Part shown: positions 1-64,000 of the stretch, in pieces
Layout of the letters: every line of letters starts with the position of its first letter
Position numbering within the stretch: position 1 is the stretch's first letter
NCBI GenBank assembly: GCA_000155435.1
Contig: DS990260.1
Location: forward strand, 1,855,831 to 1,919,830
Direction of reading: 5' to 3'
Origin: Clostridiales bacterium 1_7_47FAA
Lineage (GTDB): Bacteria > Bacillota > Clostridia > Lachnospirales > Lachnospiraceae
DNA: 64,000 bases
Position numbers and translations under genes: made by a program
Notes under the pieces: generated by a model
What the model was told of the DNA's origin: nothing
Database searches by the model: none
Seen by the model: the letters and a program-made list of their open reading frames with translations, nothing else

Positions 1-38
1 CAGCACCCCCCAGCATTCAGGATGGTGCTGTTTATGGT

Positions 39-1586
39 TTATTTCACATCATACAGCCGGATTTTATCTCTTGTGTTACAGCTGCGGGGGATTATCTCGA
101 CCTGTTCAAGCTCCAGACCGTCCACATGGCGGGCCCATATCCCGCATGCGTCCACATCCCCAAAGGTGTTATTTTCCGGATATTGGGATAGATATTCTTC
201 AATCGGATGTGGGATATCCAACATTTCTTCATTATCGCAATACACCGCCTTAAATAATTTCACCTTAATATTTTTAACGGCCTTTCGGATGTTTTTTCCT
301 TCTTCGTTCCGGGCCTCAAATCCAAATATCAGGCTTGGCACTTCTACCCCCGTGGCATTTATATTCTCAATTGTGACATCCTCTATCATCCCGCCCCAAT
401 ATCTTCCGCTGCCATCCGGCGTATAGCCGGACTTATACTGATTGCGCATGTTAAGACATAGGAATAACGGGCAAAGCACCCTGTCCATGGTTATGTTACG
501 CACGGTAATATCTGAAATCCGGCTGCCGTCCGCTGACTCGATAGAAATTCCTGATGTGCTTCCCGGATAAATATCGGGCATGAAAAAACAGCAGTTTTCC
601 ACCAGTACATTGGAAATATTGTATTTTGTCTCCGTACCTATCTTAAAGGCATTCATCACGGTAATTACATGGCAGTTGTGTATATATATATCCTCCATGT
701 CCCGTCCCGTCTCCTGTGGGTTTTTGAGTACAATCCCATCGTCAGCCGTAGAAACAAAACAGTGGTCCAATTCCACATGGCTGCTTCCTGTGACATCGAT
801 TCCATCCGTATTGGCCACATGGCGGTTATTGTTGATTACGAAATCCTTCACCAGAACATCATCACAGCAAAACAGGTTCAGGGTCCAGTTCATGGCATCC
901 TCGAAAATAACATTTTCAATCCGTACATTCCTGCAGCCATTGAACCATACCATATAATCCGGTCTTGAAGTGGGTCCGATTCCCTCCAGATACTTATCCT
1001 CTGAAAACCGTATCCTGCGCCTGTAGTTATAACGCAGCGCTGTTTCCGGCAGTTCCAGGTCAATGGTTCCCCGGGGTGCCAGATGGCTGTATGGCAATGG
1101 TTCCATCCTTGGCTTCAGTTTTGGCTCATATACATAATATTCCCCATTCCCGCACACTTTTCCTCCCCCTGTAATTACCAGGCCAGAGGCTCCCTCCGCG
1201 CGCAGGAACGCCCGGTCCATCCTTGCGTTCTCCCTGGTCGCTGCAATTGCTGCGCCCGGGGCAATATGCAGCGTTGTATTATCATATAGATACACCGTTC
1301 CCATGAGGAAGGTCCCCTCCCTTACCAGGATTGTACCCCCTCCGGCCCTGCGGCATGCATCTGCGGCGGCCTGGAATGCCTCCGTATTCAGCCTTCCCTC
1401 CTGTGCAACAGCGCCAAAATCCCGGATATCAAATACCGGCTTTTCCGGCGTATGCTGAGGAATGGGCTGCTTAAAGTCGATGTATTTTTCAAAAGGTAAC
1501 CCTTCATAGTAATCCCCTTTGTAAACATTTCCCAATTCCGGGTAGGTCGGCGTCTCAAACTGTATTTCATTTTGTGTCTTATCCAT
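39..1586 (-). CDS. Glycoside hydrolase family 28 (polygalacturonase-like), cytoplasmic
   Basis: 515 aa. A right-handed beta-helix glycosidase of family GH28, which hydrolyses galacturonic-acid-type linkages by inversion. Seen: a GH28-type N-terminal strand (FDIRDFGA near 53-60), NTDG at 260-263, ADDG at 282-285 and KIG at 317-319, the usual active-site blocks. There is no signal peptide, so it probably acts on imported oligosaccharides. The start is set at the ATG preceded by AGGAGG; a TTG one codon upstream is also possible. It is last in a minus-strand unit behind the GH38 gene and an ABC importer, so the substrate is probably a short pectic or mixed glycan. Family is confident, linkage unknown. 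Confidence 0.9.
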   Translation of the reverse strand: MDKTQNEIQFETPTYPELGNVYKGDYYEGLPFEKYIDFKQPIPQHTPEKPVFDIRDFGAVAQEGRLNTEAFQAAADACRRAGGGTILVREGTFLMGTVYLYDNTTLHIAPGAAIAATRENARMDRAFLRAEGASGLVITGGGKVCGNGEYYVYEPKLKPRMEPLPYSHLAPRGTIDLELPETALRYNYRRRIRFSEDKYLEGIGPTSRPDYMVWFNGCRNVRIENVIFEDAMNWTLNLFCCDDVLVKDFVINNNRHVANTDGIDVTGSSHVELDHCFVSTADDGIVLKNPQETGRDMEDIYIHNCHVITVMNAFKIGTETKYNISNVLVENCCFFMPDIYPGSTSGISIESADGSRISDITVRNITMDRVLCPLFLCLNMRNQYKSGYTPDGSGRYWGGMIEDVTIENINATGVEVPSLIFGFEARNEEGKNIRKAVKNIKVKLFKAVYCDNEEMLDIPHPIEEYLSQYPENNTFGDVDACGIWARHVDGLELEQVEIIPRSCNTRDKIRLYDVK

Positions 1587-1658
1587 CAATTTATTCCTCC
1601 TGCCGCTATTCGTTTAACTGTGTAGATAAATGTCTTAAGATTGCCTCATCCCAGATTC

Positions 1659-4600
1659 TTACATAAGAAGGCGTATGGTCTGGATTTCATATGGTTTCAC
1701 ATGCAAGGGAACCGTATCCCCATCCACAGCCAGTTCAGCCTGATCCTGCTCCAGCATATTGCACCGGAACGCCGCTCTGACCTGTGACGCCAGCTTAAGC
1801 CGGACAACACAATCCCGGTTAAACGCCTCATAAAGTCTCACGATGATCCCATTCCCATCATCTGCCGGCTTTATTACCTCCAGGATTACATTACTGCTGT
1901 CCACCGCCGCAAAAGCCTGGCCGGGAACCACCGGACCGCCGCTCTCCTCCTTAACCAGGGCTTCCATTGGATTGTTGAACGCATATGCCTTCTGGATGAT
2001 TCCGGCCGTTTTCCAGCTGCCCTCATGAGGACACAGGGAATATGCAAATCCGTGATGCTCCCTGTCCGCATCCGGATTCGGATAAACAGCTGATTTGAGA
2101 AGGGTTAAGCCGATTACACCGTCATGGATATCGCATCCGTATTTACAGTCGTTCAGAATACTGAGTCCATAATCGTCCTCGGACAGGTCAATCCATTTGT
2201 GGGCACATACCTCGAATTTTGCCTGGTCCCATGAAGTATTCCGGTGAGTGGCGCGTTTTACATTTCCATACTGGATTTCATAAGTTGCTTCTGACGCATG
2301 GATGTTCACAGGGAAATAGTTTCTTAATAAAATCTGTTTTTCCCTCCAGTCAATCTGGTATTGGAGGTCAATGCGGTCCAATTGGGAATAGAAGATTAAA
2401 TCCTGTTGGATTCTCGAGTCCAGATACATATGGACCACGCGGATCACAGTCCGTACCGGGCCGCTTTCCAACACTGTAATCTGTGCATCCGTATCAATGG
2501 GATACGCTTTTTCAGTATAATAATCATTGATATCCCAAGCATCATAATAATGCGGACGGTCCTCGTAAGTCACCAGACGGTTTCCGGTCTCATCGGCCTT
2601 AATCAGTTCACGTCCGGTCCTTTTATCCACAAATGAAGTAAACTGTCCTGCGCGGTTCAGTTTTACTGTGAAATATGGGGTTTCAACCAGCTGACCGTCA
2701 AATGAAACGCCAGTCTGCGCTTTTTCCATATCCAGTATGCTAAAAACCATATTCCCTTTTGCCGGGATTACGGGCGTGATAAAAATCCCGTTGCCATCAT
2801 GTGTCTTCTGAATCGGACAGGCTGCGCCGCCTGAACATGCTGACGGATTTACCATCCGCTGCGGATATGGACAGAACACAATCCCGCTGCTCCCAAAAGC
2901 ATTCATGTTATAAACAATCAGGCTGCCTTCTTCTGCCTGTATTCTTCCTGTCAATTTTCTAAGCATTGCAGATTTCAGGGCATTTCCCCGCTCAAACAGC
3001 TCTGTATATTCCTTTTTCGAGTCCTCATAAACCTCCCCGCAGGATGAACCCGGAAGGATATCATGGAACTGGTTCCGCAGAAGGATTTTCCACAGTTCTT
3101 CCAGTTCCTCCCTGTGATCCTCCTGTTCCGCTCCCCACTGGCCCAGAACAGCCTCCAGGCCTTCCAGGTTTTCCAGAAGGAACTCACCCCTGCGGTTATA
3201 CTTTTTGTTGCGCGCCATGGAGGTGTAGGTGCCGCGGTGATACTCCAGGTACAGCTCCCCCACCCAGGCCGGAAGCTCTTTTTTGCCGGATACCTCCTGC
3301 TCAAGCTTCGCAAAGAATTCCCCTGCGGTGCTCATCCGGGTCCTTAAACAGCCCGGAATCCCCTGTGACAGCCTGCGCTGGTTCTCCAGCATTTCCCTGG
3401 TCGGTCCCCCGCCGCCATCTCCATAGCCAAAGCACATCAGCGCCTGGTCACTCAGTTCCTTCTGGCTATAACGCTGCCAGGTGCCCTTAACCTGGGATGC
3501 GTTCAGGTTTCCATTGTATGTGGTAAAATGGGGCGGACGCTTTTTACCTTCCACCAGCAGGCTGGCATTATAATCCCTGGCTGAAATGAAATGTGTGAGT
3601 ATCCGGGTTCCATCAATCCCTTCCCACAAAAAGGTATCATAGGGCATCTTATTTGTTTCATTCCAACTAATCTTAGTGGTCATAAAGTAACGTATTCCAC
3701 ATTTTTCCATAATCTGCGGCAAGGCAGCAGAGTAGCCAAATACATCCGGCAGCCACAGAATTTCATTATCCACGCCAAACTCTTCCATAAAAAAGCGTTT
3801 TCCATAAACAAACTGCCGGATCAGGGATTCCCCGGATGACAGATTACAGTCCGCTTCCAGAAACATGCCGCCTTCTGCTTCCCATCGGCCTTCACGGACG
3901 CGCTGCCTAATCTGCGCATACACATCCGGAGCATTTTCCTTCACATATTCATAAAGCTGGGGCTGGCTGGACATAAAGATGAATTCCGGGTACTGGCGCA
4001 TCAGCTCCAATGCCGAAGAAAAGCTTCTCACCGCCTTATCCCTCGTTACCGCCAGGGTCCAAAGCCATGCCACATCAATGTGGGTATGCCCCACCGTATA
4101 GACAGCTTCCTTTTGTCTGCCGCACTCCTTTTTGTAAAACTCCTGGTCCATGTAGTCCTGGGCCTGTTTCAGGCTGTCAAAGAATTCCTTTGAGTACGGT
4201 TTTCTCAAATCCAGAAGATTCAGGGAAGCGGTCAAGGCCCGCCGAATCACCATTGCCTCCGCACAATCCGGTTCCAAAAGTTCCAGCACATTCCGGGGCA
4301 CGGCCAAATCATAATAATATTTCTCTATCTCCCTGTGAAGAACCTTAATCTCTGATTCAAGCCGCAGGCCCATATTCTGATTGCCGGTAAAGGCGGACAG
4401 CTGCAGCCGGTAAATATCCCCTGCCTTGGCACTTTCACTAAGAATCACTTCCCTATGGTTCACATCCAGTCCCTGTTTTAAAACTCCGTTTAAATAGACG
4501 CGGAACTGGGGATTCGTCGCATCCCAGCTTCCCTCACGTCCGGTCCTAAGCTCATAAACCACACATTTTTCATGGAAATGGTCCGGTATCACAATATCTG

Positions 4601-4805
4601 TGCAGAACCAATAAAAGGTATGGTTCCCGCCCCAGACACTGTCCGCTGAAAAATCCTTCCACTCCTGACTCCCAATATTCCCTGCATCCTTCCAACTATC
4701 CCCGGTACAGGCCATCTGATAATTTTCTATGGAGACAGCGTCTGACCAGCGCAGATTTCCTGTCTCTTTTATCAGCTTTTCGTTTCTCTCATCTATAAAC
4801 TGCAT
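1659..4805 (-). CDS. Alpha-mannosidase, glycoside hydrolase family 38
   Basis: 1048 aa, full length for bacterial GH38 enzymes, which remove alpha-mannosyl residues by a retaining, metal-dependent mechanism. Seen: an N-terminal beta/helical extension (about 1-230), GHTHIDVAWLW at 239-249 (metal-binding His and Asp), the nucleophile block LEADCN with Asp319, then the long C-terminal beta domains. No signal peptide, so cytoplasmic. It lies between the ABC permease genes and the GH28 gene, 46 bases after the permease stop, and is probably in the same transcript. Pairing with GH28 suggests a mannose- and uronate-containing glycan, but that is inference. Confidence 0.93.
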   Translation of the reverse strand: MQFIDERNEKLIKETGNLRWSDAVSIENYQMACTGDSWKDAGNIGSQEWKDFSADSVWGGNHTFYWFCTDIVIPDHFHEKCVVYELRTGREGSWDATNPQFRVYLNGVLKQGLDVNHREVILSESAKAGDIYRLQLSAFTGNQNMGLRLESEIKVLHREIEKYYYDLAVPRNVLELLEPDCAEAMVIRRALTASLNLLDLRKPYSKEFFDSLKQAQDYMDQEFYKKECGRQKEAVYTVGHTHIDVAWLWTLAVTRDKAVRSFSSALELMRQYPEFIFMSSQPQLYEYVKENAPDVYAQIRQRVREGRWEAEGGMFLEADCNLSSGESLIRQFVYGKRFFMEEFGVDNEILWLPDVFGYSAALPQIMEKCGIRYFMTTKISWNETNKMPYDTFLWEGIDGTRILTHFISARDYNASLLVEGKKRPPHFTTYNGNLNASQVKGTWQRYSQKELSDQALMCFGYGDGGGGPTREMLENQRRLSQGIPGCLRTRMSTAGEFFAKLEQEVSGKKELPAWVGELYLEYHRGTYTSMARNKKYNRRGEFLLENLEGLEAVLGQWGAEQEDHREELEELWKILLRNQFHDILPGSSCGEVYEDSKKEYTELFERGNALKSAMLRKLTGRIQAEEGSLIVYNMNAFGSSGIVFCPYPQRMVNPSACSGGAACPIQKTHDGNGIFITPVIPAKGNMVFSILDMEKAQTGVSFDGQLVETPYFTVKLNRAGQFTSFVDKRTGRELIKADETGNRLVTYEDRPHYYDAWDINDYYTEKAYPIDTDAQITVLESGPVRTVIRVVHMYLDSRIQQDLIFYSQLDRIDLQYQIDWREKQILLRNYFPVNIHASEATYEIQYGNVKRATHRNTSWDQAKFEVCAHKWIDLSEDDYGLSILNDCKYGCDIHDGVIGLTLLKSAVYPNPDADREHHGFAYSLCPHEGSWKTAGIIQKAYAFNNPMEALVKEESGGPVVPGQAFAAVDSSNVILEVIKPADDGNGIIVRLYEAFNRDCVVRLKLASQVRAAFRCNMLEQDQAELAVDGDTVPLHVKPYEIQTIRLLM

Positions 4806-4851
4806 CCGCTTTCCCTCTCATTCATTCCTCATCTTTCCGGAGTCCATGCTG

Positions 4852-5697
4852 TTATCCTTTTAATCCCGATGTACTGATTCCCTCCACCAGATGTTTCTGG
4901 AATACCAGGAAAATCAGTAACACAGGCAGGATTGATAAAGTTGCCATTGCGAACATGGCGCCGTAATCCGATGCGGCGCCCGGGTCGCAGAAAAGCTTCA
5001 GTGCCAGGCTCACCGGGTACATGGCGGTTTTGCTCACATACAGCAGCGAGGACAGGAAATCATCCCATCTCCAGATAAAGGAAAAAATACAGGCGGTTAC
5101 AAGAGCCGGCTTAATCAGCGGGAAAATGATATACCGGTACAGCCCAAAGTAAGAGCAGCCGTCAATCTTTGCCGCTTCATCCAGTTCATAGGGTATGCCC
5201 GAAATGAAATTGGACATCAGATATACAAAGAATCCCTGAATGGCAAAAAAGTACGGCACGATTAAAGGCAGGTAGGTTCCTACCCAGCCCAGCTTCTGGT
5301 ACCACAGGTACTGCGGTATCATCAACACCTGCGCCGGGAGCATCATGGACAGCAGCATGGCCGTAAACAGGATTTTCTTTCCCTTAAACTGGAACCTGGC
5401 AAATCCATACGCTACCAGCGAGGAGGCCATGACGGTGCCGAAGGTGGCAACCACTGAAATCACGAGGGAATTCTTAAAAAAGGTGGAAAATGTTACCTTT
5501 CCGAATCCCTTCCAGCCGTTCACATAATTTTCTAACGTAAACTTTTCCGGGATCAGGGAGCTGGCGGTGATAAATATGGTATTGGACTCCTTAAAGGAGC
5601 TCATAACCATCCACAGAAGCGGGTATATCATGGCGATTCCGATGGCAAACACACCCAGGTTATAAACTATATTTGATAAAATACGTTTTGATTTCAT
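4852..5697 (-). CDS. Carbohydrate ABC transporter permease, MalG type
   Basis: 281 aa integral membrane subunit of a family-1 sugar ABC importer. Seen: N-terminal membrane segment (GVFAIGIAMIYPLLWMVMS), about six membrane spans in all, and the cytoplasmic EAA loop (ELDEAAKIDGCS) that contacts the ATPase. It follows the MalF-type partner by two bases, so the two are translationally coupled. No ATPase gene lies in this operon. Such importers commonly share a MsmX-type ATPase encoded elsewhere. The substrate should be the oligosaccharide cleaved by the GH38/GH28 enzymes downstream. Confidence 0.93.
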   Translation of the reverse strand: MKSKRILSNIVYNLGVFAIGIAMIYPLLWMVMSSFKESNTIFITASSLIPEKFTLENYVNGWKGFGKVTFSTFFKNSLVISVVATFGTVMASSLVAYGFARFQFKGKKILFTAMLLSMMLPAQVLMIPQYLWYQKLGWVGTYLPLIVPYFFAIQGFFVYLMSNFISGIPYELDEAAKIDGCSYFGLYRYIIFPLIKPALVTACIFSFIWRWDDFLSSLLYVSKTAMYPVSLALKLFCDPGAASDYGAMFAMATLSILPVLLIFLVFQKHLVEGISTSGLKG

Positions 5698-5699
5698 AA

Positions 5700-6593
5700 C
5701 TAAAATCCTCCCTCATATACCCAGAATTTTTTGGTCGCAAACAGGGCCAGGGTAATCAGTCCAATCACTGCCAGCATGACCCACGCAAGGGCCGCGCCGT
5801 AGCCTGTATTGTAGAACTCAAAAGATTGCTGGTACATGTAAACCGTATAGAGCAGCGTGGAATTTAACGGTTTTCCCTCTGTAATGATGTAGCATTGGGT
5901 AAATGCCAGGAACCCGCTTATGGTCTGCATCACCAGATTAAAGAAAATGGTAGGCGTCAGCAGCGGAAGGGTAATCTTAAAGAAACGGTATACCGGGCCG
6001 GAGCCATCCACCATGGCCGCCTCATAAAGCGAGGACGGAATCTGCTTTAACGCGGAAAGGAAAATCAGCATGGAGGAGCCAAACTGCCATACCACCAGAA
6101 GGATCAGCACCCAGATGGCCGTACTTGTATTCCCCAGCCAGGAAACGCTGCAGTTGACGCCCACCGCCTGGAGAAGGGAATTAATTACCCCATCCGAGGA
6201 AAACATCCGCTTCCAAAGAACGGAAACAGCTACCGAACCGCCGATAATGGAGGGCAGGTAGTAAGCGGCCCTGTAAAACCCTGAAAGCTTTGAGTTCTTA
6301 AGAAGAAGCATGGCCACAAACAGCGCAAACAGCAGCTTAAGGGGAACTGACACAAAGGCGAAGAAGAAGGTCACCTTCAGCGTTTTAAAAAAGGTTACAT
6401 CCCGCAGCATATGCTTAAAATTCTCCAATCCTGTAAATACAGGCGGCGAGAGGATATTATAATCACAGAAGGAATAATACAGGGACATTCCCATTGGTAC
6501 CACCAGGAACATAAAAAAACCGATAATAAAAGGCAGTGTAAAAAAATAACCCGCCGTATTCTTTTGATTTGCCAGTCGCTTGATTCTATTCAT
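5700..6593 (-). CDS. Carbohydrate ABC transporter permease, MalF/UgpA type
   Basis: 297 aa, the first permease of the importer. Seen: a first span near residues 17-38 (FFTLPFIIGFFMFLVVPMGM), about six spans, and the EAA loop SLYEAAMVDGSG. It pairs with the MalG-type permease just downstream and with the lipoprotein encoded 78 bases upstream. The gap to the binding-protein gene contains a strong hairpin (6620-6644), which may let the binding protein be made in excess over the permeases. Confidence 0.93.
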   Translation of the reverse strand: MNRIKRLANQKNTAGYFFTLPFIIGFFMFLVVPMGMSLYYSFCDYNILSPPVFTGLENFKHMLRDVTFFKTLKVTFFFAFVSVPLKLLFALFVAMLLLKNSKLSGFYRAAYYLPSIIGGSVAVSVLWKRMFSSDGVINSLLQAVGVNCSVSWLGNTSTAIWVLILLVVWQFGSSMLIFLSALKQIPSSLYEAAMVDGSGPVYRFFKITLPLLTPTIFFNLVMQTISGFLAFTQCYIITEGKPLNSTLLYTVYMYQQSFEFYNTGYGAALAWVMLAVIGLITLALFATKKFWVYEGGF

Positions 6594-6619
6594 CTCAAAT
6601 TCACCCTCTTAAAAGTTAA

Positions 6620-6644
6620 TCGGGAAAACATTTTGTTTTCCCGA
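6620..6644 (-). promoter_or_regulatory. Intercistronic hairpin between binding-protein and permease genes
   Basis: A perfect inverted repeat, TCGGGAAAAC / GTTTTCCCGA, with a 5-base loop. It lies in the gap between the solute-binding protein stop and the MalF-type permease start. No good T run follows on the minus strand, so it is more likely a partial terminator or mRNA-stabilising structure than a full terminator. Confidence 0.6.
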
Positions 6645-6671
6645 CCTCTGGTTTCCATGGTTGACGTATTC

Positions 6672-8015
6672 TTATTTTGACATCATTTCATTGCCCCTTG
6701 TAAAAAGCTCATTGCCGGCCTCCTGGGCTGTCATCTGCCCATAGCATACCTGTTCCTCCAGCTGGTTCAGCAAATCAATCACCTCGCTGGCCCCGCTTGT
6801 GGCAGGTGGATTGACCTGGGAAGAATTAGGGCTTGCCACATCATTTATATAGGCAATCATCTCCTGTTCCGGCTGGGGCAGCTTGGACGCTATGGCGTCC
6901 GCCACGGACTGGGATACAGGAACGCCGCGTTCACCCAGAAGAATATCGTTGCACTCTGTGGAATTATTAAACCAGTTAATAAACTTTATAGCCTCCTCCG
7001 GATTCCTGGCGTCCCTGGAAACACATAAAAACTGGTTTGGTTTTAAATAATTGGACTTCTTTACATCATTGGAAGGCCATGTGGTAATTCCAATCTCATT
7101 ATCTTCCGCAGAGGACTCCACCAGAACCGGATACTGGTTGGAGAAATGGAAGGTACACCAGGCCATACTCTCCGGGCTGGTTCCATAAACAAGCGGATTC
7201 AGCTCCGTGGTCTTGGTACGCTCCACAAAAACAGAGGGCGACAATAACCAGCCTTCTTTAGTGCCCGTCTCATACAGGTCAAAATATTCCACATAATCAG
7301 ACGCTTCTCCCCCAAGCCTGCCGTCCTCAAACATGGTAATGCCCTTGGACCGCAGCAAATATTCCACATACTGCTCCCCGTCCCCATACGCAATATTCGT
7401 CTTATATCCGGTCTTTTCATAAATCTGCCTGCATGCATCCAGAAATTCATCCATACTCATGTTTTCATGGATGTCCACACCCGCCTGCTCTGCTACGGTC
7501 TTGCTGTAGACAAACGACGGGGCGGCAATTCCGATACACAGGGCGTACAGGCCGTCCCCCGACTTGCCGGATGCAATAATATCCTGATTACAGTCCGAGA
7601 TATCCAGAAGCCCGCTCTCCACATACGGTGTCAAATCAGCCAGTAAGCCATTTTTCACATATTGGTCCAGATATTTGTAATCCATCTGAATAATATCCGG
7701 CAGTGAATTACCGGCCGCAGCGGTCGCCAGCTTATTCCAATAATCCGAATACTCGGATGGCTGTCCGTCAAAGGTGATATTCGGATTCTGCTCCGTATAC
7801 AAATCCAGCACCTTCTGCGTCCTCTCATTTCTCGTCTGGTTCCCCCACCAGGCAAATATAAGTTCTCCCTCACTGCTGCTGGCCCCATTGGACTTTACCT
7901 TGGCCTGGGTAACTGCATCCGAAGAATCTGACTGTCCCGCCGTCTGTCCCCCGCCGCATCCGGCGCATGCCATAACCGTCATGGCAGCCGCCAGCATGAA
8001 TGCTGTCTTTTTCAT
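6672..8015 (-). CDS. Sugar ABC transporter substrate-binding lipoprotein (family 1)
   Basis: 447 aa extracellular binding protein. Seen: a lipoprotein signal peptide ending in a CAGC lipobox with Cys20, then a family-1 fold (ELIFAWWGNQTRNERT, the typical first strand and helix, at about 52-67). It would be lipid-anchored outside the membrane and deliver sugar to the two permeases downstream. It is the first gene of the unit. Its upstream region, shared with the divergent kinase gene, carries three CCAAAAAAC repeats that could bind the YesN-like regulator. Confidence 0.93.
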   Translation of the reverse strand: MKKTAFMLAAAMTVMACAGCGGGQTAGQSDSSDAVTQAKVKSNGASSSEGELIFAWWGNQTRNERTQKVLDLYTEQNPNITFDGQPSEYSDYWNKLATAAAGNSLPDIIQMDYKYLDQYVKNGLLADLTPYVESGLLDISDCNQDIIASGKSGDGLYALCIGIAAPSFVYSKTVAEQAGVDIHENMSMDEFLDACRQIYEKTGYKTNIAYGDGEQYVEYLLRSKGITMFEDGRLGGEASDYVEYFDLYETGTKEGWLLSPSVFVERTKTTELNPLVYGTSPESMAWCTFHFSNQYPVLVESSAEDNEIGITTWPSNDVKKSNYLKPNQFLCVSRDARNPEEAIKFINWFNNSTECNDILLGERGVPVSQSVADAIASKLPQPEQEMIAYINDVASPNSSQVNPPATSGASEVIDLLNQLEEQVCYGQMTAQEAGNELFTRGNEMMSK

Positions 8016-8101
8016 TTGAAACGCCTCCTATGCTTTGTTTTGTTGACTTTATTTTACCAGGATGCCGGATATGCCGTTAGCCCTAAAACCGGCTGGATTG
8101 T

Positions 8102-8154
8102 CCCAAAAAACCGACCTGTTCCCAAAAAACAGTGTTTCCTTTACCAAAAAACCG
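8102..8154. promoter_or_regulatory. Three direct repeats, candidate YesN-type operator
   Basis: Three copies of a CCAAAAAACCG-like element at 8102-8113, 8121-8132 and 8143-8154, with start-to-start spacing of 19 and 22 bases, about two helical turns. They lie 87-139 bases upstream of the binding-protein gene and just upstream of the divergent kinase promoter. Direct repeats on one DNA face are typical of AraC-type regulators, and one is encoded next door. The assignment is inference. Confidence 0.45.
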
Positions 8155-8172
8155 CTGCCTTTCTCTCCCTGG

Positions 8173-8201
8173 TTGCCTTTGCATTTCCAATGAATTATAA
8201 T
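8173..8201 (+). promoter_or_regulatory. Promoter of the sensor-kinase/regulator operon
   Basis: TTGCCT at 8173-8178 and TATAAT at 8196-8201 with a 17-base spacer, a good sigma-A promoter. It lies about 30 bases before the kinase start, whose ribosome site is GGAGGAGGG. Confidence 0.6.
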
Positions 8202-8233
8202 GAGGTTGGAATACAAGAACGGAGGAGGGAACT

Positions 8234-10000
8234 ATGGGTTCCATCAAAAAACACTTTAATAACGCATCCCTGAAGAACAAGCTGTTCTCCATTATTTTGC
8301 TTAATGTAATCATCATCCTGTTCTGTTCTCTGTGCGGCAACTATCTATGCACCAGAATGTACAATGAACTGCTATTTAAGACCATTGCCGGCAATCTGTC
8401 CGTTTCTTCTTACAGTATATCAGAAAAGCTGCAGAACATAGAAACCATTTCTTCCAGCTTGATTGCCGACCAGGCGGTCCAGGAACAGCTGACCGCCCTG
8501 AAGGAATCCGACGACGCCATTGTCCGGAACAATGCCAACCGGACCCTGAACACCATACTGTTAAGCCATTTCGCCTCCCTGAAATCCAGCGGCGCGGCCT
8601 ATATCTCCCTCTATAATGACGCTTTCTCCAACTGTACCAACTGGGCCCTTCTGTCCAAAACAGACCCTGAAATGATCCGGGCCGCCAGGGAAAACGCGGA
8701 GCATATGAGAGGCGGCGTCACATGGAATTACAGGGGGCGCGGCGATTACCTCCTGCTCACAAGGAGTATCCTGAAGATTGACAACCTGTCCTTCTCAAAT
8801 CTGGGAAGCCTAGTAATCGCAGTTGACTTAGACCAGGCGGTCAGGGCATCAAACCAGGCGTCTGCGCTCTTCAATGGCTCCGAGTATATCATAACGGACC
8901 AGGATAACCAGGTCATCTATGCCTCAAGCGCCCTTTCCGACGGGGACGCCGAATACTTTATGTCCAACTCAACGAAGCCTTACCAGCTTCTTACCTCCAA
9001 CGGCCACACCTATTTTACGGTCATCGGAAACCTGCCGCGCTTTGAATACAGATACATAAGCCTGATTCCATTTGACTCCATTGACCAGTCCCTTAAGCTT
9101 GCCCTGGGTCTCATGGTTCTTGGACTGATTCTTGGATTCCTGCTGGTAGTGCTTCTTTCCACACGCCTGATCCGCTACATTGTAGGGCAGTTCAATTCCC
9201 TGATTACAAAAATGCAGGCTTTCCGTGAAGATAAGCTTCCTCTTCCCATGGAAGAAAACGAATACAGCCTGCGCGAAGACGAGCTGGGCAAGCTCCACCA
9301 GCAGTTTGACCAGATGGCCGGCCGGATACAAACACTTGTGAAGGTTAATTATGTCAATGAAATCCTTACAAAGGACGCCCGGCTGAAAGCTCTGGAATCC
9401 CAGATTAATCCTCATTTTCTCTATAATACACTGGAATCCATTAACAGTATTGCGAAAATGCACGGTAATACTACCATAACCCAGATGGTCAGCGCGCTGG
9501 GCAATCTCCTGCGCGCCACCCTTTCCCATGAGGAACCGCTGGTCTCCCTTTCCTATGAATTGGAGCTGGTAGAATCCTATATGACCATACAGAAAGTCCG
9601 TTTTGAAGACCGCCTGATATATGAAATCCACAGAAATCCCCTTCTGACGGATGTCTCCATCCCGCCTCTCACCATACAGCCTCTGGTGGAAAACGCGATT
9701 CACTATGGAATGGAGGAAATGACGGACGAATGCCGCATCCTTGTAGATACCCTTTTGGCAGATGGCACCGTCACCATACAGGTGAAAAATCAAGGCTCCT
9801 ATTTTGAGCCTGGACTTTTAGAAAAACTGGAAAAAAAGGAAAAGCAGCCAAATGGTTTTGGCATCGGTTTACTGAACATTAACCAGAGAATTAAAATACT
9901 ATTCGGAGACGCCTATGGCCTCACCCTGTACAATGAGGGTTCCTACGCCGTGGCATCCATTACCCTTCCATATGAAACCAAAGGAGACGCTGATGTTTAA
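8234..10000 (+). CDS. Sensor histidine kinase, YesM family
   Basis: 588 aa membrane kinase. Seen: span 1 near residues 16-36, a long extracellular sensor region, span 2 near 290-312 (LALGLMVLGLILGFLLVVLL), a HAMP-like linker, the His-kinase block SQINPHFLYNTLESINSI with the phospho-accepting His, then the ATP-binding N box (PLVENAIHYG) and G box (GFGIGLLNI). YesM kinases sense extracellular glycans or the loaded binding protein and phosphorylate a YesN regulator. It overlaps that regulator by 8 bases and is divergent from the importer operon, its likely target. Confidence 0.94.
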   Translation: MGSIKKHFNNASLKNKLFSIILLNVIIILFCSLCGNYLCTRMYNELLFKTIAGNLSVSSYSISEKLQNIETISSSLIADQAVQEQLTALKESDDAIVRNNANRTLNTILLSHFASLKSSGAAYISLYNDAFSNCTNWALLSKTDPEMIRAARENAEHMRGGVTWNYRGRGDYLLLTRSILKIDNLSFSNLGSLVIAVDLDQAVRASNQASALFNGSEYIITDQDNQVIYASSALSDGDAEYFMSNSTKPYQLLTSNGHTYFTVIGNLPRFEYRYISLIPFDSIDQSLKLALGLMVLGLILGFLLVVLLSTRLIRYIVGQFNSLITKMQAFREDKLPLPMEENEYSLREDELGKLHQQFDQMAGRIQTLVKVNYVNEILTKDARLKALESQINPHFLYNTLESINSIAKMHGNTTITQMVSALGNLLRATLSHEEPLVSLSYELELVESYMTIQKVRFEDRLIYEIHRNPLLTDVSIPPLTIQPLVENAIHYGMEEMTDECRILVDTLLADGTVTIQVKNQGSYFEPGLLEKLEKKEKQPNGFGIGLLNINQRIKILFGDAYGLTLYNEGSYAVASITLPYETKGDADV

Positions 10001-11489
10001 ACTGATTATTGCTGATGATGAGCGCCTGATACGCGAAGCGCTGTCCACCACCATTAACTGGAAAGACCTTGATATTGAACTGACTGGCATATGCCGCAAT
10101 GGAATTGAAGCTTACGATATGATTTTAGACGAATCCCCGGATATCGTGCTGACCGACATCCGCATGCCCGGAATGAGCGGTCTGGACCTGATTCGGCGTA
10201 CCAGCGAAGCCGGTATCCCGCTTCAGTTCATCCTCCTGTCCGGATATGGAGAATTTGAGTACGCAAAAACCGCCATGCAGTATGGGGTAAAACACTATAT
10301 CCTTAAACCGTATGATGACCAGCAGATCATAGATTGTATCCAGCAATGCAAAAAAGACTGTTGCCAGGTCCGTTTAAACAGCCATCTTGGTATGGAACAT
10401 TTCACAGCGCAAAGCAATATCCTCCACAATGTCATGTCCAGCATATTCAATGATTGTATCTGCCAGGACAGGCGGCTGGACTCCATCCTTGACAATTATG
10501 AACAGTACATTGATTTTCATTTCACATCCTATAAGCTGCTGTACGTCTATTATCTGGCATTTGAGAATCTGGAACATTTTCTTGGCCTTATTAAGGACTA
10601 TGTTAAAAAGAATCTGCCCCAGACCATTATTTATGGAGTTTATGTAAACCATACCCTTCTGCTGTTCTTCCAGAATACAGGCAATAACTGCAGGCAGCTT
10701 AGAACTTTCATAGAACAGCTTTCCCTGCCCGAACAGGACGTGACCCTGGAAACACAGCTGACCACCTACTCCAGCCTGAAAAACCTGCTGGAGGATGCGG
10801 TGTGTAAGCTGAAACGTTTCGGCATGATTTACTACATCAACAATTTCCATGCCATCTATACCTGCAACTATAACAATGTGATATCACAGCTGCAGGCATT
10901 ATATACCCAAATGCTTCAGGGCGGGACTGACTCCCTGGCACAGGTAGAGGAACTGTTGAACGGAATCAGCAACATAGAATTCCTCAAGCAGCTGACCGGC
11001 AATTTACTGCTCAAAATCACAGCCTCCCAGCCATCCCAGTCCACCCTGGAACTGACAAACTGGCTGATTCAGCTGGACAGGGAAACGGATTTGGCACTGC
11101 TTAGGGAAATGCTCCTTGCAAAATTAAAGGATATCATACAGGCAGGGCTGACTTCCGTGCAGTACAGTTCCATGACCCAGCAGATTTTTGATTATGTAAA
11201 TAAGAACCTGCAGGATTCCAACCTTTCCCTGAAGGGGATTGCGGAAAATCACCTGTTCATGAATGTGGATTATGTCAGCAAAAAATTCTACAGGGAAACA
11301 GGCAAAAAGTTTTCCCACTACCTGACGGAAATGAGGATTCAGCATGCAAAGGACCTGATGAAAGCCAATCCTTTTGCATCGATCCAGACCATTGCCATGC
11401 AGATTGGATGCGGAAATAATCCCAAGTACTTTTCTCAATTATTTAAAAAGCAGGAAGGGATTACTCCCACTGAATATATGGGAAAATAA
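9993..11489 (+). CDS. Response regulator with AraC-type DNA-binding domain, YesN family
   Basis: 498 aa. Seen: receiver domain (KLIIADDERLIREAL) with phospho-acceptor Asp55 in VLTDIRMPG and the conserved Lys in YILKPYDD, a long middle region, and a C-terminal AraC double helix-turn-helix (SLKGIAENHLFMNVDYVSKKF, then IQTIAMQIG...FSQLFKKQEGITPTEY). The start at 9993 begins MFKLIIADD. An upstream in-frame ATG at 9915 lies deep in the kinase gene and is rejected. Probably activates the importer/GH38/GH28 operon. Confidence 0.94.
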   Translation: MFKLIIADDERLIREALSTTINWKDLDIELTGICRNGIEAYDMILDESPDIVLTDIRMPGMSGLDLIRRTSEAGIPLQFILLSGYGEFEYAKTAMQYGVKHYILKPYDDQQIIDCIQQCKKDCCQVRLNSHLGMEHFTAQSNILHNVMSSIFNDCICQDRRLDSILDNYEQYIDFHFTSYKLLYVYYLAFENLEHFLGLIKDYVKKNLPQTIIYGVYVNHTLLLFFQNTGNNCRQLRTFIEQLSLPEQDVTLETQLTTYSSLKNLLEDAVCKLKRFGMIYYINNFHAIYTCNYNNVISQLQALYTQMLQGGTDSLAQVEELLNGISNIEFLKQLTGNLLLKITASQPSQSTLELTNWLIQLDRETDLALLREMLLAKLKDIIQAGLTSVQYSSMTQQIFDYVNKNLQDSNLSLKGIAENHLFMNVDYVSKKFYRETGKKFSHYLTEMRIQHAKDLMKANPFASIQTIAMQIGCGNNPKYFSQLFKKQEGITPTEYMGK

Positions 11490-11532
11490 GGACAGGTACG
11501 GACAATCCATATCTCTTGTCCAATACCTGTCC
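11490..11532. terminator. Hairpin between convergent genes
   Basis: Arms GGACAGGTA (11490-11498) and TACCTGTCC (11524-11532) with a nested GGACAA/TTGTCC pair inside. It sits between the stop codons of the converging regulator and GH91 genes, so it could end both transcripts. The T run (11550-11555) is displaced, so strength is uncertain. Confidence 0.5.
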
Positions 11533-11580
11533 GAAGAACGTCACATCAAATTTTTTATACATCCCCCTACCCGGGCCTGT

Positions 11581-13110
11581 TTAACCATTCCCCCCTGGCG
11601 TCGGAGTGGCCCTGAATGCATTTACCGTCCTATCCATAATGACCTGTGCATCACTTCCTGAATCAAGAACCGTATTTTGAAACGCCGCACTTTCCACCAG
11701 CACGGTTATCACCTCAAGTTCCTGCAATTCACCAGCCGTCAGCAGCGCCCCCACCTGTGCGGAGAAACAGGAGCCGGCTTCCGGGGCCTGCGTCCCCGGT
11801 ATCTGCGTGTCCAGGCCCTCCTGTGTTTCTGCGGCCTGTACCTTTAGCCCTTCTGCGGCCTGTACCTCCGGCCCTTCTGCGTCCTGTACCTCCGGCCCTT
11901 CTGCGTCCTGGCCCTCCGGCCCTTCTGCGGCCTGGCCCTCCGGCCCTTCTGCGGCCTGTACCTCCGGCCCTTCAGTAGTGGCAACAATATGATTATCCGA
12001 AATATAATTCCCCTTGCCCGAAACAACGCGTATGATTACAGGTGCTGCACCGGACGGTTTAATATACCGGGCATCTATGGTTTCTGAAATATGATTGGCA
12101 ATGATGGAATTATGGTTGCCGCTGATATACAGGAGACCATACAAATCATCCAAACCATTATCATATCCCTGCATCGGGGCCCATGGTTCATGGTCCCGTA
12201 AAAAATGATTGGCAGAAACCAGGTTTTCCGAGCAGCCGTCCTTAAATACCAGCATTCCCGGATAAAATGAGTGGAAGCGGTTACCTGTAACACTGGAACG
12301 CATCACGCCTGCAAAGTGGACACTGCTTGTGCCACGGGGAAAAATATTGTTGGCCGTGACCAGAAGTCCTCCAAAGTTCTGGGCATAGATTGAATACCCT
12401 TTATACCCGGCCCCTATGAGGTTATCGGTTATTTTTGATGCCTGTCCCGAACCGCGCAGTTCGATACAGTTGCCGCATTCAGCTATGAAATTATCATGTA
12501 TTGTCAGTGCATCCGCGTGGTAACTGGTGATTCCATGCTCTAAATACACAATCCCCATGCCCGTAATACGGAAGGAGTCCTGGGCGCTTGCAATATAGAT
12601 ACCTGTTTTTCCATTTGTATATGTATTTTCCGGGTCTGCTTTTCCTGATCCGTCATCCACAAAATGAAGGCCGTCAATGCAGAAATCAGCAAACTCCACG
12701 GAACTGATTCTGGGATTCCCGCTGCGCTCCACATAAAATGCGGCTCCCGTCCATTCCCTGTCATCCTCCGTTGGGGAAATATCCACAAGTATGCGGCTTC
12801 CGCCCGGCCACAGCTCATGCCAATCTGCCCATTCAGCCTCCGGCGTGTTGAAACGTATGCTTGAAGATGTAAAACCATGTCCAGACCCCATGATTTTCAG
12901 ATAGCTGATGTCGATGACCACCTGGGTGGCAAGATGATAATCACCCGGCGGGATATAAATCACTGCCCCCGGCTTTCCGCCTCCGTCATTATCAGAATCC
13001 CGTTGCCTTCTTTTGATATCTGCAATGATGCTGTTGATTACTTCCCCAATATCCTTATATGGATTGCCAACCGTCCATTCTGTTACGTCATAATAATTTA
13101 TGCCAGCCAT
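11581..13110 (-). CDS. GH91 family protein: inulin fructotransferase / difructose-anhydride hydrolase, with internal repeat tract
   Basis: 509 aa beta-helix protein. Seen: an N-terminal block (YYDVTEWTVGNPYKDIGEVI), GAVIYIPPGDYHL at 48-60, SYLKIMGSGHGF at 69-80 and FIAECGNCIEL at 208-218, all as I recall GH91. GH91 enzymes either make difructose anhydrides from inulin or hydrolyse them to inulobiose. No signal peptide, which favours the intracellular hydrolase role. Residues about 380-427 are six copies of an 8-residue unit (EGPEVQAA-like). The flanking helix and C-terminal sequence (LDSGSDAQVIMDRTVNAFRATP) are intact, so the tract is an insertion. Located downstream of GH32 with an intergenic repeat array between them. 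Confidence 0.85.
   Translation of the reverse strand: MAGINYYDVTEWTVGNPYKDIGEVINSIIADIKRRQRDSDNDGGGKPGAVIYIPPGDYHLATQVVIDISYLKIMGSGHGFTSSSIRFNTPEAEWADWHELWPGGSRILVDISPTEDDREWTGAAFYVERSGNPRISSVEFADFCIDGLHFVDDGSGKADPENTYTNGKTGIYIASAQDSFRITGMGIVYLEHGITSYHADALTIHDNFIAECGNCIELRGSGQASKITDNLIGAGYKGYSIYAQNFGGLLVTANNIFPRGTSSVHFAGVMRSSVTGNRFHSFYPGMLVFKDGCSENLVSANHFLRDHEPWAPMQGYDNGLDDLYGLLYISGNHNSIIANHISETIDARYIKPSGAAPVIIRVVSGKGNYISDNHIVATTEGPEVQAAEGPEGQAAEGPEGQDAEGPEVQDAEGPEVQAAEGLKVQAAETQEGLDTQIPGTQAPEAGSCFSAQVGALLTAGELQELEVITVLVESAAFQNTVLDSGSDAQVIMDRTVNAFRATPTPGGNG
11831..11974. repeat. Six tandem copies of a 24-bp unit inside the GH91 gene
   Basis: Units start at 11831, 11855, 11879, 11903, 11927 and 11951. 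The plus-strand consensus begins GCGGCCTGTACC and ends GGCCCTTCT. The copies differ at a few positions (GCGGCC/GCGTCC, TGTACC/TGGCCC). 24 bases is 8 codons, so the frame is kept. The array is GC-rich, unlike the surrounding gene. Confidence 0.95.
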
Positions 13111-13140
13111 ATCATTCCCTCCATATCATCCATAATCAGC

Positions 13141-13252
13141 CATTCAAACTCTATCATTCGAATCCTATCATTCAAACTCCATCATTCGAACCCTATTATT
13201 CGAACTCCATCATTCGAACCCTATTATTCGAACTCCATCATTCGAACTCCAT
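13141..13252. repeat. Eight tandem copies of a 14-bp unit between GH32 and GH91
   Basis: Eight units starting at 13141, 13155, 13169, 13183, 13197, 13211, 13225 and 13239, with consensus CATTCGAACTCCAT and only C/T and A/G changes among copies. It fills most of the gap between the GH32 stop (13278) and the GH91 start (13110). There are no spacers, so it is a minisatellite and not CRISPR. Confidence 0.95.
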
Positions 13253-13277
13253 CGACCATACTCAATATAATCCGATT

Positions 13278-14771
13278 CTAATCATTTCCCCTAAAACACT
13301 CCTTCATTCCATAGGACTCATACTCCCGTATTACCGCCCTGCCGCCATATGTACGGATTAAAATCCGGTTCTGCGCGTTTCCGGCAAAAATATTATTGGC
13401 ATGATTGTCCTGATACTCATTGGCAAAAATTTCAAGGGAACTCTGGTCGGATAGGATATGGATATCCAATTCCTTTTTTCCTTTCAGGAACATTGTGCTT
13501 CTGGAAACGCCCCTGCTCCACCCATCGGATGCATTCCTATCCACAGACATCTGCGCATTCTTAAAATCAAACAGGCAGACTGTCTTTTTTCCCTCACCGC
13601 TGCGCAGGATTAATTCCAGCATATCTGCATCTGTTTCCTCAAGGTCAATCTTCATCTTCAGTTCAAATGCCACGCCGTCCCCGGCTTTCAGTTCGGCCTC
13701 TGCTTCTGTTACCACAAACATATCCTGGCAGATTGGATCCTGCCTTAAGATTTCTGTCTCGGCAACCGGAAGGAACTGCAATGTTCCATTCTCCATCATC
13801 CTGACTTCCCTTGGAATATTGAAAAAACCGCACCAGCCTTCCTTGTACGTCGGTCCCCAGTCCTTCCATAACGGCATCCACTCCCATTCATTGGCCCATC
13901 CTATGATAATCCGCCTTCCATCCGGCGCCAGGAAGGACTGGGGCGCATAATAGTCAAATCCCCAATCAACCTCACCGCTTATATAATGACTGAACCTGCC
14001 TGTCTGATAATCAAAATCCCCCACCAGATACACAGAGGTATGTTCACCCACACCCATGGGCGAAAACATCAGGACATATTTATCACCCATGGGATAAAAG
14101 TCCGGGCATTCCCACATATGCCCCCATTCCCCGCGGCTCTCGGCCAGTACGTTGAAAAAGGTCCAGTGGAACATGTCATCCGACCGGTAAAGCAGCGCCT
14201 GCGCCTTATGGTCCCGGCTTGCGCCGCATACCATATAATAAGTATCCCCATGCTTCCATACCTTTGAGTCCCTGAACTGATTCACCGGAACACCTTCCGG
14301 GGCTGTCAGGACCGGGTTTCCCTCATATTTTTCAAAATGAATCCCGTCCTCGCTGTATGCAATGCACTGTGTCTGCCCAACCCCACCGCCTTCATTGGCA
14401 GCCCCCGTATACATCAGGAACAGCTTGCCATCATGCTGGGCCGCACTGCCGGAAAAGCATCCGCCCCGGGGATGGTCATCATATGTCTCACTGGGCGCCA
14501 ATGCCAATGGAAGATACTCCCAGTGCATCATATCGTCACTGATTGCATGTCCCCAGTGGATACTGCCCCAGAATCCCTCATATGGATTATACTGATAAAA
14601 GATGTGATATTTCCCGCGGAAATAAATCAATCCATTGGGGTCGTTCAGCCATCCGGTCTGCGCCATGAAATGATAGCGCTGGCGCATTTTTCCATTTTTA
14701 ACAATATTCTTTTTACTGTCTATCTCATGCTGGGCCTTTTCAATATTCTGCAGCATTAATTCTTTCGACAT
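13278..14771 (-). CDS. Glycoside hydrolase family 32 beta-fructosidase
   Basis: 497 aa, a five-bladed propeller plus beta-sandwich enzyme that hydrolyses beta-fructosyl linkages (sucrose, inulo-oligosaccharides or inulobiose). Seen: nucleophile block WLNDPNG with Asp44, FSGSA at 106-110, the RDP-type block RDSK with Asp168, and acid/base block WECPDF with Glu221. No signal peptide, so cytoplasmic. It follows the two permease genes by 13 bases and precedes GH91. With GH91 it could carry out anhydride opening followed by cleavage to fructose. It could also be a sucrose-6-phosphate hydrolase, but no PTS is nearby. Confidence 0.93.
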   Translation of the reverse strand: MSKELMLQNIEKAQHEIDSKKNIVKNGKMRQRYHFMAQTGWLNDPNGLIYFRGKYHIFYQYNPYEGFWGSIHWGHAISDDMMHWEYLPLALAPSETYDDHPRGGCFSGSAAQHDGKLFLMYTGAANEGGGVGQTQCIAYSEDGIHFEKYEGNPVLTAPEGVPVNQFRDSKVWKHGDTYYMVCGASRDHKAQALLYRSDDMFHWTFFNVLAESRGEWGHMWECPDFYPMGDKYVLMFSPMGVGEHTSVYLVGDFDYQTGRFSHYISGEVDWGFDYYAPQSFLAPDGRRIIIGWANEWEWMPLWKDWGPTYKEGWCGFFNIPREVRMMENGTLQFLPVAETEILRQDPICQDMFVVTEAEAELKAGDGVAFELKMKIDLEETDADMLELILRSGEGKKTVCLFDFKNAQMSVDRNASDGWSRGVSRSTMFLKGKKELDIHILSDQSSLEIFANEYQDNHANNIFAGNAQNRILIRTYGGRAVIREYESYGMKECFRGND

Positions 14772-14784
14772 AAGACTCCTCCGC

Positions 14785-15615
14785 TTAACCTTTTACTGCC
14801 CCGGCCGTCATTCCCTGCACAATATACTTCTGGGCTGCAAGGGAGATGATCATCACCGGGAAACTGAACAAAAATGCTCCTGCACACATGGGCCCCAAAT
14901 CCAAATTGTATGCCGACAGGAATCCTGCCAATCCAACCGTGAATGTCTTTGCATCCGTGCTGGTCAGCAATAACGCAATGAGGAAATCATTCCATGCAAG
15001 GAACAAGGTAAATATGAATGCCGTGGCCAAACCCGGCTTACAGATTGGCAGGATGACCTTGCTAAATGTCTGTAAACTGCTTGCGCCGTCCACAAATGCA
15101 GCCTCATCCAGCGTTGTGGGGATCCCCTCATAAAAGCTTAACATGGTCCACATGACAAAGGGCATGTTAATGGCAGCATACACAATAACCAACGCAATCC
15201 TTGTATCATATAAGCCCAGGTCACAAATCAGTTCATAAATCGGCACTACGATACTTGAAGTAGGGATCATCTTTAAGCACAGGACCAGAACCACCAATAC
15301 AATGGATAGCTTCGCACCCGAACGCTGGATTGCATATGCCGCAAGGGAGCCCAGGAACAATGCGATGATGGTGCTTGCCAGCGAAACACTCAAACTGTTT
15401 AATAGATATTTCAGCGCATCCATCCTTTGGAGCAGATCCGAGAAGCTTTCAACGGAAAATACCTTTGGGAAAAAGCTTGGCGGAACTGCAATCACTTCTG
15501 TTCCGGGTTTAAATGAACAACAAATGACATATATGTATGGGAAAAGCCAGCACACAGTAAGGATTACGGACAAACTGATTCCCAGCATTTTCCCAATCTC
15601 ACCTTTTTTTACCAC
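14785..15615 (-). CDS. Fructan ABC transporter permease, MalG type
   Basis: 276 aa with the GTG start chosen here. AGGAGG lies nine bases before this GTG, while an ATG at 15666 has no such site and would overlap the previous gene. Seen: about six spans and the EAA loop TTLDEAAFVDGASS followed by LPICKPGL. Partner of the MalF-type permease upstream. No ATPase gene in this operon. Likely imports the fructose oligomer or difructose anhydride used by GH32/GH91. Confidence 0.92.
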   Translation of the reverse strand: MVKKGEIGKMLGISLSVILTVCWLFPYIYVICCSFKPGTEVIAVPPSFFPKVFSVESFSDLLQRMDALKYLLNSLSVSLASTIIALFLGSLAAYAIQRSGAKLSIVLVVLVLCLKMIPTSSIVVPIYELICDLGLYDTRIALVIVYAAINMPFVMWTMLSFYEGIPTTLDEAAFVDGASSLQTFSKVILPICKPGLATAFIFTLFLAWNDFLIALLLTSTDAKTFTVGLAGFLSAYNLDLGPMCAGAFLFSFPVMIISLAAQKYIVQGMTAGAVKG

Positions 15616-15638
15616 TTTTTTACACCTCCTGCCAACCG

Positions 15639-16529
15639 TTAGCGGCCCTGCTTCTTCGGGTTCCACAAGCTCTGCATGAATACCAGTGTGAATATGACTA
15701 AGACTGCAATAAATACCACTGCCATCGCACTTGCATAACCGGTGTCATTATACCGGGTCAGGGTCTTGTAGATAATGATGCTGATTGTTTCTGAAGAGCG
15801 GTTGGGACCGCCTTCCGTCATTGCCCAGATGATGTCAAAGGTTCTGGCGGCATCAATGATCCTCACTGACAGGGCAGTCAGTAAAACCGGTTTGATTACG
15901 GGAAGCTTAATCGTAAATACCTGCGCAAGCATACCTGCCCCGTCTATTCTGGCGGCTTCTAACATACTGGTATCCAGCCCCTGCAATCCGGCCAGTATCA
16001 TCAGCATCATAAACGGTGTCGTGAGCCAGATATCCGCAATGCAGCATGCAAGTAAGGACCATCGTTCGTCTGCCAGCCAGAGAATATCGCTGCTGCTTGA
16101 TAAAATCCCAATCCTCGTCAAAAGCTCGTTGATGATGCCAAAGCTGGAGCTCATCATTAATTTCCAGGTAAGACCGGCCACCAACGGCGCTATCATCAGA
16201 GGCGCCATCATGAATGAACGGATGATTTTACTTCCTTTATAATCCAATTCAAAAAATAGGGCAAACAGTAAACCAACCACTGTCTCAACACCAACGGCTA
16301 CTACAATATAAATCAAGGTATTCCTTAACTGTTTTAAAAAACCTCCGGCGGTAAATGCGCGGATATAATTATCCAGGCCGACCAATGATTTACTGCCTGT
16401 AATCCCGATTTCATAGAAACTGTCAATTACCATTGTAATGATTGGATATATGAGAAATGCGCCCATAAAAAGTGCACCCGGCAGGAAGAATAATAATAAA
16501 GTTTTTCTTGAAATCAATCTCATTCCCAT
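15639..16529 (-). CDS. Fructan ABC transporter permease, MalF type
   Basis: 296 aa. Seen: first span LLLFFLPGALFMGAFLIYPI, about six spans, EAA loop SMLEAARIDGAG followed by LPVIKPVLL. It lies 30 bases after the binding-protein stop and 24 bases before the MalG-type permease start. Forms the import channel with that protein. Confidence 0.93.
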   Translation of the reverse strand: MGMRLISRKTLLLFFLPGALFMGAFLIYPIITMVIDSFYEIGITGSKSLVGLDNYIRAFTAGGFLKQLRNTLIYIVVAVGVETVVGLLFALFFELDYKGSKIIRSFMMAPLMIAPLVAGLTWKLMMSSSFGIINELLTRIGILSSSSDILWLADERWSLLACCIADIWLTTPFMMLMILAGLQGLDTSMLEAARIDGAGMLAQVFTIKLPVIKPVLLTALSVRIIDAARTFDIIWAMTEGGPNRSSETISIIIYKTLTRYNDTGYASAMAVVFIAVLVIFTLVFMQSLWNPKKQGR

Positions 16530-16559
16530 TTACCACCTTTTAAAAGACTATCTGCCAAT

Positions 16560-17792
16560 TTATCTGCCAATTGATTCAATTTCAGTCTTTGCCGCCTCCA
16601 ATGTGGCGTTTACATCTGCCCCGCCTAAACTGGACTCTACAACGCCAATGAGAACCTCTTCAATCTGTGACCACGTAGTCACCATAGGTCTTGCTTGTGA
16701 CTGCGGCGCGCTTAATGTTTCAAGGACCGCTGCTGTATGCTCATTGCCAGCTTCCTTTCCGGCTTCTTCATATACGGAGGTCCTTCCGGCAATCTTTAAG
16801 GTGAGATTCATGTAGTCTGCATTGTGGCCATACATGAATTCAACGTATTTCCTGGCCATCTCCTTATTTTCGGAATTCTTCATGACACATTCATACCAGG
16901 GTCCTGTTGTTGCCCCAATGCCCGCGCTGCCGCCAATCATCGGCGCACAGCCTACCTTATCCGCCCCAAGGGCCTTTACTGCGGCCGGGTACTGATGGCT
17001 CCAGTTGAGCTGCATTGCGGTTTTTCCGTTGGTAAAAAGTTCCTGGGACTCCGTGGCTGCCGTTGCCAGTGAATCTGCCGGTGTATAATCCGCACCTGCA
17101 TTCCCAACCATGAAATTCAGTGCGTCCACATATGCCTGGTCCGTAATGTTCACATTGCCGTCCTTATCAAACACAAGTCCTTCGGCGCCTGCCTGGCATG
17201 CGAAATCCAGGAATGAACATACGGCGTCGGAACCGCTGCCGAAAACAGTGGTGCCGCTCATGTCGTCTGTTTTCAGTTCCCTGGCAAGGGTCTGGTACTC
17301 CTCCCATGTGGTTGGGACCTTCTCCTCCGGAATAAGGTCTTTTCTGTAAATCAGTATCTTCGCATTCACCCACATGGGATATCCAAGGAGATTGCCGTCG
17401 ATGGTCCCGCTCTCCTGTAAGGTGGGAAGAAAGTCACTTGTATCCGCATCATTCACCGCTTCTATGGCGTCTGCAAAGGCTGCCAGCCAGACCACATCCA
17501 TACAGGCCACGTCATGTGCCGCCTGCTTGGCTTTAATCTCCGTGGAAAGTTTGTCATACATTCCCGTGTAAGCCACCGCATCGATGATTACCTCGCACCC
17601 GGTTTCTTCCTTAAATGCCTCTGCTGTCTCTTTTGCAAGGGCTTCTGCGGGGGAACCGCTTTCCACCAGAACCGTGATGCTGTTCTTATCTGCTTTCCTG
17701 GACCCGCCTGCGCTGTTGTTTGAGCCGCATCCAACTACCATTGTCCCTGCCATTGCTGCTGCAAGCATGATACTGAGAATCTTCTTTTTCAT
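16560..17792 (-). CDS. Fructan ABC transporter substrate-binding lipoprotein (family 1)
   Basis: 410 aa. Seen: a lipoprotein signal peptide with lipobox VVGC (Cys22), then a family-1 binding fold (SITVLVESGSPAEALAKETAEAF). The ATG at 17792 follows AGGAGG; an upstream in-frame extension to 17858 runs through an operator and is rejected. First gene of the fructan unit, with two LacI-type operators between its promoter and its start. Confidence 0.93.
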   Translation of the reverse strand: MKKKILSIMLAAAMAGTMVVGCGSNNSAGGSRKADKNSITVLVESGSPAEALAKETAEAFKEETGCEVIIDAVAYTGMYDKLSTEIKAKQAAHDVACMDVVWLAAFADAIEAVNDADTSDFLPTLQESGTIDGNLLGYPMWVNAKILIYRKDLIPEEKVPTTWEEYQTLARELKTDDMSGTTVFGSGSDAVCSFLDFACQAGAEGLVFDKDGNVNITDQAYVDALNFMVGNAGADYTPADSLATAATESQELFTNGKTAMQLNWSHQYPAAVKALGADKVGCAPMIGGSAGIGATTGPWYECVMKNSENKEMARKYVEFMYGHNADYMNLTLKIAGRTSVYEEAGKEAGNEHTAAVLETLSAPQSQARPMVTTWSQIEEVLIGVVESSLGGADVNATLEAAKTEIESIGR

Positions 17793-17841
17793 TGTTCTCC
17801 TCCTCTGTTTTGATTTAATGATGAATGATTTTTTACCCAGG

Positions 17842-17855
17842 TGGAACCCGTTCCA
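17842..17855. promoter_or_regulatory. LacI-type operator, proximal copy
   Basis: TGGAACCCGTTCCA, with arms TGGAAC/GTTCCA around a 2-base centre. Identical to the copy at 17896-17909. Lies 50 bases upstream of the binding-protein start and downstream of its promoter, so a bound LacI protein would block transcription. Confidence 0.75.
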
Positions 17856-17895
17856 CATTTATAAAAAATTATGTGCCTTATTTGTTTTCCGGAAA

Positions 17896-17909
17896 TGGAA
17901 CCCGTTCCA
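17896..17909. promoter_or_regulatory. LacI-type operator, distal copy
   Basis: Identical 14-base site, centre-to-centre 54 bases from the first (about five helical turns). Such phasing would allow a dimer-of-dimers to loop the DNA or two dimers to bind on one face. The neighbouring LacI-family gene is the obvious ligand. Confidence 0.75.
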
Positions 17910-17950
17910 TGTTTGTGAAAAAAAATAAGGCAACTGCTTTCTATAAACAC

Positions 17951-17978
17951 ATTATACGCCCTGTTTTGCATAAGTCAA
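17951..17978 (-). promoter_or_regulatory. Promoter of the fructan uptake operon
   Basis: On the minus strand TTGACT (17973-17978) and TATAAT (17951-17956) with a 16-base spacer. Transcription would begin near 17944, upstream of both operators and about 150 bases before the binding-protein start. Confidence 0.7.
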
Positions 17979-18054
17979 TACTATTTTTCACTTCAGGCTT
18001 CACTTTGTTTATAATACAAGAAAATATCCAGGCCGTTTTGTGCACTTTTAACAT

Positions 18055-19038
18055 TCATACTATAGTTGACCCTCCTTTGCGCAACTCCACTTCGAGGCTT
18101 ACCTGCTTATTTTTATAAACTTTTCCATTTACCAGGTTACAGACAAGCCGCACAGACTCTTTTGCAAGTTCTTCAATCGGCTGGACGATTGCCGTAAGGG
18201 ACGGCTCCACCATCTCCGTTATGAAAGTGCCGTCATATGCCACGAACTTCACATCCTCCGGGACCCTGCGGTGTCTTCTTATGGTTTCATTCATGCATTC
18301 GATGACCGGTCTGTCCACGCCAAATACACCGTCAAATTCGATTCCCTTTGCGAATACGTCTTTCACGGCTTTCTTGTAATATTCTGAATCCAGACGGTTC
18401 CTGCCCAGTTCATAATCATACGTATATATCCCATTCTCCTTCATGATACGGGCAAATTCAAAATGCCTGTCATGATATGGTGATTCCACCGTTACCTTGC
18501 CGCGGAAATGAAGCACCTTCCTGCATCCGTTATCAATCAGTGTCTTCGCCGCAAGCCTTCCGCCCTCTTTGTGGTTCACTGCGATAACAGGGATATCCTC
18601 GCCCAGATACCTGTCCAATGCAACAATCGGTTTATGGATTTTCCTGTACTCTTCCACTGCCAGTGAATGGGCTCCTGTAATGACACCATCCACGATATGC
18701 CGGTTCAGCATATCCAGATATTCCAACTCCGCATTAAATTCCTTTTCCGTGGTGCAGAGCATCATCTTAAAGCCGGCCTTATATAGTTCAGACTCCACAT
18801 GGTCAACGAATTCCGCAAAGAACGGATTGGATGCATTTGGCACAAGGACCGCTATGATTCCCGTCCTCTTATGATACAGATTCCTTGCAAGCTCGTTCGG
18901 CGTATAATCCAATGTCTTCATGGCTGCTTCAATCCTGCTGCGCGTCTCATCCGACACATATCCGCTGTCATTCAACATTCTGGATACCGTTCCAAGACCT
19001 ACATTTGCCAGCTTGGCAACATCCCTCATACTTGCCAT
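18055..19038 (-). CDS. LacI-family transcriptional repressor of the fructan operon
   Basis: 327 aa. Seen: N-terminal helix-turn-helix and hinge (MRDVAKLANVGLGTVSRMLN, then DYTPNELARNL) followed by a periplasmic-binding-protein-like effector domain starting at GIIAVLVPNASNPFF. Immediately upstream of and codirectional with the uptake operon, whose leader holds two TGGAACCCGTTCCA operators. Most likely represses it until a fructose-type sugar binds. Start follows AGGAGGTGAATAT. Confidence 0.93.
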   Translation of the reverse strand: MASMRDVAKLANVGLGTVSRMLNDSGYVSDETRSRIEAAMKTLDYTPNELARNLYHKRTGIIAVLVPNASNPFFAEFVDHVESELYKAGFKMMLCTTEKEFNAELEYLDMLNRHIVDGVITGAHSLAVEEYRKIHKPIVALDRYLGEDIPVIAVNHKEGGRLAAKTLIDNGCRKVLHFRGKVTVESPYHDRHFEFARIMKENGIYTYDYELGRNRLDSEYYKKAVKDVFAKGIEFDGVFGVDRPVIECMNETIRRHRRVPEDVKFVAYDGTFITEMVEPSLTAIVQPIEELAKESVRLVCNLVNGKVYKNKQVSLEVELRKGGSTIV

Positions 19039-19262
19039 ATATTCACCTCCTCTGTCTCTTACTTACATTTTAATTGCTTTTGATTAAAAGTCAATTAAAT
19101 CTTCCAGGGCCTCAAAATATAATCCGTCTACAAATCCACGGCGGACCTGGCAAACCGCACGGTCCTGCCCTCGCCTGGTCAGGATCAGGCATGTGGCGGT
19201 TCCTAGGATTCTTTTATCTTTTCCTCCAAAATCCTAATTTCTTAACAGCCTTCAAATTTGAC

Positions 19263-19290
19263 AAAAACCCCAGGAGGTTTCTCTCCAGGG
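19263..19290 (-). terminator. Probable Rho-independent terminator of the hexuronate operon
   Basis: On the minus strand, CCC-GGAG pairs with CTCC-GGG around a short loop with a small internal bulge, followed by five T. It lies 15 bases past the RraA-family stop. The rest of the 267-base gap to the LacI start shows no gene. Confidence 0.5.
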
Positions 19291-19305
19291 CCTTGAGTTT
19301 CAAAT

Positions 19306-19968
19306 TTATAATATCCCAAAATGTGCAAATGCTTCCGTGGCCGACATTCCTTCCTCAATCGCCTTACGGACCCTCTTTTCACCAGCAGATTTTTCCAGTG
19401 CTTTTTCAATCACTTCCTCATGTACCTGCCTGGGGATTACAAGAACGCCATCTATATCCCCAAATATAATATCCCCGTCCATAACCGTCACCTGTCCGAT
19501 TTCAATCGGGCATCTGAACTCCAACACATATGTACGGATACTGGAGTCCTGCGCCCAGCATCCTTGACTAAAGACAGGAAAATCCTGCGCAAGGACCTGT
19601 GGTGTATCCCTATGGCAGCCATCCAGTACTGCCCCGGACGCTCCCCTCATTTTTGCTGCTGCTGTCAAAAGTTCTCCCCATAAAGCGCTGTTATGCGCGC
19701 CGGTGGCAATATATATCTCATTCTTTTCCAGCTGGTCCAGGGCTTCCGTCAGCAGGCCAAATGGTTTTTTCTGCGGGCTGAACACATCGCATTCCAAAAC
19801 CGTACACGCCTTCCCCGCCAGTTTCATATGCTCCTTCAGCGGCCGTATATACTGCGGCAGGAACTGATGTGTATATCCCATCACGTCCAGGATGTCCCCC
19901 ACTACCGGGGTATACAGTTTTTCCTTCATGAGGCTGAACATATCTTCCTCGTTATTCCAGCTTTTCAT
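19306..19968 (-). CDS. RraA / demethylmenaquinone-methyltransferase-fold aldolase-like protein
   Basis: 220 aa. RraA-fold proteins include 4-hydroxy-4-methyl-2-oxoglutarate aldolases and oxaloacetate decarboxylases, and RNase E regulators. Seen: VVGDILDVMGY near 18-28, the substrate loop GELLTAAAKMRGASGAVLDGC, and DGDIIFGDIDGVLVIP. Bacterial firmicutes lack the RNase E partner in this form, so an aldolase-type role on a 2-oxo acid is more likely. Last gene of the hexuronate operon, 28 bases after uxaC. Confidence 0.85.
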   Translation of the reverse strand: MKSWNNEEDMFSLMKEKLYTPVVGDILDVMGYTHQFLPQYIRPLKEHMKLAGKACTVLECDVFSPQKKPFGLLTEALDQLEKNEIYIATGAHNSALWGELLTAAAKMRGASGAVLDGCHRDTPQVLAQDFPVFSQGCWAQDSSIRTYVLEFRCPIEIGQVTVMDGDIIFGDIDGVLVIPRQVHEEVIEKALEKSAGEKRVRKAIEEGMSATEAFAHFGIL

Positions 19969-19996
19969 CTGATATCCTCCGTTTTAAACCATGTAT

Positions 19997-21394
19997 TCAT
20001 ACATCAAAATATGCTTTCGCATTGTAAAAGCTGATATCTGAAATCATTTTTTTCAGTATGTCCTCATCCTCCGGAAATTCTCCCATTTCCACCCAATTTC
20101 CAACTAAATTGCACAAAATACGGCGGAAATATTCATGACGCGGATAGGACAGGAAGCTTCTGCTGTCTGTCAGCATTCCGATAAACCTGCCCAACAGCCC
20201 TTCGTTGGCAAGATTCTTCATCTGCTCTTCCATCCCGTCACGATGATCCTGGAACCACCAGGCTGTTCCCATCTGAATCTTGGATGGAACACTGCTATCC
20301 TGGAAATTACCGGCCATGGTTGCCAGAACCATATTGTCCCGGTTATTGATGGAAAACAGGATGGTTTTCGGAAGCTGCCGTGTTTTTTCCAATTCATCCA
20401 TATAGGCGGCCAGGGGAACCGCCAAGGGATGATCCCCGATTGAGTCAAATCCCGTGGCTTCCCCTACACAGGCTACCATCCTGGTATTGCGTGAACGGAC
20501 CGGCCCCATATGAAGTTCCATTGCCCATTTCCTCCGGCTGTATTCCCGGCCCAGCCAGACCATCAGTGCTGACTTATAGGCATCCACTTCCTCCTGCCCC
20601 AGGTCTTCTCCTTCAATTGCCCTCCTAAAAATCTCCTCTGCCGCAGCTTCAGGAACCGGCGCCCACATAAACCGTTCAAACCCATGGTCTGCCGCCACAC
20701 ATCCACTTGCACCGAATGCATCCATCCTGATTTCTAACGCATTTTTCAAATCTTGAAAGCTGCGTATCTCCACGCCGGACACGCTGCCAAGCTTTCTCAT
20801 ATAATCACGCCACGGTTTCTTTTCTATCTCCAGCGCACTGTCAGGCCTCATGGCAGGAAGTACTTTTACAGGAAAGCCCTCCTCTGCCAGCTTCCTATGA
20901 TACTCCAGCGAATCGGCCGGGTCCTCTGTGGTACACATACCATAAACATTGGATGACATAATCAATCTTCTGGGTGTAAAACCGCCTGACTGTATGGCTG
21001 CATTGGCCTCTTCCCATATTTCCCGGCAGGTTGACGGTCCTAATACCTTATCAATATGAAAATACCGCTGCAATTCCAGATGGCTCCAATGATACAGGGG
21101 ATTCCCCGCTGCATATGGCAGCGTTTCTGCATAGGCCTCAAACTTCTCATAATCACTGGCGCTTCCTGTAATCCGTTCTTCGCTGATTCCATTGGCCCTC
21201 ATGGCCCTCCACTTATAATGGTCACCCCCCAGCCATAACTGGGCAATATTATCCGCTGGCCTGTTCTCATAGATTTCCCTTGCGCTCAGATGGCAGTGAT
21301 AGTCGAATATGGGCAGGGTTTGCGCATATCGGTGATACAGTCTCTTAGCCGTATCATTATAAAGCATAAAATCTTCATCCATGAATCTCCTCAT
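19997..21394 (-). CDS. uxaC: Glucuronate (uronate) isomerase
   Basis: 465 aa, full length. Converts D-glucuronate to D-fructuronate and D-galacturonate to D-tagaturonate. Seen: FMDEDFMLYNDTAKRLYH at the N terminus, metal-site block DYHCHLS, and FSINNRDN and SRSFLSYPRHEYFRRILCN later, all typical of UxaC. The start at 21394 (MRRFMDEDF) follows AGGAGG and matches family starts; an ATG at 21409 adds five residues. It sits between the TRAP transporter and rraA-like genes. Confidence 0.95.
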   Translation of the reverse strand: MRRFMDEDFMLYNDTAKRLYHRYAQTLPIFDYHCHLSAREIYENRPADNIAQLWLGGDHYKWRAMRANGISEERITGSASDYEKFEAYAETLPYAAGNPLYHWSHLELQRYFHIDKVLGPSTCREIWEEANAAIQSGGFTPRRLIMSSNVYGMCTTEDPADSLEYHRKLAEEGFPVKVLPAMRPDSALEIEKKPWRDYMRKLGSVSGVEIRSFQDLKNALEIRMDAFGASGCVAADHGFERFMWAPVPEAAAEEIFRRAIEGEDLGQEEVDAYKSALMVWLGREYSRRKWAMELHMGPVRSRNTRMVACVGEATGFDSIGDHPLAVPLAAYMDELEKTRQLPKTILFSINNRDNMVLATMAGNFQDSSVPSKIQMGTAWWFQDHRDGMEEQMKNLANEGLLGRFIGMLTDSRSFLSYPRHEYFRRILCNLVGNWVEMGEFPEDEDILKKMISDISFYNAKAYFDV

Positions 21395-21412
21395 ACCACT
21401 CCTCCTCATTCA

Positions 21413-22702
21413 TCAGACGCCATATACAAGATTGGGCAGGAACAGCACAATCTGCGGGAAGAATACCAGGACAATCATCTCAAGCATGATTGCCAGAAAG
21501 AAGGGCAGGGCTTCTTTTGTATATTCCTCTATGGGACAGTCCAGTATCCCGCATACCGTATATAAGGCGGATCCCACGGGCGGAGTCATCACCCCCATGG
21601 TAACGATGGTGGCCATCAGTACTCCAAAGTGTACCGGATCAACTCCCAGTTTTGTTACCATTGGAAGGAAAATAGGCGTCAAAAGCAGAAAATTCACGTT
21701 ACTGTCCAGGAACATCCCGGCAACAAACAGGAAAATCAGGATTACGATAACAAGAATCTGTGGATTCTCTGTAATTCCAAAAATAACTGACGCCAGCTTC
21801 TGCGGCAGGTTTACATACGTAACCGCATAGCTGAAAGGACCTGACAGTGTGATAATCAGCATTACCGCCGCAGTATCCATAAGGGAGGTCCTCAGCGCCC
21901 CTATAAATCCCTTAACCGTAAACTCGTGATATACAAATGCCCCAACCAGGATTGCATAGATAACAGCAAATGCTCCTGCCTCAGAAGGCGTACAGACCCC
22001 AAAGCGGATTCCTACAATCAGGATGACAGGAAACATCAGCGCCCAGATGGATTCCCGCAGTCCATGCCATACCTCCCCCCATGTAATCCTCGGTATCTCT
22101 GGACCTGGCTTCTCAAATCCCTTTTTGGTGGATGTAATCTTTACTGTCAGCATTAATACAAACATCATGATGACGCCTGGTACTATTCCTGCACAAAACA
22201 GCCGTCCGATTGAAACCTCGCCGATAAAACCATATAGGATCAATCCCAGGCTGGGAGGTATGGTCGCTGTTATCAGGCCAGTCAGACAGTTAACTGCTGT
22301 AATATATCCTTTGCTATATCCACGTTTCATCATTTCCGGGCCCAGAATCCTTGTCTCCATCGCGGCATCTGCCGTGGCAGACCCCGAGACCCCTCCCATC
22401 ATTGTGCTCATGACAACCGACACCTGTGCCATACCGCCATACATGCGCCGTGTAAGAAGGGAAGCAAACTTAAGGATACGCTTGGTGATTCCTGACTCGT
22501 TCATCAAATTCCCGGCAAAAATAAAAAACGGGACTGCCAGGAAGGAATAGGACTGGGTCTGGGCTACAATCCTCTGAACCGTTATGGAAAATGGAATGTC
22601 CGGTGTCACGGCAAAAAATGCCAGTCCCGATATTCCTATTACAAAAGCAACGGGCATTCCTATTACAAGCAGAAACAAAAATGATACTAATAGCACTGAC
22701 AT
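21413..22702 (-). CDS. TRAP transporter large permease (DctM)
   Basis: 429 aa, about 12 spans. Seen: GMPVAFVIGISGLAFF at the N terminus, GGVSGSATADAAM near 108-120, and the C-terminal TPPVGSALYTVCGI, all typical of DctM. Sodium-driven uptake subunit. Overlaps dctQ by one base (TAATG). Given uxaC and mannonate dehydratase in the same operon, the cargo is probably a hexuronate. Confidence 0.94.
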   Translation of the reverse strand: MSVLLVSFLFLLVIGMPVAFVIGISGLAFFAVTPDIPFSITVQRIVAQTQSYSFLAVPFFIFAGNLMNESGITKRILKFASLLTRRMYGGMAQVSVVMSTMMGGVSGSATADAAMETRILGPEMMKRGYSKGYITAVNCLTGLITATIPPSLGLILYGFIGEVSIGRLFCAGIVPGVIMMFVLMLTVKITSTKKGFEKPGPEIPRITWGEVWHGLRESIWALMFPVILIVGIRFGVCTPSEAGAFAVIYAILVGAFVYHEFTVKGFIGALRTSLMDTAAVMLIITLSGPFSYAVTYVNLPQKLASVIFGITENPQILVIVILIFLFVAGMFLDSNVNFLLLTPIFLPMVTKLGVDPVHFGVLMATIVTMGVMTPPVGSALYTVCGILDCPIEEYTKEALPFFLAIMLEMIVLVFFPQIVLFLPNLVYGV

Positions 22703-23202
22703 TATGCATTTCCCCCTTCCATGCCTGCTGCTCCCCTGCCGGTCAGGCGCTTCACGGTTTCCCTGATTTTAAGGATGGCTGTCACTGTCATGAATACAGA
22801 AGAAACCGGAAGGCTCAGTGTAACATAGGAATAACTGATTGGAAGCGTCTGAAATGCGCGCTTCCAGCTATCTGCACTAAGTCTGAACCCAAAAATAATA
22901 AAAATGATAAATGCAATCAGGATAAGGACCTGAATCACAAGCGTCAGACCATCCTGAACCCTATGGGGCATCTTTCTTGTGAGCAGGTCCAGGCCCACCA
23001 GTTTTCCCCGCCTGAACGCCACATCGGCTCCCAGGAATGCGGTCCAGGCCAAAAGCAGCTGCGACACATCAATGCTCCAGGCCAACGGATGCTGGATCAG
23101 CCTGGCAATGGCTGACAGAAATACCAGCAGCACCATGCTAAAGAAAAATACACAGCTTATGATTTCCTCCAGTTTACAAAAACCCCGGTATAATTTTTTC
23201 AT
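22702..23202 (-). CDS. TRAP transporter small permease (DctQ)
   Basis: 166 aa with four spans. Seen: ISCVFFFSMVLLVFLSAIAR, then SQLLLAWTAFLGADVAFRRG, the usual DctQ pattern. The ATG at 23202 follows GGAGGG; the longer frame to 23232 has no ribosome site. Couples with DctM. Confidence 0.92.
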   Translation of the reverse strand: MKKLYRGFCKLEEIISCVFFFSMVLLVFLSAIARLIQHPLAWSIDVSQLLLAWTAFLGADVAFRRGKLVGLDLLTRKMPHRVQDGLTLVIQVLILIAFIIFIIFGFRLSADSWKRAFQTLPISYSYVTLSLPVSSVFMTVTAILKIRETVKRLTGRGAAGMEGGNA

Positions 23203-23234
23203 CTGTATCCCTCCATAATTAAGCAGAAACAAAA

Positions 23235-23300
23235 GGCGGAGCCTGAAAAATCCATGCTTTCCACATTTTCCAGGGCTCCGCCCGCCGGTATGTTACCGGC
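23235..23300 (-). promoter_or_regulatory. Double hairpin between TRAP binding-protein and permease genes
   Basis: First stem GGCGGAGCC (23235-23243) with GGCTCCGCC (23274-23282); second, GCCGGTA-TGT-TACCGGC (23284-23300), perfect. Both lie just after the DctP stop on the minus strand. No T run follows. Likely a partial terminator or 3' protective structure that raises DctP over DctQM. Confidence 0.6.
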
Positions 23301-23311
23301 CTTACCGGTTC

Positions 23312-24388
23312 CTACTTCATCTCAGCCATCAGCTGCTCCCTTACTTCCTTATATCCAAGCTTATCATATACAGGGGCGGTTGCCGCCTTAAATGCCTCGA
23401 CATCTACATCATCATTAATGGTAACGCCATATTTTTCAACCATTTCCTTCTCATACTGCTCTGATAGGTCGGCGCATTTTGTCTGATATTCAGTACCCAC
23501 CTCCTTAAAGGTATCGGTAAACAGTTCCCTATATTCATCTGACAGGGAATCCCTGAACTTTGTCCCGGTGACAGCAGAACCAATGAGCTGGAAATGCTCT
23601 GTTTTATTAATATAGCTGCATACTTCCCACAGGCGTGTGGCATAGAAGGATGGGGTCTGAACCTCCGCACCATCCAATGCCTTCTGCTGAATGGAAGTGT
23701 ACACTTCGCTCCAGCTCATAGGCGTTGCAACTGCTCCCATGGCATCCACGGAAGACGTACACAATTCATTTCCAATGGTCCGGATACGCTGCCCTGACAG
23801 ATCCTCCGGTTTTTTCACTTCTTTGTTCAGGCAGAAGTTTCTGGTACCTGAAAACCAGTTGGATGTAACCAGCCAGATTCCCTGATCTGAGAATTCCTGT
23901 TCCCACTTAGCATATAAATCCGTTTCCATGATTTTATCCAGCTGGGTATAATCATCTAAAAGATACGGCATCTGAAGCATACCGTAATCTTTTACAAAGG
24001 ATGCGAGACGGCTGGGATCGGATATGGTAAGGATAGCAGCTCCCTGCATCGCCTGTTCTGTTAAATCATCCGTATCCCCTAAGGCTGAACTTCCGTAAAC
24101 TTCAGCCGTGAACCCACCTCCTGAAGCCTTTGACAACCGGTCTGCTACCTCATGAAGCGATTTGGTCTGGATATCCTCTTCCCCCTGGGTATTCCCAAAC
24201 TTAATGGATACTTTTTCAACCGCTTCAGGCGCTTCTGTTTTTGTATCGTCTCCTTTTTTGTCACCTGCATCTGCCGCCTCTGTCCTGGCCTCCCCTGCTG
24301 CAGGCGCGCCTGTTCCCTTTGAACCGCATCCGGATAACATGGATACTGTCATTGCCGCCATAAGAACCATCACCATTCTCTTTTTCAC
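23312..24388 (-). CDS. TRAP transporter substrate-binding lipoprotein (DctP)
   Basis: 358 aa from a GTG start preceded by GGAGG. Seen: signal peptide with lipobox LSGC, an Asp/Glu/Ala-rich linker, then the DctP fold (SIKFGNTQGEEDIQTKSLHE) and PEDLSGQRIRT, the conserved region around the carboxylate-binding Arg. An upstream in-frame start at 24424 has no ribosome site. Delivers an organic acid, presumably a uronate, to DctQM. Confidence 0.92.
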   Translation of the reverse strand: MKKRMVMVLMAAMTVSMLSGCGSKGTGAPAAGEARTEAADAGDKKGDDTKTEAPEAVEKVSIKFGNTQGEEDIQTKSLHEVADRLSKASGGGFTAEVYGSSALGDTDDLTEQAMQGAAILTISDPSRLASFVKDYGMLQMPYLLDDYTQLDKIMETDLYAKWEQEFSDQGIWLVTSNWFSGTRNFCLNKEVKKPEDLSGQRIRTIGNELCTSSVDAMGAVATPMSWSEVYTSIQQKALDGAEVQTPSFYATRLWEVCSYINKTEHFQLIGSAVTGTKFRDSLSDEYRELFTDTFKEVGTEYQTKCADLSEQYEKEMVEKYGVTINDDVDVEAFKAATAPVYDKLGYKEVREQLMAEMK

Positions 24389-24440
24389 TTTTTTTCCTCC
24401 TTGTTTGTTATGATAAATTTGCATCGTTTTCTAAATAAAA

Positions 24441-25211
24441 TCAGAAACCGATTGAACATCCCCCGTCAACCATCAGCGCTGTTCCTGTCACAAATCTGGA
24501 AGCCGCTCCTGAAAGATAAACTGCCGCCCATCCAACATCCTTTGGCAATCCATAGCATTCCATGGGCGTATGGCCCAGAATCTTTTTCTGGCGCTCCGGG
24601 TCTTTGTCTGTTGCCTGATGGAACATAGGCGTATCAATAAAGCCCGGTACAATTGCATTGACCCTTATGCCGTCTTTTGCAACTTCTCCTGATATGGTTT
24701 TTACCAGCCCCAGGACAGCTGCCTTCGCTGCGGAATAGGCAGTTACATTCGTCATTCCCATAACCGCGGACATGGACGAGATGAAAATGACACTCCCCTG
24801 CTTATTCGCCCTCATGTATGGAATCGCCGCCTGGGTAAGGGCGTAAGCGCCGAAGAGATGGACATCCAGTACGGACTGCAAATCCTCTCTTGTCACATCC
24901 TCCACAGCCTTTTTGCAATGTACCCCCGCATTGTTAATCAGGATATCAAGCCTTCCATAACGGTTTACGATTTCCTTTATGATTTCCCCTGCCCTGCCAG
25001 TATCCGTCACATCATATTCAATGCCGGCAACGCTGTCACCCAGATGGGCACAGGCATCATCCAATACCTGTCTGCGCCGTCCTGCTATCACCACCTGGGC
25101 GCCCGCTGCCGCAAGACACTCTGCCATGGCCAGTCCCAGACCGCTTCCCCCTCCCGTGATAAGTGCAACATGGCCTTTCAGTCCAAATGCTTCCATCATT
25201 CCGTCATTCAT
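24441..25211 (-). CDS. Short-chain dehydrogenase, probable fructuronate reductase
   Basis: 256 aa Rossmann enzyme. Seen: GGGSGLG cofactor motif near residues 20-26, NNAG, catalytic Ser in FISSMSAVMG, and YSAAK. By operon logic it would reduce D-fructuronate to D-mannonate with NAD(P)H, the step between UxaC and the mannonate dehydratase; no UxuB-type long-chain reductase is present. The start at 25211 overlaps the previous gene by 8 bases. Substrate is inference. Confidence 0.88.
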   Translation of the reverse strand: MNDGMMEAFGLKGHVALITGGGSGLGLAMAECLAAAGAQVVIAGRRRQVLDDACAHLGDSVAGIEYDVTDTGRAGEIIKEIVNRYGRLDILINNAGVHCKKAVEDVTREDLQSVLDVHLFGAYALTQAAIPYMRANKQGSVIFISSMSAVMGMTNVTAYSAAKAAVLGLVKTISGEVAKDGIRVNAIVPGFIDTPMFHQATDKDPERQKKILGHTPMECYGLPKDVGWAAVYLSGAASRFVTGTALMVDGGCSIGF

Positions 25212-26316
25212 GTCTCCCCTCACCTTCTTCCAGTACATGCATCATCAGTCCCCGTTCCATCATCTGCATGGCAGACCTCATATATCCCAGTGCAAATGCC
25301 ATTCCCGCATGCCATGGCGCACCGCATAATATTTCCGGCGTATGGTCCGGCACGATTACGCCATCGAATCCACACTGTTCCAACAGGGCCAGTGCTTTAA
25401 GCATATCAATGTCCCCGTCGTCGACAAATACTTCATTGTATTTAGGGACTTTCCCTTTTACATTCCTAAAATGTATATAGCTGATACGCTTTTGCCCGCC
25501 ATATTGCCTTATGGCATCGTAGATATTTCCATGGGTCATCTCCTGGATACTGCCCATACAGAATTCCAATTTGTTGGATGGGCTGCTGCTGATATCAATT
25601 ACCTTCTGGTATAGCTCAGGCTGATATACCAGCCGGGGCGTCTGTCTCAACCCTTCAAATGGCGGATCATCCGGATGCAGGGCCATCTCCACCCCTGCCT
25701 CTTCAGCTACAGGAAGTATCTCCCTAAGGAAACGTTCCAGCCTGTCCCAAAGTTCTTCGGAAGAAACCGGAGCAATAGCGCTGCCGTCGGATTTGGCATA
25801 GGTCATATTCCAGATTTCGCCTTTTGGAATTGGTGAATCCACCTTAATCCTGGATGCGTCGAAACATGTCCCATACGCCCCGCCGCGGCATGAGCGTTCT
25901 TTCTGGTGCCCCCATACGCCTGCCAGACTGAAATTATATCCAAAGGAATGAATTCCTGCCTTCCCCGCATTGCATATGATTTCCTTAAGATGTTCCATCT
26001 GACGCGCCCTTTCCGGGCCATCCAGCAGGACATCATACCAGTCCGCCGGACTGAAATTCTCAATCCCATAAATAGTCAGGCCGTGCTGCCCCGCTTTTTC
26101 CTGAAGGGCAATCATCGAGTCTTCCTCCCAAATCCCTTCCAGGGCCTTTGCCTCCCCGTAATTCACTTTATCATTTGTTGCCGTGACAATCTGATTTGAA
26201 TAGTAATCAGCCAGATGGACAATCAGATGGGTACAGCCACATTGCCTGGCAAAGGCAAAGTATTCATCTGTCAGCATATGGCGGTATAATCCCAATCCCA
26301 GTTTAATCTCAGCCAT
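25204..26316 (-). CDS. uxuA: Mannonate dehydratase (UxuA family)
   Basis: 370 aa TIM-barrel enzyme that dehydrates D-mannonate to 2-keto-3-deoxygluconate. Seen: YGIENFSPADWYDVLLDGPER, FGYNFSLAGVWG, metal-site MALHPDDPP, FCMGSIQEM and IHFRNVKG, all typical of the family. The ATG at 26316 follows AAAGGGGACGG; an in-frame extension to 26382 has none. First gene of the hexuronate operon and divergent from an AraC regulator. The downstream KDG kinase and aldolase are not in this window. Confidence 0.92.
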   Translation of the reverse strand: MAEIKLGLGLYRHMLTDEYFAFARQCGCTHLIVHLADYYSNQIVTATNDKVNYGEAKALEGIWEEDSMIALQEKAGQHGLTIYGIENFSPADWYDVLLDGPERARQMEHLKEIICNAGKAGIHSFGYNFSLAGVWGHQKERSCRGGAYGTCFDASRIKVDSPIPKGEIWNMTYAKSDGSAIAPVSSEELWDRLERFLREILPVAEEAGVEMALHPDDPPFEGLRQTPRLVYQPELYQKVIDISSSPSNKLEFCMGSIQEMTHGNIYDAIRQYGGQKRISYIHFRNVKGKVPKYNEVFVDDGDIDMLKALALLEQCGFDGVIVPDHTPEILCGAPWHAGMAFALGYMRSAMQMMERGLMMHVLEEGEGRHE

Positions 26317-26391
26317 ATATCCGTCCCCTTTCTCCGTTATGTCCCAAGTATACCGCAAAGCCTTTAAAAATACCTCTTGCATTTTATCAAA

Positions 26392-26419
26392 TTTGTGCTA
26401 TATATTGATATATAACAAA
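26392..26419. promoter_or_regulatory. AT-rich dyad in the uxuA-araC divergent region
   Basis: Outer arms TTTGT and ACAAA frame an AT-rich core, with its centre near 26405, between the divergent uxuA and AraC starts. Position suits a shared operator. The low-complexity core makes this tentative. Confidence 0.3.
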
Positions 26420-26436
26420 AAATAGGAGTATATTTT

Positions 26437-27342
26437 ATGTTGAATATTATCAATGATATAAATCTCATAGACCCCCGCACCGAGTCACACTACCGCTTCC
26501 ATACACAGCTTGACCCTTCCCAATATCCTCAGGTCCATGATTTCTATGAGATTGTCCTTGTAACTTACAGAAACCTGAACCTGCAGATATGCGGGAACCG
26601 TTTCACCCTGCAGCCCGGAGGGATGGCGTTAATCCGTCCCGGTGATATCCATTCCAAGTCAGGGAAGGACAATGCCCATATCAATCTGGCGTTTCCCTCC
26701 GCAACGATTGACGCACTGTTTGACTACCTATGCAATGAAAAAGAACGGGATGGTTTAAAACAGCTGCCCTACGTTCCTCCTGTCCAGCTAAGCCGACCGG
26801 AACTTTTAAATATCCAGGAAAAGATGCAGCTGCTTAACACCATCCCCCCCAATGAATGTGAAAAAATCAGGACTACCCTGCGCAGCATACTCTTTGATGT
26901 GGTTACCCACTATTTCCTGCCCTCTTTACATTCCAATCATATCCACCAGTCCATCCCCCAATGGCTGGCTTCCGCCCTTACCCTGTGGCAGACCGGTGAA
27001 CACCGCAGCGAGGGGTTGGATTTCTTCTGTGAACACACCGGATATAGTAAGGAACATATCTGCCGTACCTTTAAACGCTGTTTTGACATGGCGCCAACGG
27101 TTTACCTGAACAGGCAGAGGCTCAATTACGCCATCAACCTGCTTCTGCACTCAGACTATTCCGTGACAGATATTGCATACGAATCTGGTTTTTGCAGTCC
27201 CAGCCGTTTTTACCACACCTTCCGTAATACTTATGGAATCTCGCCAAAACAGTTTTGTTCACAGTATCATCCCTCCATATTACCTGAGCAGCCGTTAACA
27301 CAATCTGATAATGAGCAAAGGAGTACTGCAGATAATGCTTGA
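26437..27342 (+). CDS. AraC-family regulator with cupin sensor domain
   Basis: 301 aa. Seen: N-terminal cupin (FYEIVLVTYRNLNLQICGNRFTLQPG... RPGDIH) for ligand sensing, C-terminal AraC double helix-turn-helix (FCEHTGYSKEHICRTFKRCF; VTDIAYESGFCSPSRFYHTFRNTYGISPKQF). Divergent from uxuA by 120 bases and so probably controls the hexuronate operon. Its last 8 bases overlap the ABC ATPase start downstream, which puts both in one transcript. Confidence 0.93.
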   Translation: MLNIINDINLIDPRTESHYRFHTQLDPSQYPQVHDFYEIVLVTYRNLNLQICGNRFTLQPGGMALIRPGDIHSKSGKDNAHINLAFPSATIDALFDYLCNEKERDGLKQLPYVPPVQLSRPELLNIQEKMQLLNTIPPNECEKIRTTLRSILFDVVTHYFLPSLHSNHIHQSIPQWLASALTLWQTGEHRSEGLDFFCEHTGYSKEHICRTFKRCFDMAPTVYLNRQRLNYAINLLLHSDYSVTDIAYESGFCSPSRFYHTFRNTYGISPKQFCSQYHPSILPEQPLTQSDNEQRSTADNA

Positions 27343-28306
27343 AGTTCAATCCCTCACAAAATATTATGGGAAATCCATGGCAATTGAGGATATCAGCTTT
27401 TCCGTGGGCCGCGGAGAAATAGTAGGTCTCTTAGGCCATAACGGTTCCGGAAAATCCACCACCATGGGCATCATGACCGGGTGCCTGGCCGCATCCTCGG
27501 GACAGGTCCTGATAGATGGGGCCGATATTGCAACGAATCCGGAACAAGCCAAAGGAAAGCTTGGATATCTTCCTGAGATTCCTCCTGTTTATCCTGACAT
27601 GACGGTAGAAGAACAGTTGACATTCGCGTCACGGCTCCGGGCTATCCCTGCTGCTGACTGTCCTGATGCAGTGGATGATGCATGCAGGAAACTGAATATA
27701 ACGGGTGTCAGACACCGTCTGATTGAAAACCTTTCAAAGGGCTATCGCCAGAGGGTGGGGTTTGCCCAGGCCATTCTCGGCAATCCTCCCCTCATCATTC
27801 TGGACGAGCCGACGGTCGGGATGGATCCCGGACAGATCATCGAGCTGCGCAATGTCATATCAGAACTGGGAAAAGAGCGTACCATCATACTCAGTTCCCA
27901 TATCCTTTCCGAGATTACGGCTGTCTGCAGCCGTATCATCATACTAAGCAACGGCCATCTGGTTGCTGATGATACACCGGAAAGGCTGCTTCATGCCGGA
28001 GATTCCGCCAGCCGTATTTACCTGTGTACTTCTGCGCTCCCGAAGATACTCCTTCCCCGTCTGGCCCATGAATGCGGCCTATGGAATGTGGAAAGCTGCG
28101 GGTCTGTCCTGGAAGGAAGATGGGATTATATCCTCTCCCCTGATGATGAAAGCCTTTTCTATCAGAAACTTCCTTTGCTGATCCAGGAAGCCGGGGCATC
28201 CATCTATGTACTGAAACCATTAGAGCAAGGGCTGGAACAGGTATTTCTGCAGCTTACCCAGGACAGACGTCATAAGGAGACTTCCCATGAAAGCAATTTA
28301 TCGTAA
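27335..28306 (+). CDS. ABC transporter ATPase, GldA/CcmA-like
   Basis: 323 aa. Seen: Walker A GHNGSGKST near residue 38-46, Q loop LPEIPPVYPDMT, signature LSKGYRQR and Walker B IILDEPT. The C-terminal 100 residues are typical of ABC-2 exporters. Overlaps the AraC gene by 8 bases and the permease by 20. With the following three genes it forms a GldA-GldF-GldG-like exporter, substrate unknown. An ATG at 27311 lacks a ribosome site. Confidence 0.93.
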   Translation: MLEVQSLTKYYGKSMAIEDISFSVGRGEIVGLLGHNGSGKSTTMGIMTGCLAASSGQVLIDGADIATNPEQAKGKLGYLPEIPPVYPDMTVEEQLTFASRLRAIPAADCPDAVDDACRKLNITGVRHRLIENLSKGYRQRVGFAQAILGNPPLIILDEPTVGMDPGQIIELRNVISELGKERTIILSSHILSEITAVCSRIIILSNGHLVADDTPERLLHAGDSASRIYLCTSALPKILLPRLAHECGLWNVESCGSVLEGRWDYILSPDDESLFYQKLPLLIQEAGASIYVLKPLEQGLEQVFLQLTQDRRHKETSHESNLS

Positions 28307-28991
28307 AGAGCTGGGCGGATATTTCCATACCATGTCCGGTTATGTTTATCTGTCCATATTCCTGATGATCAGCGGATATTACTTTGTGACTGGAAACCTG
28401 CTGTCAGGTAACGGGGATATGAAAAATTATTTTTCATCCATGGTCCAAGCGGGCATGTTCCTTCTTCCCATGCTGACCATGCGTTCTTTTGCAGAGGAAC
28501 AGAAAACAGGAACCAACCAGCTTTTAATGTCCTCTCCCGTATCCGGCCCTGGAATTGTAACAGGGAAATTCCTGGCTGTCCTCACGGTCTTTGCCATCGG
28601 ACAGTCTGTCAGCCTGATATATGGCGCAATTCTTGCCGCCTATGGACAATTTGACCCTTATCTCCTGTCAGGCAGCCTGGCCGGAACTATTTTGGCCGCA
28701 TCGGCCTTCATATCCATTGGTCTGTTCATAAGTTCCGTCACTGACAGCCAGGTGGTGGCCGGGGTCATCAGCTACAGCATCCTTATGGGGTTATGGCTCA
28801 TCGGATATATAGGAACCTTCCTGTCCTCATCCCCCCTCAAGGCGCTGGCTTCCTATCTGTCCTTATCATCGAAATTCATGGAATTTTCCATGGGACTCCT
28901 GTCCTTGACCTCTGTCACCTATTACATCAGCATTGCTTTCCTGTTTCTCTTTTTTACCATATTGATGCAGGAACGGCGCCGCATCTGCTAG
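28287..28991 (+). CDS. ABC-2 permease, GldF-like
   Basis: 234 aa with about six spans. Seen: YFHTMSGYVYLSIFLMISGYYF at the N terminus and the conserved FAEEQKTGTNQLLMSSPV loop, typical of GldF/NosY permeases. Start follows AAGGAGACTTCCC. Works with the ATPase upstream. Confidence 0.92.
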   Translation: MKAIYRKELGGYFHTMSGYVYLSIFLMISGYYFVTGNLLSGNGDMKNYFSSMVQAGMFLLPMLTMRSFAEEQKTGTNQLLMSSPVSGPGIVTGKFLAVLTVFAIGQSVSLIYGAILAAYGQFDPYLLSGSLAGTILAASAFISIGLFISSVTDSQVVAGVISYSILMGLWLIGYIGTFLSSSPLKALASYLSLSSKFMEFSMGLLSLTSVTYYISIAFLFLFFTILMQERRRIC

Positions 28992-29003
28992 GAGGGAATT
29001 GAA

Positions 29004-30368
29004 ATGAAACCATTCACATCGGCCTTTTATATCAAAAGTGCAGCATTACTGGCAGCCGCAGTTATGATACTGTCTAACATAGCCGCTGACCATGCCGAAA
29101 AACAATTCGGACTCAGGCTTGATATGACAGCCAGCCATTTCTACCATCTGACCGATACCACGAAGGACACAGTTTCATCCCTGACATCACCCGTTACCAT
29201 AACCGTATTAAATTCCAGGGAAGCCTTTCTGCCAATTATGCGCGAAATCCTGGACCGGTATGATACCGCCGGTTCCAATCTGGAGGTAGGGTATATAGAC
29301 CCTTATATAAACCCTGCCATTGCAGAGGATTTAAAAAACAAAGGATATAGTGCCGCCATGGACAATCTGGTTGTCTCCGGTCCCTCTGCAACAAAGGTCC
29401 TTGCGCTTGAGGATATGTTTACGACCGGCCCTTCCGGGGCAGTTACCGGCATAGCCGCCGAACAGATGCTGACCAGTGCCATACTCTATGTTTCACGGGA
29501 GCAGGTTGGAATTGTCAGTTTTTCTGACGGACATGGCGAAAAACCCTCCGACACCCTCATCAACCTTTTTGAACAGAATAACTACCATATTGACCATACA
29601 ACGCTATCCCTTCAGGATATTCAGGAGGATACCTCCCTGTTTATTCTCGCCGCACCGTCCAGGGACTTTTCCGATATGGAGATTGGGAAATTAGAACAGT
29701 ACCTTACATGCGGAGGCCGGATACTGGCCTTCCTTCCACCAGATACCGCCGAACTTCTTCCCACACTCTCCGGTTATCTGGAAGAATGGGGGATTGGGAC
29801 AACCAATGGGATAATAGAGGATACCAGGCTTAATGCGGATGCAAATGCAACCCATATCGTACCTGTCTATGCTTCCCATCCCATAAACCAGACATTAGGG
29901 AACTCCCGTATCTACCCTATCCTCCCTGTCTGTACGCCATTAAACCAGCTTTTCATCCGGCAAGGTACCGTGACTACATCCAAAATACTTTATTCTTCAC
30001 CCAATGCAACGGTTAAAAATACCCAAAAGAGCGGCAGAAATGGCCCTTTTACCCTCGCGCTCTCTGCTGAAAAGCAATTGTCAGCCGGTAATACCGCCCG
30101 GATGATAGTCATCGGCAGCAAAGGAATTTATAATGATTTTCAGATGGATTCACCCAGCACTGCTAACCGTGACTTTCTTTTACAGGCCGTAAACTGGTGT
30201 ACTGAAACTGATTTTCAACTGAACATACCGGTAAAATCCCTGGATCAGAAGCCCATAACCGTATTGTCCTATCAGGGGGCTGTTATGGCTGCTGTATTCA
30301 TCATGGTCCTTCCAGCCAGTGTTTTCATAACCGGTATATGCATCCGCAGGCGGAGGAAACATCTATGA
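29004..30368 (+). CDS. GldG-family ABC-associated protein
   Basis: 454 aa. Seen: N-terminal span near 10-26, a large extracellular portion with SREAFLPIMREILDRY and VGIVSFSDGHGEKPSDTLINLF, and a C-terminal span (AVMAAVFIMVLPASVFITGI) followed by a basic tail. GldG proteins accompany GldAF ABC exporters in gliding bacteria and in many non-gliding Firmicutes, where the function is unknown. Start follows AGGAGGG. Confidence 0.88.
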   Translation: MKPFTSAFYIKSAALLAAAVMILSNIAADHAEKQFGLRLDMTASHFYHLTDTTKDTVSSLTSPVTITVLNSREAFLPIMREILDRYDTAGSNLEVGYIDPYINPAIAEDLKNKGYSAAMDNLVVSGPSATKVLALEDMFTTGPSGAVTGIAAEQMLTSAILYVSREQVGIVSFSDGHGEKPSDTLINLFEQNNYHIDHTTLSLQDIQEDTSLFILAAPSRDFSDMEIGKLEQYLTCGGRILAFLPPDTAELLPTLSGYLEEWGIGTTNGIIEDTRLNADANATHIVPVYASHPINQTLGNSRIYPILPVCTPLNQLFIRQGTVTTSKILYSSPNATVKNTQKSGRNGPFTLALSAEKQLSAGNTARMIVIGSKGIYNDFQMDSPSTANRDFLLQAVNWCTETDFQLNIPVKSLDQKPITVLSYQGAVMAAVFIMVLPASVFITGICIRRRRKHL

Positions 30369-31726
30369 GTACAATCAAAAAATGGAATCATGTATTGTCC
30401 GGCCTGTCCATAGGCCTTGTCTTCCTGCTGCTGTTTCTCTTGTTCCATTCCAGCCAGGGCCACCTGGACAGCCCTGAACTACCGCCTATAACAGATTTCC
30501 CTGTAAGCAGCATCAATGCTATTGCCATCAACCACTCCACTGATTCAATCGGATTGATTCTGCATCCGACCGGAATTGAACTCCTTAATCAGGCGTCAGA
30601 TGGTTACTCCCAGCAAAAGCTTTCTGCCCTTGTATACAAAATATGCCATCTGTCCGCATTGCGGATCATTCACCCCTCACAGGATACAGATTACTCTTTA
30701 TCCCAATATGGACTTGATACCCCCTCTTCATCCATCAGTCTGATTCCCGCCCAAGGGGAAACCATGCGGTTCTATCTTGGTAATAAGAATCCAATCGATG
30801 GCTCCTGTTATGCAAAGACGGAACATGATGACACCGTTTATCTTATCAGCCCGGACGATACCTCCATGTTAACCCAGTCCCTTTCCCAGCTCAGGATTTT
30901 AGATTTATATCCCCCGCTTGCAGCGGACCAGCTTGAAAAGCTTGAAAAGCTGCAGGTAACCTGTGACGGGCGCACGTGGTCCATCCTCCGGGGCGCCGAT
31001 GATTCCGGAAGCCTCTATCACCTGTCAGAACCGGTACAGCTTCCTCTGGACTGGCAGACTGCTTATAAAAAAATAATGGAACCATTTCTAAAACTGGTTC
31101 CAGATACTTTCCTGTCTGATTTTGCATCACCAAGTGAATATGGTTTGGACCATCCATCCATAACCCTGACGGCCGTAATTGACGGAAACGAATACGTCTC
31201 TTACTTTTCACCTGCTGACGGCGACCGTTGGTACTGTATGTCCAGGCAAACTTCACAAATCTGCAGCATTCCCGCAGGGCTTGTAAGCTTCATGACACAG
31301 GACTATATGGAATTCTTAAGTAATTCCGTGTATTCCAGAAATCTGGCTGATATTTCCTCCTTAACCATCTCAAAGAATGGGGAATCGCAGGAAATCCAAA
31401 TCTCAGGCGACGGCATTTATCTGGAAAGCAGGGCAGGGAACCAGGTTTATGATTACCAGATGCTGGCGGATTTCCATAAACACATCACTGCCATCCCCGC
31501 TGCCGGCCTGATGGAATCCTCTGATATAGTAAACACCGCCCCCTTCATGGCACTGACGTTTACCCTCCGCAATGGGCACACTGATATTCTAGAGTTCCTT
31601 CCGGTCTCAGACCGTCTGTGTGCCATATCGGTAAACGGGAACATTGATTTTCTTACCTATACTTCCGTACTGCGGGATATCGTAACCTATTTTGAGGCCT
31701 TTACTGGAAAATCATTTGATGATTAG
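30365..31726 (+). CDS. DUF4340 protein, partner of the GldG-like exporter
   Basis: 453 aa. Seen: one N-terminal span near residues 10-28, then an extracellular repeat-rich region with paired blocks such as LDTPSSSISLIPAQGETMRFYLG and LDHPSITLTAVIDGNEYVS, the DUF4340 pattern. Overlaps the GldG-like gene by 4 bases (ATGA). Its start at 30365 follows GGAGG. Biochemical role unknown. Confidence 0.88.
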   Translation: MSTIKKWNHVLSGLSIGLVFLLLFLLFHSSQGHLDSPELPPITDFPVSSINAIAINHSTDSIGLILHPTGIELLNQASDGYSQQKLSALVYKICHLSALRIIHPSQDTDYSLSQYGLDTPSSSISLIPAQGETMRFYLGNKNPIDGSCYAKTEHDDTVYLISPDDTSMLTQSLSQLRILDLYPPLAADQLEKLEKLQVTCDGRTWSILRGADDSGSLYHLSEPVQLPLDWQTAYKKIMEPFLKLVPDTFLSDFASPSEYGLDHPSITLTAVIDGNEYVSYFSPADGDRWYCMSRQTSQICSIPAGLVSFMTQDYMEFLSNSVYSRNLADISSLTISKNGESQEIQISGDGIYLESRAGNQVYDYQMLADFHKHITAIPAAGLMESSDIVNTAPFMALTFTLRNGHTDILEFLPVSDRLCAISVNGNIDFLTYTSVLRDIVTYFEAFTGKSFDD

Positions 31727-31823
31727 CCCGGACCATATCATATAACAGCAACAGATATTCGGAATAAAGCAGATTAATCCCCATTCTCCCCGGGTTGGCC
31801 GGAGAAGCATCCATCTACCAGGG

Positions 31824-32114
31824 CTAACTCCGGCTGGCCTTCATCTGTCTTTGTCCTTGGCAACTGAATGGTATGATGGTCTTTCCGGTTAAGTCATATT
31901 CCTCCATATCACCCACGGTCCCTGCAATCATATGGGCAATGATACTGGTGTAGTGAGAAATAGGCCACTAAAAGATGGGTCGGATTTCCTTCCCCTGAGG
32001 ACACCGCTGCGCCGTCCTCACCACTGCTTCCACCAGAGCCTCCACAGGCGGAAAGTGATGGCACCATCACAAGGGTAAGGAATACCGTGCCCATTTTTTC
32101 AACCTATTGTTCAT
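31824..32114 (-). pseudogene. Remnant of a flavodoxin-like lipoprotein gene
   Basis: On the minus strand MNNRLKK runs out of frame at an A6 run; the next frame resumes with TVFLTLVMVPSLSAC, a lipobox. A Gly/Ser linker and HLLVAYFS follow, the start of a flavodoxin fold. The middle is missing, and a third frame shows SIIAHMIA and YDLTGKTIIPF, which I recall from later in such proteins. At least two frame breaks and an internal deletion make it non-functional. The flanks (31727-31823, 32115-32192) show nothing else. Confidence 0.65.
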
Positions 32115-32192
32115 ATGTTACCTTATAAATTTATCGAACACTCCCACCATCACTTCCATCCAAAATACCTATTCTTCAGCTCAAGTTCCAAA

Positions 32193-32906
32193 TCAAACAG
32201 CATAATGATTCATATCACAAAAATCCTGACATTTTAAACTCTCTGATGTAAACTCCATAACAAATGTTTCGTTTGAAAGAAAATCAAATGCCTCTTTTAA
32301 TTTTTTTATATCATCATCCTGATAAATGCCCGGTTTATAGTATGCTAATGTAATGTGAGGCGTCATTTGATAACCTACAGGGTATATCCTTTCTAAACAT
32401 TCATATAAATCCATCAATTTATCGCAGTCCGGATTACTATACGGCTCCAGGCCTAATACAACGCTTGAGTGGACCATGTTAAAAACACAGATGGTCTTTA
32501 GTCTTATAATCCATGATTCTTTACATACATTTTCCATGAATATCTTTGCCTTTTCCCTAATAAGGCAAATCTCCTCATCCACAACATTTTCCGGCCGGCC
32601 ATTGACCAAATCATGAAGTGTCATATGAAATGTATTTTCGTTCAAACGCTCTGCAAACATACCCTGACATTTAGAATATAATATATCCTGCATATATTTT
32701 AATTTTTTCCTTACAATTTTTGTTTTTGCATCATTTAAATCCAGAGAAAATAAAATTGTATTACCGATGTATTTCTTAAACTTCCCCGAAGCATCTACCT
32801 TATCATTTAAACTGCTGTTTGTACAAAAGCACCCATCATGATTCATATAAAGGCTATTGTATTCAAAATCATAGACCCGCTCTCTAAATTGATTCAATGT
32901 TTCCAT
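32193..32906 (-). CDS. 2H phosphoesterase-like protein (RNA ligase / cyclic phosphodiesterase fold)
   Basis: 237 aa. Seen: two H-x-T/S-type motifs, HMT at 94-96 (NTFHMTLHDL) and HIT at 184-186 (MTPHITLAYY), with the spacing of the two-His phosphoesterase superfamily, whose members act on cyclic phosphate or 2'-5' linkages in RNA or nucleotides. The start at 32906 follows GGGGGTGG, 19 bases after the HD-hydrolase stop. Last gene of the long minus-strand run. Exact substrate unknown. Confidence 0.75.
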   Translation of the reverse strand: METLNQFRERVYDFEYNSLYMNHDGCFCTNSSLNDKVDASGKFKKYIGNTILFSLDLNDAKTKIVRKKLKYMQDILYSKCQGMFAERLNENTFHMTLHDLVNGRPENVVDEEICLIREKAKIFMENVCKESWIIRLKTICVFNMVHSSVVLGLEPYSNPDCDKLMDLYECLERIYPVGYQMTPHITLAYYKPGIYQDDDIKKLKEAFDFLSNETFVMEFTSESLKCQDFCDMNHYAV

Positions 32907-32925
32907 CTTACCACCCCCGTAATCC

Positions 32926-33636
32926 TTACCCGGAATCATCCCTAAAAATATGATTCTGTTTTTCCGAATCCATCTTTTCCAGCATCATTCCCATACTGGA
33001 GTTAAGCGCCTCAATATTTCTCTTTAATATTCCAAATACATTGGTAAATTCAGGATAATATTTCTTACAGTACGATGCCATGGGTATTAAAAACAACTGT
33101 GTCTCCCGTAGATATTTACGCATTTTATCATTGGAAAATGTATATAAAGTGCTGCTATTATGCAGACGGTCGCTGAGCTTAATCAATGCCGCTTTCGGGT
33201 TCGCTTCAATCCGTTTAAAATACTTGCCCAGCTCATAATCATCCAATCCCGGTTCCTTGGTTAAAAGCTGGATGATTTCCAGAACCTCTTCTTCCAAATG
33301 GTATTGACGTATAAGTTCCTCGCCGTTAAAAGGTAATTTTTCATGACAGTCTTCAAGTACATCATGAAGCAATGAAGCTGATAACGTAATATCATCATTG
33401 ACCCCATAGCTAATCAATGTGGTACAGACCTTAAGCGGATGACATATGTAAGGGTCCCCATCCTTTCGGTACTGTCCATCATGCAATTTTCTTGCTACAG
33501 GGAGGGATACAAGAACCTGCTGCAGATTCCGGCCGAATGCAAACCCTTTTATAAACATATAGGATTTAATGTACCTGGCAGTATCATTTTCATTGAACTC
33601 GTCGTTCATCACAATATACTCCTTGGTTGTTTCCAT
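32926..33636 (-). CDS. HD-domain hydrolase, SpoT/MESH-like
   Basis: 236 aa. Seen: VARKLHDGQYRKDGDPYICHPL near 47-68 (His66), HDVLED at 91-96 and KLSDRLHN at 143-150, which are the metal and substrate blocks of (p)ppGpp hydrolase-type HD domains. No synthetase, TGS or ACT domain, so it resembles a stand-alone small alarmone hydrolase. The start at 33636 follows AAAGGAGG and lies within the 3' end of the upstream gene. Pairing with a 2H phosphoesterase suggests nucleotide-signal removal; this is inference. Confidence 0.8.
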   Translation of the reverse strand: METTKEYIVMNDEFNENDTARYIKSYMFIKGFAFGRNLQQVLVSLPVARKLHDGQYRKDGDPYICHPLKVCTTLISYGVNDDITLSASLLHDVLEDCHEKLPFNGEELIRQYHLEEEVLEIIQLLTKEPGLDDYELGKYFKRIEANPKAALIKLSDRLHNSSTLYTFSNDKMRKYLRETQLFLIPMASYCKKYYPEFTNVFGILKRNIEALNSSMGMMLEKMDSEKQNHIFRDDSG

Positions 33637-34027
33637 AAAATCCTCCTTTATACCATCCAATCTCATCCACAGTCAAAAACCCATATTTTATAAATACCAA
33701 AGGAGTGCCCTGTCTGAGTTTATCCAATAATCCGGCATCGCCGTTTACGATTTTCTTAAACGCATCCTCATCTGTCACTATTGTCCTTCCTATGTTTATA
33801 ACCCCTGTATATTGGAATTCCGGATTTAAATACTCCAAAAGCGCTAAAAGATATCTTATTTCAACATATCTCCACGTTTTAGTATAAAAACCGATTTTGG
33901 TATAATAATTACCCAAAAATGTCTCCTTGCCGTCCTTCTTCAATTCATCCCGCAATAACTTTCTTAACACAGTAAGACTTTGATATCCGATATAATCCAC
34001 ATCTGTTTCTATTTCCCATTTATCCAT
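33590..34027 (-). CDS. Uncharacterised protein upstream of the HD hydrolase
   Basis: 145 aa, not recognised. Seen: aromatic- and Lys/Asp-rich soluble protein, no membrane segment, no clear motif. The start follows AGGAGG. Its last 47 bases overlap the start of the HD-hydrolase gene, so the two are translationally linked. Part of the minus-strand run with small gaps. Confidence 0.65.
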   Translation of the reverse strand: MDKWEIETDVDYIGYQSLTVLRKLLRDELKKDGKETFLGNYYTKIGFYTKTWRYVEIRYLLALLEYLNPEFQYTGVINIGRTIVTDEDAFKKIVNGDAGLLDKLRQGTPLVFIKYGFLTVDEIGWYKGGFYGNNQGVYCDERRVQ

Positions 34028-34105
34028 ACCCTATAACGCCTCCTGCCCGTTCACATAAGTCCTGTCATTTTACCTTTCCCTCTTTTACATTCCTTCCATT
34101 ACAGT

Positions 34106-36154
34106 TCAACGGCTTGATAATGAACCCTTTCCCTTATCACAATAATACCAGCCGCCATCTGCCTGATAGATAATGTGGATGCCGCAGGGTTTTAAATCGC
34201 TCCGGTAAAACCAGCTCCCATCCTCCAATTGTGATGCATAAGATGATACGGCTTCATGATACCACTCCCCTTCCTCAAACCCGGTTTCCGGATTCCGCGC
34301 CCATATCCCCTTCCCACAGAACAGTCCGTCATCCCAAGTTCCCGCCATCATGGATATATTTTCCGGTGAAGATGTGGTATACCAGGCTCCGCTTCCGCTT
34401 CTCTTCCCATCTTGAAATTCTCCCATATAGAAATATTCCTGAGCCGGCGAGTAGTATTGTCCATATCCCTCCGGTTTCCCGTTATCTACCTCCCCATAAT
34501 AGTAATCGCCATAGTCATACTGAATCACCCTGAGTTTATCAGCTTCCATGATTCCGTCAGGTGACAGGCTTTCCATCTCCCAGCTTCCATTATCGTAAAT
34601 CCAAAGTCCCCCGCGCATGACTCCATTCCTGTACCGCCCCATCCAGAAAGAGCCATCCTCCGCCTTCAGCAGTCCATACCCATCCCTTATGCCGTTTGTG
34701 TGATTACCAAAGAAAAACCGTCCCCCACTCCTTTCGCTTCCAAACCCTTCCATCTGCCCCTGTTCCTGTTTTCCGGCATAATACACACCCCCATCCTCCC
34801 ACGCCTGATAGGTGTATGTTTCCTCAGGAATCAAAACAGGCGGTATATCTGCACTGGCGTAGCTGTCCATCTCAAAGGGGGAATGATAAATCCTCCCAAG
34901 CAGGGCAGGAAGCAATATAAGAATTGTCAGAAACGTATAACCCTTTTTCCAGCGCAACCTGTGTGGCTTTATACTGCAGGACTCCGTTCTGCCGTCTTCT
35001 TTCATCTCTCCTAACCCATCCAGGCTGTATAATATGGACAGCAGCGAAAACACCTGAACACCATATCCTAATAGGGGGAAATAATTGCCCATTCCCACAC
35101 CGGCCTGTACCAGAAACAGCTCATTCAGTGTACTGGACACGAACATCATGATAAGTTCCGCCCGGATATACCATGCAATCCTCTTTAGCCTTCCATCCCG
35201 GTAAGGAATACGACCGGTAAAGAACATTACACCTGCAAAAAGGATTAAAAATACAAGCAGGGCAGCTTTTCCATATTCAGCATTCAGGCAGGATAATGGA
35301 TTTTTTTTCCACGTAAGCCATACTTCCCCCTCCATCAAGTCATGACCCAACCGGTTAAATCCAGGTTCCATATACCCAGACCAGTTTGCCTTAACAGCCT
35401 CCAACCGGTAGTCAAGCCAGTTTACATCCCTTAGACTTCGTTCTGTATCAAACAGGTGTACTCCCAGACTATATAAAATCACACGGATTCTTGGACTTTT
35501 ATAAATCATCATACCCAGTCCAGCCAGGTTCATTGCCGCCATAGTTCCCGCTGCCAGAACTTTACGTCCGGTTCCTTCCAGCTTGTATATATATTCCCTG
35601 AAAAATACCAGACAGGAAAAACTGCCCAGAAGTATCACCTCTGTCATCATCCAGTCAACATCTTTCCATTCCGGGATGACCATGATGTCTTCCAATGCCC
35701 AAATGCCTAAGATAGTAAGCAGGGTATAAAAGACACTTGCGGTAAAAATATTGGACAGCCTGTCTTTATCCAGTCCAGATTCTGAAATTTTCACGGCCGC
35801 CAATGCCCATATGGGCCAAAAAAGCGCCAGTGCATACTTGATATACAAAACCGTCCATTCCAGCATGATATGCGGGGCTGTTCCTCTCAGACTCCAGCCT
35901 CTTCCAGCCACCATCAAAACAATTACTGCGGCTGCCTGAATAACACATTTCTTCCATTTTCCTGTTTTATGATTTTTAAGGCCGGATACCAGAATCCTGC
36001 CCGCCAGCATACTGCAGGCTGCCGCCCAAACATAGACAGGCAATTCCCGGGCGCCTTCCTTTACATCATAACGCAGCAGTGCTCCTGCATACAGTACTAT
36101 CATGATGGCGGCACACAGGCGGCCCGCCTGAAGTGATTTATCTGTCCTTTCCAT
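34106..36154 (-). CDS. Polytopic membrane protein with C-terminal MORN repeats; SEDS-like membrane part possible
   Basis: 682 aa. Residues about 1-400 hold roughly ten spans; about 430-680 hold MORN-type repeats (YYAGKQEQGQMEGFG, FFFGNHTNGIRDGYG, YYYGEVDNGKPEGYG, FYMGEFQDGKRSGSG). The last part of the membrane domain, with EYGKAALLVFLILFAGVMFF and then GNYFPLLGYGVQVFSLL, is arranged like the C-terminal region of FtsW/RodA/SpoVE proteins, but the similarity is weak. MORN repeats in eukaryotes bind lipids; here they would be after the last span. Lies between the metallophosphoesterase and the HD-hydrolase group. Confidence 0.75.
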   Translation of the reverse strand: MERTDKSLQAGRLCAAIMIVLYAGALLRYDVKEGARELPVYVWAAACSMLAGRILVSGLKNHKTGKWKKCVIQAAAVIVLMVAGRGWSLRGTAPHIMLEWTVLYIKYALALFWPIWALAAVKISESGLDKDRLSNIFTASVFYTLLTILGIWALEDIMVIPEWKDVDWMMTEVILLGSFSCLVFFREYIYKLEGTGRKVLAAGTMAAMNLAGLGMMIYKSPRIRVILYSLGVHLFDTERSLRDVNWLDYRLEAVKANWSGYMEPGFNRLGHDLMEGEVWLTWKKNPLSCLNAEYGKAALLVFLILFAGVMFFTGRIPYRDGRLKRIAWYIRAELIMMFVSSTLNELFLVQAGVGMGNYFPLLGYGVQVFSLLSILYSLDGLGEMKEDGRTESCSIKPHRLRWKKGYTFLTILILLPALLGRIYHSPFEMDSYASADIPPVLIPEETYTYQAWEDGGVYYAGKQEQGQMEGFGSERSGGRFFFGNHTNGIRDGYGLLKAEDGSFWMGRYRNGVMRGGLWIYDNGSWEMESLSPDGIMEADKLRVIQYDYGDYYYGEVDNGKPEGYGQYYSPAQEYFYMGEFQDGKRSGSGAWYTTSSPENISMMAGTWDDGLFCGKGIWARNPETGFEEGEWYHEAVSSYASQLEDGSWFYRSDLKPCGIHIIYQADGGWYYCDKGKGSLSSR

Positions 36155-36199
36155 ATCCCACCCCCACTCCTAAACATAAACTAAAAATCCCCATGCGTT

Positions 36200-37360
36200 T
36201 TATGGATCCATTACAGGTATATTATAATATCCACGGGAAATCCGCTTGCCGGAATGCAGATATCTCATTATGATTTCCACTGAATCCCCGTATATCCTCA
36301 ATTCCGTATAGCACCCGTCCCTCCACTCAGACGGCAGAACCGCCTCTGTTGATTTTAAATCCACCGGGCATATGCTTCCATCATTGATATAGAGGTTTTC
36401 CCTCATGGAATCGTACTCCACACATCCAGATGGAATATCCGGTGACAGATGGGTATGACCTGAGATAAAAATAATATTCCTTTGCTGGTCCACAATTTCC
36501 TGCAATGCCGTGTCCTGTGCCAGATATGGTGATTTCCCTTCAGGGCTTCTCTGCGGGTTATGTGCCAAAAGAGGGGCATGGCACAGGATGATATGCTGTC
36601 TGGCCGGACTATCTGTAAGATATTGATTAAGCCATTGAAGCTGCGCTCCCTTCTCGGGAAAATAAAATATTTTCCGTGCATACAGAGGATTTAAACCAAT
36701 CAGGTCCACTCCCGGACCAAGCATTGCTGCAAAGGCACCACTGCCACTATCCATAAAAGCGTACCGTTCCCGTATCCTTCCATGAAGCCACTGTTCAAAG
36801 CACCGGTAATCCTTCTTTTGGCATTCCGGGATATCATGATTCCCTGCAACTGCAAAAATCGGTTTTGCCGGTATGGTTTCTTCAATGACGCTGGCCAGCC
36901 TGTCATACTGCAATGACTCACAATTATTAACCAGGTCCCCCGCCATTAAAACCAGATCCATATCTTTCATGCGGTTCAGTGCTGTACGGATCCTGCCAGG
37001 CTTATCTGTCATGTGTAAATCGCTCATAAGGCCAATCCGCATTTCCGGGGTATGATTGCAATGGTGTGAAGATGTCATGTGGGATTCAGGTATCTCCCAG
37101 TATGCTTCTTTTACCTGGGAAAAATCCTCTGGTATTGTCTTTACACAGATCCTGGACGCCTCTTTGGGAATGGACCGGCCGCCTGTATATGAGAATCCGC
37201 CTTTGCCATCTGGATTAAGGGGCAGATACGCAAATGGGGAATACTGTTTCAATTCCCCATCTGCATCTGCCCAGGACAGCCGGGCCATAAGGCAGCCCTT
37301 TTCCTTGACATCATACTGCCCATCTGCCAAATTCCTTTTTACAAAATTTACGTTCAGCAT
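36200..37360 (-). CDS. Calcineurin-like metallophosphoesterase with N-terminal extension
   Basis: 386 aa. Seen: metal-site blocks SDLHM near 113-117, GDLVNN, GNHDIP, ILCHAP and GHTHLSPD, the full set for a two-metal phosphoesterase. The first 90 residues form an extra domain (MLNVNFVKRNLADGQYDV) of unknown role. No signal peptide. The ATG at 37360 follows GGGAG. It sits 28 bases after the small unknown gene upstream. Could act on proteins, lipids or cyclic nucleotides. Confidence 0.88.
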   Translation of the reverse strand: MLNVNFVKRNLADGQYDVKEKGCLMARLSWADADGELKQYSPFAYLPLNPDGKGGFSYTGGRSIPKEASRICVKTIPEDFSQVKEAYWEIPESHMTSSHHCNHTPEMRIGLMSDLHMTDKPGRIRTALNRMKDMDLVLMAGDLVNNCESLQYDRLASVIEETIPAKPIFAVAGNHDIPECQKKDYRCFEQWLHGRIRERYAFMDSGSGAFAAMLGPGVDLIGLNPLYARKIFYFPEKGAQLQWLNQYLTDSPARQHIILCHAPLLAHNPQRSPEGKSPYLAQDTALQEIVDQQRNIIFISGHTHLSPDIPSGCVEYDSMRENLYINDGSICPVDLKSTEAVLPSEWRDGCYTELRIYGDSVEIIMRYLHSGKRISRGYYNIPVMDP

Positions 37361-37387
37361 GGCTGCTCCCAATTTTCTTTGATATTA

Positions 37388-37843
37388 TTATGATTCAATA
37401 TCTTCCTGCTTTCCTACAACTGCCAAATCGCTCTTATCCTCAGCTGTCTCCAGCTTATCTTTATTAAGCTCCCATCCATTGCAATTCATTATTTTTTCAA
37501 TATACCCTGCATCCTCATCTCTTAAAATCAAGGTGTCATGTCCTGTAGAAAGTGCCTTTTTTGCTGCCTGAGGCTCTCTTGCAACCCAGTCTACTGTCAA
37601 AAAGGCTGTAACCGGGTCAAGGGAGCGTTTGTCACATAATGCCTTAACATTGATACCATACAACGCTTCCTCAGGAAACTTTGCAGTGTAAAACCATTTC
37701 AGGAACGCTTCCAGAATACATGAATCGATTTTTCTTAATGCAGATATTGTCCGTTTAGCCCTTGTCTCAGAATATCCAAGATTATCAGTTAAATAGTTCA
37801 GTAGCCTTTTGTATGAAATCCTCATAATAATCCGTTCAAACAT
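37388..37843 (-). CDS. Uncharacterised small protein
   Basis: 151 aa, not recognised. Seen: helical N terminus (SYKRLLNYLTDNLGYSETRAKRTISALRK), acidic C terminus ending DIES, no membrane segment. Its start overlaps the stop of the upstream metallopeptidase gene by one base (TAATG), with AAAGGAG before it. The tight coupling suggests joint function with that peptidase. Confidence 0.75.
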   Translation of the reverse strand: MFERIIMRISYKRLLNYLTDNLGYSETRAKRTISALRKIDSCILEAFLKWFYTAKFPEEALYGINVKALCDKRSLDPVTAFLTVDWVAREPQAAKKALSTGHDTLILRDEDAGYIEKIMNCNGWELNKDKLETAEDKSDLAVVGKQEDIES

Positions 37844-38532
37844 TATGATTCATCTCCTTTCAGCATCTGCATTACCATGGCTGCATATTCTCTTGCATCC
37901 CTCTCACACAGTTGTTTATTATATAGTTCAGGATTTTCCGCGAATGACACATACACGGACGGATGAAGACCAACAGCCATCTGCCGGCAGTACCCGTCTG
38001 AACCATTGTTGTACGTTCTGTCCTCAATGAAACAATATTGCATAGCGTGTCGGAACTCATGGATTACAGTATCTAAATACTCATAAATATATTCCGGTTT
38101 ATTTGAAAGCAGGAAACGGTAATCTATCCAGATTTTCTTTTTACTGTTACAGTAATATCCACAGATACAGTCCTCCGACTCCCCCATCTCCAACCCCAGA
38201 TTGAGCGAAAATCTGGTGCACAAACGTCTATGTAACTCATTCGCTGTGTTTATCCTGGTTTCAGCATCCATTCCAGTAAGGGATCTAACCGGATTTTTTC
38301 CCAGTAAATCCCATATCTCCTGAACAGCAAGTATTGACCGCGCTTTGTCTATATCAGTAAACTGCACTTCCGTTTCGCAAGATAATGCCTCGATGGAATC
38401 ATACGGAAAAATTCCCCCTGTCCCAATTCCATCTTCCAAATCCCCATTAAAAATCTCATCATTTCCCAGAAGATCCAAGGTCACGATTGTAATTGCCGTT
38501 ACGGCAATCATGCCTATAATCCAACCCAGCAT
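37843..38532 (-). CDS. Membrane-anchored zincin-like metallopeptidase
   Basis: 229 aa. Seen: an N-terminal hydrophobic segment (MLGWIIGMIAVTAITIVTLDLL), then HEFRH at 158-162, an HExxH zinc and catalytic motif in the context DTVIHEFRHAMQY, and CERDAREYA near the C terminus, where the third zinc ligand of such peptidases often lies. The ribosome site is AAAGGGGGAT. Whether the catalytic part faces in or out is unclear. It belongs to the run with the Hsp70-like and AAA+ proteins. Confidence 0.78.
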   Translation of the reverse strand: MLGWIIGMIAVTAITIVTLDLLGNDEIFNGDLEDGIGTGGIFPYDSIEALSCETEVQFTDIDKARSILAVQEIWDLLGKNPVRSLTGMDAETRINTANELHRRLCTRFSLNLGLEMGESEDCICGYYCNSKKKIWIDYRFLLSNKPEYIYEYLDTVIHEFRHAMQYCFIEDRTYNNGSDGYCRQMAVGLHPSVYVSFAENPELYNKQLCERDAREYAAMVMQMLKGDES

Positions 38533-38662
38533 TTACGATATCCCCCTTTACATCTTTTATGCTTTTACCAATGACCGATGGTTTTTCTCCGGGCATTTTA
38601 TTGAGGGTCTCTTCAATGTCGCAGATAAGATGTATGATTCTTTTATCCATGATTTCACTCAT
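38459..38662 (-). CDS. Possible small ORF upstream of the metallopeptidase gene
   Basis: 67 aa, helical at first (MDKRIIHLICDIEETLNKM), then degrading into sequence that overlaps the metallopeptidase start in another frame. Ribosome site is poorly spaced (AGAGGA directly before the first ATG). May be a leader, a small gene or nothing. The remainder of 38662-38789 shows no feature. Confidence 0.3.
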   Translation of the reverse strand: MSEIMDKRIIHLICDIEETLNKMPGEKPSVIGKSIKDVKGDIVNAGLDYRHDCRNGNYNRDLGSSGK

Positions 38663-38789
38663 TCCTCTCTGTTATCAGTACACAAACGTGCAGTACAGAC
38701 TAAAATCAGATGAACACGGGGCATGTTGTTGAGTCATAGAATCACAACACACCCCTTATAAGCATGTTTCCTACATAAAGAATAAATAT

Positions 38790-39968
38790 TTATGCAAAAA
38801 CAGTCGGAACCTCAACCGCTTCCCTCTCACTCTCTGACTCTGCCTCCTGCATTGGGTCCGTATACATCATTTCATCTATCCCGGAAATTGTATCTTCTTC
38901 CGTATGACCGCTAAAGAAGCTGCCGATATATCCCATAAGCTTTTTAATGCCGGAAATAAGCATCTTACCAGCAAAGCGGACACACCTTGCCCCAAAACAT
39001 ACTACATCCTTTGTGACTACAGCCAGACTGCCGCCCGCATCCATTAAAGGCTCTGCAAGCACTTCAGAGGCGGCGTATGCAAAGGTAATCCCACCGAGAA
39101 ATGCGAATATTCCTGTCCCAATAACAGATGCTGCATATAAACCAACTGATACAGAGGCATACACGGCAACAGCTGCACCAAGCACAATTCCGACAGCACG
39201 GATGATTTTTGAGGCTGTAGACTCTTCTATCTCCCCGTTCCCAACAGCCCCGGCAACACTCAAAGCGTCCACACCTGCACATACGCTGTATGTAATGTCT
39301 TTAAGAGACGCATCCTCCGGCATTATGCCTTTAAGGTACCCATCATCCCCGCTTTCCAAATACGCCTTCATCGTAAGCACAGCCTTGAACATGGATGAAT
39401 CCTCTCCGTATCTGACTACAGCCAGTTCTATATTCTCTGTCGTATCTGCTGCTTTCTCAGCATATGCATTCAACGTAGCGGCAAGAAATCCGTTATTTCC
39501 AAGTGCATTTTTTAATTCTTCTTTCAGCTTTGCTTCCAGCTCCTCCGTGGCCTCTTCTTCTGTAAAAACCTTATGTGAATGTTCATTTATATAAGCTTCT
39601 ACGGCAGACATCCGTCCTTCTGATTCACAAATGCCTGCTGCAATCAGTCCAACACGCACCTTGTAAAGAGTATTGCATCGTTCAGCGCAGGAATCTTTTC
39701 CCTTCAGTATTTTCTGTACCTTCTCATCATACCATGCATCCTGATTTTCCATAGCCTGTCGTACTTCCTGGTCATATTCGCCTACAAGTCCGATTACCTT
39801 ATCAGCCATCACATAACCGATATTCTCAGTCTTGTCCGAATAGGCTCCACAATACATGTCCTTCAGTATAGTGCGTACATCACTGCCTTCCCTCTCCTGC
39901 TCAATCAGATTCCTACAGTCTGCCCTCAGCTGATCCATCTTATCCTGCCCCAAAATAAATGTTGTCAT
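38790..39968 (-). CDS. Uncharacterised protein with central membrane region
   Basis: 392 aa, not recognised. Residues 1-250 are soluble and helical; about 258-312 form two or more spans (VGIVLGAAVAVYASVSVGLY, FAFLGGITFAYAASEVL). The C terminus is acidic and could be cytoplasmic. Start follows AAAAGGAGG. Lies 95 bases after the AAA+ ATPase gene. A membrane partner for the ATPase is possible but not shown. Confidence 0.75.
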   Translation of the reverse strand: MTTFILGQDKMDQLRADCRNLIEQEREGSDVRTILKDMYCGAYSDKTENIGYVMADKVIGLVGEYDQEVRQAMENQDAWYDEKVQKILKGKDSCAERCNTLYKVRVGLIAAGICESEGRMSAVEAYINEHSHKVFTEEEATEELEAKLKEELKNALGNNGFLAATLNAYAEKAADTTENIELAVVRYGEDSSMFKAVLTMKAYLESGDDGYLKGIMPEDASLKDITYSVCAGVDALSVAGAVGNGEIEESTASKIIRAVGIVLGAAVAVYASVSVGLYAASVIGTGIFAFLGGITFAYAASEVLAEPLMDAGGSLAVVTKDVVCFGARCVRFAGKMLISGIKKLMGYIGSFFSGHTEEDTISGIDEMMYTDPMQEAESESEREAVEVPTVFA

Positions 39969-40062
39969 TGTAAATCCTCCTTTTAGTGATAATCGTTTCT
40001 TCTGTGTATGATACCATTTTATATTACTATAACGCTAAATCTTTCAAAACCCTGGAAATGTT

Positions 40063-41991
40063 TCATTTTGTCAGTTCTGCAATGGCATTTTCTTCAAGTC
40101 TTGCTGCCATAAATACCATCTTCTCACGGATTGTCCGGTAAAGCACCCTGTCATAGTCTGATTTAAAATCACTTTTCTCTGAAATAGAAATGTCAATCCC
40201 CTTACCTGTATAGTTAACAGCATAATCTTTTGGTGAAAACAGGCAGTCATCTGAGGTAGGCTTAAACCCCAGCCGCATCATCCGTAAATAGCATATGGCT
40301 ATACTGTCCAGGTTCTCATTTCCATCGCCATACATGATTGTGGAATCCGACACACGTTTTAACGCATTAATCCAGTCCGTATGGCTAATTGCGCCTGTTC
40401 TCTGCGTAAATTGCCGCAATGCCATATTTACCAGCTTGGTAATATCCGCTCCCGTAATGAACCGTCCCTTTTTCTTCCCGTTTTCCTCATATAATAAATG
40501 GTCCACCGCAAGACCTAATTTATCATCATCAAAACACTGTTTCATGAATAATTCGTCATGTTTATTAAATTCGAGAACAATGCTTTCTGCCTTTTCCATC
40601 CTTTTCTTAAATATATCAATGCACTCCCCCCGGGTGGGCATATACAGGGCGAAATGTGAGTCAAAACGGCCGCTTCTGAAAAACTCTTTTGGGATACCGG
40701 ACAGGCTATTGGCCGTAGCAAAAATATATACCGGTTTTATACAATCCTGCATCCAGCTCAGCAGAATTCCAAACATCCGCTTTGTAACACCACTGTTATC
40801 CTCACCTTTACCGCCACTTCCACTAAAGCCTTTTTCAATCTCATCTACGTATAAAATGCAGGGCGACATGGCTTCTGCAAGACGAAGGGCAAGATGCATG
40901 TTATGCTCCGACTCCCCTACAATCCCCCCCATCAAACGTCCGATGTCCATCTTGATTACCGGCAGTTCCAGCGATTTTGCCAGAAGATTGACTGCCGCGG
41001 ATTTTCCACACCCGGGAACCCCACACATGAGGATACCCTTATGTCCTGTTGCACCGGTCCTGCGGAATATACGGTCTGCCTGCAGGATACTTTCTTTATT
41101 TGTGTCCAGCCATTGATGAAATGCCCGCATCCCGCCTAAATTTTCCTTTTCATCCACCTTCTGCAATTCCAAAAGGCCAATACGTTTTACATTCTGTTCT
41201 TTTAATGTTGCCAGGACCTTTTGAACCTCTTGTTTATTTTCAATCATCGGCCTTCCGGTAAGTAAATCCCTTGGCAGATTCAAAAGATAGTCAACCGTAT
41301 CTTCTACCTGAATCAGGGAATTCCCCAGAAACCAGGATACATATGATTCAATGGTGTCATCTGACAGCACACAGTTGGATTGGGAAATCTTATTCTGGAT
41401 TATCGCAGCAATTTCTTCGCCCTGCGGATATGGTTCCTCGACTATATAGCAATATGTCTTCAACCACGATGGCAGCTCTAATTGGTCACCGTACAGAAGT
41501 ACAGCTGAGGACCGGATTGCACAGCTGTCGTCCGTTTCCTGCAGATAGCGGTCTACAAAAGGCAGAAGGGCATCATAAGCGGACACATCATTGTATGGAG
41601 AAGCATTTTTCCTGACATGGACAGCCAGCAAAGAAGGGAGCAGGTAATTAGACTTTTTATTAATGGTAAACCTTCCGTAACACCCGTCATCATCGCTTCC
41701 ACCGCAGATTCTCTTTGGCAATTCCTTTAATGAACAGCAATCCATATTGATAATATTATAATCGATTAAAGCGCTGTGATAGATGTCTGAATCGTCACAA
41801 TATACGTTCGAATAAGGGACGATTGTATCCATGGGATACTTTGTCATTCGGACAACGACTTCGTCTGAGTTTAATACCCTTCTTACTATCTCCAATTCAG
41901 TGGTTTGCAGATAAATAACCGGCTTGCGTAAAAGCATACCGTTTCGTATTTGGTTTGTGATTGTATTTATTACAGAATTTTTCGCATTCAC
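40063..41991 (-). CDS. AAA+ ATPase, Ycf46-like
   Basis: 642 aa with the GTG start chosen here, preceded by AAAGG; a TTG seven codons upstream is possible. Seen: N-terminal domain with RKPVIYLQTTELEIVRRVL, Walker A GVPGCGKS at 324-331, GRLMGGIVGESE at 351-362, Walker B ILYVDEIEKGFSGSGG from 379, sensor-1 ATANS at 425-429 and Arg finger region FFRSGRFD. These match the Ycf46 group of AAA+ proteins, whose role is not well defined. Sits after an unknown gene and before a membrane protein in the novel run. Confidence 0.85.
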   Translation of the reverse strand: MNAKNSVINTITNQIRNGMLLRKPVIYLQTTELEIVRRVLNSDEVVVRMTKYPMDTIVPYSNVYCDDSDIYHSALIDYNIINMDCCSLKELPKRICGGSDDDGCYGRFTINKKSNYLLPSLLAVHVRKNASPYNDVSAYDALLPFVDRYLQETDDSCAIRSSAVLLYGDQLELPSWLKTYCYIVEEPYPQGEEIAAIIQNKISQSNCVLSDDTIESYVSWFLGNSLIQVEDTVDYLLNLPRDLLTGRPMIENKQEVQKVLATLKEQNVKRIGLLELQKVDEKENLGGMRAFHQWLDTNKESILQADRIFRRTGATGHKGILMCGVPGCGKSAAVNLLAKSLELPVIKMDIGRLMGGIVGESEHNMHLALRLAEAMSPCILYVDEIEKGFSGSGGKGEDNSGVTKRMFGILLSWMQDCIKPVYIFATANSLSGIPKEFFRSGRFDSHFALYMPTRGECIDIFKKRMEKAESIVLEFNKHDELFMKQCFDDDKLGLAVDHLLYEENGKKKGRFITGADITKLVNMALRQFTQRTGAISHTDWINALKRVSDSTIMYGDGNENLDSIAICYLRMMRLGFKPTSDDCLFSPKDYAVNYTGKGIDISISEKSDFKSDYDRVLYRTIREKMVFMAARLEENAIAELTK

Positions 41992-42005
41992 GTATTTATC
42001 CTTTC

Positions 42006-43073
42006 TCAACAAAACTTTCTTCCATCCCAGATTTTCCCATCATTTCGGGTCACAATGACTGTGTTTCCTTCCACACGGACTTCTGAAATAACCGCAATCT
42101 CTTCCGGTACCTTTTGTCCACCATTCAAATCATCATAATTTCCGTAGTTAATATGCCCGTCTTTTACATATATATATTGTGGATTATCTCTATTCGCATT
42201 AACTGCAAACGAAGATGCATCAATTGGAATTGCAGAATACCTTTTACCGTTAATATAAATCCCGTCCAGCTTCCGGGTAATCGTGTTTTTTCCGTTCGTG
42301 ATACTATCAGGAAGGATACGGATAACCGTTCCTTCCAGAACAAGGCAATACATCCGTTCGCCCTGCAAAAGACTACGGTGCTCAGATTTTCCGGCCGCAG
42401 TATTGGCAAACTCCAATTTCACGTCTGCGTCTGCATGAATCACACATGTCCGAAGCCGCTTCTCATAAGATGGGGACCGGGATGGATTAAAGGGAAACCT
42501 ATATGTACCATTCAGAGCATGGAGCGTAATTGAAGCGCACGGATCATCCAAACAAAAATCGATTATCATATCATGATTGTCCGCATTTGCGTCAAAAGGC
42601 CTTTTCATAAACTTATAAGCTTCCTTTAAATGATTCTCATTGATATGTTCCAGACAGCCTTCATTTTTGTCCGCCAACAGGACACCGGCAATTACCAGCA
42701 TGATAATCCTGCTGTCACTGCCTGGTAATCCGGAGGCGTACTTATTATAAATAGAAGCCGCTGTTTCCGCCTGTCTTTCATACTCAGGCATATCTTCATA
42801 TTGATTGATTGTTTTAAACAGCTTCCTGCTAAGGTTACCGTTTATTGACCAATAGTCATCAACGCCCGTCATCTGGAATGGCAGATCATCATCCAGCATC
42901 ATCAAAACCACATCAAGATGGTGCAGATTGATACTGCCGCTCCATCGAAGATGCCCAATTGCAAAACGTGAAAATGCTTCACAATTACGAAGCATGTCCA
43001 GCACATCAAAATGTTTATAAAAATCCGTGATATTAAGAATCGGTACCGACTGCATATGAAGGATTTCCGACAT
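42006..43073 (-). CDS. Uncharacterised protein of the Hsp70/AAA cluster
   Basis: 355 aa, not recognised. The N-terminal half is helical (ILNITDFYKHFDVLDMLRNCEAFSRF); the C-terminal part is beta-rich, with short strands such as YIYVKDGHINYG and VEGNTVIVTRNDGKIWDG. No membrane segment. The ATG at 43073 follows GTGGGGTG. It lies 15 bases before the AAA+ start and 25 after the paralogue gene, so it belongs in the same transcript. Confidence 0.72.
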   Translation of the reverse strand: MSEILHMQSVPILNITDFYKHFDVLDMLRNCEAFSRFAIGHLRWSGSINLHHLDVVLMMLDDDLPFQMTGVDDYWSINGNLSRKLFKTINQYEDMPEYERQAETAASIYNKYASGLPGSDSRIIMLVIAGVLLADKNEGCLEHINENHLKEAYKFMKRPFDANADNHDMIIDFCLDDPCASITLHALNGTYRFPFNPSRSPSYEKRLRTCVIHADADVKLEFANTAAGKSEHRSLLQGERMYCLVLEGTVIRILPDSITNGKNTITRKLDGIYINGKRYSAIPIDASSFAVNANRDNPQYIYVKDGHINYGNYDDLNGGQKVPEEIAVISEVRVEGNTVIVTRNDGKIWDGRKFC

Positions 43074-43097
43074 GTCTAACACCCCACTTTCCGCATA

Positions 43098-43910
43098 TCA
43101 TAGTCTCCATTCCTGTTTTGAGAACACATTCGACTCAATACTGCTGCAGATTCTTTGTGCTTCCCTTTTATAGTTTTCAAGCTGCTGCCCATCCTCCTTC
43201 CGGACAGGCCGTAAACTCTTTCCCATATCTTCAACAACATCAGATACAGCAGCCAGAAGCTGTGGGTACTTCATATCATACCCTAATAACGCCAATTCAC
43301 TTTCATCGTATACAACCTCAGTCTCCTCATATCTGTCATGCCTCACCGTAGTGGTGTTCCCGGATGGGCATAAACCTGCAATCAAATCATGAATGGCAGC
43401 ATACAGTTTAAAACGCATCATCCAGTTATCAAATGCCCTTAAATATGACAGGATACCACTGTGTTCTGATGCTGGTACTATATTTTCCGGCACTTCCCGT
43501 TCCCTTATGTATACTCTTTTGTGTACAGCAGGAACATAATCCCTCTTTATCTGCTCTGCCATTGAAAGGCTTTCATGGAGTTTATCCATGTCAGCGTTCA
43601 ACTGCATCCAAATCGTATTGTACAACAAAATACAAATTACATATGTCCCTTCGTCTTCGTCATATTCAAATGCATTAACAGATGGTTTCCTTACCGCCTG
43701 ACAAAAATTCTGTAATACATCGTGAAAACCTCCGCGTTTTGAGAATGCCTTCCATATGACACCATCCTTTTCCCGATTCGAGACACCAGCTGCTATACGC
43801 GCATCATACGTATCATTTCTTATTATCTCTTTCGACATATCCGCATACTCCTTCACCATTGCTTCAATCATTACTCCGGTTACATTATCCATTGGTTTAT
43901 TGGTCGTCAT
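43098..43910 (-). CDS. Coiled-coil protein, paralogue of the protein at 46081-47016
   Basis: 270 aa. Residues 50-103 carry a conserved block (VIWKAFSKRGGFHDVL, then KPSVNAFEYDEDEGTY, ILLYNT) that matches residues 71-125 of the protein encoded on the other side of the Hsp70-like gene. The rest is helical and unrecognised. Overlaps the Hsp70-like gene by 14 bases; its ribosome site is weak, which fits translational coupling. Confidence 0.78.
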   Translation of the reverse strand: MTTNKPMDNVTGVMIEAMVKEYADMSKEIIRNDTYDARIAAGVSNREKDGVIWKAFSKRGGFHDVLQNFCQAVRKPSVNAFEYDEDEGTYVICILLYNTIWMQLNADMDKLHESLSMAEQIKRDYVPAVHKRVYIREREVPENIVPASEHSGILSYLRAFDNWMMRFKLYAAIHDLIAGLCPSGNTTTVRHDRYEETEVVYDESELALLGYDMKYPQLLAAVSDVVEDMGKSLRPVRKEDGQQLENYKREAQRICSSIESNVFSKQEWRL

Positions 43911-46047
43911 CTGAGATTAGCAGGATTCTGTCAAACGCCTTATTAGCCGTTGCCCGGAGAACAGCATAATGATTTTCAAAATCCTCCCCATATACGTTCT
44001 TTTTTGTGAACGAATCACGCAAGGCACTTTTTACAGGGTTATAAATCTCATTAAGTTTTTCGGTACGTTTCTTTTCCATCTTATTTACAGCAGAAGAAAC
44101 AGAAGCAAGGGAAACTGGCGTCTTTTCATATTTTTTAAAGAATTCAACGATGGCACTACCTGCAAACATACCTACGACTGTTACAAAAATGGGTCCGATT
44201 CCAGGCACAATAGCTGCAATAAAAGCCAATATAACAAAAACCACTGCACTCAATATGTATCCCACAATAGCTCCGATAAGATTAGCATCAGCAGCTATGT
44301 CAGGCATAGTGATATTTGGGATGGACACCCGGCTGCTGATTGCTTTTACATCATCCTTGCTGATTCTAACCATATCGCTCATAGCTGTGTCTGCATATAA
44401 CTCAGACGAAGCATTGTTGATGACCCTGACAATTTCAGAAGCATCTGAATCAGACCAGGCTTTCATACTTTTTTGGATTTCCTGACTTTTATTTCTTTTA
44501 AGGGAATCATTCACTGCGCGGTCAATCTTACTGGTAATTGTACCAACATTTGTAAAATCTGTTGCACGGTCAATGTGGTCCCATAATCCCGATGCGTTCC
44601 GCGTCATGGACTTTAATGCGGAAACCGCATCATCATAGGCCTTACCAGAAAGATTTTCAGTAATATCGCCCATCATTTTGTCTGTATGCTGTCTGCACCT
44701 TTTTATGATAAGGTCTATCGCATCGCCGCGTATACCTGGTGCCTTGACTTCGTTGTATGCAATTGTTGCAAGTCCCTTAACAACACTATGCGATGAAGCA
44801 TCCGATGGAGTAACCCAACTGTCGTTAAACACTTTTTCACACAATTCAACCGTGAACGGCATGTTGCTGCCGCCTCCGGTAACGACAATCGCTTTAACAA
44901 ATATGTTTTCGCCTTCCAGTGTCTGCTTGACATCATCCAGAAATCGCCTGCAATTCTGTTTCCATGTGCCGTGGCTTACTATCTCGCCATTCTTTTTGGC
45001 ATCAAACTCATACCCATCCACAGCATACTGCATCATCGCTTCCGTAACATCATATTTTATAGCAATTTCAACAGATTCCCCATCATCAAAATCCAGATTC
45101 CCATCTTCATCAATCACAGGAAGAGGCACAATCTTTATTGCAGTATTTCCATTCAGTTTTCCGTCATAGTAATCCTCCTTATCTTCCCTCAATTGAAAAA
45201 CTGCATGATTACAATTGCTTCTCGCCACCAAAAGCCTGTTTTTGTCATACATTTTTGCCTGCTTTGCAAGAGTAGCCTGTGTCTTTTCACTCTGAATGAT
45301 GTAATCAAGCATGGCATGCTCTATCTTTGCAGCGCCAAGCTCCCAGCTGAGATTGATTATTTTCCTACCGGGAAGAATATATGTGGCGTCAGCCGTAGAA
45401 GAACCGTAGTCCACCACCAAAATGCCTTTTTGGATATCCAGCTTGTCGCGGAGCGAATCAATTTCAAGAAGTGAAAAAACAGCAGCACGTGATTCTTCCG
45501 TGACAATGACATTCCGAATACCAGTGGCCTCAGAAATAAGCGTCTCATACTGTTTACGCATGGATTCGCCTTTCCAGATAACAGACGCCGGGCATCCAAC
45601 AACCAGTAATACTTCGTCTTTATTCCAGTGCGCATTCCCATTGGCATCAGAGGTAATAACAGACCTTATAACCCTGCGGTTTGAACTGTTTTGCAGAATT
45701 GCTTCCGACACGCCTTTGATGAAATCAGACATATGCTGCCTGTTTTCCATATTCAAGCTGGATTTACTGTCCCAGTCCCTTGGGGACCTTTTAAAGCTCA
45801 CAACAAAGTTCTTTAATTTTGCAGCATCCGACCCAATAATAATTGTTCCGTCATCCTCCTTTGCCACGGCTGATTTTTCAACCTGCTGGTCGCGGCTTTT
45901 ATGTATATATAATGGCTCAAGCTTACTGACGCGGTCTGTAACGGATTTGGCAAAGGCAACCGAATCCCCGTCACCAATATCCCAGCCCATGACCAATTTG
46001 ATTCCAGTGTACATAGGTTGTATTTTCGTATTATTCTGCGTATTCAT
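43897..46047 (-). CDS. Membrane-anchored Hsp70/actin-fold ATPase
   Basis: 716 aa. Seen: phosphate-1 MGWDIGDGDS at 20-29, phosphate-2 ILVVDYGSSTAD at 209-220, an Hsp70-like ELGAAKIEHAMLDYI at 236-250 and adenosine block AIVVTGGGSNMPF at 386-398, so an actin/Hsp70 nucleotide fold. In place of the usual substrate domain there is a long helical region, then a hydrophobic stretch near 585-640 (GYILSAVVFVILAFIAAIVPG) and a charged tail. It is thus probably tethered to the membrane. Start follows AAGGAGG. Flanked by two related coiled-coil genes. Confidence 0.85.
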   Translation of the reverse strand: MNTQNNTKIQPMYTGIKLVMGWDIGDGDSVAFAKSVTDRVSKLEPLYIHKSRDQQVEKSAVAKEDDGTIIIGSDAAKLKNFVVSFKRSPRDWDSKSSLNMENRQHMSDFIKGVSEAILQNSSNRRVIRSVITSDANGNAHWNKDEVLLVVGCPASVIWKGESMRKQYETLISEATGIRNVIVTEESRAAVFSLLEIDSLRDKLDIQKGILVVDYGSSTADATYILPGRKIINLSWELGAAKIEHAMLDYIIQSEKTQATLAKQAKMYDKNRLLVARSNCNHAVFQLREDKEDYYDGKLNGNTAIKIVPLPVIDEDGNLDFDDGESVEIAIKYDVTEAMMQYAVDGYEFDAKKNGEIVSHGTWKQNCRRFLDDVKQTLEGENIFVKAIVVTGGGSNMPFTVELCEKVFNDSWVTPSDASSHSVVKGLATIAYNEVKAPGIRGDAIDLIIKRCRQHTDKMMGDITENLSGKAYDDAVSALKSMTRNASGLWDHIDRATDFTNVGTITSKIDRAVNDSLKRNKSQEIQKSMKAWSDSDASEIVRVINNASSELYADTAMSDMVRISKDDVKAISSRVSIPNITMPDIAADANLIGAIVGYILSAVVFVILAFIAAIVPGIGPIFVTVVGMFAGSAIVEFFKKYEKTPVSLASVSSAVNKMEKKRTEKLNEIYNPVKSALRDSFTKKNVYGEDFENHYAVLRATANKAFDRILLISDDDQ

Positions 46048-46080
46048 AACAGCAGTCCTCCTTGGTATCGTTTGGCAAAA

Positions 46081-47016
46081 TTATAACGGATAACTATTTT
46101 TAATATGTGATATCTGCCTGCAGAATGCGTGCGCCATCTCCATATATCCCTCAAGCTCCCCTTCCTGGGCTGGCGATATGGTAAGTGCGTGAAATACATT
46201 GTCATCATTCTGCACTTCGCATAGCTGTTTAAGCATCTCGTATAGTAAAGTATACTTTGGTGTATATACTTTTTGAAAATCACACCTTTCCCTGAATTCT
46301 TTAAACCGTTTGTTATAAGCTTCAACTTTACTGTTGTATTGCTCTTTCTGCATTAATCGGGACTTCAGCTGATTTCCTAACGACTTCAGTTCCTCCTCTT
46401 TTTTTTCCTTCGGACCTCTGCTAATTGCCTGAAGCAAATCGAGGGTGGGAACCCTGCTGTGTCTTTTCTGAATTTCATTGTATTGTTTCCGGAACTGATT
46501 GGGTTCATCAACAAGACTATCGTATTGTTTTTGTAAACCATCATATAGTTTTTGCAGTTCCCCCATTTCTCTACAAAGCCCCTGTTTTCCTGATTCATGA
46601 GCGGATCTGTATCCATCACACATTTCGTCATATAAGGATTCCATCCTCTTTATGTGTGTGTTATAAAAAGCGATAAAGATAATAAAATGTCCTTCTTCTT
46701 CATCAAAACTAAATGCATTAGCGGATGGATGCTCTATGATATTTTCAATGTCTGTCAACATATCATACAGACCGCCATGTTTTGAATAAGCCTTCCAGAT
46801 TATCCTGTCCCTGGATTGTTCCTCCTCTTTTCTGATGATATTCAAAAATTCAGATTCATCATCACATACCGGCCCGAGAGGTTTTCTAAGCTCCATGCGT
46901 TCATTTTCCAAGATAGAATCTTTTATATTTTCCTGTAGCTCCTGTAAACTCCGGTTCTTTTGAACAGATACTTCTCTTCTTGCATTAGCCTGGGATTTTT
47001 TAGCATTTCCAGTCAT
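46081..47016 (-). CDS. Coiled-coil protein, first of two paralogues
   Basis: 311 aa. Residues 71-125 share the block RIIWKAYSKHGGLYDML... HPSANAFSFDEEEGHF... FYNT with the protein at 43098-43910. Residues about 125-260 are long heptad-like helices (EMGELQKLYDGLQKQYDSLV). No membrane segment. The ATG at 47016 follows GGAGGGTGG; an ATG four codons earlier is also possible. May be an adaptor for the Hsp70-like ATPase 34 bases downstream. Confidence 0.78.
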   Translation of the reverse strand: MTGNAKKSQANARREVSVQKNRSLQELQENIKDSILENERMELRKPLGPVCDDESEFLNIIRKEEEQSRDRIIWKAYSKHGGLYDMLTDIENIIEHPSANAFSFDEEEGHFIIFIAFYNTHIKRMESLYDEMCDGYRSAHESGKQGLCREMGELQKLYDGLQKQYDSLVDEPNQFRKQYNEIQKRHSRVPTLDLLQAISRGPKEKKEEELKSLGNQLKSRLMQKEQYNSKVEAYNKRFKEFRERCDFQKVYTPKYTLLYEMLKQLCEVQNDDNVFHALTISPAQEGELEGYMEMAHAFCRQISHIKNSYPL

Positions 47017-47108
47017 TCCACCCTCCATTTCCTACTATTTTAAGTATGCGTCTATGATATAACACTATACAGACATTTTTTTTAAGCTTTTTAAAATCTT
47101 CAAATACA

Positions 47109-47645
47109 TTACCTGTCACTTTTAAAGTAATTCCTGACCTCTTTTGGATATTGACTTGAATAATATTCTAAAATATCATACATATCAAAGGTGTTATTAT
47201 GTCCACTTAGAATAGCAGCTTTTACCAGTCTGTCCATACGCGAATCCGCCAGATAGAATCCAGCTAATTTTAGGATTTTTTCTGACTCGTCCCAATTGCA
47301 ACTAAGACCGGCAATGATTTTCAATATGGTTTCTTTGCTGAATTTCCCGTATGTAAAATTAGTCCAGGTTGCTGCACTGATACAGCAGCTCTCATAAAAA
47401 CATACCGTATCCACATTACCGGAGCGACGTTTAGGACCTCGTTTTTCCAGTAGTTCCTTGACATAGTCCTGCAATTGAAGATTACTGTCTTTTTCCAATT
47501 TATCATAAATTCTCTGAAAATCTTTTTCAAAAGGAGGCACTGAGGATGCTGCTTTCAAGTTAATCCTGCAATCCCCCCGCCGAAGCTGTTCTTCTACATC
47601 CACTATCAAATTACATAGCTCCATATAATCTTTTTTCTTATTCAT
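47109..47645 (-). CDS. Helix-turn-helix protein, first gene of the novel cluster
   Basis: 178 aa. Residues about 82-135 (FYESCCISAATWTNFTYGKFSKETILKIIAGLSCNWDESEKILKLAGF) fit the XRE-like pattern in which a Lys-rich recognition turn is followed by an 'SKET' helix and an 'LAG' helix. The N terminus is helical and unrecognised. Start follows AAAGGAG. It leads the minus-strand run and sits near a perfect palindrome, so it may be its regulator. DNA binding is inference. Confidence 0.72.
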   Translation of the reverse strand: MNKKKDYMELCNLIVDVEEQLRRGDCRINLKAASSVPPFEKDFQRIYDKLEKDSNLQLQDYVKELLEKRGPKRRSGNVDTVCFYESCCISAATWTNFTYGKFSKETILKIIAGLSCNWDESEKILKLAGFYLADSRMDRLVKAAILSGHNNTFDMYDILEYYSSQYPKEVRNYFKSDR

Positions 47646-47713
47646 ACCTTTTGCTCCTTTATTTCAATGTATTTTCCTGTTTATAATCATATCACACCGT
47701 ATTTTCCTAATGT

Positions 47714-47730
47714 TCCCAAAATTTTTGGGA
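47714..47730. promoter_or_regulatory. Perfect 17-bp palindrome, candidate operator
   Basis: TCCCAAAA-T-TTTTGGGA, with 8-base arms and one central base. Lies 69 bases upstream of the HTH gene and upstream of the divergent kinase gene. Suitable for a dimeric repressor controlling the minus-strand cluster. Confidence 0.5.
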
Positions 47731-47772
47731 GAATCTCCTTTGACAGCACTTCCATTTCAAACACTTGTCCGT

Positions 47773-47778
47773 TATAAT
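47773..47778 (+). promoter_or_regulatory. Possible -10 element of the kinase gene
   Basis: TATAAT about 56 bases before the kinase start. No strong -35 at the right distance (TTCCAT at 17 bases is weak), so this may depend on an activator. Confidence 0.3.
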
Positions 47779-47833
47779 ATTATGGTATGGTATCTACATA
47801 TATTAAGAAATCTCACAGGTGGAGGGACTATTT

Positions 47834-49276
47834 TTGTTAATCGGCAAATCCGCAGGACTTCCCGGCGAATTCATACTTCTGTTTACAATATTGATATGGT
47901 TTCTGTTCTTCCTGGTATATCTCGGGAACCGCCACAGCAAATTAAACCGCTGGTGTTTTATTAGCGGTATGTGTTTCAGTATGGGGGTATTGAAGGAATA
48001 TCTATATTTCACCCTGTTTCCGGTTCTGTGCCGGGAATACCCCGGGCTGATGAACGAGAATCTTTCATTAACCATATATTCCATATTGACTGCAGTCATG
48101 TATTACTATGCCATGCCGTCCGCTATTGTTTTTGCATTCTATTTCAGCTCATTCGATCAGCGTTACCCGCAGTATTTTTCCTGGCTGCGTATCTGCATAT
48201 TCATACCCGCCATACTGTTTGGCATACGTTATCCGTATATGCAGACCCGCCATTACCAGCTCTATGATTACATATATTATTTGACTGCCGCCATATATAA
48301 CTGGCTTTACGGCATCATTTTCACCCTTTTGATTTTAAATACCCTGAAAAGGGAGCGGAAATCCGAAGTATACGAACAAAAACGCCTGGTGGCTTTCCTG
48401 TGCCTCATCCCCATATGGTATGAACTCCTCAGTGCATTTTTAGTCCACGTTTTACGGATAAAGCCTCTCTTCAAGCTATGGCAGGGTAACCTGGTCATTA
48501 TTTTTCTGTTAATTATCTATTATCTTTACCATGCTTTTAATGGAGGAATCATGGGTGCCAGATTCATGCACCAGACATATGATTGGGATAAGGAAGGGCG
48601 CCTGATTAATAAAAGCGCTCATTTTATCCGGCATGTTGTAAAAAATGAGATTGCAAAGATTGAATGGGGTGCCAGCAGTATAGAAGCCAGTGATTTTACT
48701 GACAAAAAAGAAATATTGAACCTTACTCAAATTATAGCCCGTTCCGCCAGACACCTGGATGACTATATGTCTAAAATAAATGATTATTCGGAAGACATTA
48801 AACTGGAGCCGTCCATGGTCAGCGTACCATCATTGATTGAAGACTGTATCCACGATTTCCGTTCCCTGAAATCAGATATTTCATTTGACCTCAATCTTCC
48901 TCCTGATTCAGAGCTGTTCTGCGATTACAAGCATATACATGAGGTAATGACGAATCTTCTGAACAATGCATTTGAAGCAATTGGTGAATCAGGCACCATA
49001 ACCATCGGCTTCCAGCCCCACCCAAAACAGAACCTGGCCTGTCTATATATATCAGATACAGGCTCCGGTATCCCGGCCGGACAGCTGCCAAGGCTGTTTA
49101 CCCCATATTACACCACTAAAACAACAAACCACCATATGGGACTCGGTCTGTACTACTGCCGTAATGTAATGCTTAAACATAAAGGCTCAATCCAGGTTGA
49201 AAGCAAGGAAGGTGCCGGAACCACCTTCACTCTGTGCTTCCCCTTCAAATACAGACCGCAGGATAAAAGGAGATAA
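47834..49276 (+). CDS. Membrane sensor histidine kinase
   Basis: 480 aa from a TTG start preceded by GGAGGG; a GTG five codons earlier overlaps that site. Seen: about six spans in residues 10-240, the His block FIRHVVKNEIAKIEW, N box NLLNNAFEAI, G boxes DTGSGIP and GLGLYYCRNV. Lies divergent from the novel cluster and seven bases before its response regulator. Signal unknown. Confidence 0.92.
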   Translation: MLIGKSAGLPGEFILLFTILIWFLFFLVYLGNRHSKLNRWCFISGMCFSMGVLKEYLYFTLFPVLCREYPGLMNENLSLTIYSILTAVMYYYAMPSAIVFAFYFSSFDQRYPQYFSWLRICIFIPAILFGIRYPYMQTRHYQLYDYIYYLTAAIYNWLYGIIFTLLILNTLKRERKSEVYEQKRLVAFLCLIPIWYELLSAFLVHVLRIKPLFKLWQGNLVIIFLLIIYYLYHAFNGGIMGARFMHQTYDWDKEGRLINKSAHFIRHVVKNEIAKIEWGASSIEASDFTDKKEILNLTQIIARSARHLDDYMSKINDYSEDIKLEPSMVSVPSLIEDCIHDFRSLKSDISFDLNLPPDSELFCDYKHIHEVMTNLLNNAFEAIGESGTITIGFQPHPKQNLACLYISDTGSGIPAGQLPRLFTPYYTTKTTNHHMGLGLYYCRNVMLKHKGSIQVESKEGAGTTFTLCFPFKYRPQDKRR

Positions 49277-49282
49277 CTCTGA

Positions 49283-49870
49283 ATGTCAGACAAAATACAG
49301 ATACTGATTGTGGAAGATGATGTTGATTTCAGCTTTCTCATCAAAAGCATGATTTTAAAGGAGCCGCAGATGGAGGTAGCCGGATGTGCATTCAACCGCC
49401 AGGAAGCTGTAACAATGGCCTGTCTCCTGCAGCCTGATATTGTCCTTATGGATTTGAACCTATCCAGCACGCATCTGGACGGGATAGGGACCTCCAGGGA
49501 AATCCGTCTTCTCACAAATGCCAAAATCATTATTCTCACGGCATTTGAGAATCCGCAGATAACCATTGAAGCCTGTAAAAATGCTTATGCTTGTGCTTAC
49601 GTATTTAAAAGTCAGTTTTCCATTCTGGCAGATACCATACGCAAAGCAGCTCACGGTGTCTCTCCCCAGGAACAGATGATTAACGCCCTCATACTCTCTG
49701 ATCTGTCTGACGCGGAACACTCTGTTTTCAAAATGATGCTGGGCGGGGATATTAAACTTAAGTCAACCCCAAAAACAATCTATAACCAAAAGTCGGCCCT
49801 TCTTAAAAAGCTTCATTTGAAAAACCAGTCAGAATTGATTCATATATTTGGCGGTATGCGGTTTGACTAA
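49283..49870 (+). CDS. Response regulator with LuxR-like C-terminal domain
   Basis: 195 aa. Seen: receiver domain (ILIVEDDVDFSFLIKSMI) with phospho-acceptor Asp in DIVLMDLNLSS; the conserved Lys in YVFKSQF. The C terminus (LSDAEHSVFKMMLGGD, then TPKTIYNQKSALLKKLHLKN) fits a NarL/LuxR helix-turn-helix, though divergent in its first helix. Paired with the kinase upstream. Target genes unknown. Confidence 0.88.
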   Translation: MSDKIQILIVEDDVDFSFLIKSMILKEPQMEVAGCAFNRQEAVTMACLLQPDIVLMDLNLSSTHLDGIGTSREIRLLTNAKIIILTAFENPQITIEACKNAYACAYVFKSQFSILADTIRKAAHGVSPQEQMINALILSDLSDAEHSVFKMMLGGDIKLKSTPKTIYNQKSALLKKLHLKNQSELIHIFGGMRFD

Positions 49871-49895
49871 TGCACATGCCAAGATATCATAAAAC

Positions 49896-49925
49896 TGGGG
49901 CGGGATTTTGACAAATCCCACCCCA
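49896..49925. terminator. Bidirectional terminator hairpin
   Basis: TGGGG-C-GGGATTT and AAATCCC-A-CCCCA form a 12-pair stem with one mismatch around a TGAC loop. Lies between the converging response-regulator and diguanylate-cyclase genes. Confidence 0.7.
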
Positions 49926-49957
49926 ATGATTGACAAAGGGCCGGAAAAACAGTTAAT

Positions 49958-51055
49958 TCAACTTTTTTTCACAGCCTCATCCATCCCAACTGCCGTTGAA
50001 TCGGATTGGCTGCCCCTTGTTTCGCTTGCCTGTAATGGAAAGCTGTGTTGTAAAATAACATCCGCTGTATTTTTTGGCTGATTTCCATAAAACCGTTCCT
50101 TAACACGTCTTGAAATCAATTCTACCCCTGCAGCATCCGCATCGGACACTAATACCAGATATTGACAACTGCTGTACTGCACAAATACATCATTTCTCCG
50201 CAAACTATCATGAATCTGGGTCTTCAGCAAGAGCATCTCCTGCTCCCGGTACTCTGGTTTCAGGATTCCCCCTTCCTTTTCTGTCAGTGTAAATAAGATA
50301 ACATAAAAGGATTTCAAATCATCCTTATGACCCTGACGGCATAAGGCACGTTCCAGGAAGCGGTATATGCCTTGAAACACCTCATAGCTCAGATAATAAG
50401 CCCCTTCCACAGGAGTACTTTCCTGTAAATCATACCGAATGAGTTTCGTATCCATTTCAACCCTTTTGTTCAACCGATCAGCCATTTGAGATTTCGGCGC
50501 ACGGACATGGTGAAGTGCCTGTTTATTTTGCAGCAATAACTTGTCAGCCCGGCTGAACATCTTTATGTAATCATCCCGCTCCATATAAACAGCGTCACCG
50601 AAGGACGCGGACAATGTAAATTGTTTCGAGTTTTTTATCTTTATCTGTCCCAACCGTTTTTGTAACATCTGTCTTTTCTGTTCAAGTTCTTCCATATCCA
50701 GGGTATTGGGATAGAATATGACAAACTCATCCCCGCCGGTGCGGGCCACCATATTATTCCCCATTGTTTTTTTCAGTATATAAGCTACATTCTGCAACAG
50801 TTCATCACCTGCAATATGCCCATACTGGTCATTGACATCTTTAAAATTATTCAAATCAAAGAGCAGCATGGCACCGCTATGTTTTGCGGCCAATGCCTCA
50901 TTGATTTTCCGTTCAATCGTTATGCGGTTATATATTCCTGTCAGTCCGTCTAATTCTGACAATGCCTTTAATCGTTGATTTTCCTGCTGTAACTGTTCCT
51001 TTGATAATGATGTCTTAATGTTAAGATCTGTCCCTTCCCATAATGACTGCTTCAT
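49958..51055 (-). CDS. Diguanylate cyclase (GGDEF) with uncharacterised C-terminal domain
   Basis: 365 aa. Makes cyclic di-GMP from two GTP. Seen: short coiled N terminus, DGLTGIYNRITIERKI, DLNNFKDVNDQYGH, and the active-site GGDEF at 107-111, intact. No RxxD inhibitory site just before it. Residues about 190-365 are soluble and not recognised. No membrane segment, so cytoplasmic. Start has a weak GGAG site. Confidence 0.88.
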   Translation of the reverse strand: MKQSLWEGTDLNIKTSLSKEQLQQENQRLKALSELDGLTGIYNRITIERKINEALAAKHSGAMLLFDLNNFKDVNDQYGHIAGDELLQNVAYILKKTMGNNMVARTGGDEFVIFYPNTLDMEELEQKRQMLQKRLGQIKIKNSKQFTLSASFGDAVYMERDDYIKMFSRADKLLLQNKQALHHVRAPKSQMADRLNKRVEMDTKLIRYDLQESTPVEGAYYLSYEVFQGIYRFLERALCRQGHKDDLKSFYVILFTLTEKEGGILKPEYREQEMLLLKTQIHDSLRRNDVFVQYSSCQYLVLVSDADAAGVELISRRVKERFYGNQPKNTADVILQHSFPLQASETRGSQSDSTAVGMDEAVKKS

Positions 51056-51191
51056 TCGCGCTCACGCTCCATTCCCACTGTGCCGGAACAAAAAACATTA
51101 TCTTTATTTTACCACTGCTTTTTTAAATCGTCAATGTTATATGTAAACGGTAATTATTATTGGCAAACGGAATTTTATTGCTTTCATTCAA

Positions 51192-51220
51192 TTGCAATCT
51201 AAGCAACATTGGATTATAAT
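51192..51220 (+). promoter_or_regulatory. Promoter of the LytTR regulator gene
   Basis: TTGCAA (51192-51197) and TATAAT (51215-51220) with a 17-base spacer, 35 bases before the GTG start. The site supports the GTG at 51255 over an upstream frame. Confidence 0.65.
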
Positions 51221-51254
51221 AAAAATACGAAATCACAGCACAGGAGGAAACGGA

Positions 51255-52028
51255 GTGAAATACCATCGCTATACTGAACAGGAGGTTATTGATAGGACAA
51301 AAGAGGCCATTCACTATTTCATCAGTAAACAGATTAATCCGTTTTTGGAAATGCTGGACGGGGACTTTGTCTGGGTGGGCGATTATGAACCGCTTTACAT
51401 GAAAGGGATTACCGCTTTCCTGGAAAGTGTTAAGGAAGAAATACAAGAACAGCTCCCCATAAGCATTACAGAAGAAGAGTATGCATTATTATCCCATGAA
51501 CGCCGTCTATGGATAACATATGGGCGCTTCACGGCAACCATCAATAGGCAGGTTTCGAGAATCCACTTTACGCTTGTCTGGCGCCAAAAGAATGACCGTC
51601 TCCTGTTGCTCCATGCCAATGCAAACCACGCAAAACCCATGCCACAGTCAGATGCACAGTCCAGGATATTTGAATTGCCATCCTGTTCCCGCCCCCCGAT
51701 ACACACCACGGAGGCAAAAAAACAGGCTTTCCGCAGTTTAACCGGAAGCATCCACTACCTGCTGCCAGAGGAGATACGATATATTAAAGCTGATAACAAT
51801 GTGTGTCAGATTTTTACCACCTCAGGTTTCTTTTCCTGCCGTAGCACTTTGAAGAAACTGACGGCCCCTCCCTTTCTTCGGATACACAAAAGCTATCTTG
51901 TAAATTCTTCCCATCTTCGGGAAATCTGCCGCTACCAGGCCACGCTCTTAGACGGAACAAAACTTCCTATTGGGAAGGAGTGGTATATGGATCTTAAACA
52001 ATGGATGATGAAGAATTGTAATGACTGA
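51255..52028 (+). CDS. LytTR-type regulator with NTF2/SnoaL-like N-terminal domain
   Basis: 257 aa from a GTG start after AGGAGG. Seen: N-terminal block (TEQEVIDRTKEAIHYFISKQ ... LDGDFVWVGDYEP) like the SnoaL/NTF2 fold, and a C-terminal LytTR DNA-binding domain (YLLPEEIRYIKADNNVCQIF ... FLRIHKSYLVNSSHLREI ... LPIGKEW). LytTR regulators usually follow a receiver domain; here the receiver is replaced. Could sense a small molecule in the pocket. Target unknown. Confidence 0.85.
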   Translation: MKYHRYTEQEVIDRTKEAIHYFISKQINPFLEMLDGDFVWVGDYEPLYMKGITAFLESVKEEIQEQLPISITEEEYALLSHERRLWITYGRFTATINRQVSRIHFTLVWRQKNDRLLLLHANANHAKPMPQSDAQSRIFELPSCSRPPIHTTEAKKQAFRSLTGSIHYLLPEEIRYIKADNNVCQIFTTSGFFSCRSTLKKLTAPPFLRIHKSYLVNSSHLREICRYQATLLDGTKLPIGKEWYMDLKQWMMKNCND

Positions 52029-52580
52029 CATGAAGATACCGTAACGCCAGCCGTCAGCAAAAGGCTTCCTAATACGGATCTCCTTTGATATGAATTAGAT
52101 ATGTATAGACCGGATTGTGGGCACTGCCCACATCATCCTGATTTTGTTGCATAAATCGCAATGGATTGGTATGGTGAAAGCGGATATACTGATTGGATTG
52201 TTAAACCGCAAGTGTTATCTAAACTACCACACCTTAATGCGGCGCTGCGGCGGAATAGATGCTAATCCAGAAATACTGAGCCTACTGCTGCATTTATACC
52301 AGCCCCACCTTATCCAAGACTTCCTGTCCGCTTACATCACCGCGCACACTCCCATGACTCCTTCAGCTTTATACAACATATTGGTAACATATCCTTTGGC
52401 ACTTCCGAAAGACCATGTCATACACGGCGAGGGCCACCATCCTTTTACGCAGCAGTTCAGCCAATCTCTTCTGTACTTCCCTGAATCGCAGGTATGGAAC
52501 CATACAAAAAGGATTGCCAGAAAATAGACGGATAACGATGACCCTCTTTTTCTTATCTGGTATCTCAGCAAAAATCCAAT
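52029..52580. other. Gap without a confident gene
   Basis: Contains a perfect hairpin GTGGGCA-C-TGCCCAC (52117-52131). Two weak reading frames exist: a plus-strand frame 52117-52527 (136 aa), not recognised, and a minus-strand frame 52369-52584 (71 aa) whose GTG start overlaps the citXG stop (GTGA), possibly a coupled small gene. Neither has a known domain. Confidence 0.4.
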
Positions 52581-53945
52581 TCACTCCCCATCATCACATT
52601 CAATAAAATATATAAACCAGCAAATTGCCAACAGGTCGGCCGCCCCTCCCGGGGACAGGTTTTTACTTATAAACTGATGATCCAAATCTCTTATGATTGC
52701 CGCAGCCGGATATTTCTCCTGATTGAGAATTTCATTCAGCTGCTTTTTCACATCTATATACGTGGAATAATCCGATCTTGCAATGATATTCGTATCAACC
52801 GCTTCCGACAATAAGTAGAGAAGCGTAATGCTTCCCGCTTCATCCTTTGTACAGCCTTCTGCCAACGCCTTTTTCAATATTGGAAGACCGGCATGGAGAA
52901 CGGCGGGAAATCCATCCGCCGCTTCTCCTCTGACGCCCTTTATTCCATATTTCTTATAAAGCTGACATCCCGCAGTGGGACGTTGCTGCTCTATATGGTT
53001 AAAAGCAAACTCTGCATATGGTTTCGACAGGGCGCCGCATTCCCTCAAAATCTGTTCTGCTGTAAGTTTTCCCTTGTTTCCTTTTATTCTTCCAATGGCG
53101 CCGCAAATGATGCCCATTGAGAAAATAGCTCCTTTATGGGTATTCACATTTTGGGTTGCATCGAACATTGCACATTCAGCATTCACTCCTTCATACTGCA
53201 ATTTCCGAAATGTTTTCTCTGGTGGTTCCATGGCGGTTTCAATGCCGGTTCGGACCATTGATTTGAAATGTGGAATAAGAGCTGCCGCACTATCCACAAA
53301 AGAATAAAAATCCATGTCACGATGCGATCCATTATTAAAACGATCCACCAATCCCGGTTTTGGTGATACAGAAACTTCGTAAAGCAGCGCCTTCATTGCG
53401 AAACCCGCTATCTTATCTACAAAATGATTCAAAAAGTATCCTTCCATCATCTGAACCGTTTTCTTCTGAAGTTCCTCTAACGGATGGACCCTGCGGGAAG
53501 AACACCGATGAACAGGGCCGCCGCAGATCAGACATCTGCGTTCACCCAGCCCCACTTCTCCCCGTTCCATCTTTGTTCCGTCACAAGCCAAAACATCAAT
53601 ATCAAAAAGTCTTCCCAGGGGATGCGTGTCTTCTATTTCCGACATGATACATTTTATTTCTATTATATCGCAATCCACAACAATAAACGCTTCATTTCCC
53701 GTGGCCTTATGTGTCTTTTCATAAAAAAGAACCGCGATTCCTCTGACTCTTAACTGATTAAAAATACATTCTGCTCCCTCTTCGAAGGTTTGCTGAATCA
53801 AATCAGAATTTTTCACCGGCCCCGCAATATTCAGAGTAAAACAGATTAAGTTTTTTTCATATTTCCGTATTAATTCCTGCTGGCGGAATGCTCTTGCTTC
53901 CCTCGCCGCCATCATGTCTGTAACCTGTACTTTTCTGATTTCCAT
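52581..53945 (-). CDS. citXG: CitXG: apo-citrate lyase prosthetic-group synthase and transferase, fused
   Basis: 454 aa. The N-terminal CitX part (about 1-165, with GLGERRCLICGGPVHRC and RRVHPLEEL) transfers the prosthetic group to the CitD acyl carrier; the C-terminal CitG part (YEVSVSPKPGLVDRFNNGSH, MDFYSF) makes triphosphoribosyl-dephospho-CoA. Fusions of these are known. The ATG at 53945 follows AGAGGTG. It lies 18 bases after citC. Required to mature the citrate lyase complex. Confidence 0.92.
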   Translation of the reverse strand: MEIRKVQVTDMMAAREARAFRQQELIRKYEKNLICFTLNIAGPVKNSDLIQQTFEEGAECIFNQLRVRGIAVLFYEKTHKATGNEAFIVVDCDIIEIKCIMSEIEDTHPLGRLFDIDVLACDGTKMERGEVGLGERRCLICGGPVHRCSSRRVHPLEELQKKTVQMMEGYFLNHFVDKIAGFAMKALLYEVSVSPKPGLVDRFNNGSHRDMDFYSFVDSAAALIPHFKSMVRTGIETAMEPPEKTFRKLQYEGVNAECAMFDATQNVNTHKGAIFSMGIICGAIGRIKGNKGKLTAEQILRECGALSKPYAEFAFNHIEQQRPTAGCQLYKKYGIKGVRGEAADGFPAVLHAGLPILKKALAEGCTKDEAGSITLLYLLSEAVDTNIIARSDYSTYIDVKKQLNEILNQEKYPAAAIIRDLDHQFISKNLSPGGAADLLAICWFIYFIECDDGE

Positions 53946-53963
53946 CTTCACACCTCTTTTTAA

Positions 53964-55019
53964 TCAGTAGTGTATGACGTCCCGCGCCTTTTGTATTGCT
54001 TCCAACACCGGACGCGCCTCCTCTGAGCAAAGATATTCCCATGTTGGTTTCGGAACAAATGGACAAACGCGTTCCAGCTGTCCATCGTGAATCCACTGCC
54101 TCACCCTGCTGGCGCTGATTACTTCCTCATTTATCTTTTTCCGCGGGATTTCTTCTGCTTTAATGCCCGCCTTATTCAGCTGTTCCAGCATGACACGATT
54201 GTACATGGCCGTTACCGTACTTTTCTTTTCTTCTCCCACAAATCGATTGGTAACGCCAAGTTCTCCGGCAATTCTTTCAAATATTGCAATGTCCAGTTTT
54301 GCGTGAGCCTCACATACAACCGCCTCTTCTTTAAGAAAATAACTGGGAAATGTTCCCTGTGAAATCATATACGGTCCGCTTGCATGACAAATCACATTTT
54401 TCAGATGCGCAGTTCCCTTTTTTACCAGGTCCTGCCGGACAGAAAACGGAAACATGCTGCAGTCTTCACTTACCACAAAAATATGAAGGATATCACACTT
54501 TTTTGCCGCCTCCTCAACAAGAAACAGGTGCCCCATTGTAAATGGATTGGCGTTCATGACGACCGCTCCGGCCTGCGTTCCCAAAGCCCCGACATCATGG
54601 CTCTCCCGCTTCAAACTGTCTAAATACTTGGAAAATCCATTTTTCCTGTTCTCCAGGAAGGTAACCATCCCATCCACATTTGCAATTTCATAAAACCCCA
54701 GATCCTGAAAGAAACGGGCCTCCCTTATTTTCGTATAAATAAACAGATGGGTATTTCCCCTGGATATCTGGTACCCTGTCAGATGCCGGATCAACAGGTT
54801 CAAAAGCCCTCTCCCCTGATAGCGGTGATCCACCGCCATACAGCGGAGCGTATTTCCAAAGCAGCTTCCCGTGGCCACCGGATTTCCCAAATCATCTAAT
54901 ATGACACATGTATAATCCAGATTGCCATCCCTTTGGATTCCTTCCTGTTCCAGGAGCCGGGCCACTGCAAGATTCATTTTACTGTCTTTTTCAGAAATAC
55001 CCTCCACCATATAATCCAT
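53964..55019 (-). CDS. citC: Citrate lyase ligase (acetylation enzyme)
   Basis: 351 aa. Acetylates the thiol of the citrate lyase prosthetic group using ATP and acetate. Seen: N-terminal GNAT-like domain (about 1-130, HRYQGRGLLNLLIRHL) and the nucleotidyltransferase block NANPFTMGH at 156-164, then SASRVRQWI, the ATP-binding motif. Follows citF by two bases. Confidence 0.93.
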   Translation of the reverse strand: MDYMVEGISEKDSKMNLAVARLLEQEGIQRDGNLDYTCVILDDLGNPVATGSCFGNTLRCMAVDHRYQGRGLLNLLIRHLTGYQISRGNTHLFIYTKIREARFFQDLGFYEIANVDGMVTFLENRKNGFSKYLDSLKRESHDVGALGTQAGAVVMNANPFTMGHLFLVEEAAKKCDILHIFVVSEDCSMFPFSVRQDLVKKGTAHLKNVICHASGPYMISQGTFPSYFLKEEAVVCEAHAKLDIAIFERIAGELGVTNRFVGEEKKSTVTAMYNRVMLEQLNKAGIKAEEIPRKKINEEVISASRVRQWIHDGQLERVCPFVPKPTWEYLCSEEARPVLEAIQKARDVIHY

Positions 55020-55021
55020 TT

Positions 55022-56566
55022 CTATTTCACCTCTCGCACAACATCCATAATGGTTCCGTCGCGGCCCTCAATAATACCTACGATTCGTTCACCAAATTTA
55101 ACCGGCTGGGGAGTGCCTACGATATCATACGCGATATCCCTTAATTCTTCAATTGTCCTTAAAGGAACACAATCGGCCTTCTTTAACGCCTCCAACAGGT
55201 CCTGTCTGGCCGGATTGACCGCCACTCCATAATCGGTTACTACCACATCAATGCTTTCTCCCGGGGTTGTCACTGTTGTCACATCCGTACAGATTGCAGG
55301 AATCCTTCCCTGAAGGAGCGGGCATATGACGATTGTGCATTTTGCGCCCTGGGCGGCATCAGGATGTCCCCCCTGGGCGCCTGTAATGATCCCATCTGAA
55401 CCAACTACCACATTACAGTTGAAATGTGTGTCAACTTCCAATGCCGCCAATACCACATAGTCCAGTTTGTTAACGAAAGAGCCTTTGTTAAACGGATTGG
55501 CGTAAGCGCCCGCGCTGATTCTGTGATGATTCGGATGCTTTACGGAATTAACGGCAAACAAGTCAAAGTCCTGGGTATCAAGTAATTTTCCTACAAGACC
55601 TTTATCCAGCATATCGACCATTCCTTTGCTCATACCGCCCACAGCAAATCCCATCTTAATCCCGCGTTCCTCCATAATTTTGGCAAGCAATGCGGCAGAA
55701 GCAATGGACGCTCCTCCTACTCCGGTCTGATAAGAAAATCCTTCTTTAAAATATGGCGTATTAATTACCACCTGGGTGCAGTAATCTGCCATCATAATTT
55801 TTCTGGTGTCCGTTGTTGGCTTTGCCGCCCCTGTGGCAATCTTTTCCGGAATGCCTATGGCATCCACCACGCACACATAATCCACTCTTGTCATGGCAAC
55901 ATCCGCCGGAAAATTGGGGAAGGGAACAAGACAGTCCGTAACCGCAACCACTTTATTGGCATGCTGTCCGTCAACAAAGGAATATGACAGCACGCCGCAG
56001 TCGCTCTTTCCTCCAATGCCTTTGCAGTTACCATAATCATCACATGTGGGCGCTCCGATAAATGATATGTCTATGATTGTCTCTCCACTCTGGATTGCCC
56101 GCACACGGCCTCCGTGGGAACGCATGATTGCAGGCTTTTTCAGCTTTCCATGTGAGATGGCCTCTCCGATTTTACCTCTGACTCCTGATGATTCGATTCC
56201 GGTAATTGTCCCATCCTCGATATATTCCAGTAACGGATCATGTGCTTTTCCAAGAGAACTTGCACAAATTGTCACATCCCTGATTCCCATATCATGGACT
56301 TCCTTCATGACCATGTTGACTATGAGATCCCCCTCCCGGAAATGATGATGAAATCCAAGTGTCATACCATCATGAGCGCCGCATTTTTCAAGGGCTTCCC
56401 GGATGGAAGAAACCATTTTACTTGTATTGTGGTCCATGACAGGTTTTACAATGGGTCCCTGTTTTCTGTACTCAACACCTTCTTTATAGTTGTTGCCCTG
56501 AAACGGTTCCTTTCCCGTCAATTTGAGAATTTCATCCGGAATTTCACGTCCTACTGCATTTAACAT
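55022..56566 (-). CDS. citF: Citrate lyase alpha subunit
   Basis: 514 aa, full length. Transfers the acyl carrier from acetyl to citryl form (citrate:acetyl-ACP transferase). Seen: GREIPDEILKLTGKEPF, HHHFREGDLIVNMVMKE, SSGVRGKIGE and GGHPDAAQGAKCTIV, typical of CitF. Starts one base after the CitE stop, with AGGAGG in the CitE coding end. Confidence 0.95.
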   Translation of the reverse strand: MLNAVGREIPDEILKLTGKEPFQGNNYKEGVEYRKQGPIVKPVMDHNTSKMVSSIREALEKCGAHDGMTLGFHHHFREGDLIVNMVMKEVHDMGIRDVTICASSLGKAHDPLLEYIEDGTITGIESSGVRGKIGEAISHGKLKKPAIMRSHGGRVRAIQSGETIIDISFIGAPTCDDYGNCKGIGGKSDCGVLSYSFVDGQHANKVVAVTDCLVPFPNFPADVAMTRVDYVCVVDAIGIPEKIATGAAKPTTDTRKIMMADYCTQVVINTPYFKEGFSYQTGVGGASIASAALLAKIMEERGIKMGFAVGGMSKGMVDMLDKGLVGKLLDTQDFDLFAVNSVKHPNHHRISAGAYANPFNKGSFVNKLDYVVLAALEVDTHFNCNVVVGSDGIITGAQGGHPDAAQGAKCTIVICPLLQGRIPAICTDVTTVTTPGESIDVVVTDYGVAVNPARQDLLEALKKADCVPLRTIEELRDIAYDIVGTPQPVKFGERIVGIIEGRDGTIMDVVREVK

Positions 56567-56567
56567 C

Positions 56568-57467
56568 TCAAAATTCCTCCTTCAAAACTCCTGACGCTTT
56601 TGCCAGTTCAATGGTCCGCTTTGCACCGTCATAAAAGGCAATATCTATCATTTTTCCATCCACTGTGAAAACACCGATTCCCAGCTTCTTTTTTTCTTCT
56701 ATTTCTTTTACTACCTTCTGTGAAAAAACAATCTCCTTTTGTGTCGGTGTATATATTTCATGAACCGGGGCAATCTGCCGCGGGTTAATGACGGATTTTC
56801 CGTCAAATCCCATCAAATGGATTGTTTCTACATCCTTTTTGAAACCTTCCATATCGTCCAGATCCGTATACACGGTGTCAAAACATTGTACGCCCGCGGC
56901 CCGGGCAGCTATAATCATGTGCTGCCTTGCTCCCATAAGTTCCACCCCGGTACCAGTAATTCTTGTCTGGAGATCTTTTGTGTAATCTCCTCCGGAAAGA
57001 GCGATTCCAAACAGGCGTTCCGAAGCATTGCAGATATCCAGTGCGTTTAACACACCCTTTGCGGATTCTAAAGCCGCCATAACCAAAACCTTTCCCGGCT
57101 CGACCCCAAATTCGTTTTCCGCCTCTTCCACCGCCTTTTCTACCTGTTTCACATCCTTTGCAGTCTCTGTTTTCGGAATGCGGATACCGTCCGCTCCCCC
57201 GGCTACCGCACACCGGATATCCTCTTTCCAGAGACCTGAATCAAGACCATTGATTCTTACGATACACTCGATGCCCCTGTAATTAATTTCCCGCAGGGCA
57301 TGATACAATGAAAAACGGGCCGCGTCTTTTTCTTTTTCCGCCACAGCATCCTCAAGGTCAAGCATGATACTGTCCGGTTTATAAATATATGGATCCTTAA
57401 TCAGCCCTGGTTTCTGCGCGTTTAAAAACATCATTGTTCTTCTGAGTCTTTTTTTATTTGGATTCAT
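56568..57467 (-). CDS. citE: Citrate lyase beta subunit
   Basis: 299 aa TIM-barrel lyase that cleaves citryl-ACP to oxaloacetate and acetyl-ACP. Seen: RRTMMFLNAQKPGLIKD, DLEDAVAEKEKDAARF, VRINGLDSG, and GFDGKSVINPRQI. The ATG at 57467 overlaps the citD stop by one base (TAATG); an in-frame extension upstream is rejected. Confidence 0.95.
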   Translation of the reverse strand: MNPNKKRLRRTMMFLNAQKPGLIKDPYIYKPDSIMLDLEDAVAEKEKDAARFSLYHALREINYRGIECIVRINGLDSGLWKEDIRCAVAGGADGIRIPKTETAKDVKQVEKAVEEAENEFGVEPGKVLVMAALESAKGVLNALDICNASERLFGIALSGGDYTKDLQTRITGTGVELMGARQHMIIAARAAGVQCFDTVYTDLDDMEGFKKDVETIHLMGFDGKSVINPRQIAPVHEIYTPTQKEIVFSQKVVKEIEEKKKLGIGVFTVDGKMIDIAFYDGAKRTIELAKASGVLKEEF

Positions 57468-57766
57468 TACCGAACCGCACCTCCCCATGGCACATTTGTT
57501 GTCTGTCCGGCGCTTCTGTACACAGCGCACTCCACACGTGCCTTAATTGTACAATCTAACGCTCCTTTGTCCACAATCCTGATAAATACATCTTTCACAT
57601 CCAGGCGCTCCAATGTCTCCCTGACCACTTCCTGTATCTGCTCTCCGAACTGATTCATAACCACACTTTCAAGCTCCAGTTCCACACTGCCGCTGCCCGG
57701 TTCAACCGTCACCATACAATCGCTGGACTCAAGCGTTCCGGCAATTGCCGCTTTGTCAATCTTCAT
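57467..57766 (-). CDS. citD: Citrate lyase acyl carrier protein (gamma subunit)
   Basis: 99 aa. Carries the phosphoribosyl-dephospho-CoA prosthetic group on a Ser. Seen: IAGTLESSDCMVTVEPGSGS, with the modified Ser expected in the GSGS stretch, and VVRETLERLDVKDVFIRIVDKGALDCTIKARVE. First gene of the lyase group, 21 bases after the transporter stop. Confidence 0.94.
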   Translation of the reverse strand: MKIDKAAIAGTLESSDCMVTVEPGSGSVELELESVVMNQFGEQIQEVVRETLERLDVKDVFIRIVDKGALDCTIKARVECAVYRSAGQTTNVPWGGAVR

Positions 57767-57787
57767 CTTTTCACCTTCCTTGAAACT

Positions 57788-59053
57788 TTAATAAAACAAC
57801 CCGCCAAGATTAAACACACCAAGCGCAGAAAGAATTACATTTAAAAATACATTTCCCACCGAGAGAAGGAACAGCGTCCGGAACATCTTGTTCAGTTCAG
57901 CCGTACTGGTTTCTCTTGCCGCAGAATAAGACGACATAATAATTGCGCCTCCGGTAGATAAGGGACTGATGGCCGCTGCAAATGATGTAGCTGTGATTGC
58001 TGAAATCAGTTCCACGTAATTGACGCCGCTTCCAAACTTTTCGCACACCTCTGCCGCAATCGGATATAAAGTGGGCATAACAACCCCCGTTGTAGAGCTG
58101 ACCCAGGACAGGATTCCCGAGGTGGCCGCCAGTATGGGAACTGCTGTCTTTTCAATCATAAATCCTGTCAGGAAATCGGAAACCAGGGTAATACCGCCCA
58201 GTGTATCAATCACATGAATCAGGACGCCAACTCCACATATAAACACAAGCGTCCCCCACGGAATTCCTTTTATTGCTTTCTTTTCATCAACAACGCCAAG
58301 AAGAACTAAAACAGCAGCCGTGGCAAATGCAAACAGGCCTGTGTCAAGCTTAAATCCGATACAGCATACAACCATTACAACGATTGCCACAATCGTAAGC
58401 AGCTGGTCACGATTAAACTTTGGAATGTCTGAAAGCTTCAGCGGATTGTCCGCTTTTACTTTATAGCCTTTATACAGTATGTATACAACAAGTGTAAACA
58501 AGAACCCTGAAAGCAGTGTTGACAAAAACAGATGAAGGCCAAATCCACTGTAACCCAGAGGCTCCGAAAGATTTTTAGCTAAAACGCCCGTCAAAGAGAG
58601 AACCGATGCGCATCCGGCATTCGCCCCCAGTTTTGCATAAAGAGACGTTGCCATAGGATTGATATCCATTTCAAAGGCCAGATACATGGCAAATGTTGTC
58701 ATCAAAATACCCGCCGCAATATGCCCCGGACCGATTGCTGAAATGAATGCCGACAAAAAAAACATCAGAATGGGAATCAGGATTGTCCGTTTTCCTACAA
58801 GTGCAACCACCTTCTTAGAAAACAGATCCAATGTTCCATTATTGGATGCCATGCCAAACAGGAACGTAACACCCACCAGAGTCACAAACATGGAACTGCT
58901 GAATCCTGACACAATCTCTTTTGCCGACATGCCCCCAAATGTTCCCAGCGCAAATGCAACACCGATAGAAAGGAATCCCAGATTTACTTTTCTTATAAAA
59001 CCTATTGCCACTACCACTACAAGCACAATAAGCGAAATAATTGACAGACTCAT
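57788..59053 (-). CDS. SLC13/MatC-like dicarboxylate or tricarboxylate transporter
   Basis: 421 aa, 11-12 spans. Seen: GFLSIGVAFALGTFGGMSAKEIV near the N terminus, the MatC/DASS pattern, GPGHIAAGILM near 108-118, and SSTTGVVMPTLYPIA near 320. The ATG at 59053 follows GGAGG. Lies between the PrpF-family gene and citD. Likely imports the carboxylate that feeds the pathway. E. coli YbhI is in an equivalent neighbourhood. Confidence 0.85.
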   Translation of the reverse strand: MSLSIISLIVLVVVVAIGFIRKVNLGFLSIGVAFALGTFGGMSAKEIVSGFSSSMFVTLVGVTFLFGMASNNGTLDLFSKKVVALVGKRTILIPILMFFLSAFISAIGPGHIAAGILMTTFAMYLAFEMDINPMATSLYAKLGANAGCASVLSLTGVLAKNLSEPLGYSGFGLHLFLSTLLSGFLFTLVVYILYKGYKVKADNPLKLSDIPKFNRDQLLTIVAIVVMVVCCIGFKLDTGLFAFATAAVLVLLGVVDEKKAIKGIPWGTLVFICGVGVLIHVIDTLGGITLVSDFLTGFMIEKTAVPILAATSGILSWVSSTTGVVMPTLYPIAAEVCEKFGSGVNYVELISAITATSFAAAISPLSTGGAIIMSSYSAARETSTAELNKMFRTLFLLSVGNVFLNVILSALGVFNLGGLFY

Positions 59054-59097
59054 AATATATTTCCTCCACACATTTTAAATAGCGATTCTTGTTCCGG

Positions 59098-60252
59098 CTA
59101 AAACCGTACCCTTGCTACCCCTTCCATAATCAGATTCGCAGTGCGAAATCCAAACGTATCTTCGATTTCGGGAATCTTATTATGCTGCTGAAAGTCAACC
59201 CCGCATTCTAATATACCACCGGGATGCCCAATTCGTATATACTGCGTATCCATATGTCCTGAACACACCTGATTCACTATGCTGCCGGGAACCACAGCCG
59301 CTGCCGCGGTACACATGGCGCCCGTCATGGCGTAGCTGGGATGTGCTTTCTGCATGGACATCATTCTGGAAACCAGATCAATACTCTCCTGCGCCACTGT
59401 CTCTCCGCCCATGGTCTTATACTCTTTGGGCTGCGCCACAAATGTTATTTTAGGGATTCCAGGAGTCTCCCAGGCGGATTTCCGGTAATCGTCAATCAAT
59501 CCCAGCTTCACTGCCGCAAGTCCCCGGATTTCTTCCAATAAAGCAAGTACTTCCTCATCTGCATTCACATCATCCGGAAGTTCCTTTCCCGTCAGCCCTA
59601 TGTCCTGCGCCTTCACAAACACAAGAGGGTTTGCCGCGTCAATGATGGAAACTTCTATATTTCCCAGTCCCGGAACTTCCAGTACGTCAACTGCGTTTCC
59701 TGTGGGCAGCAGTCCCTTTCCCAATGTTCCCGCCGGATTTACAAATTTAAGTTTTACCGGCGCGGCCTTACCCGGCACTCCCGCTATACTGAAATCACCG
59801 TCATATACCACATTTCCATCTGATGTCCTGATATCGGCAACAATCAGCTTATCCGTATTCGTATTATATATTCTGACTGATGTTTTATCATTCTGCGCTT
59901 TAATCAAGCCTTTTTCAATGGCAAACGGCCCAACACCCGATGAAATATTACCGCAGTTTCCTTTGTAGCTTACGATTGGTTTATCCACGGATACCTGTGC
60001 AAATGTATAATCTACATCTGCGTCAGGTCTGTTGGAAGGACTTACAATGGCCACCTTACTCGTTACGGACTGTCCGCCGCCCAGTCCGTCTATCTGGTTC
60101 TTATCCGGACTTCCCATCATTCTAAGCAGCACGTCATCCCATTTTTCGCGGTCATCCGGAAGATCGCTCTCTAAAATATAAACCCCTTTGCTTGTTCCGC
60201 CCCGCATAATAGTGACAGGAATATGGAATAACCCTGTTTCTTTATTTAACAT
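59098..60252 (-). CDS. PrpF-family isomerase (aconitate delta-isomerase type)
   Basis: 384 aa. PrpF proteins move the double bond or cis/trans geometry of aconitate-type acids. Seen: TIMRGGTSKGVY at 14-25, GNCGNISSGVGPFA at about 98-111, with the conserved Cys of the family, and FVKAQDIGL. Its start overlaps the aconitase stop by one base (TAATG). With that aconitase it may link trans-aconitate to citrate. E. coli YbhH is a relative. Confidence 0.9.
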   Translation of the reverse strand: MLNKETGLFHIPVTIMRGGTSKGVYILESDLPDDREKWDDVLLRMMGSPDKNQIDGLGGGQSVTSKVAIVSPSNRPDADVDYTFAQVSVDKPIVSYKGNCGNISSGVGPFAIEKGLIKAQNDKTSVRIYNTNTDKLIVADIRTSDGNVVYDGDFSIAGVPGKAAPVKLKFVNPAGTLGKGLLPTGNAVDVLEVPGLGNIEVSIIDAANPLVFVKAQDIGLTGKELPDDVNADEEVLALLEEIRGLAAVKLGLIDDYRKSAWETPGIPKITFVAQPKEYKTMGGETVAQESIDLVSRMMSMQKAHPSYAMTGAMCTAAAAVVPGSIVNQVCSGHMDTQYIRIGHPGGILECGVDFQQHNKIPEIEDTFGFRTANLIMEGVARVRF

Positions 60253-62540
60253 TAGATTTCCTCCTGCTGCAACTGAACAGAATTATGTTTACGGTTGTAA
60301 TTGATTAGAGAACCACAGCGGATTATTTCTTTTTCTTCCTCTGTCAGCGGCTCAATTGCCAGTGATAATTTTCTTATTTTATCACCAATAATAAATGCCG
60401 TAATTTCCTTCATGTCGGTGTTAAGCGCCTTTTTAATATCAGGTACAAATATATAATCATCCTCTGAAAAACCGGCAGGATCATTTAAAATAAAGGGTAC
60501 CATTCCCCAGTTAATCAAGTTCGAGCGGTATCGCTTTGTGGCGTATTCCACCGAGATATTGGCTCCGCCAAGAAGCACTCTCTGGCAGGACGCCGCCTGT
60601 TCACGTGCCGAACCGTCTCCCGGCTTTACCGCGTAGATTGTACTTGAAAGATCAATTGACTCATCCTCTACTTTTTCATATCCCGGTATGGTATGTATTT
60701 TATCAAGAATTTCCCTGATTTCTTCAGGACAGTTTCCTTCTTTTCTTGCCTTTTCGTTATTCATAACCGCTTTTGCTTTCCCTACGTACTCCGGCGCCCG
60801 TCTGCTTAATGTAAACTCAGCCAGCCCCATAGGATTGGATCGAAAGGAACCGGTTTCTCCGGACGGGATAAGTTCATCCGTTGTTGTTACAGGATCCGTG
60901 ATATACGCGCATACCTTTAGAAGCATATTTTCATTCAACTCCGGAAGCTGGGGCCAGGCCTTAATATTGGGACCACAAATCAGTTCCTCTTCCGGATTGC
61001 CCTTTCCAAATCCCTGATACACTCTGTTGGCATATACTTTGGAATCATAATGGTACTCAGGACACTCATACACATATCCCAATTCATCCGCCGCTGTGAT
61101 TCTTCCCCGGTTGGCGGAAGTCGCCGCAACAGAACGCGCATCCATCAAGGCCACACTTGCAATCTGTCCATTACCCGGCTTAGATCCCTCACGGTTGGGG
61201 AAGTTTCTTGTGGTATGTCTAACTGCAAACTGTCCGTGCGCCGGTGTATCTCCCGCGCCAAAACACGGTCCGCAAAATGCAGTACGAATGGTCGCTCCGG
61301 CAGCGGTTAATGTTTCAATTGCTCCCTTCCTTAAGAGATCCATCATAACTGCCTGAGAGCTTGGATAGACACTCAAATTAAACGCGTCATTTCCTGTGGA
61401 TTTATTTTCCAGCAGATAAGCAGCCTCCATAATGTTTGAATACGTTCCTCCGGAACAGCCTGCAATTGTTCCCTGATCCGCATACAAGGCTCCATCATGG
61501 ATTTTCCCTCTAAGGTTCAACTGCAGCTCCGGATTTTTAATCAATTTTTTCGCATTTTCTTCCACTTCGTGGAGAATGTCATCCAGATTTTCATTTAACA
61601 CACGAATTTCATATCCGTTTGAAGGATGGAACGGCAATGCAATCATGCTGTGTATGGCAGACAGGTCGATGTAAATGCACCCTTCATAATATGCAATCTT
61701 TTGAGGCTCAAGTTTTTTATATTCGCCGCCTCTTCCATGAGCAGCCAAATACTTTTTCGTATCTTCATCGGTTCTCCAGATTGAGGAAAGACAGGTGGTT
61801 TCCGTAGTCATTACGTCAATACCATTTCTGTAATCCGTACTCATTGACGAAACACCGGGTCCGACAAATTCCATCACCTTATTCTTCACATATCCATTCT
61901 TAAAAACCGCTGTAACAATCGCAATCGCAATATCCTGCGGCCCGACTCCCGGATTGGGTTTTCCGTCTAAATATACAGCAATGACTTCCGGATACTTAAT
62001 ATCCCATGTCTCTTCCAAAATCTGCTTTACCAGTTCCCCTCCGCCTTCTCCAACAGCCATGGTTCCAATGGCTCCGTAACGTGTATGTGAATCAGAGCCG
62101 AGAATCATCTTGCCGCATCCCGCTTCCGTTTCCCGCATATATTGATGAATCACACCCATATGCGGCGGAAGGTAAATTCCGCCATATTTTTTTGCGGCAG
62201 TTAATCCAAACACATGATCATCTTCATTGATCGTACCTCCCACTGCACACAAACTGTTATGACAGCAGGTCAGAACATAAGGAATCGGAAAACGCTCCAT
62301 CCCTGATGCACGCGCTGTCTGGATAATCCCCACATAAGTCAGATCGTGGCTGGTAATTGCATCAAACCGGATTTTTAAATTCTCTTTACTTGTTCCGGTG
62401 TTGTGATCCTGCAGAATACCATAGGAAATCGTACCTTCTTTATACTGTTCCTTTTTTTCCAAAAGTTCTCTTGGGGCTTCATTTTCTCCAACAACCGTTT
62501 CACCCTCCAGAAGGAACACACCCGAATCATATAATTTCAT
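60252..62540 (-). CDS. Aconitase-family hydratase (YbhJ-like)
   Basis: 762 aa. Seen: [34 protein letters not shown], and Cys ligands for a [4Fe-4S] cluster in TIAGCSGG (first) and FCGPCFG (second and third), then the swivelling domain with [17 protein letters not shown]. Hydrates or dehydrates aconitate-type substrates. The family match is to the YbhJ group rather than to housekeeping AcnA. First gene of the citrate-lyase unit, start after AAAGGAT. Confidence 0.9.
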
Positions 62541-62601
62541 TCTTATCTATCCTTTCTCTGATTATCGATTCAGACTGGCCAGATCTGTTTTCTATATCCA
62601 T

Positions 62602-62630
62602 ATTGTATATCTCTAAATACAATGTGTAAA
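62602..62630 (-). promoter_or_regulatory. Promoter and dyad of the tricarboxylate operon
   Basis: On the minus strand TTTACA (62625-62630) and TACAAT (62602-62607) with a 17-base spacer, about 60 bases before the hydratase start. A dyad ATTGTAT-N8-ATACAAT (62602-62623) overlaps the -10 and spacer; it could be a LysR-type operator. Confidence 0.6.
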
Positions 62631-62801
62631 ATTCATATTTTTCATTTATTTCATTCATTGAAACTATGCTTATATCTATTTTTTACATGCTTAAACTCGA
62701 TTTTTTGTTGATTTTAGCCAACTTCTTTCTAATATTTACTTAATATTCCAATTTACTAAATATACCTATTTTTCATAAAAACTATAGTTTGTAACTATTT
62801 C

Positions 62802-62830
62802 TTGTCAACACAAAATAAAACGATTATAAT
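62802..62830 (+). promoter_or_regulatory. Promoter of the LysR gene
   Basis: TTGTCA (62802-62807) and TATAAT (62825-62830) with a 17-base spacer. AACGAT (62819) and ATCGTT (62837) flank the -10, a possible autoregulatory dyad. The remainder of the 355-base divergent region is AT-rich without a gene. Confidence 0.65.
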
Positions 62831-62895
62831 CAATATATCGTTAAACGTTTTATATTTATCTACACATTAATAATTTTACAGAAAGGAATCATTTC

Positions 62896-63822
62896 ATGGA
62901 TTTTCGAGAATTGAATTACGTCCTTGCAATTGAAAAATATCAGAACATTACCAAAGCTGCAGAATCTCTTTATGTAAGTCAGCCCACATTAAGTAAATTT
63001 CTTGCAAACCTGGAACACGACCTTGGCCAAAAACTTTTTAGAAAACTTGGAAATAAGTACATCCTGACTTTTGCCGGACAAAAATACGTAGATACGGCAA
63101 GGGAAATCCTTCTTTTGAAATCAAATTTGGACATCGAGCTTGCCGACATCCTGAAAAAAGATGTAGGTGTTCTCAACGTAGCCTTTCCCCGCATGCGGTG
63201 CACCTACATGCTTCCGGCTACATTACCTGTATTTCAGGCTGAACACCCCAATATTAAAATAAATGTCTTTGAGGGAAGTTCTGACGAAAATGACAAACTT
63301 TTATTAGAAGGAAAAGCTGAAATCGCATTTTACAGCAAGCCGGAAACGCTGAATCCATTAATCGATTATGACACCATACGTAAAGAAGAGATGCTCATCT
63401 GCCTCTGCAAAGATCACCCGCTTGGCAGGTATGCACAGCCCAATCCCTCCAGCAGATATCCACGATTAGATCCAAAACTATTGAAAAACGAATTGATTCT
63501 CCAACTGATGCCCGAACAGAGAACACGACAGATTACCAGCCGGTATTTCAGCAACATAGGTCTAAACTTTGAAAATGTCATGACAACCAGCAGTCTGCCT
63601 GCTATCATGGAACTGGTTTCCGTTGGCTATGGAGCCTCATTTATATTCGAGACCCATCTCATGCACCACCATTTCACCAAATCCATTGACTGCTACAGTT
63701 TCGGTGAACCCCAGACCTTATCCGACTTTGTTGTAGCTTCCAGACACGGAAGTTATCTTCCCTCCTATGCTCACGATTTTATTAAAATTGCTCGGGATCT
63801 TTTTAATAATAGCAATTTATAG
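62896..63822 (+). CDS. LysR-family transcriptional regulator
   Basis: 308 aa. Seen: N-terminal winged helix (YVLAIEKYQNITKAAESLYVSQPTLSKFL) and a C-terminal effector domain starting at VLNVAFPRMRC. Divergent from the aconitase/PrpF/citrate-lyase operon, so it probably activates it on sensing the imported acid. Start follows AAAGGAATC. Comparable to E. coli ybhD next to ybhHIJ. Confidence 0.93.
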   Translation: MDFRELNYVLAIEKYQNITKAAESLYVSQPTLSKFLANLEHDLGQKLFRKLGNKYILTFAGQKYVDTAREILLLKSNLDIELADILKKDVGVLNVAFPRMRCTYMLPATLPVFQAEHPNIKINVFEGSSDENDKLLLEGKAEIAFYSKPETLNPLIDYDTIRKEEMLICLCKDHPLGRYAQPNPSSRYPRLDPKLLKNELILQLMPEQRTRQITSRYFSNIGLNFENVMTTSSLPAIMELVSVGYGASFIFETHLMHHHFTKSIDCYSFGEPQTLSDFVVASRHGSYLPSYAHDFIKIARDLFNNSNL

Positions 63823-63852
63823 ATACTCCGAATCAGACCCCAGCTGCAAACT

Positions 63853-64000
63853 AGAGCGTGTTTGAAAATTCATTCCCGCCATCTGCACGCCCCACTTTGC
63901 GGCATATTTGGTCCCGATTCAGTCAACGTAGCCCGCTACGCCTCCCTCATCGGGACCAAATCTCCCACAAAGTGTGACGCACAGCTGACGGAAAGCAATT
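63853..64000. repeat. Large imperfect hairpin element, truncated by the window end
   Basis: Inverted repeats ATTTGGTCCCGAT (63906-63918) and ATCGGGACCAAAT (63949-63961) share a centre at 63933.5 with an inner CGTAGC/GCTACG pair (63927-63940). Further out, CACTTTG pairs with CAAAGTG and other segments match with mismatches. By symmetry the element should end near 64014. No protein is apparent in it. Confidence 0.75.

Follow-up and report, generated by a model that had tools for sequence, protein, structure and literature searches.

A rare gene cassette combining an Hsp70/actin-type and a Cdc48-like ATPase with predicted membrane proteins recurs across bacterial genomes

Between 32193 and 47645, the window (the whole 64,000-nucleotide stretch of DNA that was analysed) carries 14 genes of at least 140 aa, all on the minus strand (Table 1). 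The original prediction had described a fifteen-gene run in one direction; the run and its direction stand, and only the gene number is lower. Gaps are mostly below 100 bp, as it had said, with overlaps also present from 47645 down to 32193. The widest gap (257 bp) separates g07 from g08, and the one extra candidate there, a 67-aa ORF at 38459-38662, overlaps g08 and is doubtful. An Rfam search of 30000-50000 gave no match. Promoter-like sites were not above chance (40 vs 45.1, sd 6.3) and terminator-like sites numbered 18 vs 11.0 (sd 3.5), counts that do not decide the transcription units.

Table 1. Genes of the run and the interval missing from a congeneric genome.
Feature	Coordinates	Strand	Basis
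g01, 178 aa, HTH-type regulator candidate, first cassette gene	47109..47645	-	blastp and profile to relatives
g02, 315 aa, coiled-coil-like, paralogue of g04	46081..47028	-	23% identity to g04
g03, 716 aa, Hsp70/actin-type ATPase, C-terminal hydrophobic segment (residues 584-638)	43897..46047	-	profile matches, hydropathy
g04, 270 aa, coiled-coil-like, paralogue of g02	43098..43910	-	alignment with g02
g05, 358 aa, conserved core protein, sensor candidate	42006..43082	-	blastp and profile to relatives
g06, 649 aa, classical AAA+ ATPase (Ycf46/Cdc48-like)	40063..42012	-	PF00004 3.8e-23; relatives in 8 loci
g07, 392 aa, helical, long hydrophobic region (251-305), effector candidate	38790..39968	-	hhalign and hydropathy
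g08, 229 aa, HExxH metallopeptidase candidate, N-terminal hydrophobic helix	37843..38532	-	HEFRH motif
g09, 151 aa, partner of g08	37388..37843	-	directly after g08
g10, 390 aa, calcineurin-like metallophosphoesterase, last cassette gene	36200..37372	-	Pfam 6.1e-16
g11, 682 aa, membrane protein, MORN-like C-terminus	34106..36154	-	MORN E 0.043, below Pfam cut-off
g12, g13 (HD_4 hydrolase), g14 (2H phosphoesterase, below cut-off)	32193..34027	-	separate flank
Cassette absent from congener G160 (contig C19)	36117..47668		11.55 kb, g01-g10

Comparison with the congeneric genome G160 divides the run. The blastn blocks 34127-36116 and 47669-49651 stand only about 245 bp apart there (locus L035), leaving the MORN gene at that distance from a histidine kinase gene, with g01-g10 missing. 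On this comparison the run is two evolutionary units with a break between g10 and g11. A division into core and flank had been foreseen with its border at 37388; it was right in kind, and the border falls instead at about 36117. The MORN gene, g12 and the HD gene do lie in the flank, whereas the metallophosphoesterase g10, previously grouped with them, lies inside the missing stretch on the core side. At this locus G160 has the MORN gene g11 too, 77% identical in nucleotides, and g11 is flank, outside the system; the g12-HD pair stands elsewhere in that genome (L036), and g11-g13 have a history different from that of the core. The flank family names hold unevenly: the supposed SpoT-like hydrolase g13 has an HD_4 domain (Pfam 5.8e-11), and both the MORN repeat and the 2H/LigT match (6.4e-4) fall below the Pfam cut-off. 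Direct repeats within 35800-48200 comprise one imperfect 19-nt family, with copies near both ends (36056 and 47454) and two inside, which we judged to be chance.

The core recurs at eight further loci (L022, L065, L075-L078, L081 and L082; nine with the window), which include close kin (two) and are labelled Lachnospiraceae, Oscillospiraceae and one Synergistaceae MAG, two phyla as the records are labelled. A genome scan with a three-row alignment as query gave 8 loci from 93 stretches; with the window Hsp70 alone as query, none of 51 stretches was confirmed. AAA-based searches mostly gave AAA-part matches to other ATPases, which were not counted as members. The Hsp70-type ATPase, the AAA+ ATPase and a g05-like protein are present at all nine loci, the hydrophobic protein g07 at eight, and the HExxH peptidase with its partner g09 at three (window, L065 and L077); the peptidase was not seen in the remaining six, among which the L075 stretch ends early. 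Gene order is compatible across the nine, and the distance matrices of g03, g05, g06 and g07 correlate pairwise with r of 0.80-0.97, values inflated by the close pairs L075/L076 and L022/L082 and compared without a species tree. The outcome named beforehand as refuting, that core homologues never co-occur in other genomes, was not what we found. These sequence comparisons show the core genes to be conserved as a set, and it is well supported that they are one unit. The L078 stretch holds neither an HTH gene nor coiled-coil-like genes, so the full machine is not always needed. The cassette is rare: it occurs in 1 of 17 genus genomes and in 3 of 397 genomes of the family, where a further match was unreadable.

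Related Hsp70-type ATPases also occur in two-gene units, where they adjoin a membrane protein whose profile matches none of the cassette proteins at a probability of 20 or above, and where no full-length AAA, g05 or g07 stands beside them. Nine of the ten readable units have no AAA match in the stretch examined, and in the tenth (L066) a single match to the AAA part lies at a distance of about 3 kb. This lack of the cassette's AAA nearby argues that the Hsp70-AAA pairing is no by-product of the search.

Pfam does not name the Hsp70 fold from the window g03 protein alone. The fold emerges from family profiles, which match BiP/DnaK in the PDB at 1.5e-15 when the two-gene units are included and DnaK at 1.8e-10 when built from the cluster only; Pfam HSP70 matches six of ten family members at E 0.1 or better, and the phosphate and adenosine motifs are conserved in the alignment. 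The predicted Hsp70/actin-fold ATPase with a membrane segment thus holds, its nucleotide-binding fold by these profiles and its hydrophobic segment by hydropathy only. We found no canonical substrate-binding domain on g03: among the 60 PDB rows listed, the best stretches end at or before profile position 441, and a profile built from the tails of the window-type subgroup alone (those of L022, L065, L081 and L082 lie outside it) matched neither Hsp70 nor dynamin in the PDB. Five loci (window, L075-L078) bear the hydrophobic segment on the g03 tail. L065, L022, L081 and L082 have none on the Hsp70 and carry instead an N-terminal helix on the coiled-coil-like partner, and L077 has a membrane segment on both. 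Membrane attachment of g03 is a supported prediction from hydropathy only, and a segment that sits on the ATPase at some loci and on its partner at others is a concrete hint that both form one complex.

The second ATPase, g06, is a classical AAA+ protein as predicted. Ordinary Ycf46-type matches from the samples of the class and the phylum are 420-577 aa long as frames (one has 845), and most of their alignment falls on the AAA part. The AAA core is common to these and to g06, whereas g06, at 649 aa, has N- and C-terminal parts that its cluster relatives have in common. The closest PDB match of the family profile is Cdc48 (3.9e-53), the AAA is nearest to Cdc48 and proteasome-activating ATPases, and Walker A, Walker B and the arginine region are conserved in the alignment. 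PADLOC gave an IetA AAA match (4.3e-13) over the AAA part.

Several cassette proteins were placed mainly through their relatives. Searches of Pfam, NCBIfam, PADLOC and PHROG gave no match for g01, which finds L075, L076 and L077 proteins by blastp (E 9e-11 to 3e-6) and L022-type HTH proteins by profile (probability 79, E 1.6e-5); these relatives and the look of the sequence make it a candidate HTH protein. The kinship of g02 and g04 had been predicted and is borne out, and they are called coiled-coil by look. The position of g02 matches that of the coiled-coil-like proteins at other loci, to which profile homology is undetectable; PADLOC gave PbeC (7.8e-4) and DruC1 (0.01) on g02. The C-terminal look of the coiled-coil-like proteins in L022-type loci had suggested a GrpE-like co-chaperone, a reading we rejected: compared by hhalign with the GrpE proteins of the genus, they reached probabilities of at most 0.3, in a test run without a positive control and with no subgroup above 5, and GrpE was absent among the 25 of 28 Pfam families listed. 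The core protein g05 matched no known family, its PDB profile search gave nothing useful, and its predicted structure (pLDDT 48) is too poor for a fold reading. Blastp links it within the window-type group (L078 4.3e-7, L076 4.9e-6, L075 6.8e-4) and, separately, within the L022-type group, which the L065 protein joins (7.7e-5). A profile comparison connects the window type to the L065 type (probability 45, E 2.2e-4), with no direct link between window and L022 types (probability 3, E 0.013).

The predicted membrane protein of the run is g07, described as a two-helix membrane protein; hydropathy finds its hydrophobic region in all seven tested. It is homologous in all subgroups (hhalign probability 97-98, E 5e-10 to 2e-15), more weakly for the second copy, g07b, of L022-type loci (probability 28-51). 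Its AlphaFold model has a mean pLDDT of 61, and fold comparison gave no match in the PDB (best E 0.55) or in a viral library (best E 0.085); a PDB profile search was of no use either, and one of 12 relatives weakly matches SLATT_4, a 2TM effector family (E 0.0038). With no fold match, an effector role for g07 is a guess. The HExxH peptidase foreseen in the run is g08, a candidate whose motif and N-terminal hydrophobic segment are found in all three homologues; it matches DUF3920 below the Pfam cut-off (1.5e-4) and nothing in the PDB. The small protein g09 follows it directly in the window, L065 and L077 (E 2.9e-12 and 1.9e-12). The metallophosphoesterase g10 bears out its prediction, and none of the 16 other genus genomes has a relative at E 1e-10.

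The original prediction of no known counterpart also stands: the core gene set matched no system that we could name by profile or literature comparison, and among the matches listed the set is undescribed in the open-access literature. PADLOC recovered no whole known system from its IetA, PbeC, DruC1 and LeoBC matches. Excerpts of Kaur et al. 2020 (PMC7159879) describe GAP1-N2 GTPase-HSP70-GrpE conflict systems, in which TRAFAC GTPases occur with GAP1, GrpE, DnaJ or FNIII parts. Like the cassette, these are multi-gene and membrane-associated, with an Hsp70 ATPase, another NTPase and optional parts; the second NTPase of the cassette is a Cdc48-like AAA rather than a TRAFAC GTPase, and profiles found no GTPase/GAP1 family in g01-g10 (Pfam) or g01-g09 (NCBIfam). 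The same excerpts propose the AAA+ ring of MoxR-vWA ternary systems as a switch over variable effectors. The ring is common to both, but the cassette AAA is classical PF00004, not MoxR, and Pfam found no vWA in g01-g10. CoCoNuT type III-A, as excerpted from PMC11090510, combines Hsp70-like CnuD with a SpoVK-like AAA and resembles the cassette in that one operon encodes coiled coils together with an Hsp70-like ATPase and a CDC48-like AAA. It differs in that the Hsp70-like protein of the cassette, or its partner, bears a membrane segment, and Pfam and PADLOC profiles found no McrB, McrC (DUF2357) or recognised nuclease in the cassette. Against the LeoABC bacterial dynamins (as excerpted from PMC4159319), the g03 tail is weakly like the LeoBC trunk and paddle, whereas its head is of Hsp70/actin type, not a GTPase.

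The reading we favour, to which we give about an even chance, is that g01-g09 make up one probably horizontally gained, membrane-tethered two-ATPase system, to which g10 was added locally, most likely for conflict or envelope stress. What is observed of it is the recurrence of the gene set, the conservation of nucleotide-binding motifs in both ATPases, and the repeated presence of hydrophobic segments either on the ATPase or on the partner. In its favour we count the same core set at eight other loci, its patchy distribution, g07 homology throughout, the g01 match between two subgroups, the g05 links within groups, the correlated distance matrices, the switching membrane segment, the optional HExxH module and the weak SLATT_4 match. 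Under this proposal, g01 would keep the operon low, and g03, held at the membrane by its own tail or elsewhere by the coiled-coil-like partner, would form a scaffold with the coiled-coil-like proteins and the sensor candidate g05. When g05 reads a trigger, the ATP state of g03 would change, the g06 ring would remodel the complex, and g07 would be freed or unfolded, its hydrophobic region acting on the cytoplasmic membrane to cause leak, depolarisation or growth arrest. The membrane-anchored peptidase g08 with g09 may serve optionally for output or reset, and g10 would be an additional local enzyme. We infer a stress, defence or envelope role; in the data examined no cassette member was linked with any phage, phenotype or known defence gene, and profile searches of g01-g10 found no nuclease, NADase or other recognised toxin.

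An alternative that we think unlikely is that the cassette serves envelope or membrane-protein quality control, the two ATPases extracting and passing on damaged membrane proteins for degradation by g08, FtsH-like, with no conflict role. The kinship of the AAA with Cdc48 and proteasome-activating ATPases, the Hsp70-type ATPase and the membrane-anchored peptidase candidate near the AAA at three of nine loci all suit such a task; a rare, patchy presence in 3 of 397 family genomes is unlike housekeeping, the peptidase was not seen at the other six loci, and g03 showed no substrate-binding domain. Decidedly less probable is remodelling of the dynamin type, with an Hsp70/actin-type head in the place of the GTPase as the motor of a dynamin-like trunk and paddle, and the AAA disassembling the polymer (compare Vps4 on ESCRT-III). 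The PADLOC match of LeoBC on g03 lies in its tail (7.6e-7), and LeoBC and LeoB matched the isolated window tail (1.2e-7 and 6.9e-7), which had no match when reversed; three of five g03-type tails (three of four cluster tails) matched LeoBC at E 3e-8 to 4e-6, against none of five reversed. The tail profile is collinear with five LeoBC-like GTPases of relatives (hhalign global probability 52, E 2.1e-5), the hydrophobic segment stands in place of the paddle, and one of ten members matched Dynamin-like_hel_bact (E 0.082). But these five dynamins are also matched by the tail profile in reverse (global probability 12, E 5.6e-4), and this reversed profile gives the best single hmmsearch score, so composition explains part of the signal. 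The tail profile found no dynamin in the PDB, the tails of L078 and the two-gene unit L021 gave no match, and four loci (L065, L022, L081 and L082) have an ATPase without the hydrophobic segment. It is equally improbable that the cassette as a whole is an ATP-driven dynamin counterpart in membrane-level immunity or stress, its Cdc48-class ring regulating or dismantling the Hsp70/actin-headed, dynamin-tailed protein and its second membrane protein acting as effector.

Origin as cargo or a remnant of a prophage or phage satellite seems very unlikely. The AAA does have distant phage relatives (phrog_8638, 6.6e-57), and its search matched 97 records from phages, among them a satellite phage of Streptococcus; none of the 97 covers 80% of the AAA, two pattern-limited scans of viral contigs gave no g03 relative, and Pfam and PHROG searches of g01-g10 for an integrase or phage structural family gave no match. 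Least probable of all, and close to refuted, is a chance neighbourhood of common families lying in one direction: the separate history of g11-g13 would suit it, but the core co-occurs in compatible order at nine loci in two phyla as labelled, and the ten readable two-gene units lack this AAA nearby.

If the favoured reading of one membrane-tethered two-ATPase system is right, the cassette would be an undescribed multi-protein system, found thinly in Clostridia and outside them, that commits a chaperone-type and an unfoldase-type ATPase to a single task at the membrane. Conflict systems gated by NTPases would then be seen to include a pairing of Hsp70 with Cdc48, and a testable context would be gained for seven protein groups that lack a usable family assignment (g01, g02/g04, g05, g07, g08, g09 and the g03 tail).

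The minus-strand run contains 14 open reading frames (ORFs) of at least 140 aa and one doubtful small ORF, not the 15 genes of the original prediction. Among the families named there, the AAA ATPase (g06), the metallophosphoesterase (g10) and the HD hydrolase (g13) were recovered by library scans, whereas the MORN, 2H and HExxH proteins gave weak matches; these scans returned no usable family for g01, g02, g04, g05, g07 or g09. Searches returned the names CDC48, IteA/IetA and unnamed phage families for g06, for which we keep the label "Ycf46-like" of that prediction; g01 presumably resembles HTH proteins frequent in Firmicutes stress clusters. A plus-strand run beside it encodes an AraC-type regulator, an ABC transporter ATPase and proteins of the ABC_transp_aux/DUF4340 kind; the window also has a 278-aa protein that combines a LytTR domain with a DUF4440-like part slightly below the Pfam cut-off.

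Positions of the features discussed, in the window and in other loci
Feature	Sequence	Positions	Strand
Gene run, g01 to g14	window	47645-32193	minus
MORN block matched in L035	window	34127-36116	
Stretch with g01-g10 (cassette)	window	36117-47668	
Histidine kinase block matched in L035	window	47669-49651	
LytTR protein	window	51192-52028	
AraC/ABC transporter run	window	26437-31726	plus
g12-HD pair and neighbours	L036 (G160)	9856-15052	
Second Hsp70-type gene	L077	15270-17168	
Radical SAM/SPASM stretch	L076	13825-18248	
Other gene set	L081	1-5088	

A two-row profile of the Hsp70-type ATPase g03 matched 14 of 397 family genomes. Three carry the cluster (the window's own genome, G105 and G652); in ten, a related Hsp70-type gene adjoins that of a ~300-aa membrane protein (two-gene unit; L020, L021, L066-L073); and the last match, L074, sits at a contig end and is counted as neither. 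Nine of the ten two-gene-unit stretches gave no match to the cluster's AAA, and L066 has a single AAA-part match ~3 kb off, in a frame that we take to be FtsH-like. Scanning a three-row Hsp70 profile over 84,980 species, one genome each, yielded eight loci, an undercount because the scan was keyed on two short peptide patterns: six are clusters (L075-L078, L081, L082), L079 is the G652 contig met again, and L080, from a Nostocales MAG, has a similar Hsp70 adjoining a 353-aa protein without the cluster. The total is nine cluster loci, namely the window, L022 (G105), L065 (G652) and these six, L075 and L076 being close kin. Co-occurrence of the core genes in other genomes, the check proposed with the original prediction, is thus borne out by eight further loci. 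AAA searches at thresholds of 1e-30 and 1e-45 found 10 other matches in a class sample (393 genomes) and 11 in a phylum sample (398 genomes); judged by alignment span and frame length, the similarity is mostly confined to the AAA part, and the frames measure 420-577 aa except for one of 845 aa in G1118 (profile 127-537). Two pattern-limited scans met no g03 relatives in viral sequences.

Hsp70-type and AAA genes occur in all nine loci, the latter divided between two frames in L081, and adjoin in all except the window, where g04 and g05 lie between them. g05-like genes are likewise present in 9/9, in three linked sets whose E-values derive from very small comparisons: the window with L075-L078 (window-L078, 4.3e-7; L077-L078, 1.6e-20; L075-L077, 1.2e-10); L022, L081 and L082 (L022-L081, 3.8e-64); and L065 by itself, linked to L082 (7.7e-5) and, through profile comparison, to the window type (prob 45, E 2.2e-4). 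Profile comparison gave no direct link between the window and L022 types (prob 3). The hydrophobic protein g07 is found in eight loci, the L075 stretch stopping before its position. Other parts vary: a g01-type HTH gene is present in seven (in L065 its place is taken by a small unrelated protein, and the L078 stretch showed none); a coiled-coil-like protein holds the equivalent position in eight, a likeness of position and look only, with profile homology undetectable between subgroups; and g08 with g09 occurs in three, directly 3' of the AAA gene in L065 and L077 and after g07 in the window.

Individual loci have further peculiarities. L077 (Lachnospiraceae C49_72) has two HTH genes and, after g09, a second, diverged Hsp70-type gene. 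In L076, g07 is directly followed by a Radical SAM/SPASM gene, and the stretch also has a 291-aa family-less protein and a fragment of 85 aa that shares 28% identity with g10; the metallophosphoesterase might here be linked to a peptide-modifying cluster. Upstream of the L081 cluster is another gene set, including an 880-aa protein with a two-part match to the L022 AAA.

Pairwise distance matrices of the core proteins correlate (Hsp70-AAA, r 0.94; Hsp70-g05, 0.97; AAA-g05, 0.94; 8 loci each, L081 left out; pairs that include g07, 0.80-0.82 over 7 loci; 2000 permutations gave p 0 to 0.0165), values inflated by close pairs and not corrected for species kinship. By hydropathy, a long hydrophobic stretch recurs in 7/7 g07 proteins tested, and g08 bears an N-terminal hydrophobic helix in 3/3. 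The g03-type protein ends in a hydrophobic segment of 30-55 residues in the window and L075-L078, and lacks it in L022, L065, L081, L082 and the second Hsp70 of L077; an N-terminal hydrophobic helix marks the coiled-coil-like partner in L022, L065, L077, L081 and L082 and is absent in the window, L075 and L076. Either the ATPase or its partner thus bears a predicted membrane segment in all nine loci.

The border of the cassette emerged from a contig of the congener G160 (L035). There, a histidine kinase and part of a regulator, reaching the contig end, match the window at 85% identity, the MORN block matches at 77%, and the two blocks are ~245 bp apart, so that g01-g10 are missing from that locus. 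On this comparison the run reads as two units rather than one. The original prediction, which set a core apart from a part that may be separate, was right in kind but misplaced g10, which is missing from G160 together with the core. Across 16 other genus genomes, g10 had no match at E 1e-10 and the AAA query met AAA-part matches only (≤39 bits); this absence of the cassette favours its gain in the window's lineage. The cassette may instead have been lost in G160, a reading that the window/G160 pair alone would allow since the G160 locus shows rearrangement of its own: MORN is followed by 73 bp that match the g12/HD border, and a g12-HD pair is located elsewhere (L036). That pair has a different neighbourhood, close to an M48 peptidase gene and several family-less proteins. 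The window has no tRNA, library scans matched no integrase family on g01-g10, and no convincing direct repeats bound the cassette. Gain in the window's lineage is the reading we favour.

We also considered whether the core might be a dynamin-like remodelling machine. The LeoBC dynamin profile matches g03 (7.6e-7), three of ten members of the Hsp70 alignment and three of five isolated tails, four from clusters and one from a two-gene unit (1.2e-7, 3.1e-8, 3.8e-6); LeoB and LeoC are presented in PMC4159319 as a single dynamin-like protein in two pieces. Reversed tails matched LeoBC in 0/5 cases and hit other families (GajB, 4e-4; Cas1e, 0.01). Against five LeoBC-like GTPases of relatives, all with a P-loop, the tail profile reached prob 30 locally (E 5.5e-4) and 52 globally (E 2.1e-5), and its reversal 11 and 12 (E 2.8e-3, 5.6e-4). 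With plain hmmsearch, scores were near zero and the reversed profile scored highest; a PDB search by tail profile returned no dynamin. The dynamin likeness of the g03 tail is a lead only. Two family genomes (L108, L109) encode 700-aa LeoBC-like dynamin GTPases, closely followed downstream by another frame that matches LeoBC.

Two known groups invite comparison. NTPase-gated conflict systems (PMC7159879) would offer a working likeness, but profile searches for the components that define them (GTPase with GAP1, GrpE, MoxR with vWA) found none, so the cluster is not a member. CoCoNuTs (PMC11090510) share Hsp70-like and SpoVK-like parts with the cluster, but profiles of McrB and McrC, their defining components, had no match in it. 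A quality control machine is the other rival reading. The core is best read as a stress or conflict system that is tethered to the membrane and driven by ATP. The conserved gene set, kept nucleotide motifs, hydrophobic segments and patchy spread are observed; the assignment of a regulator, a sensor and an effector, the action of the ring and any connection with phage or stress are predicted.
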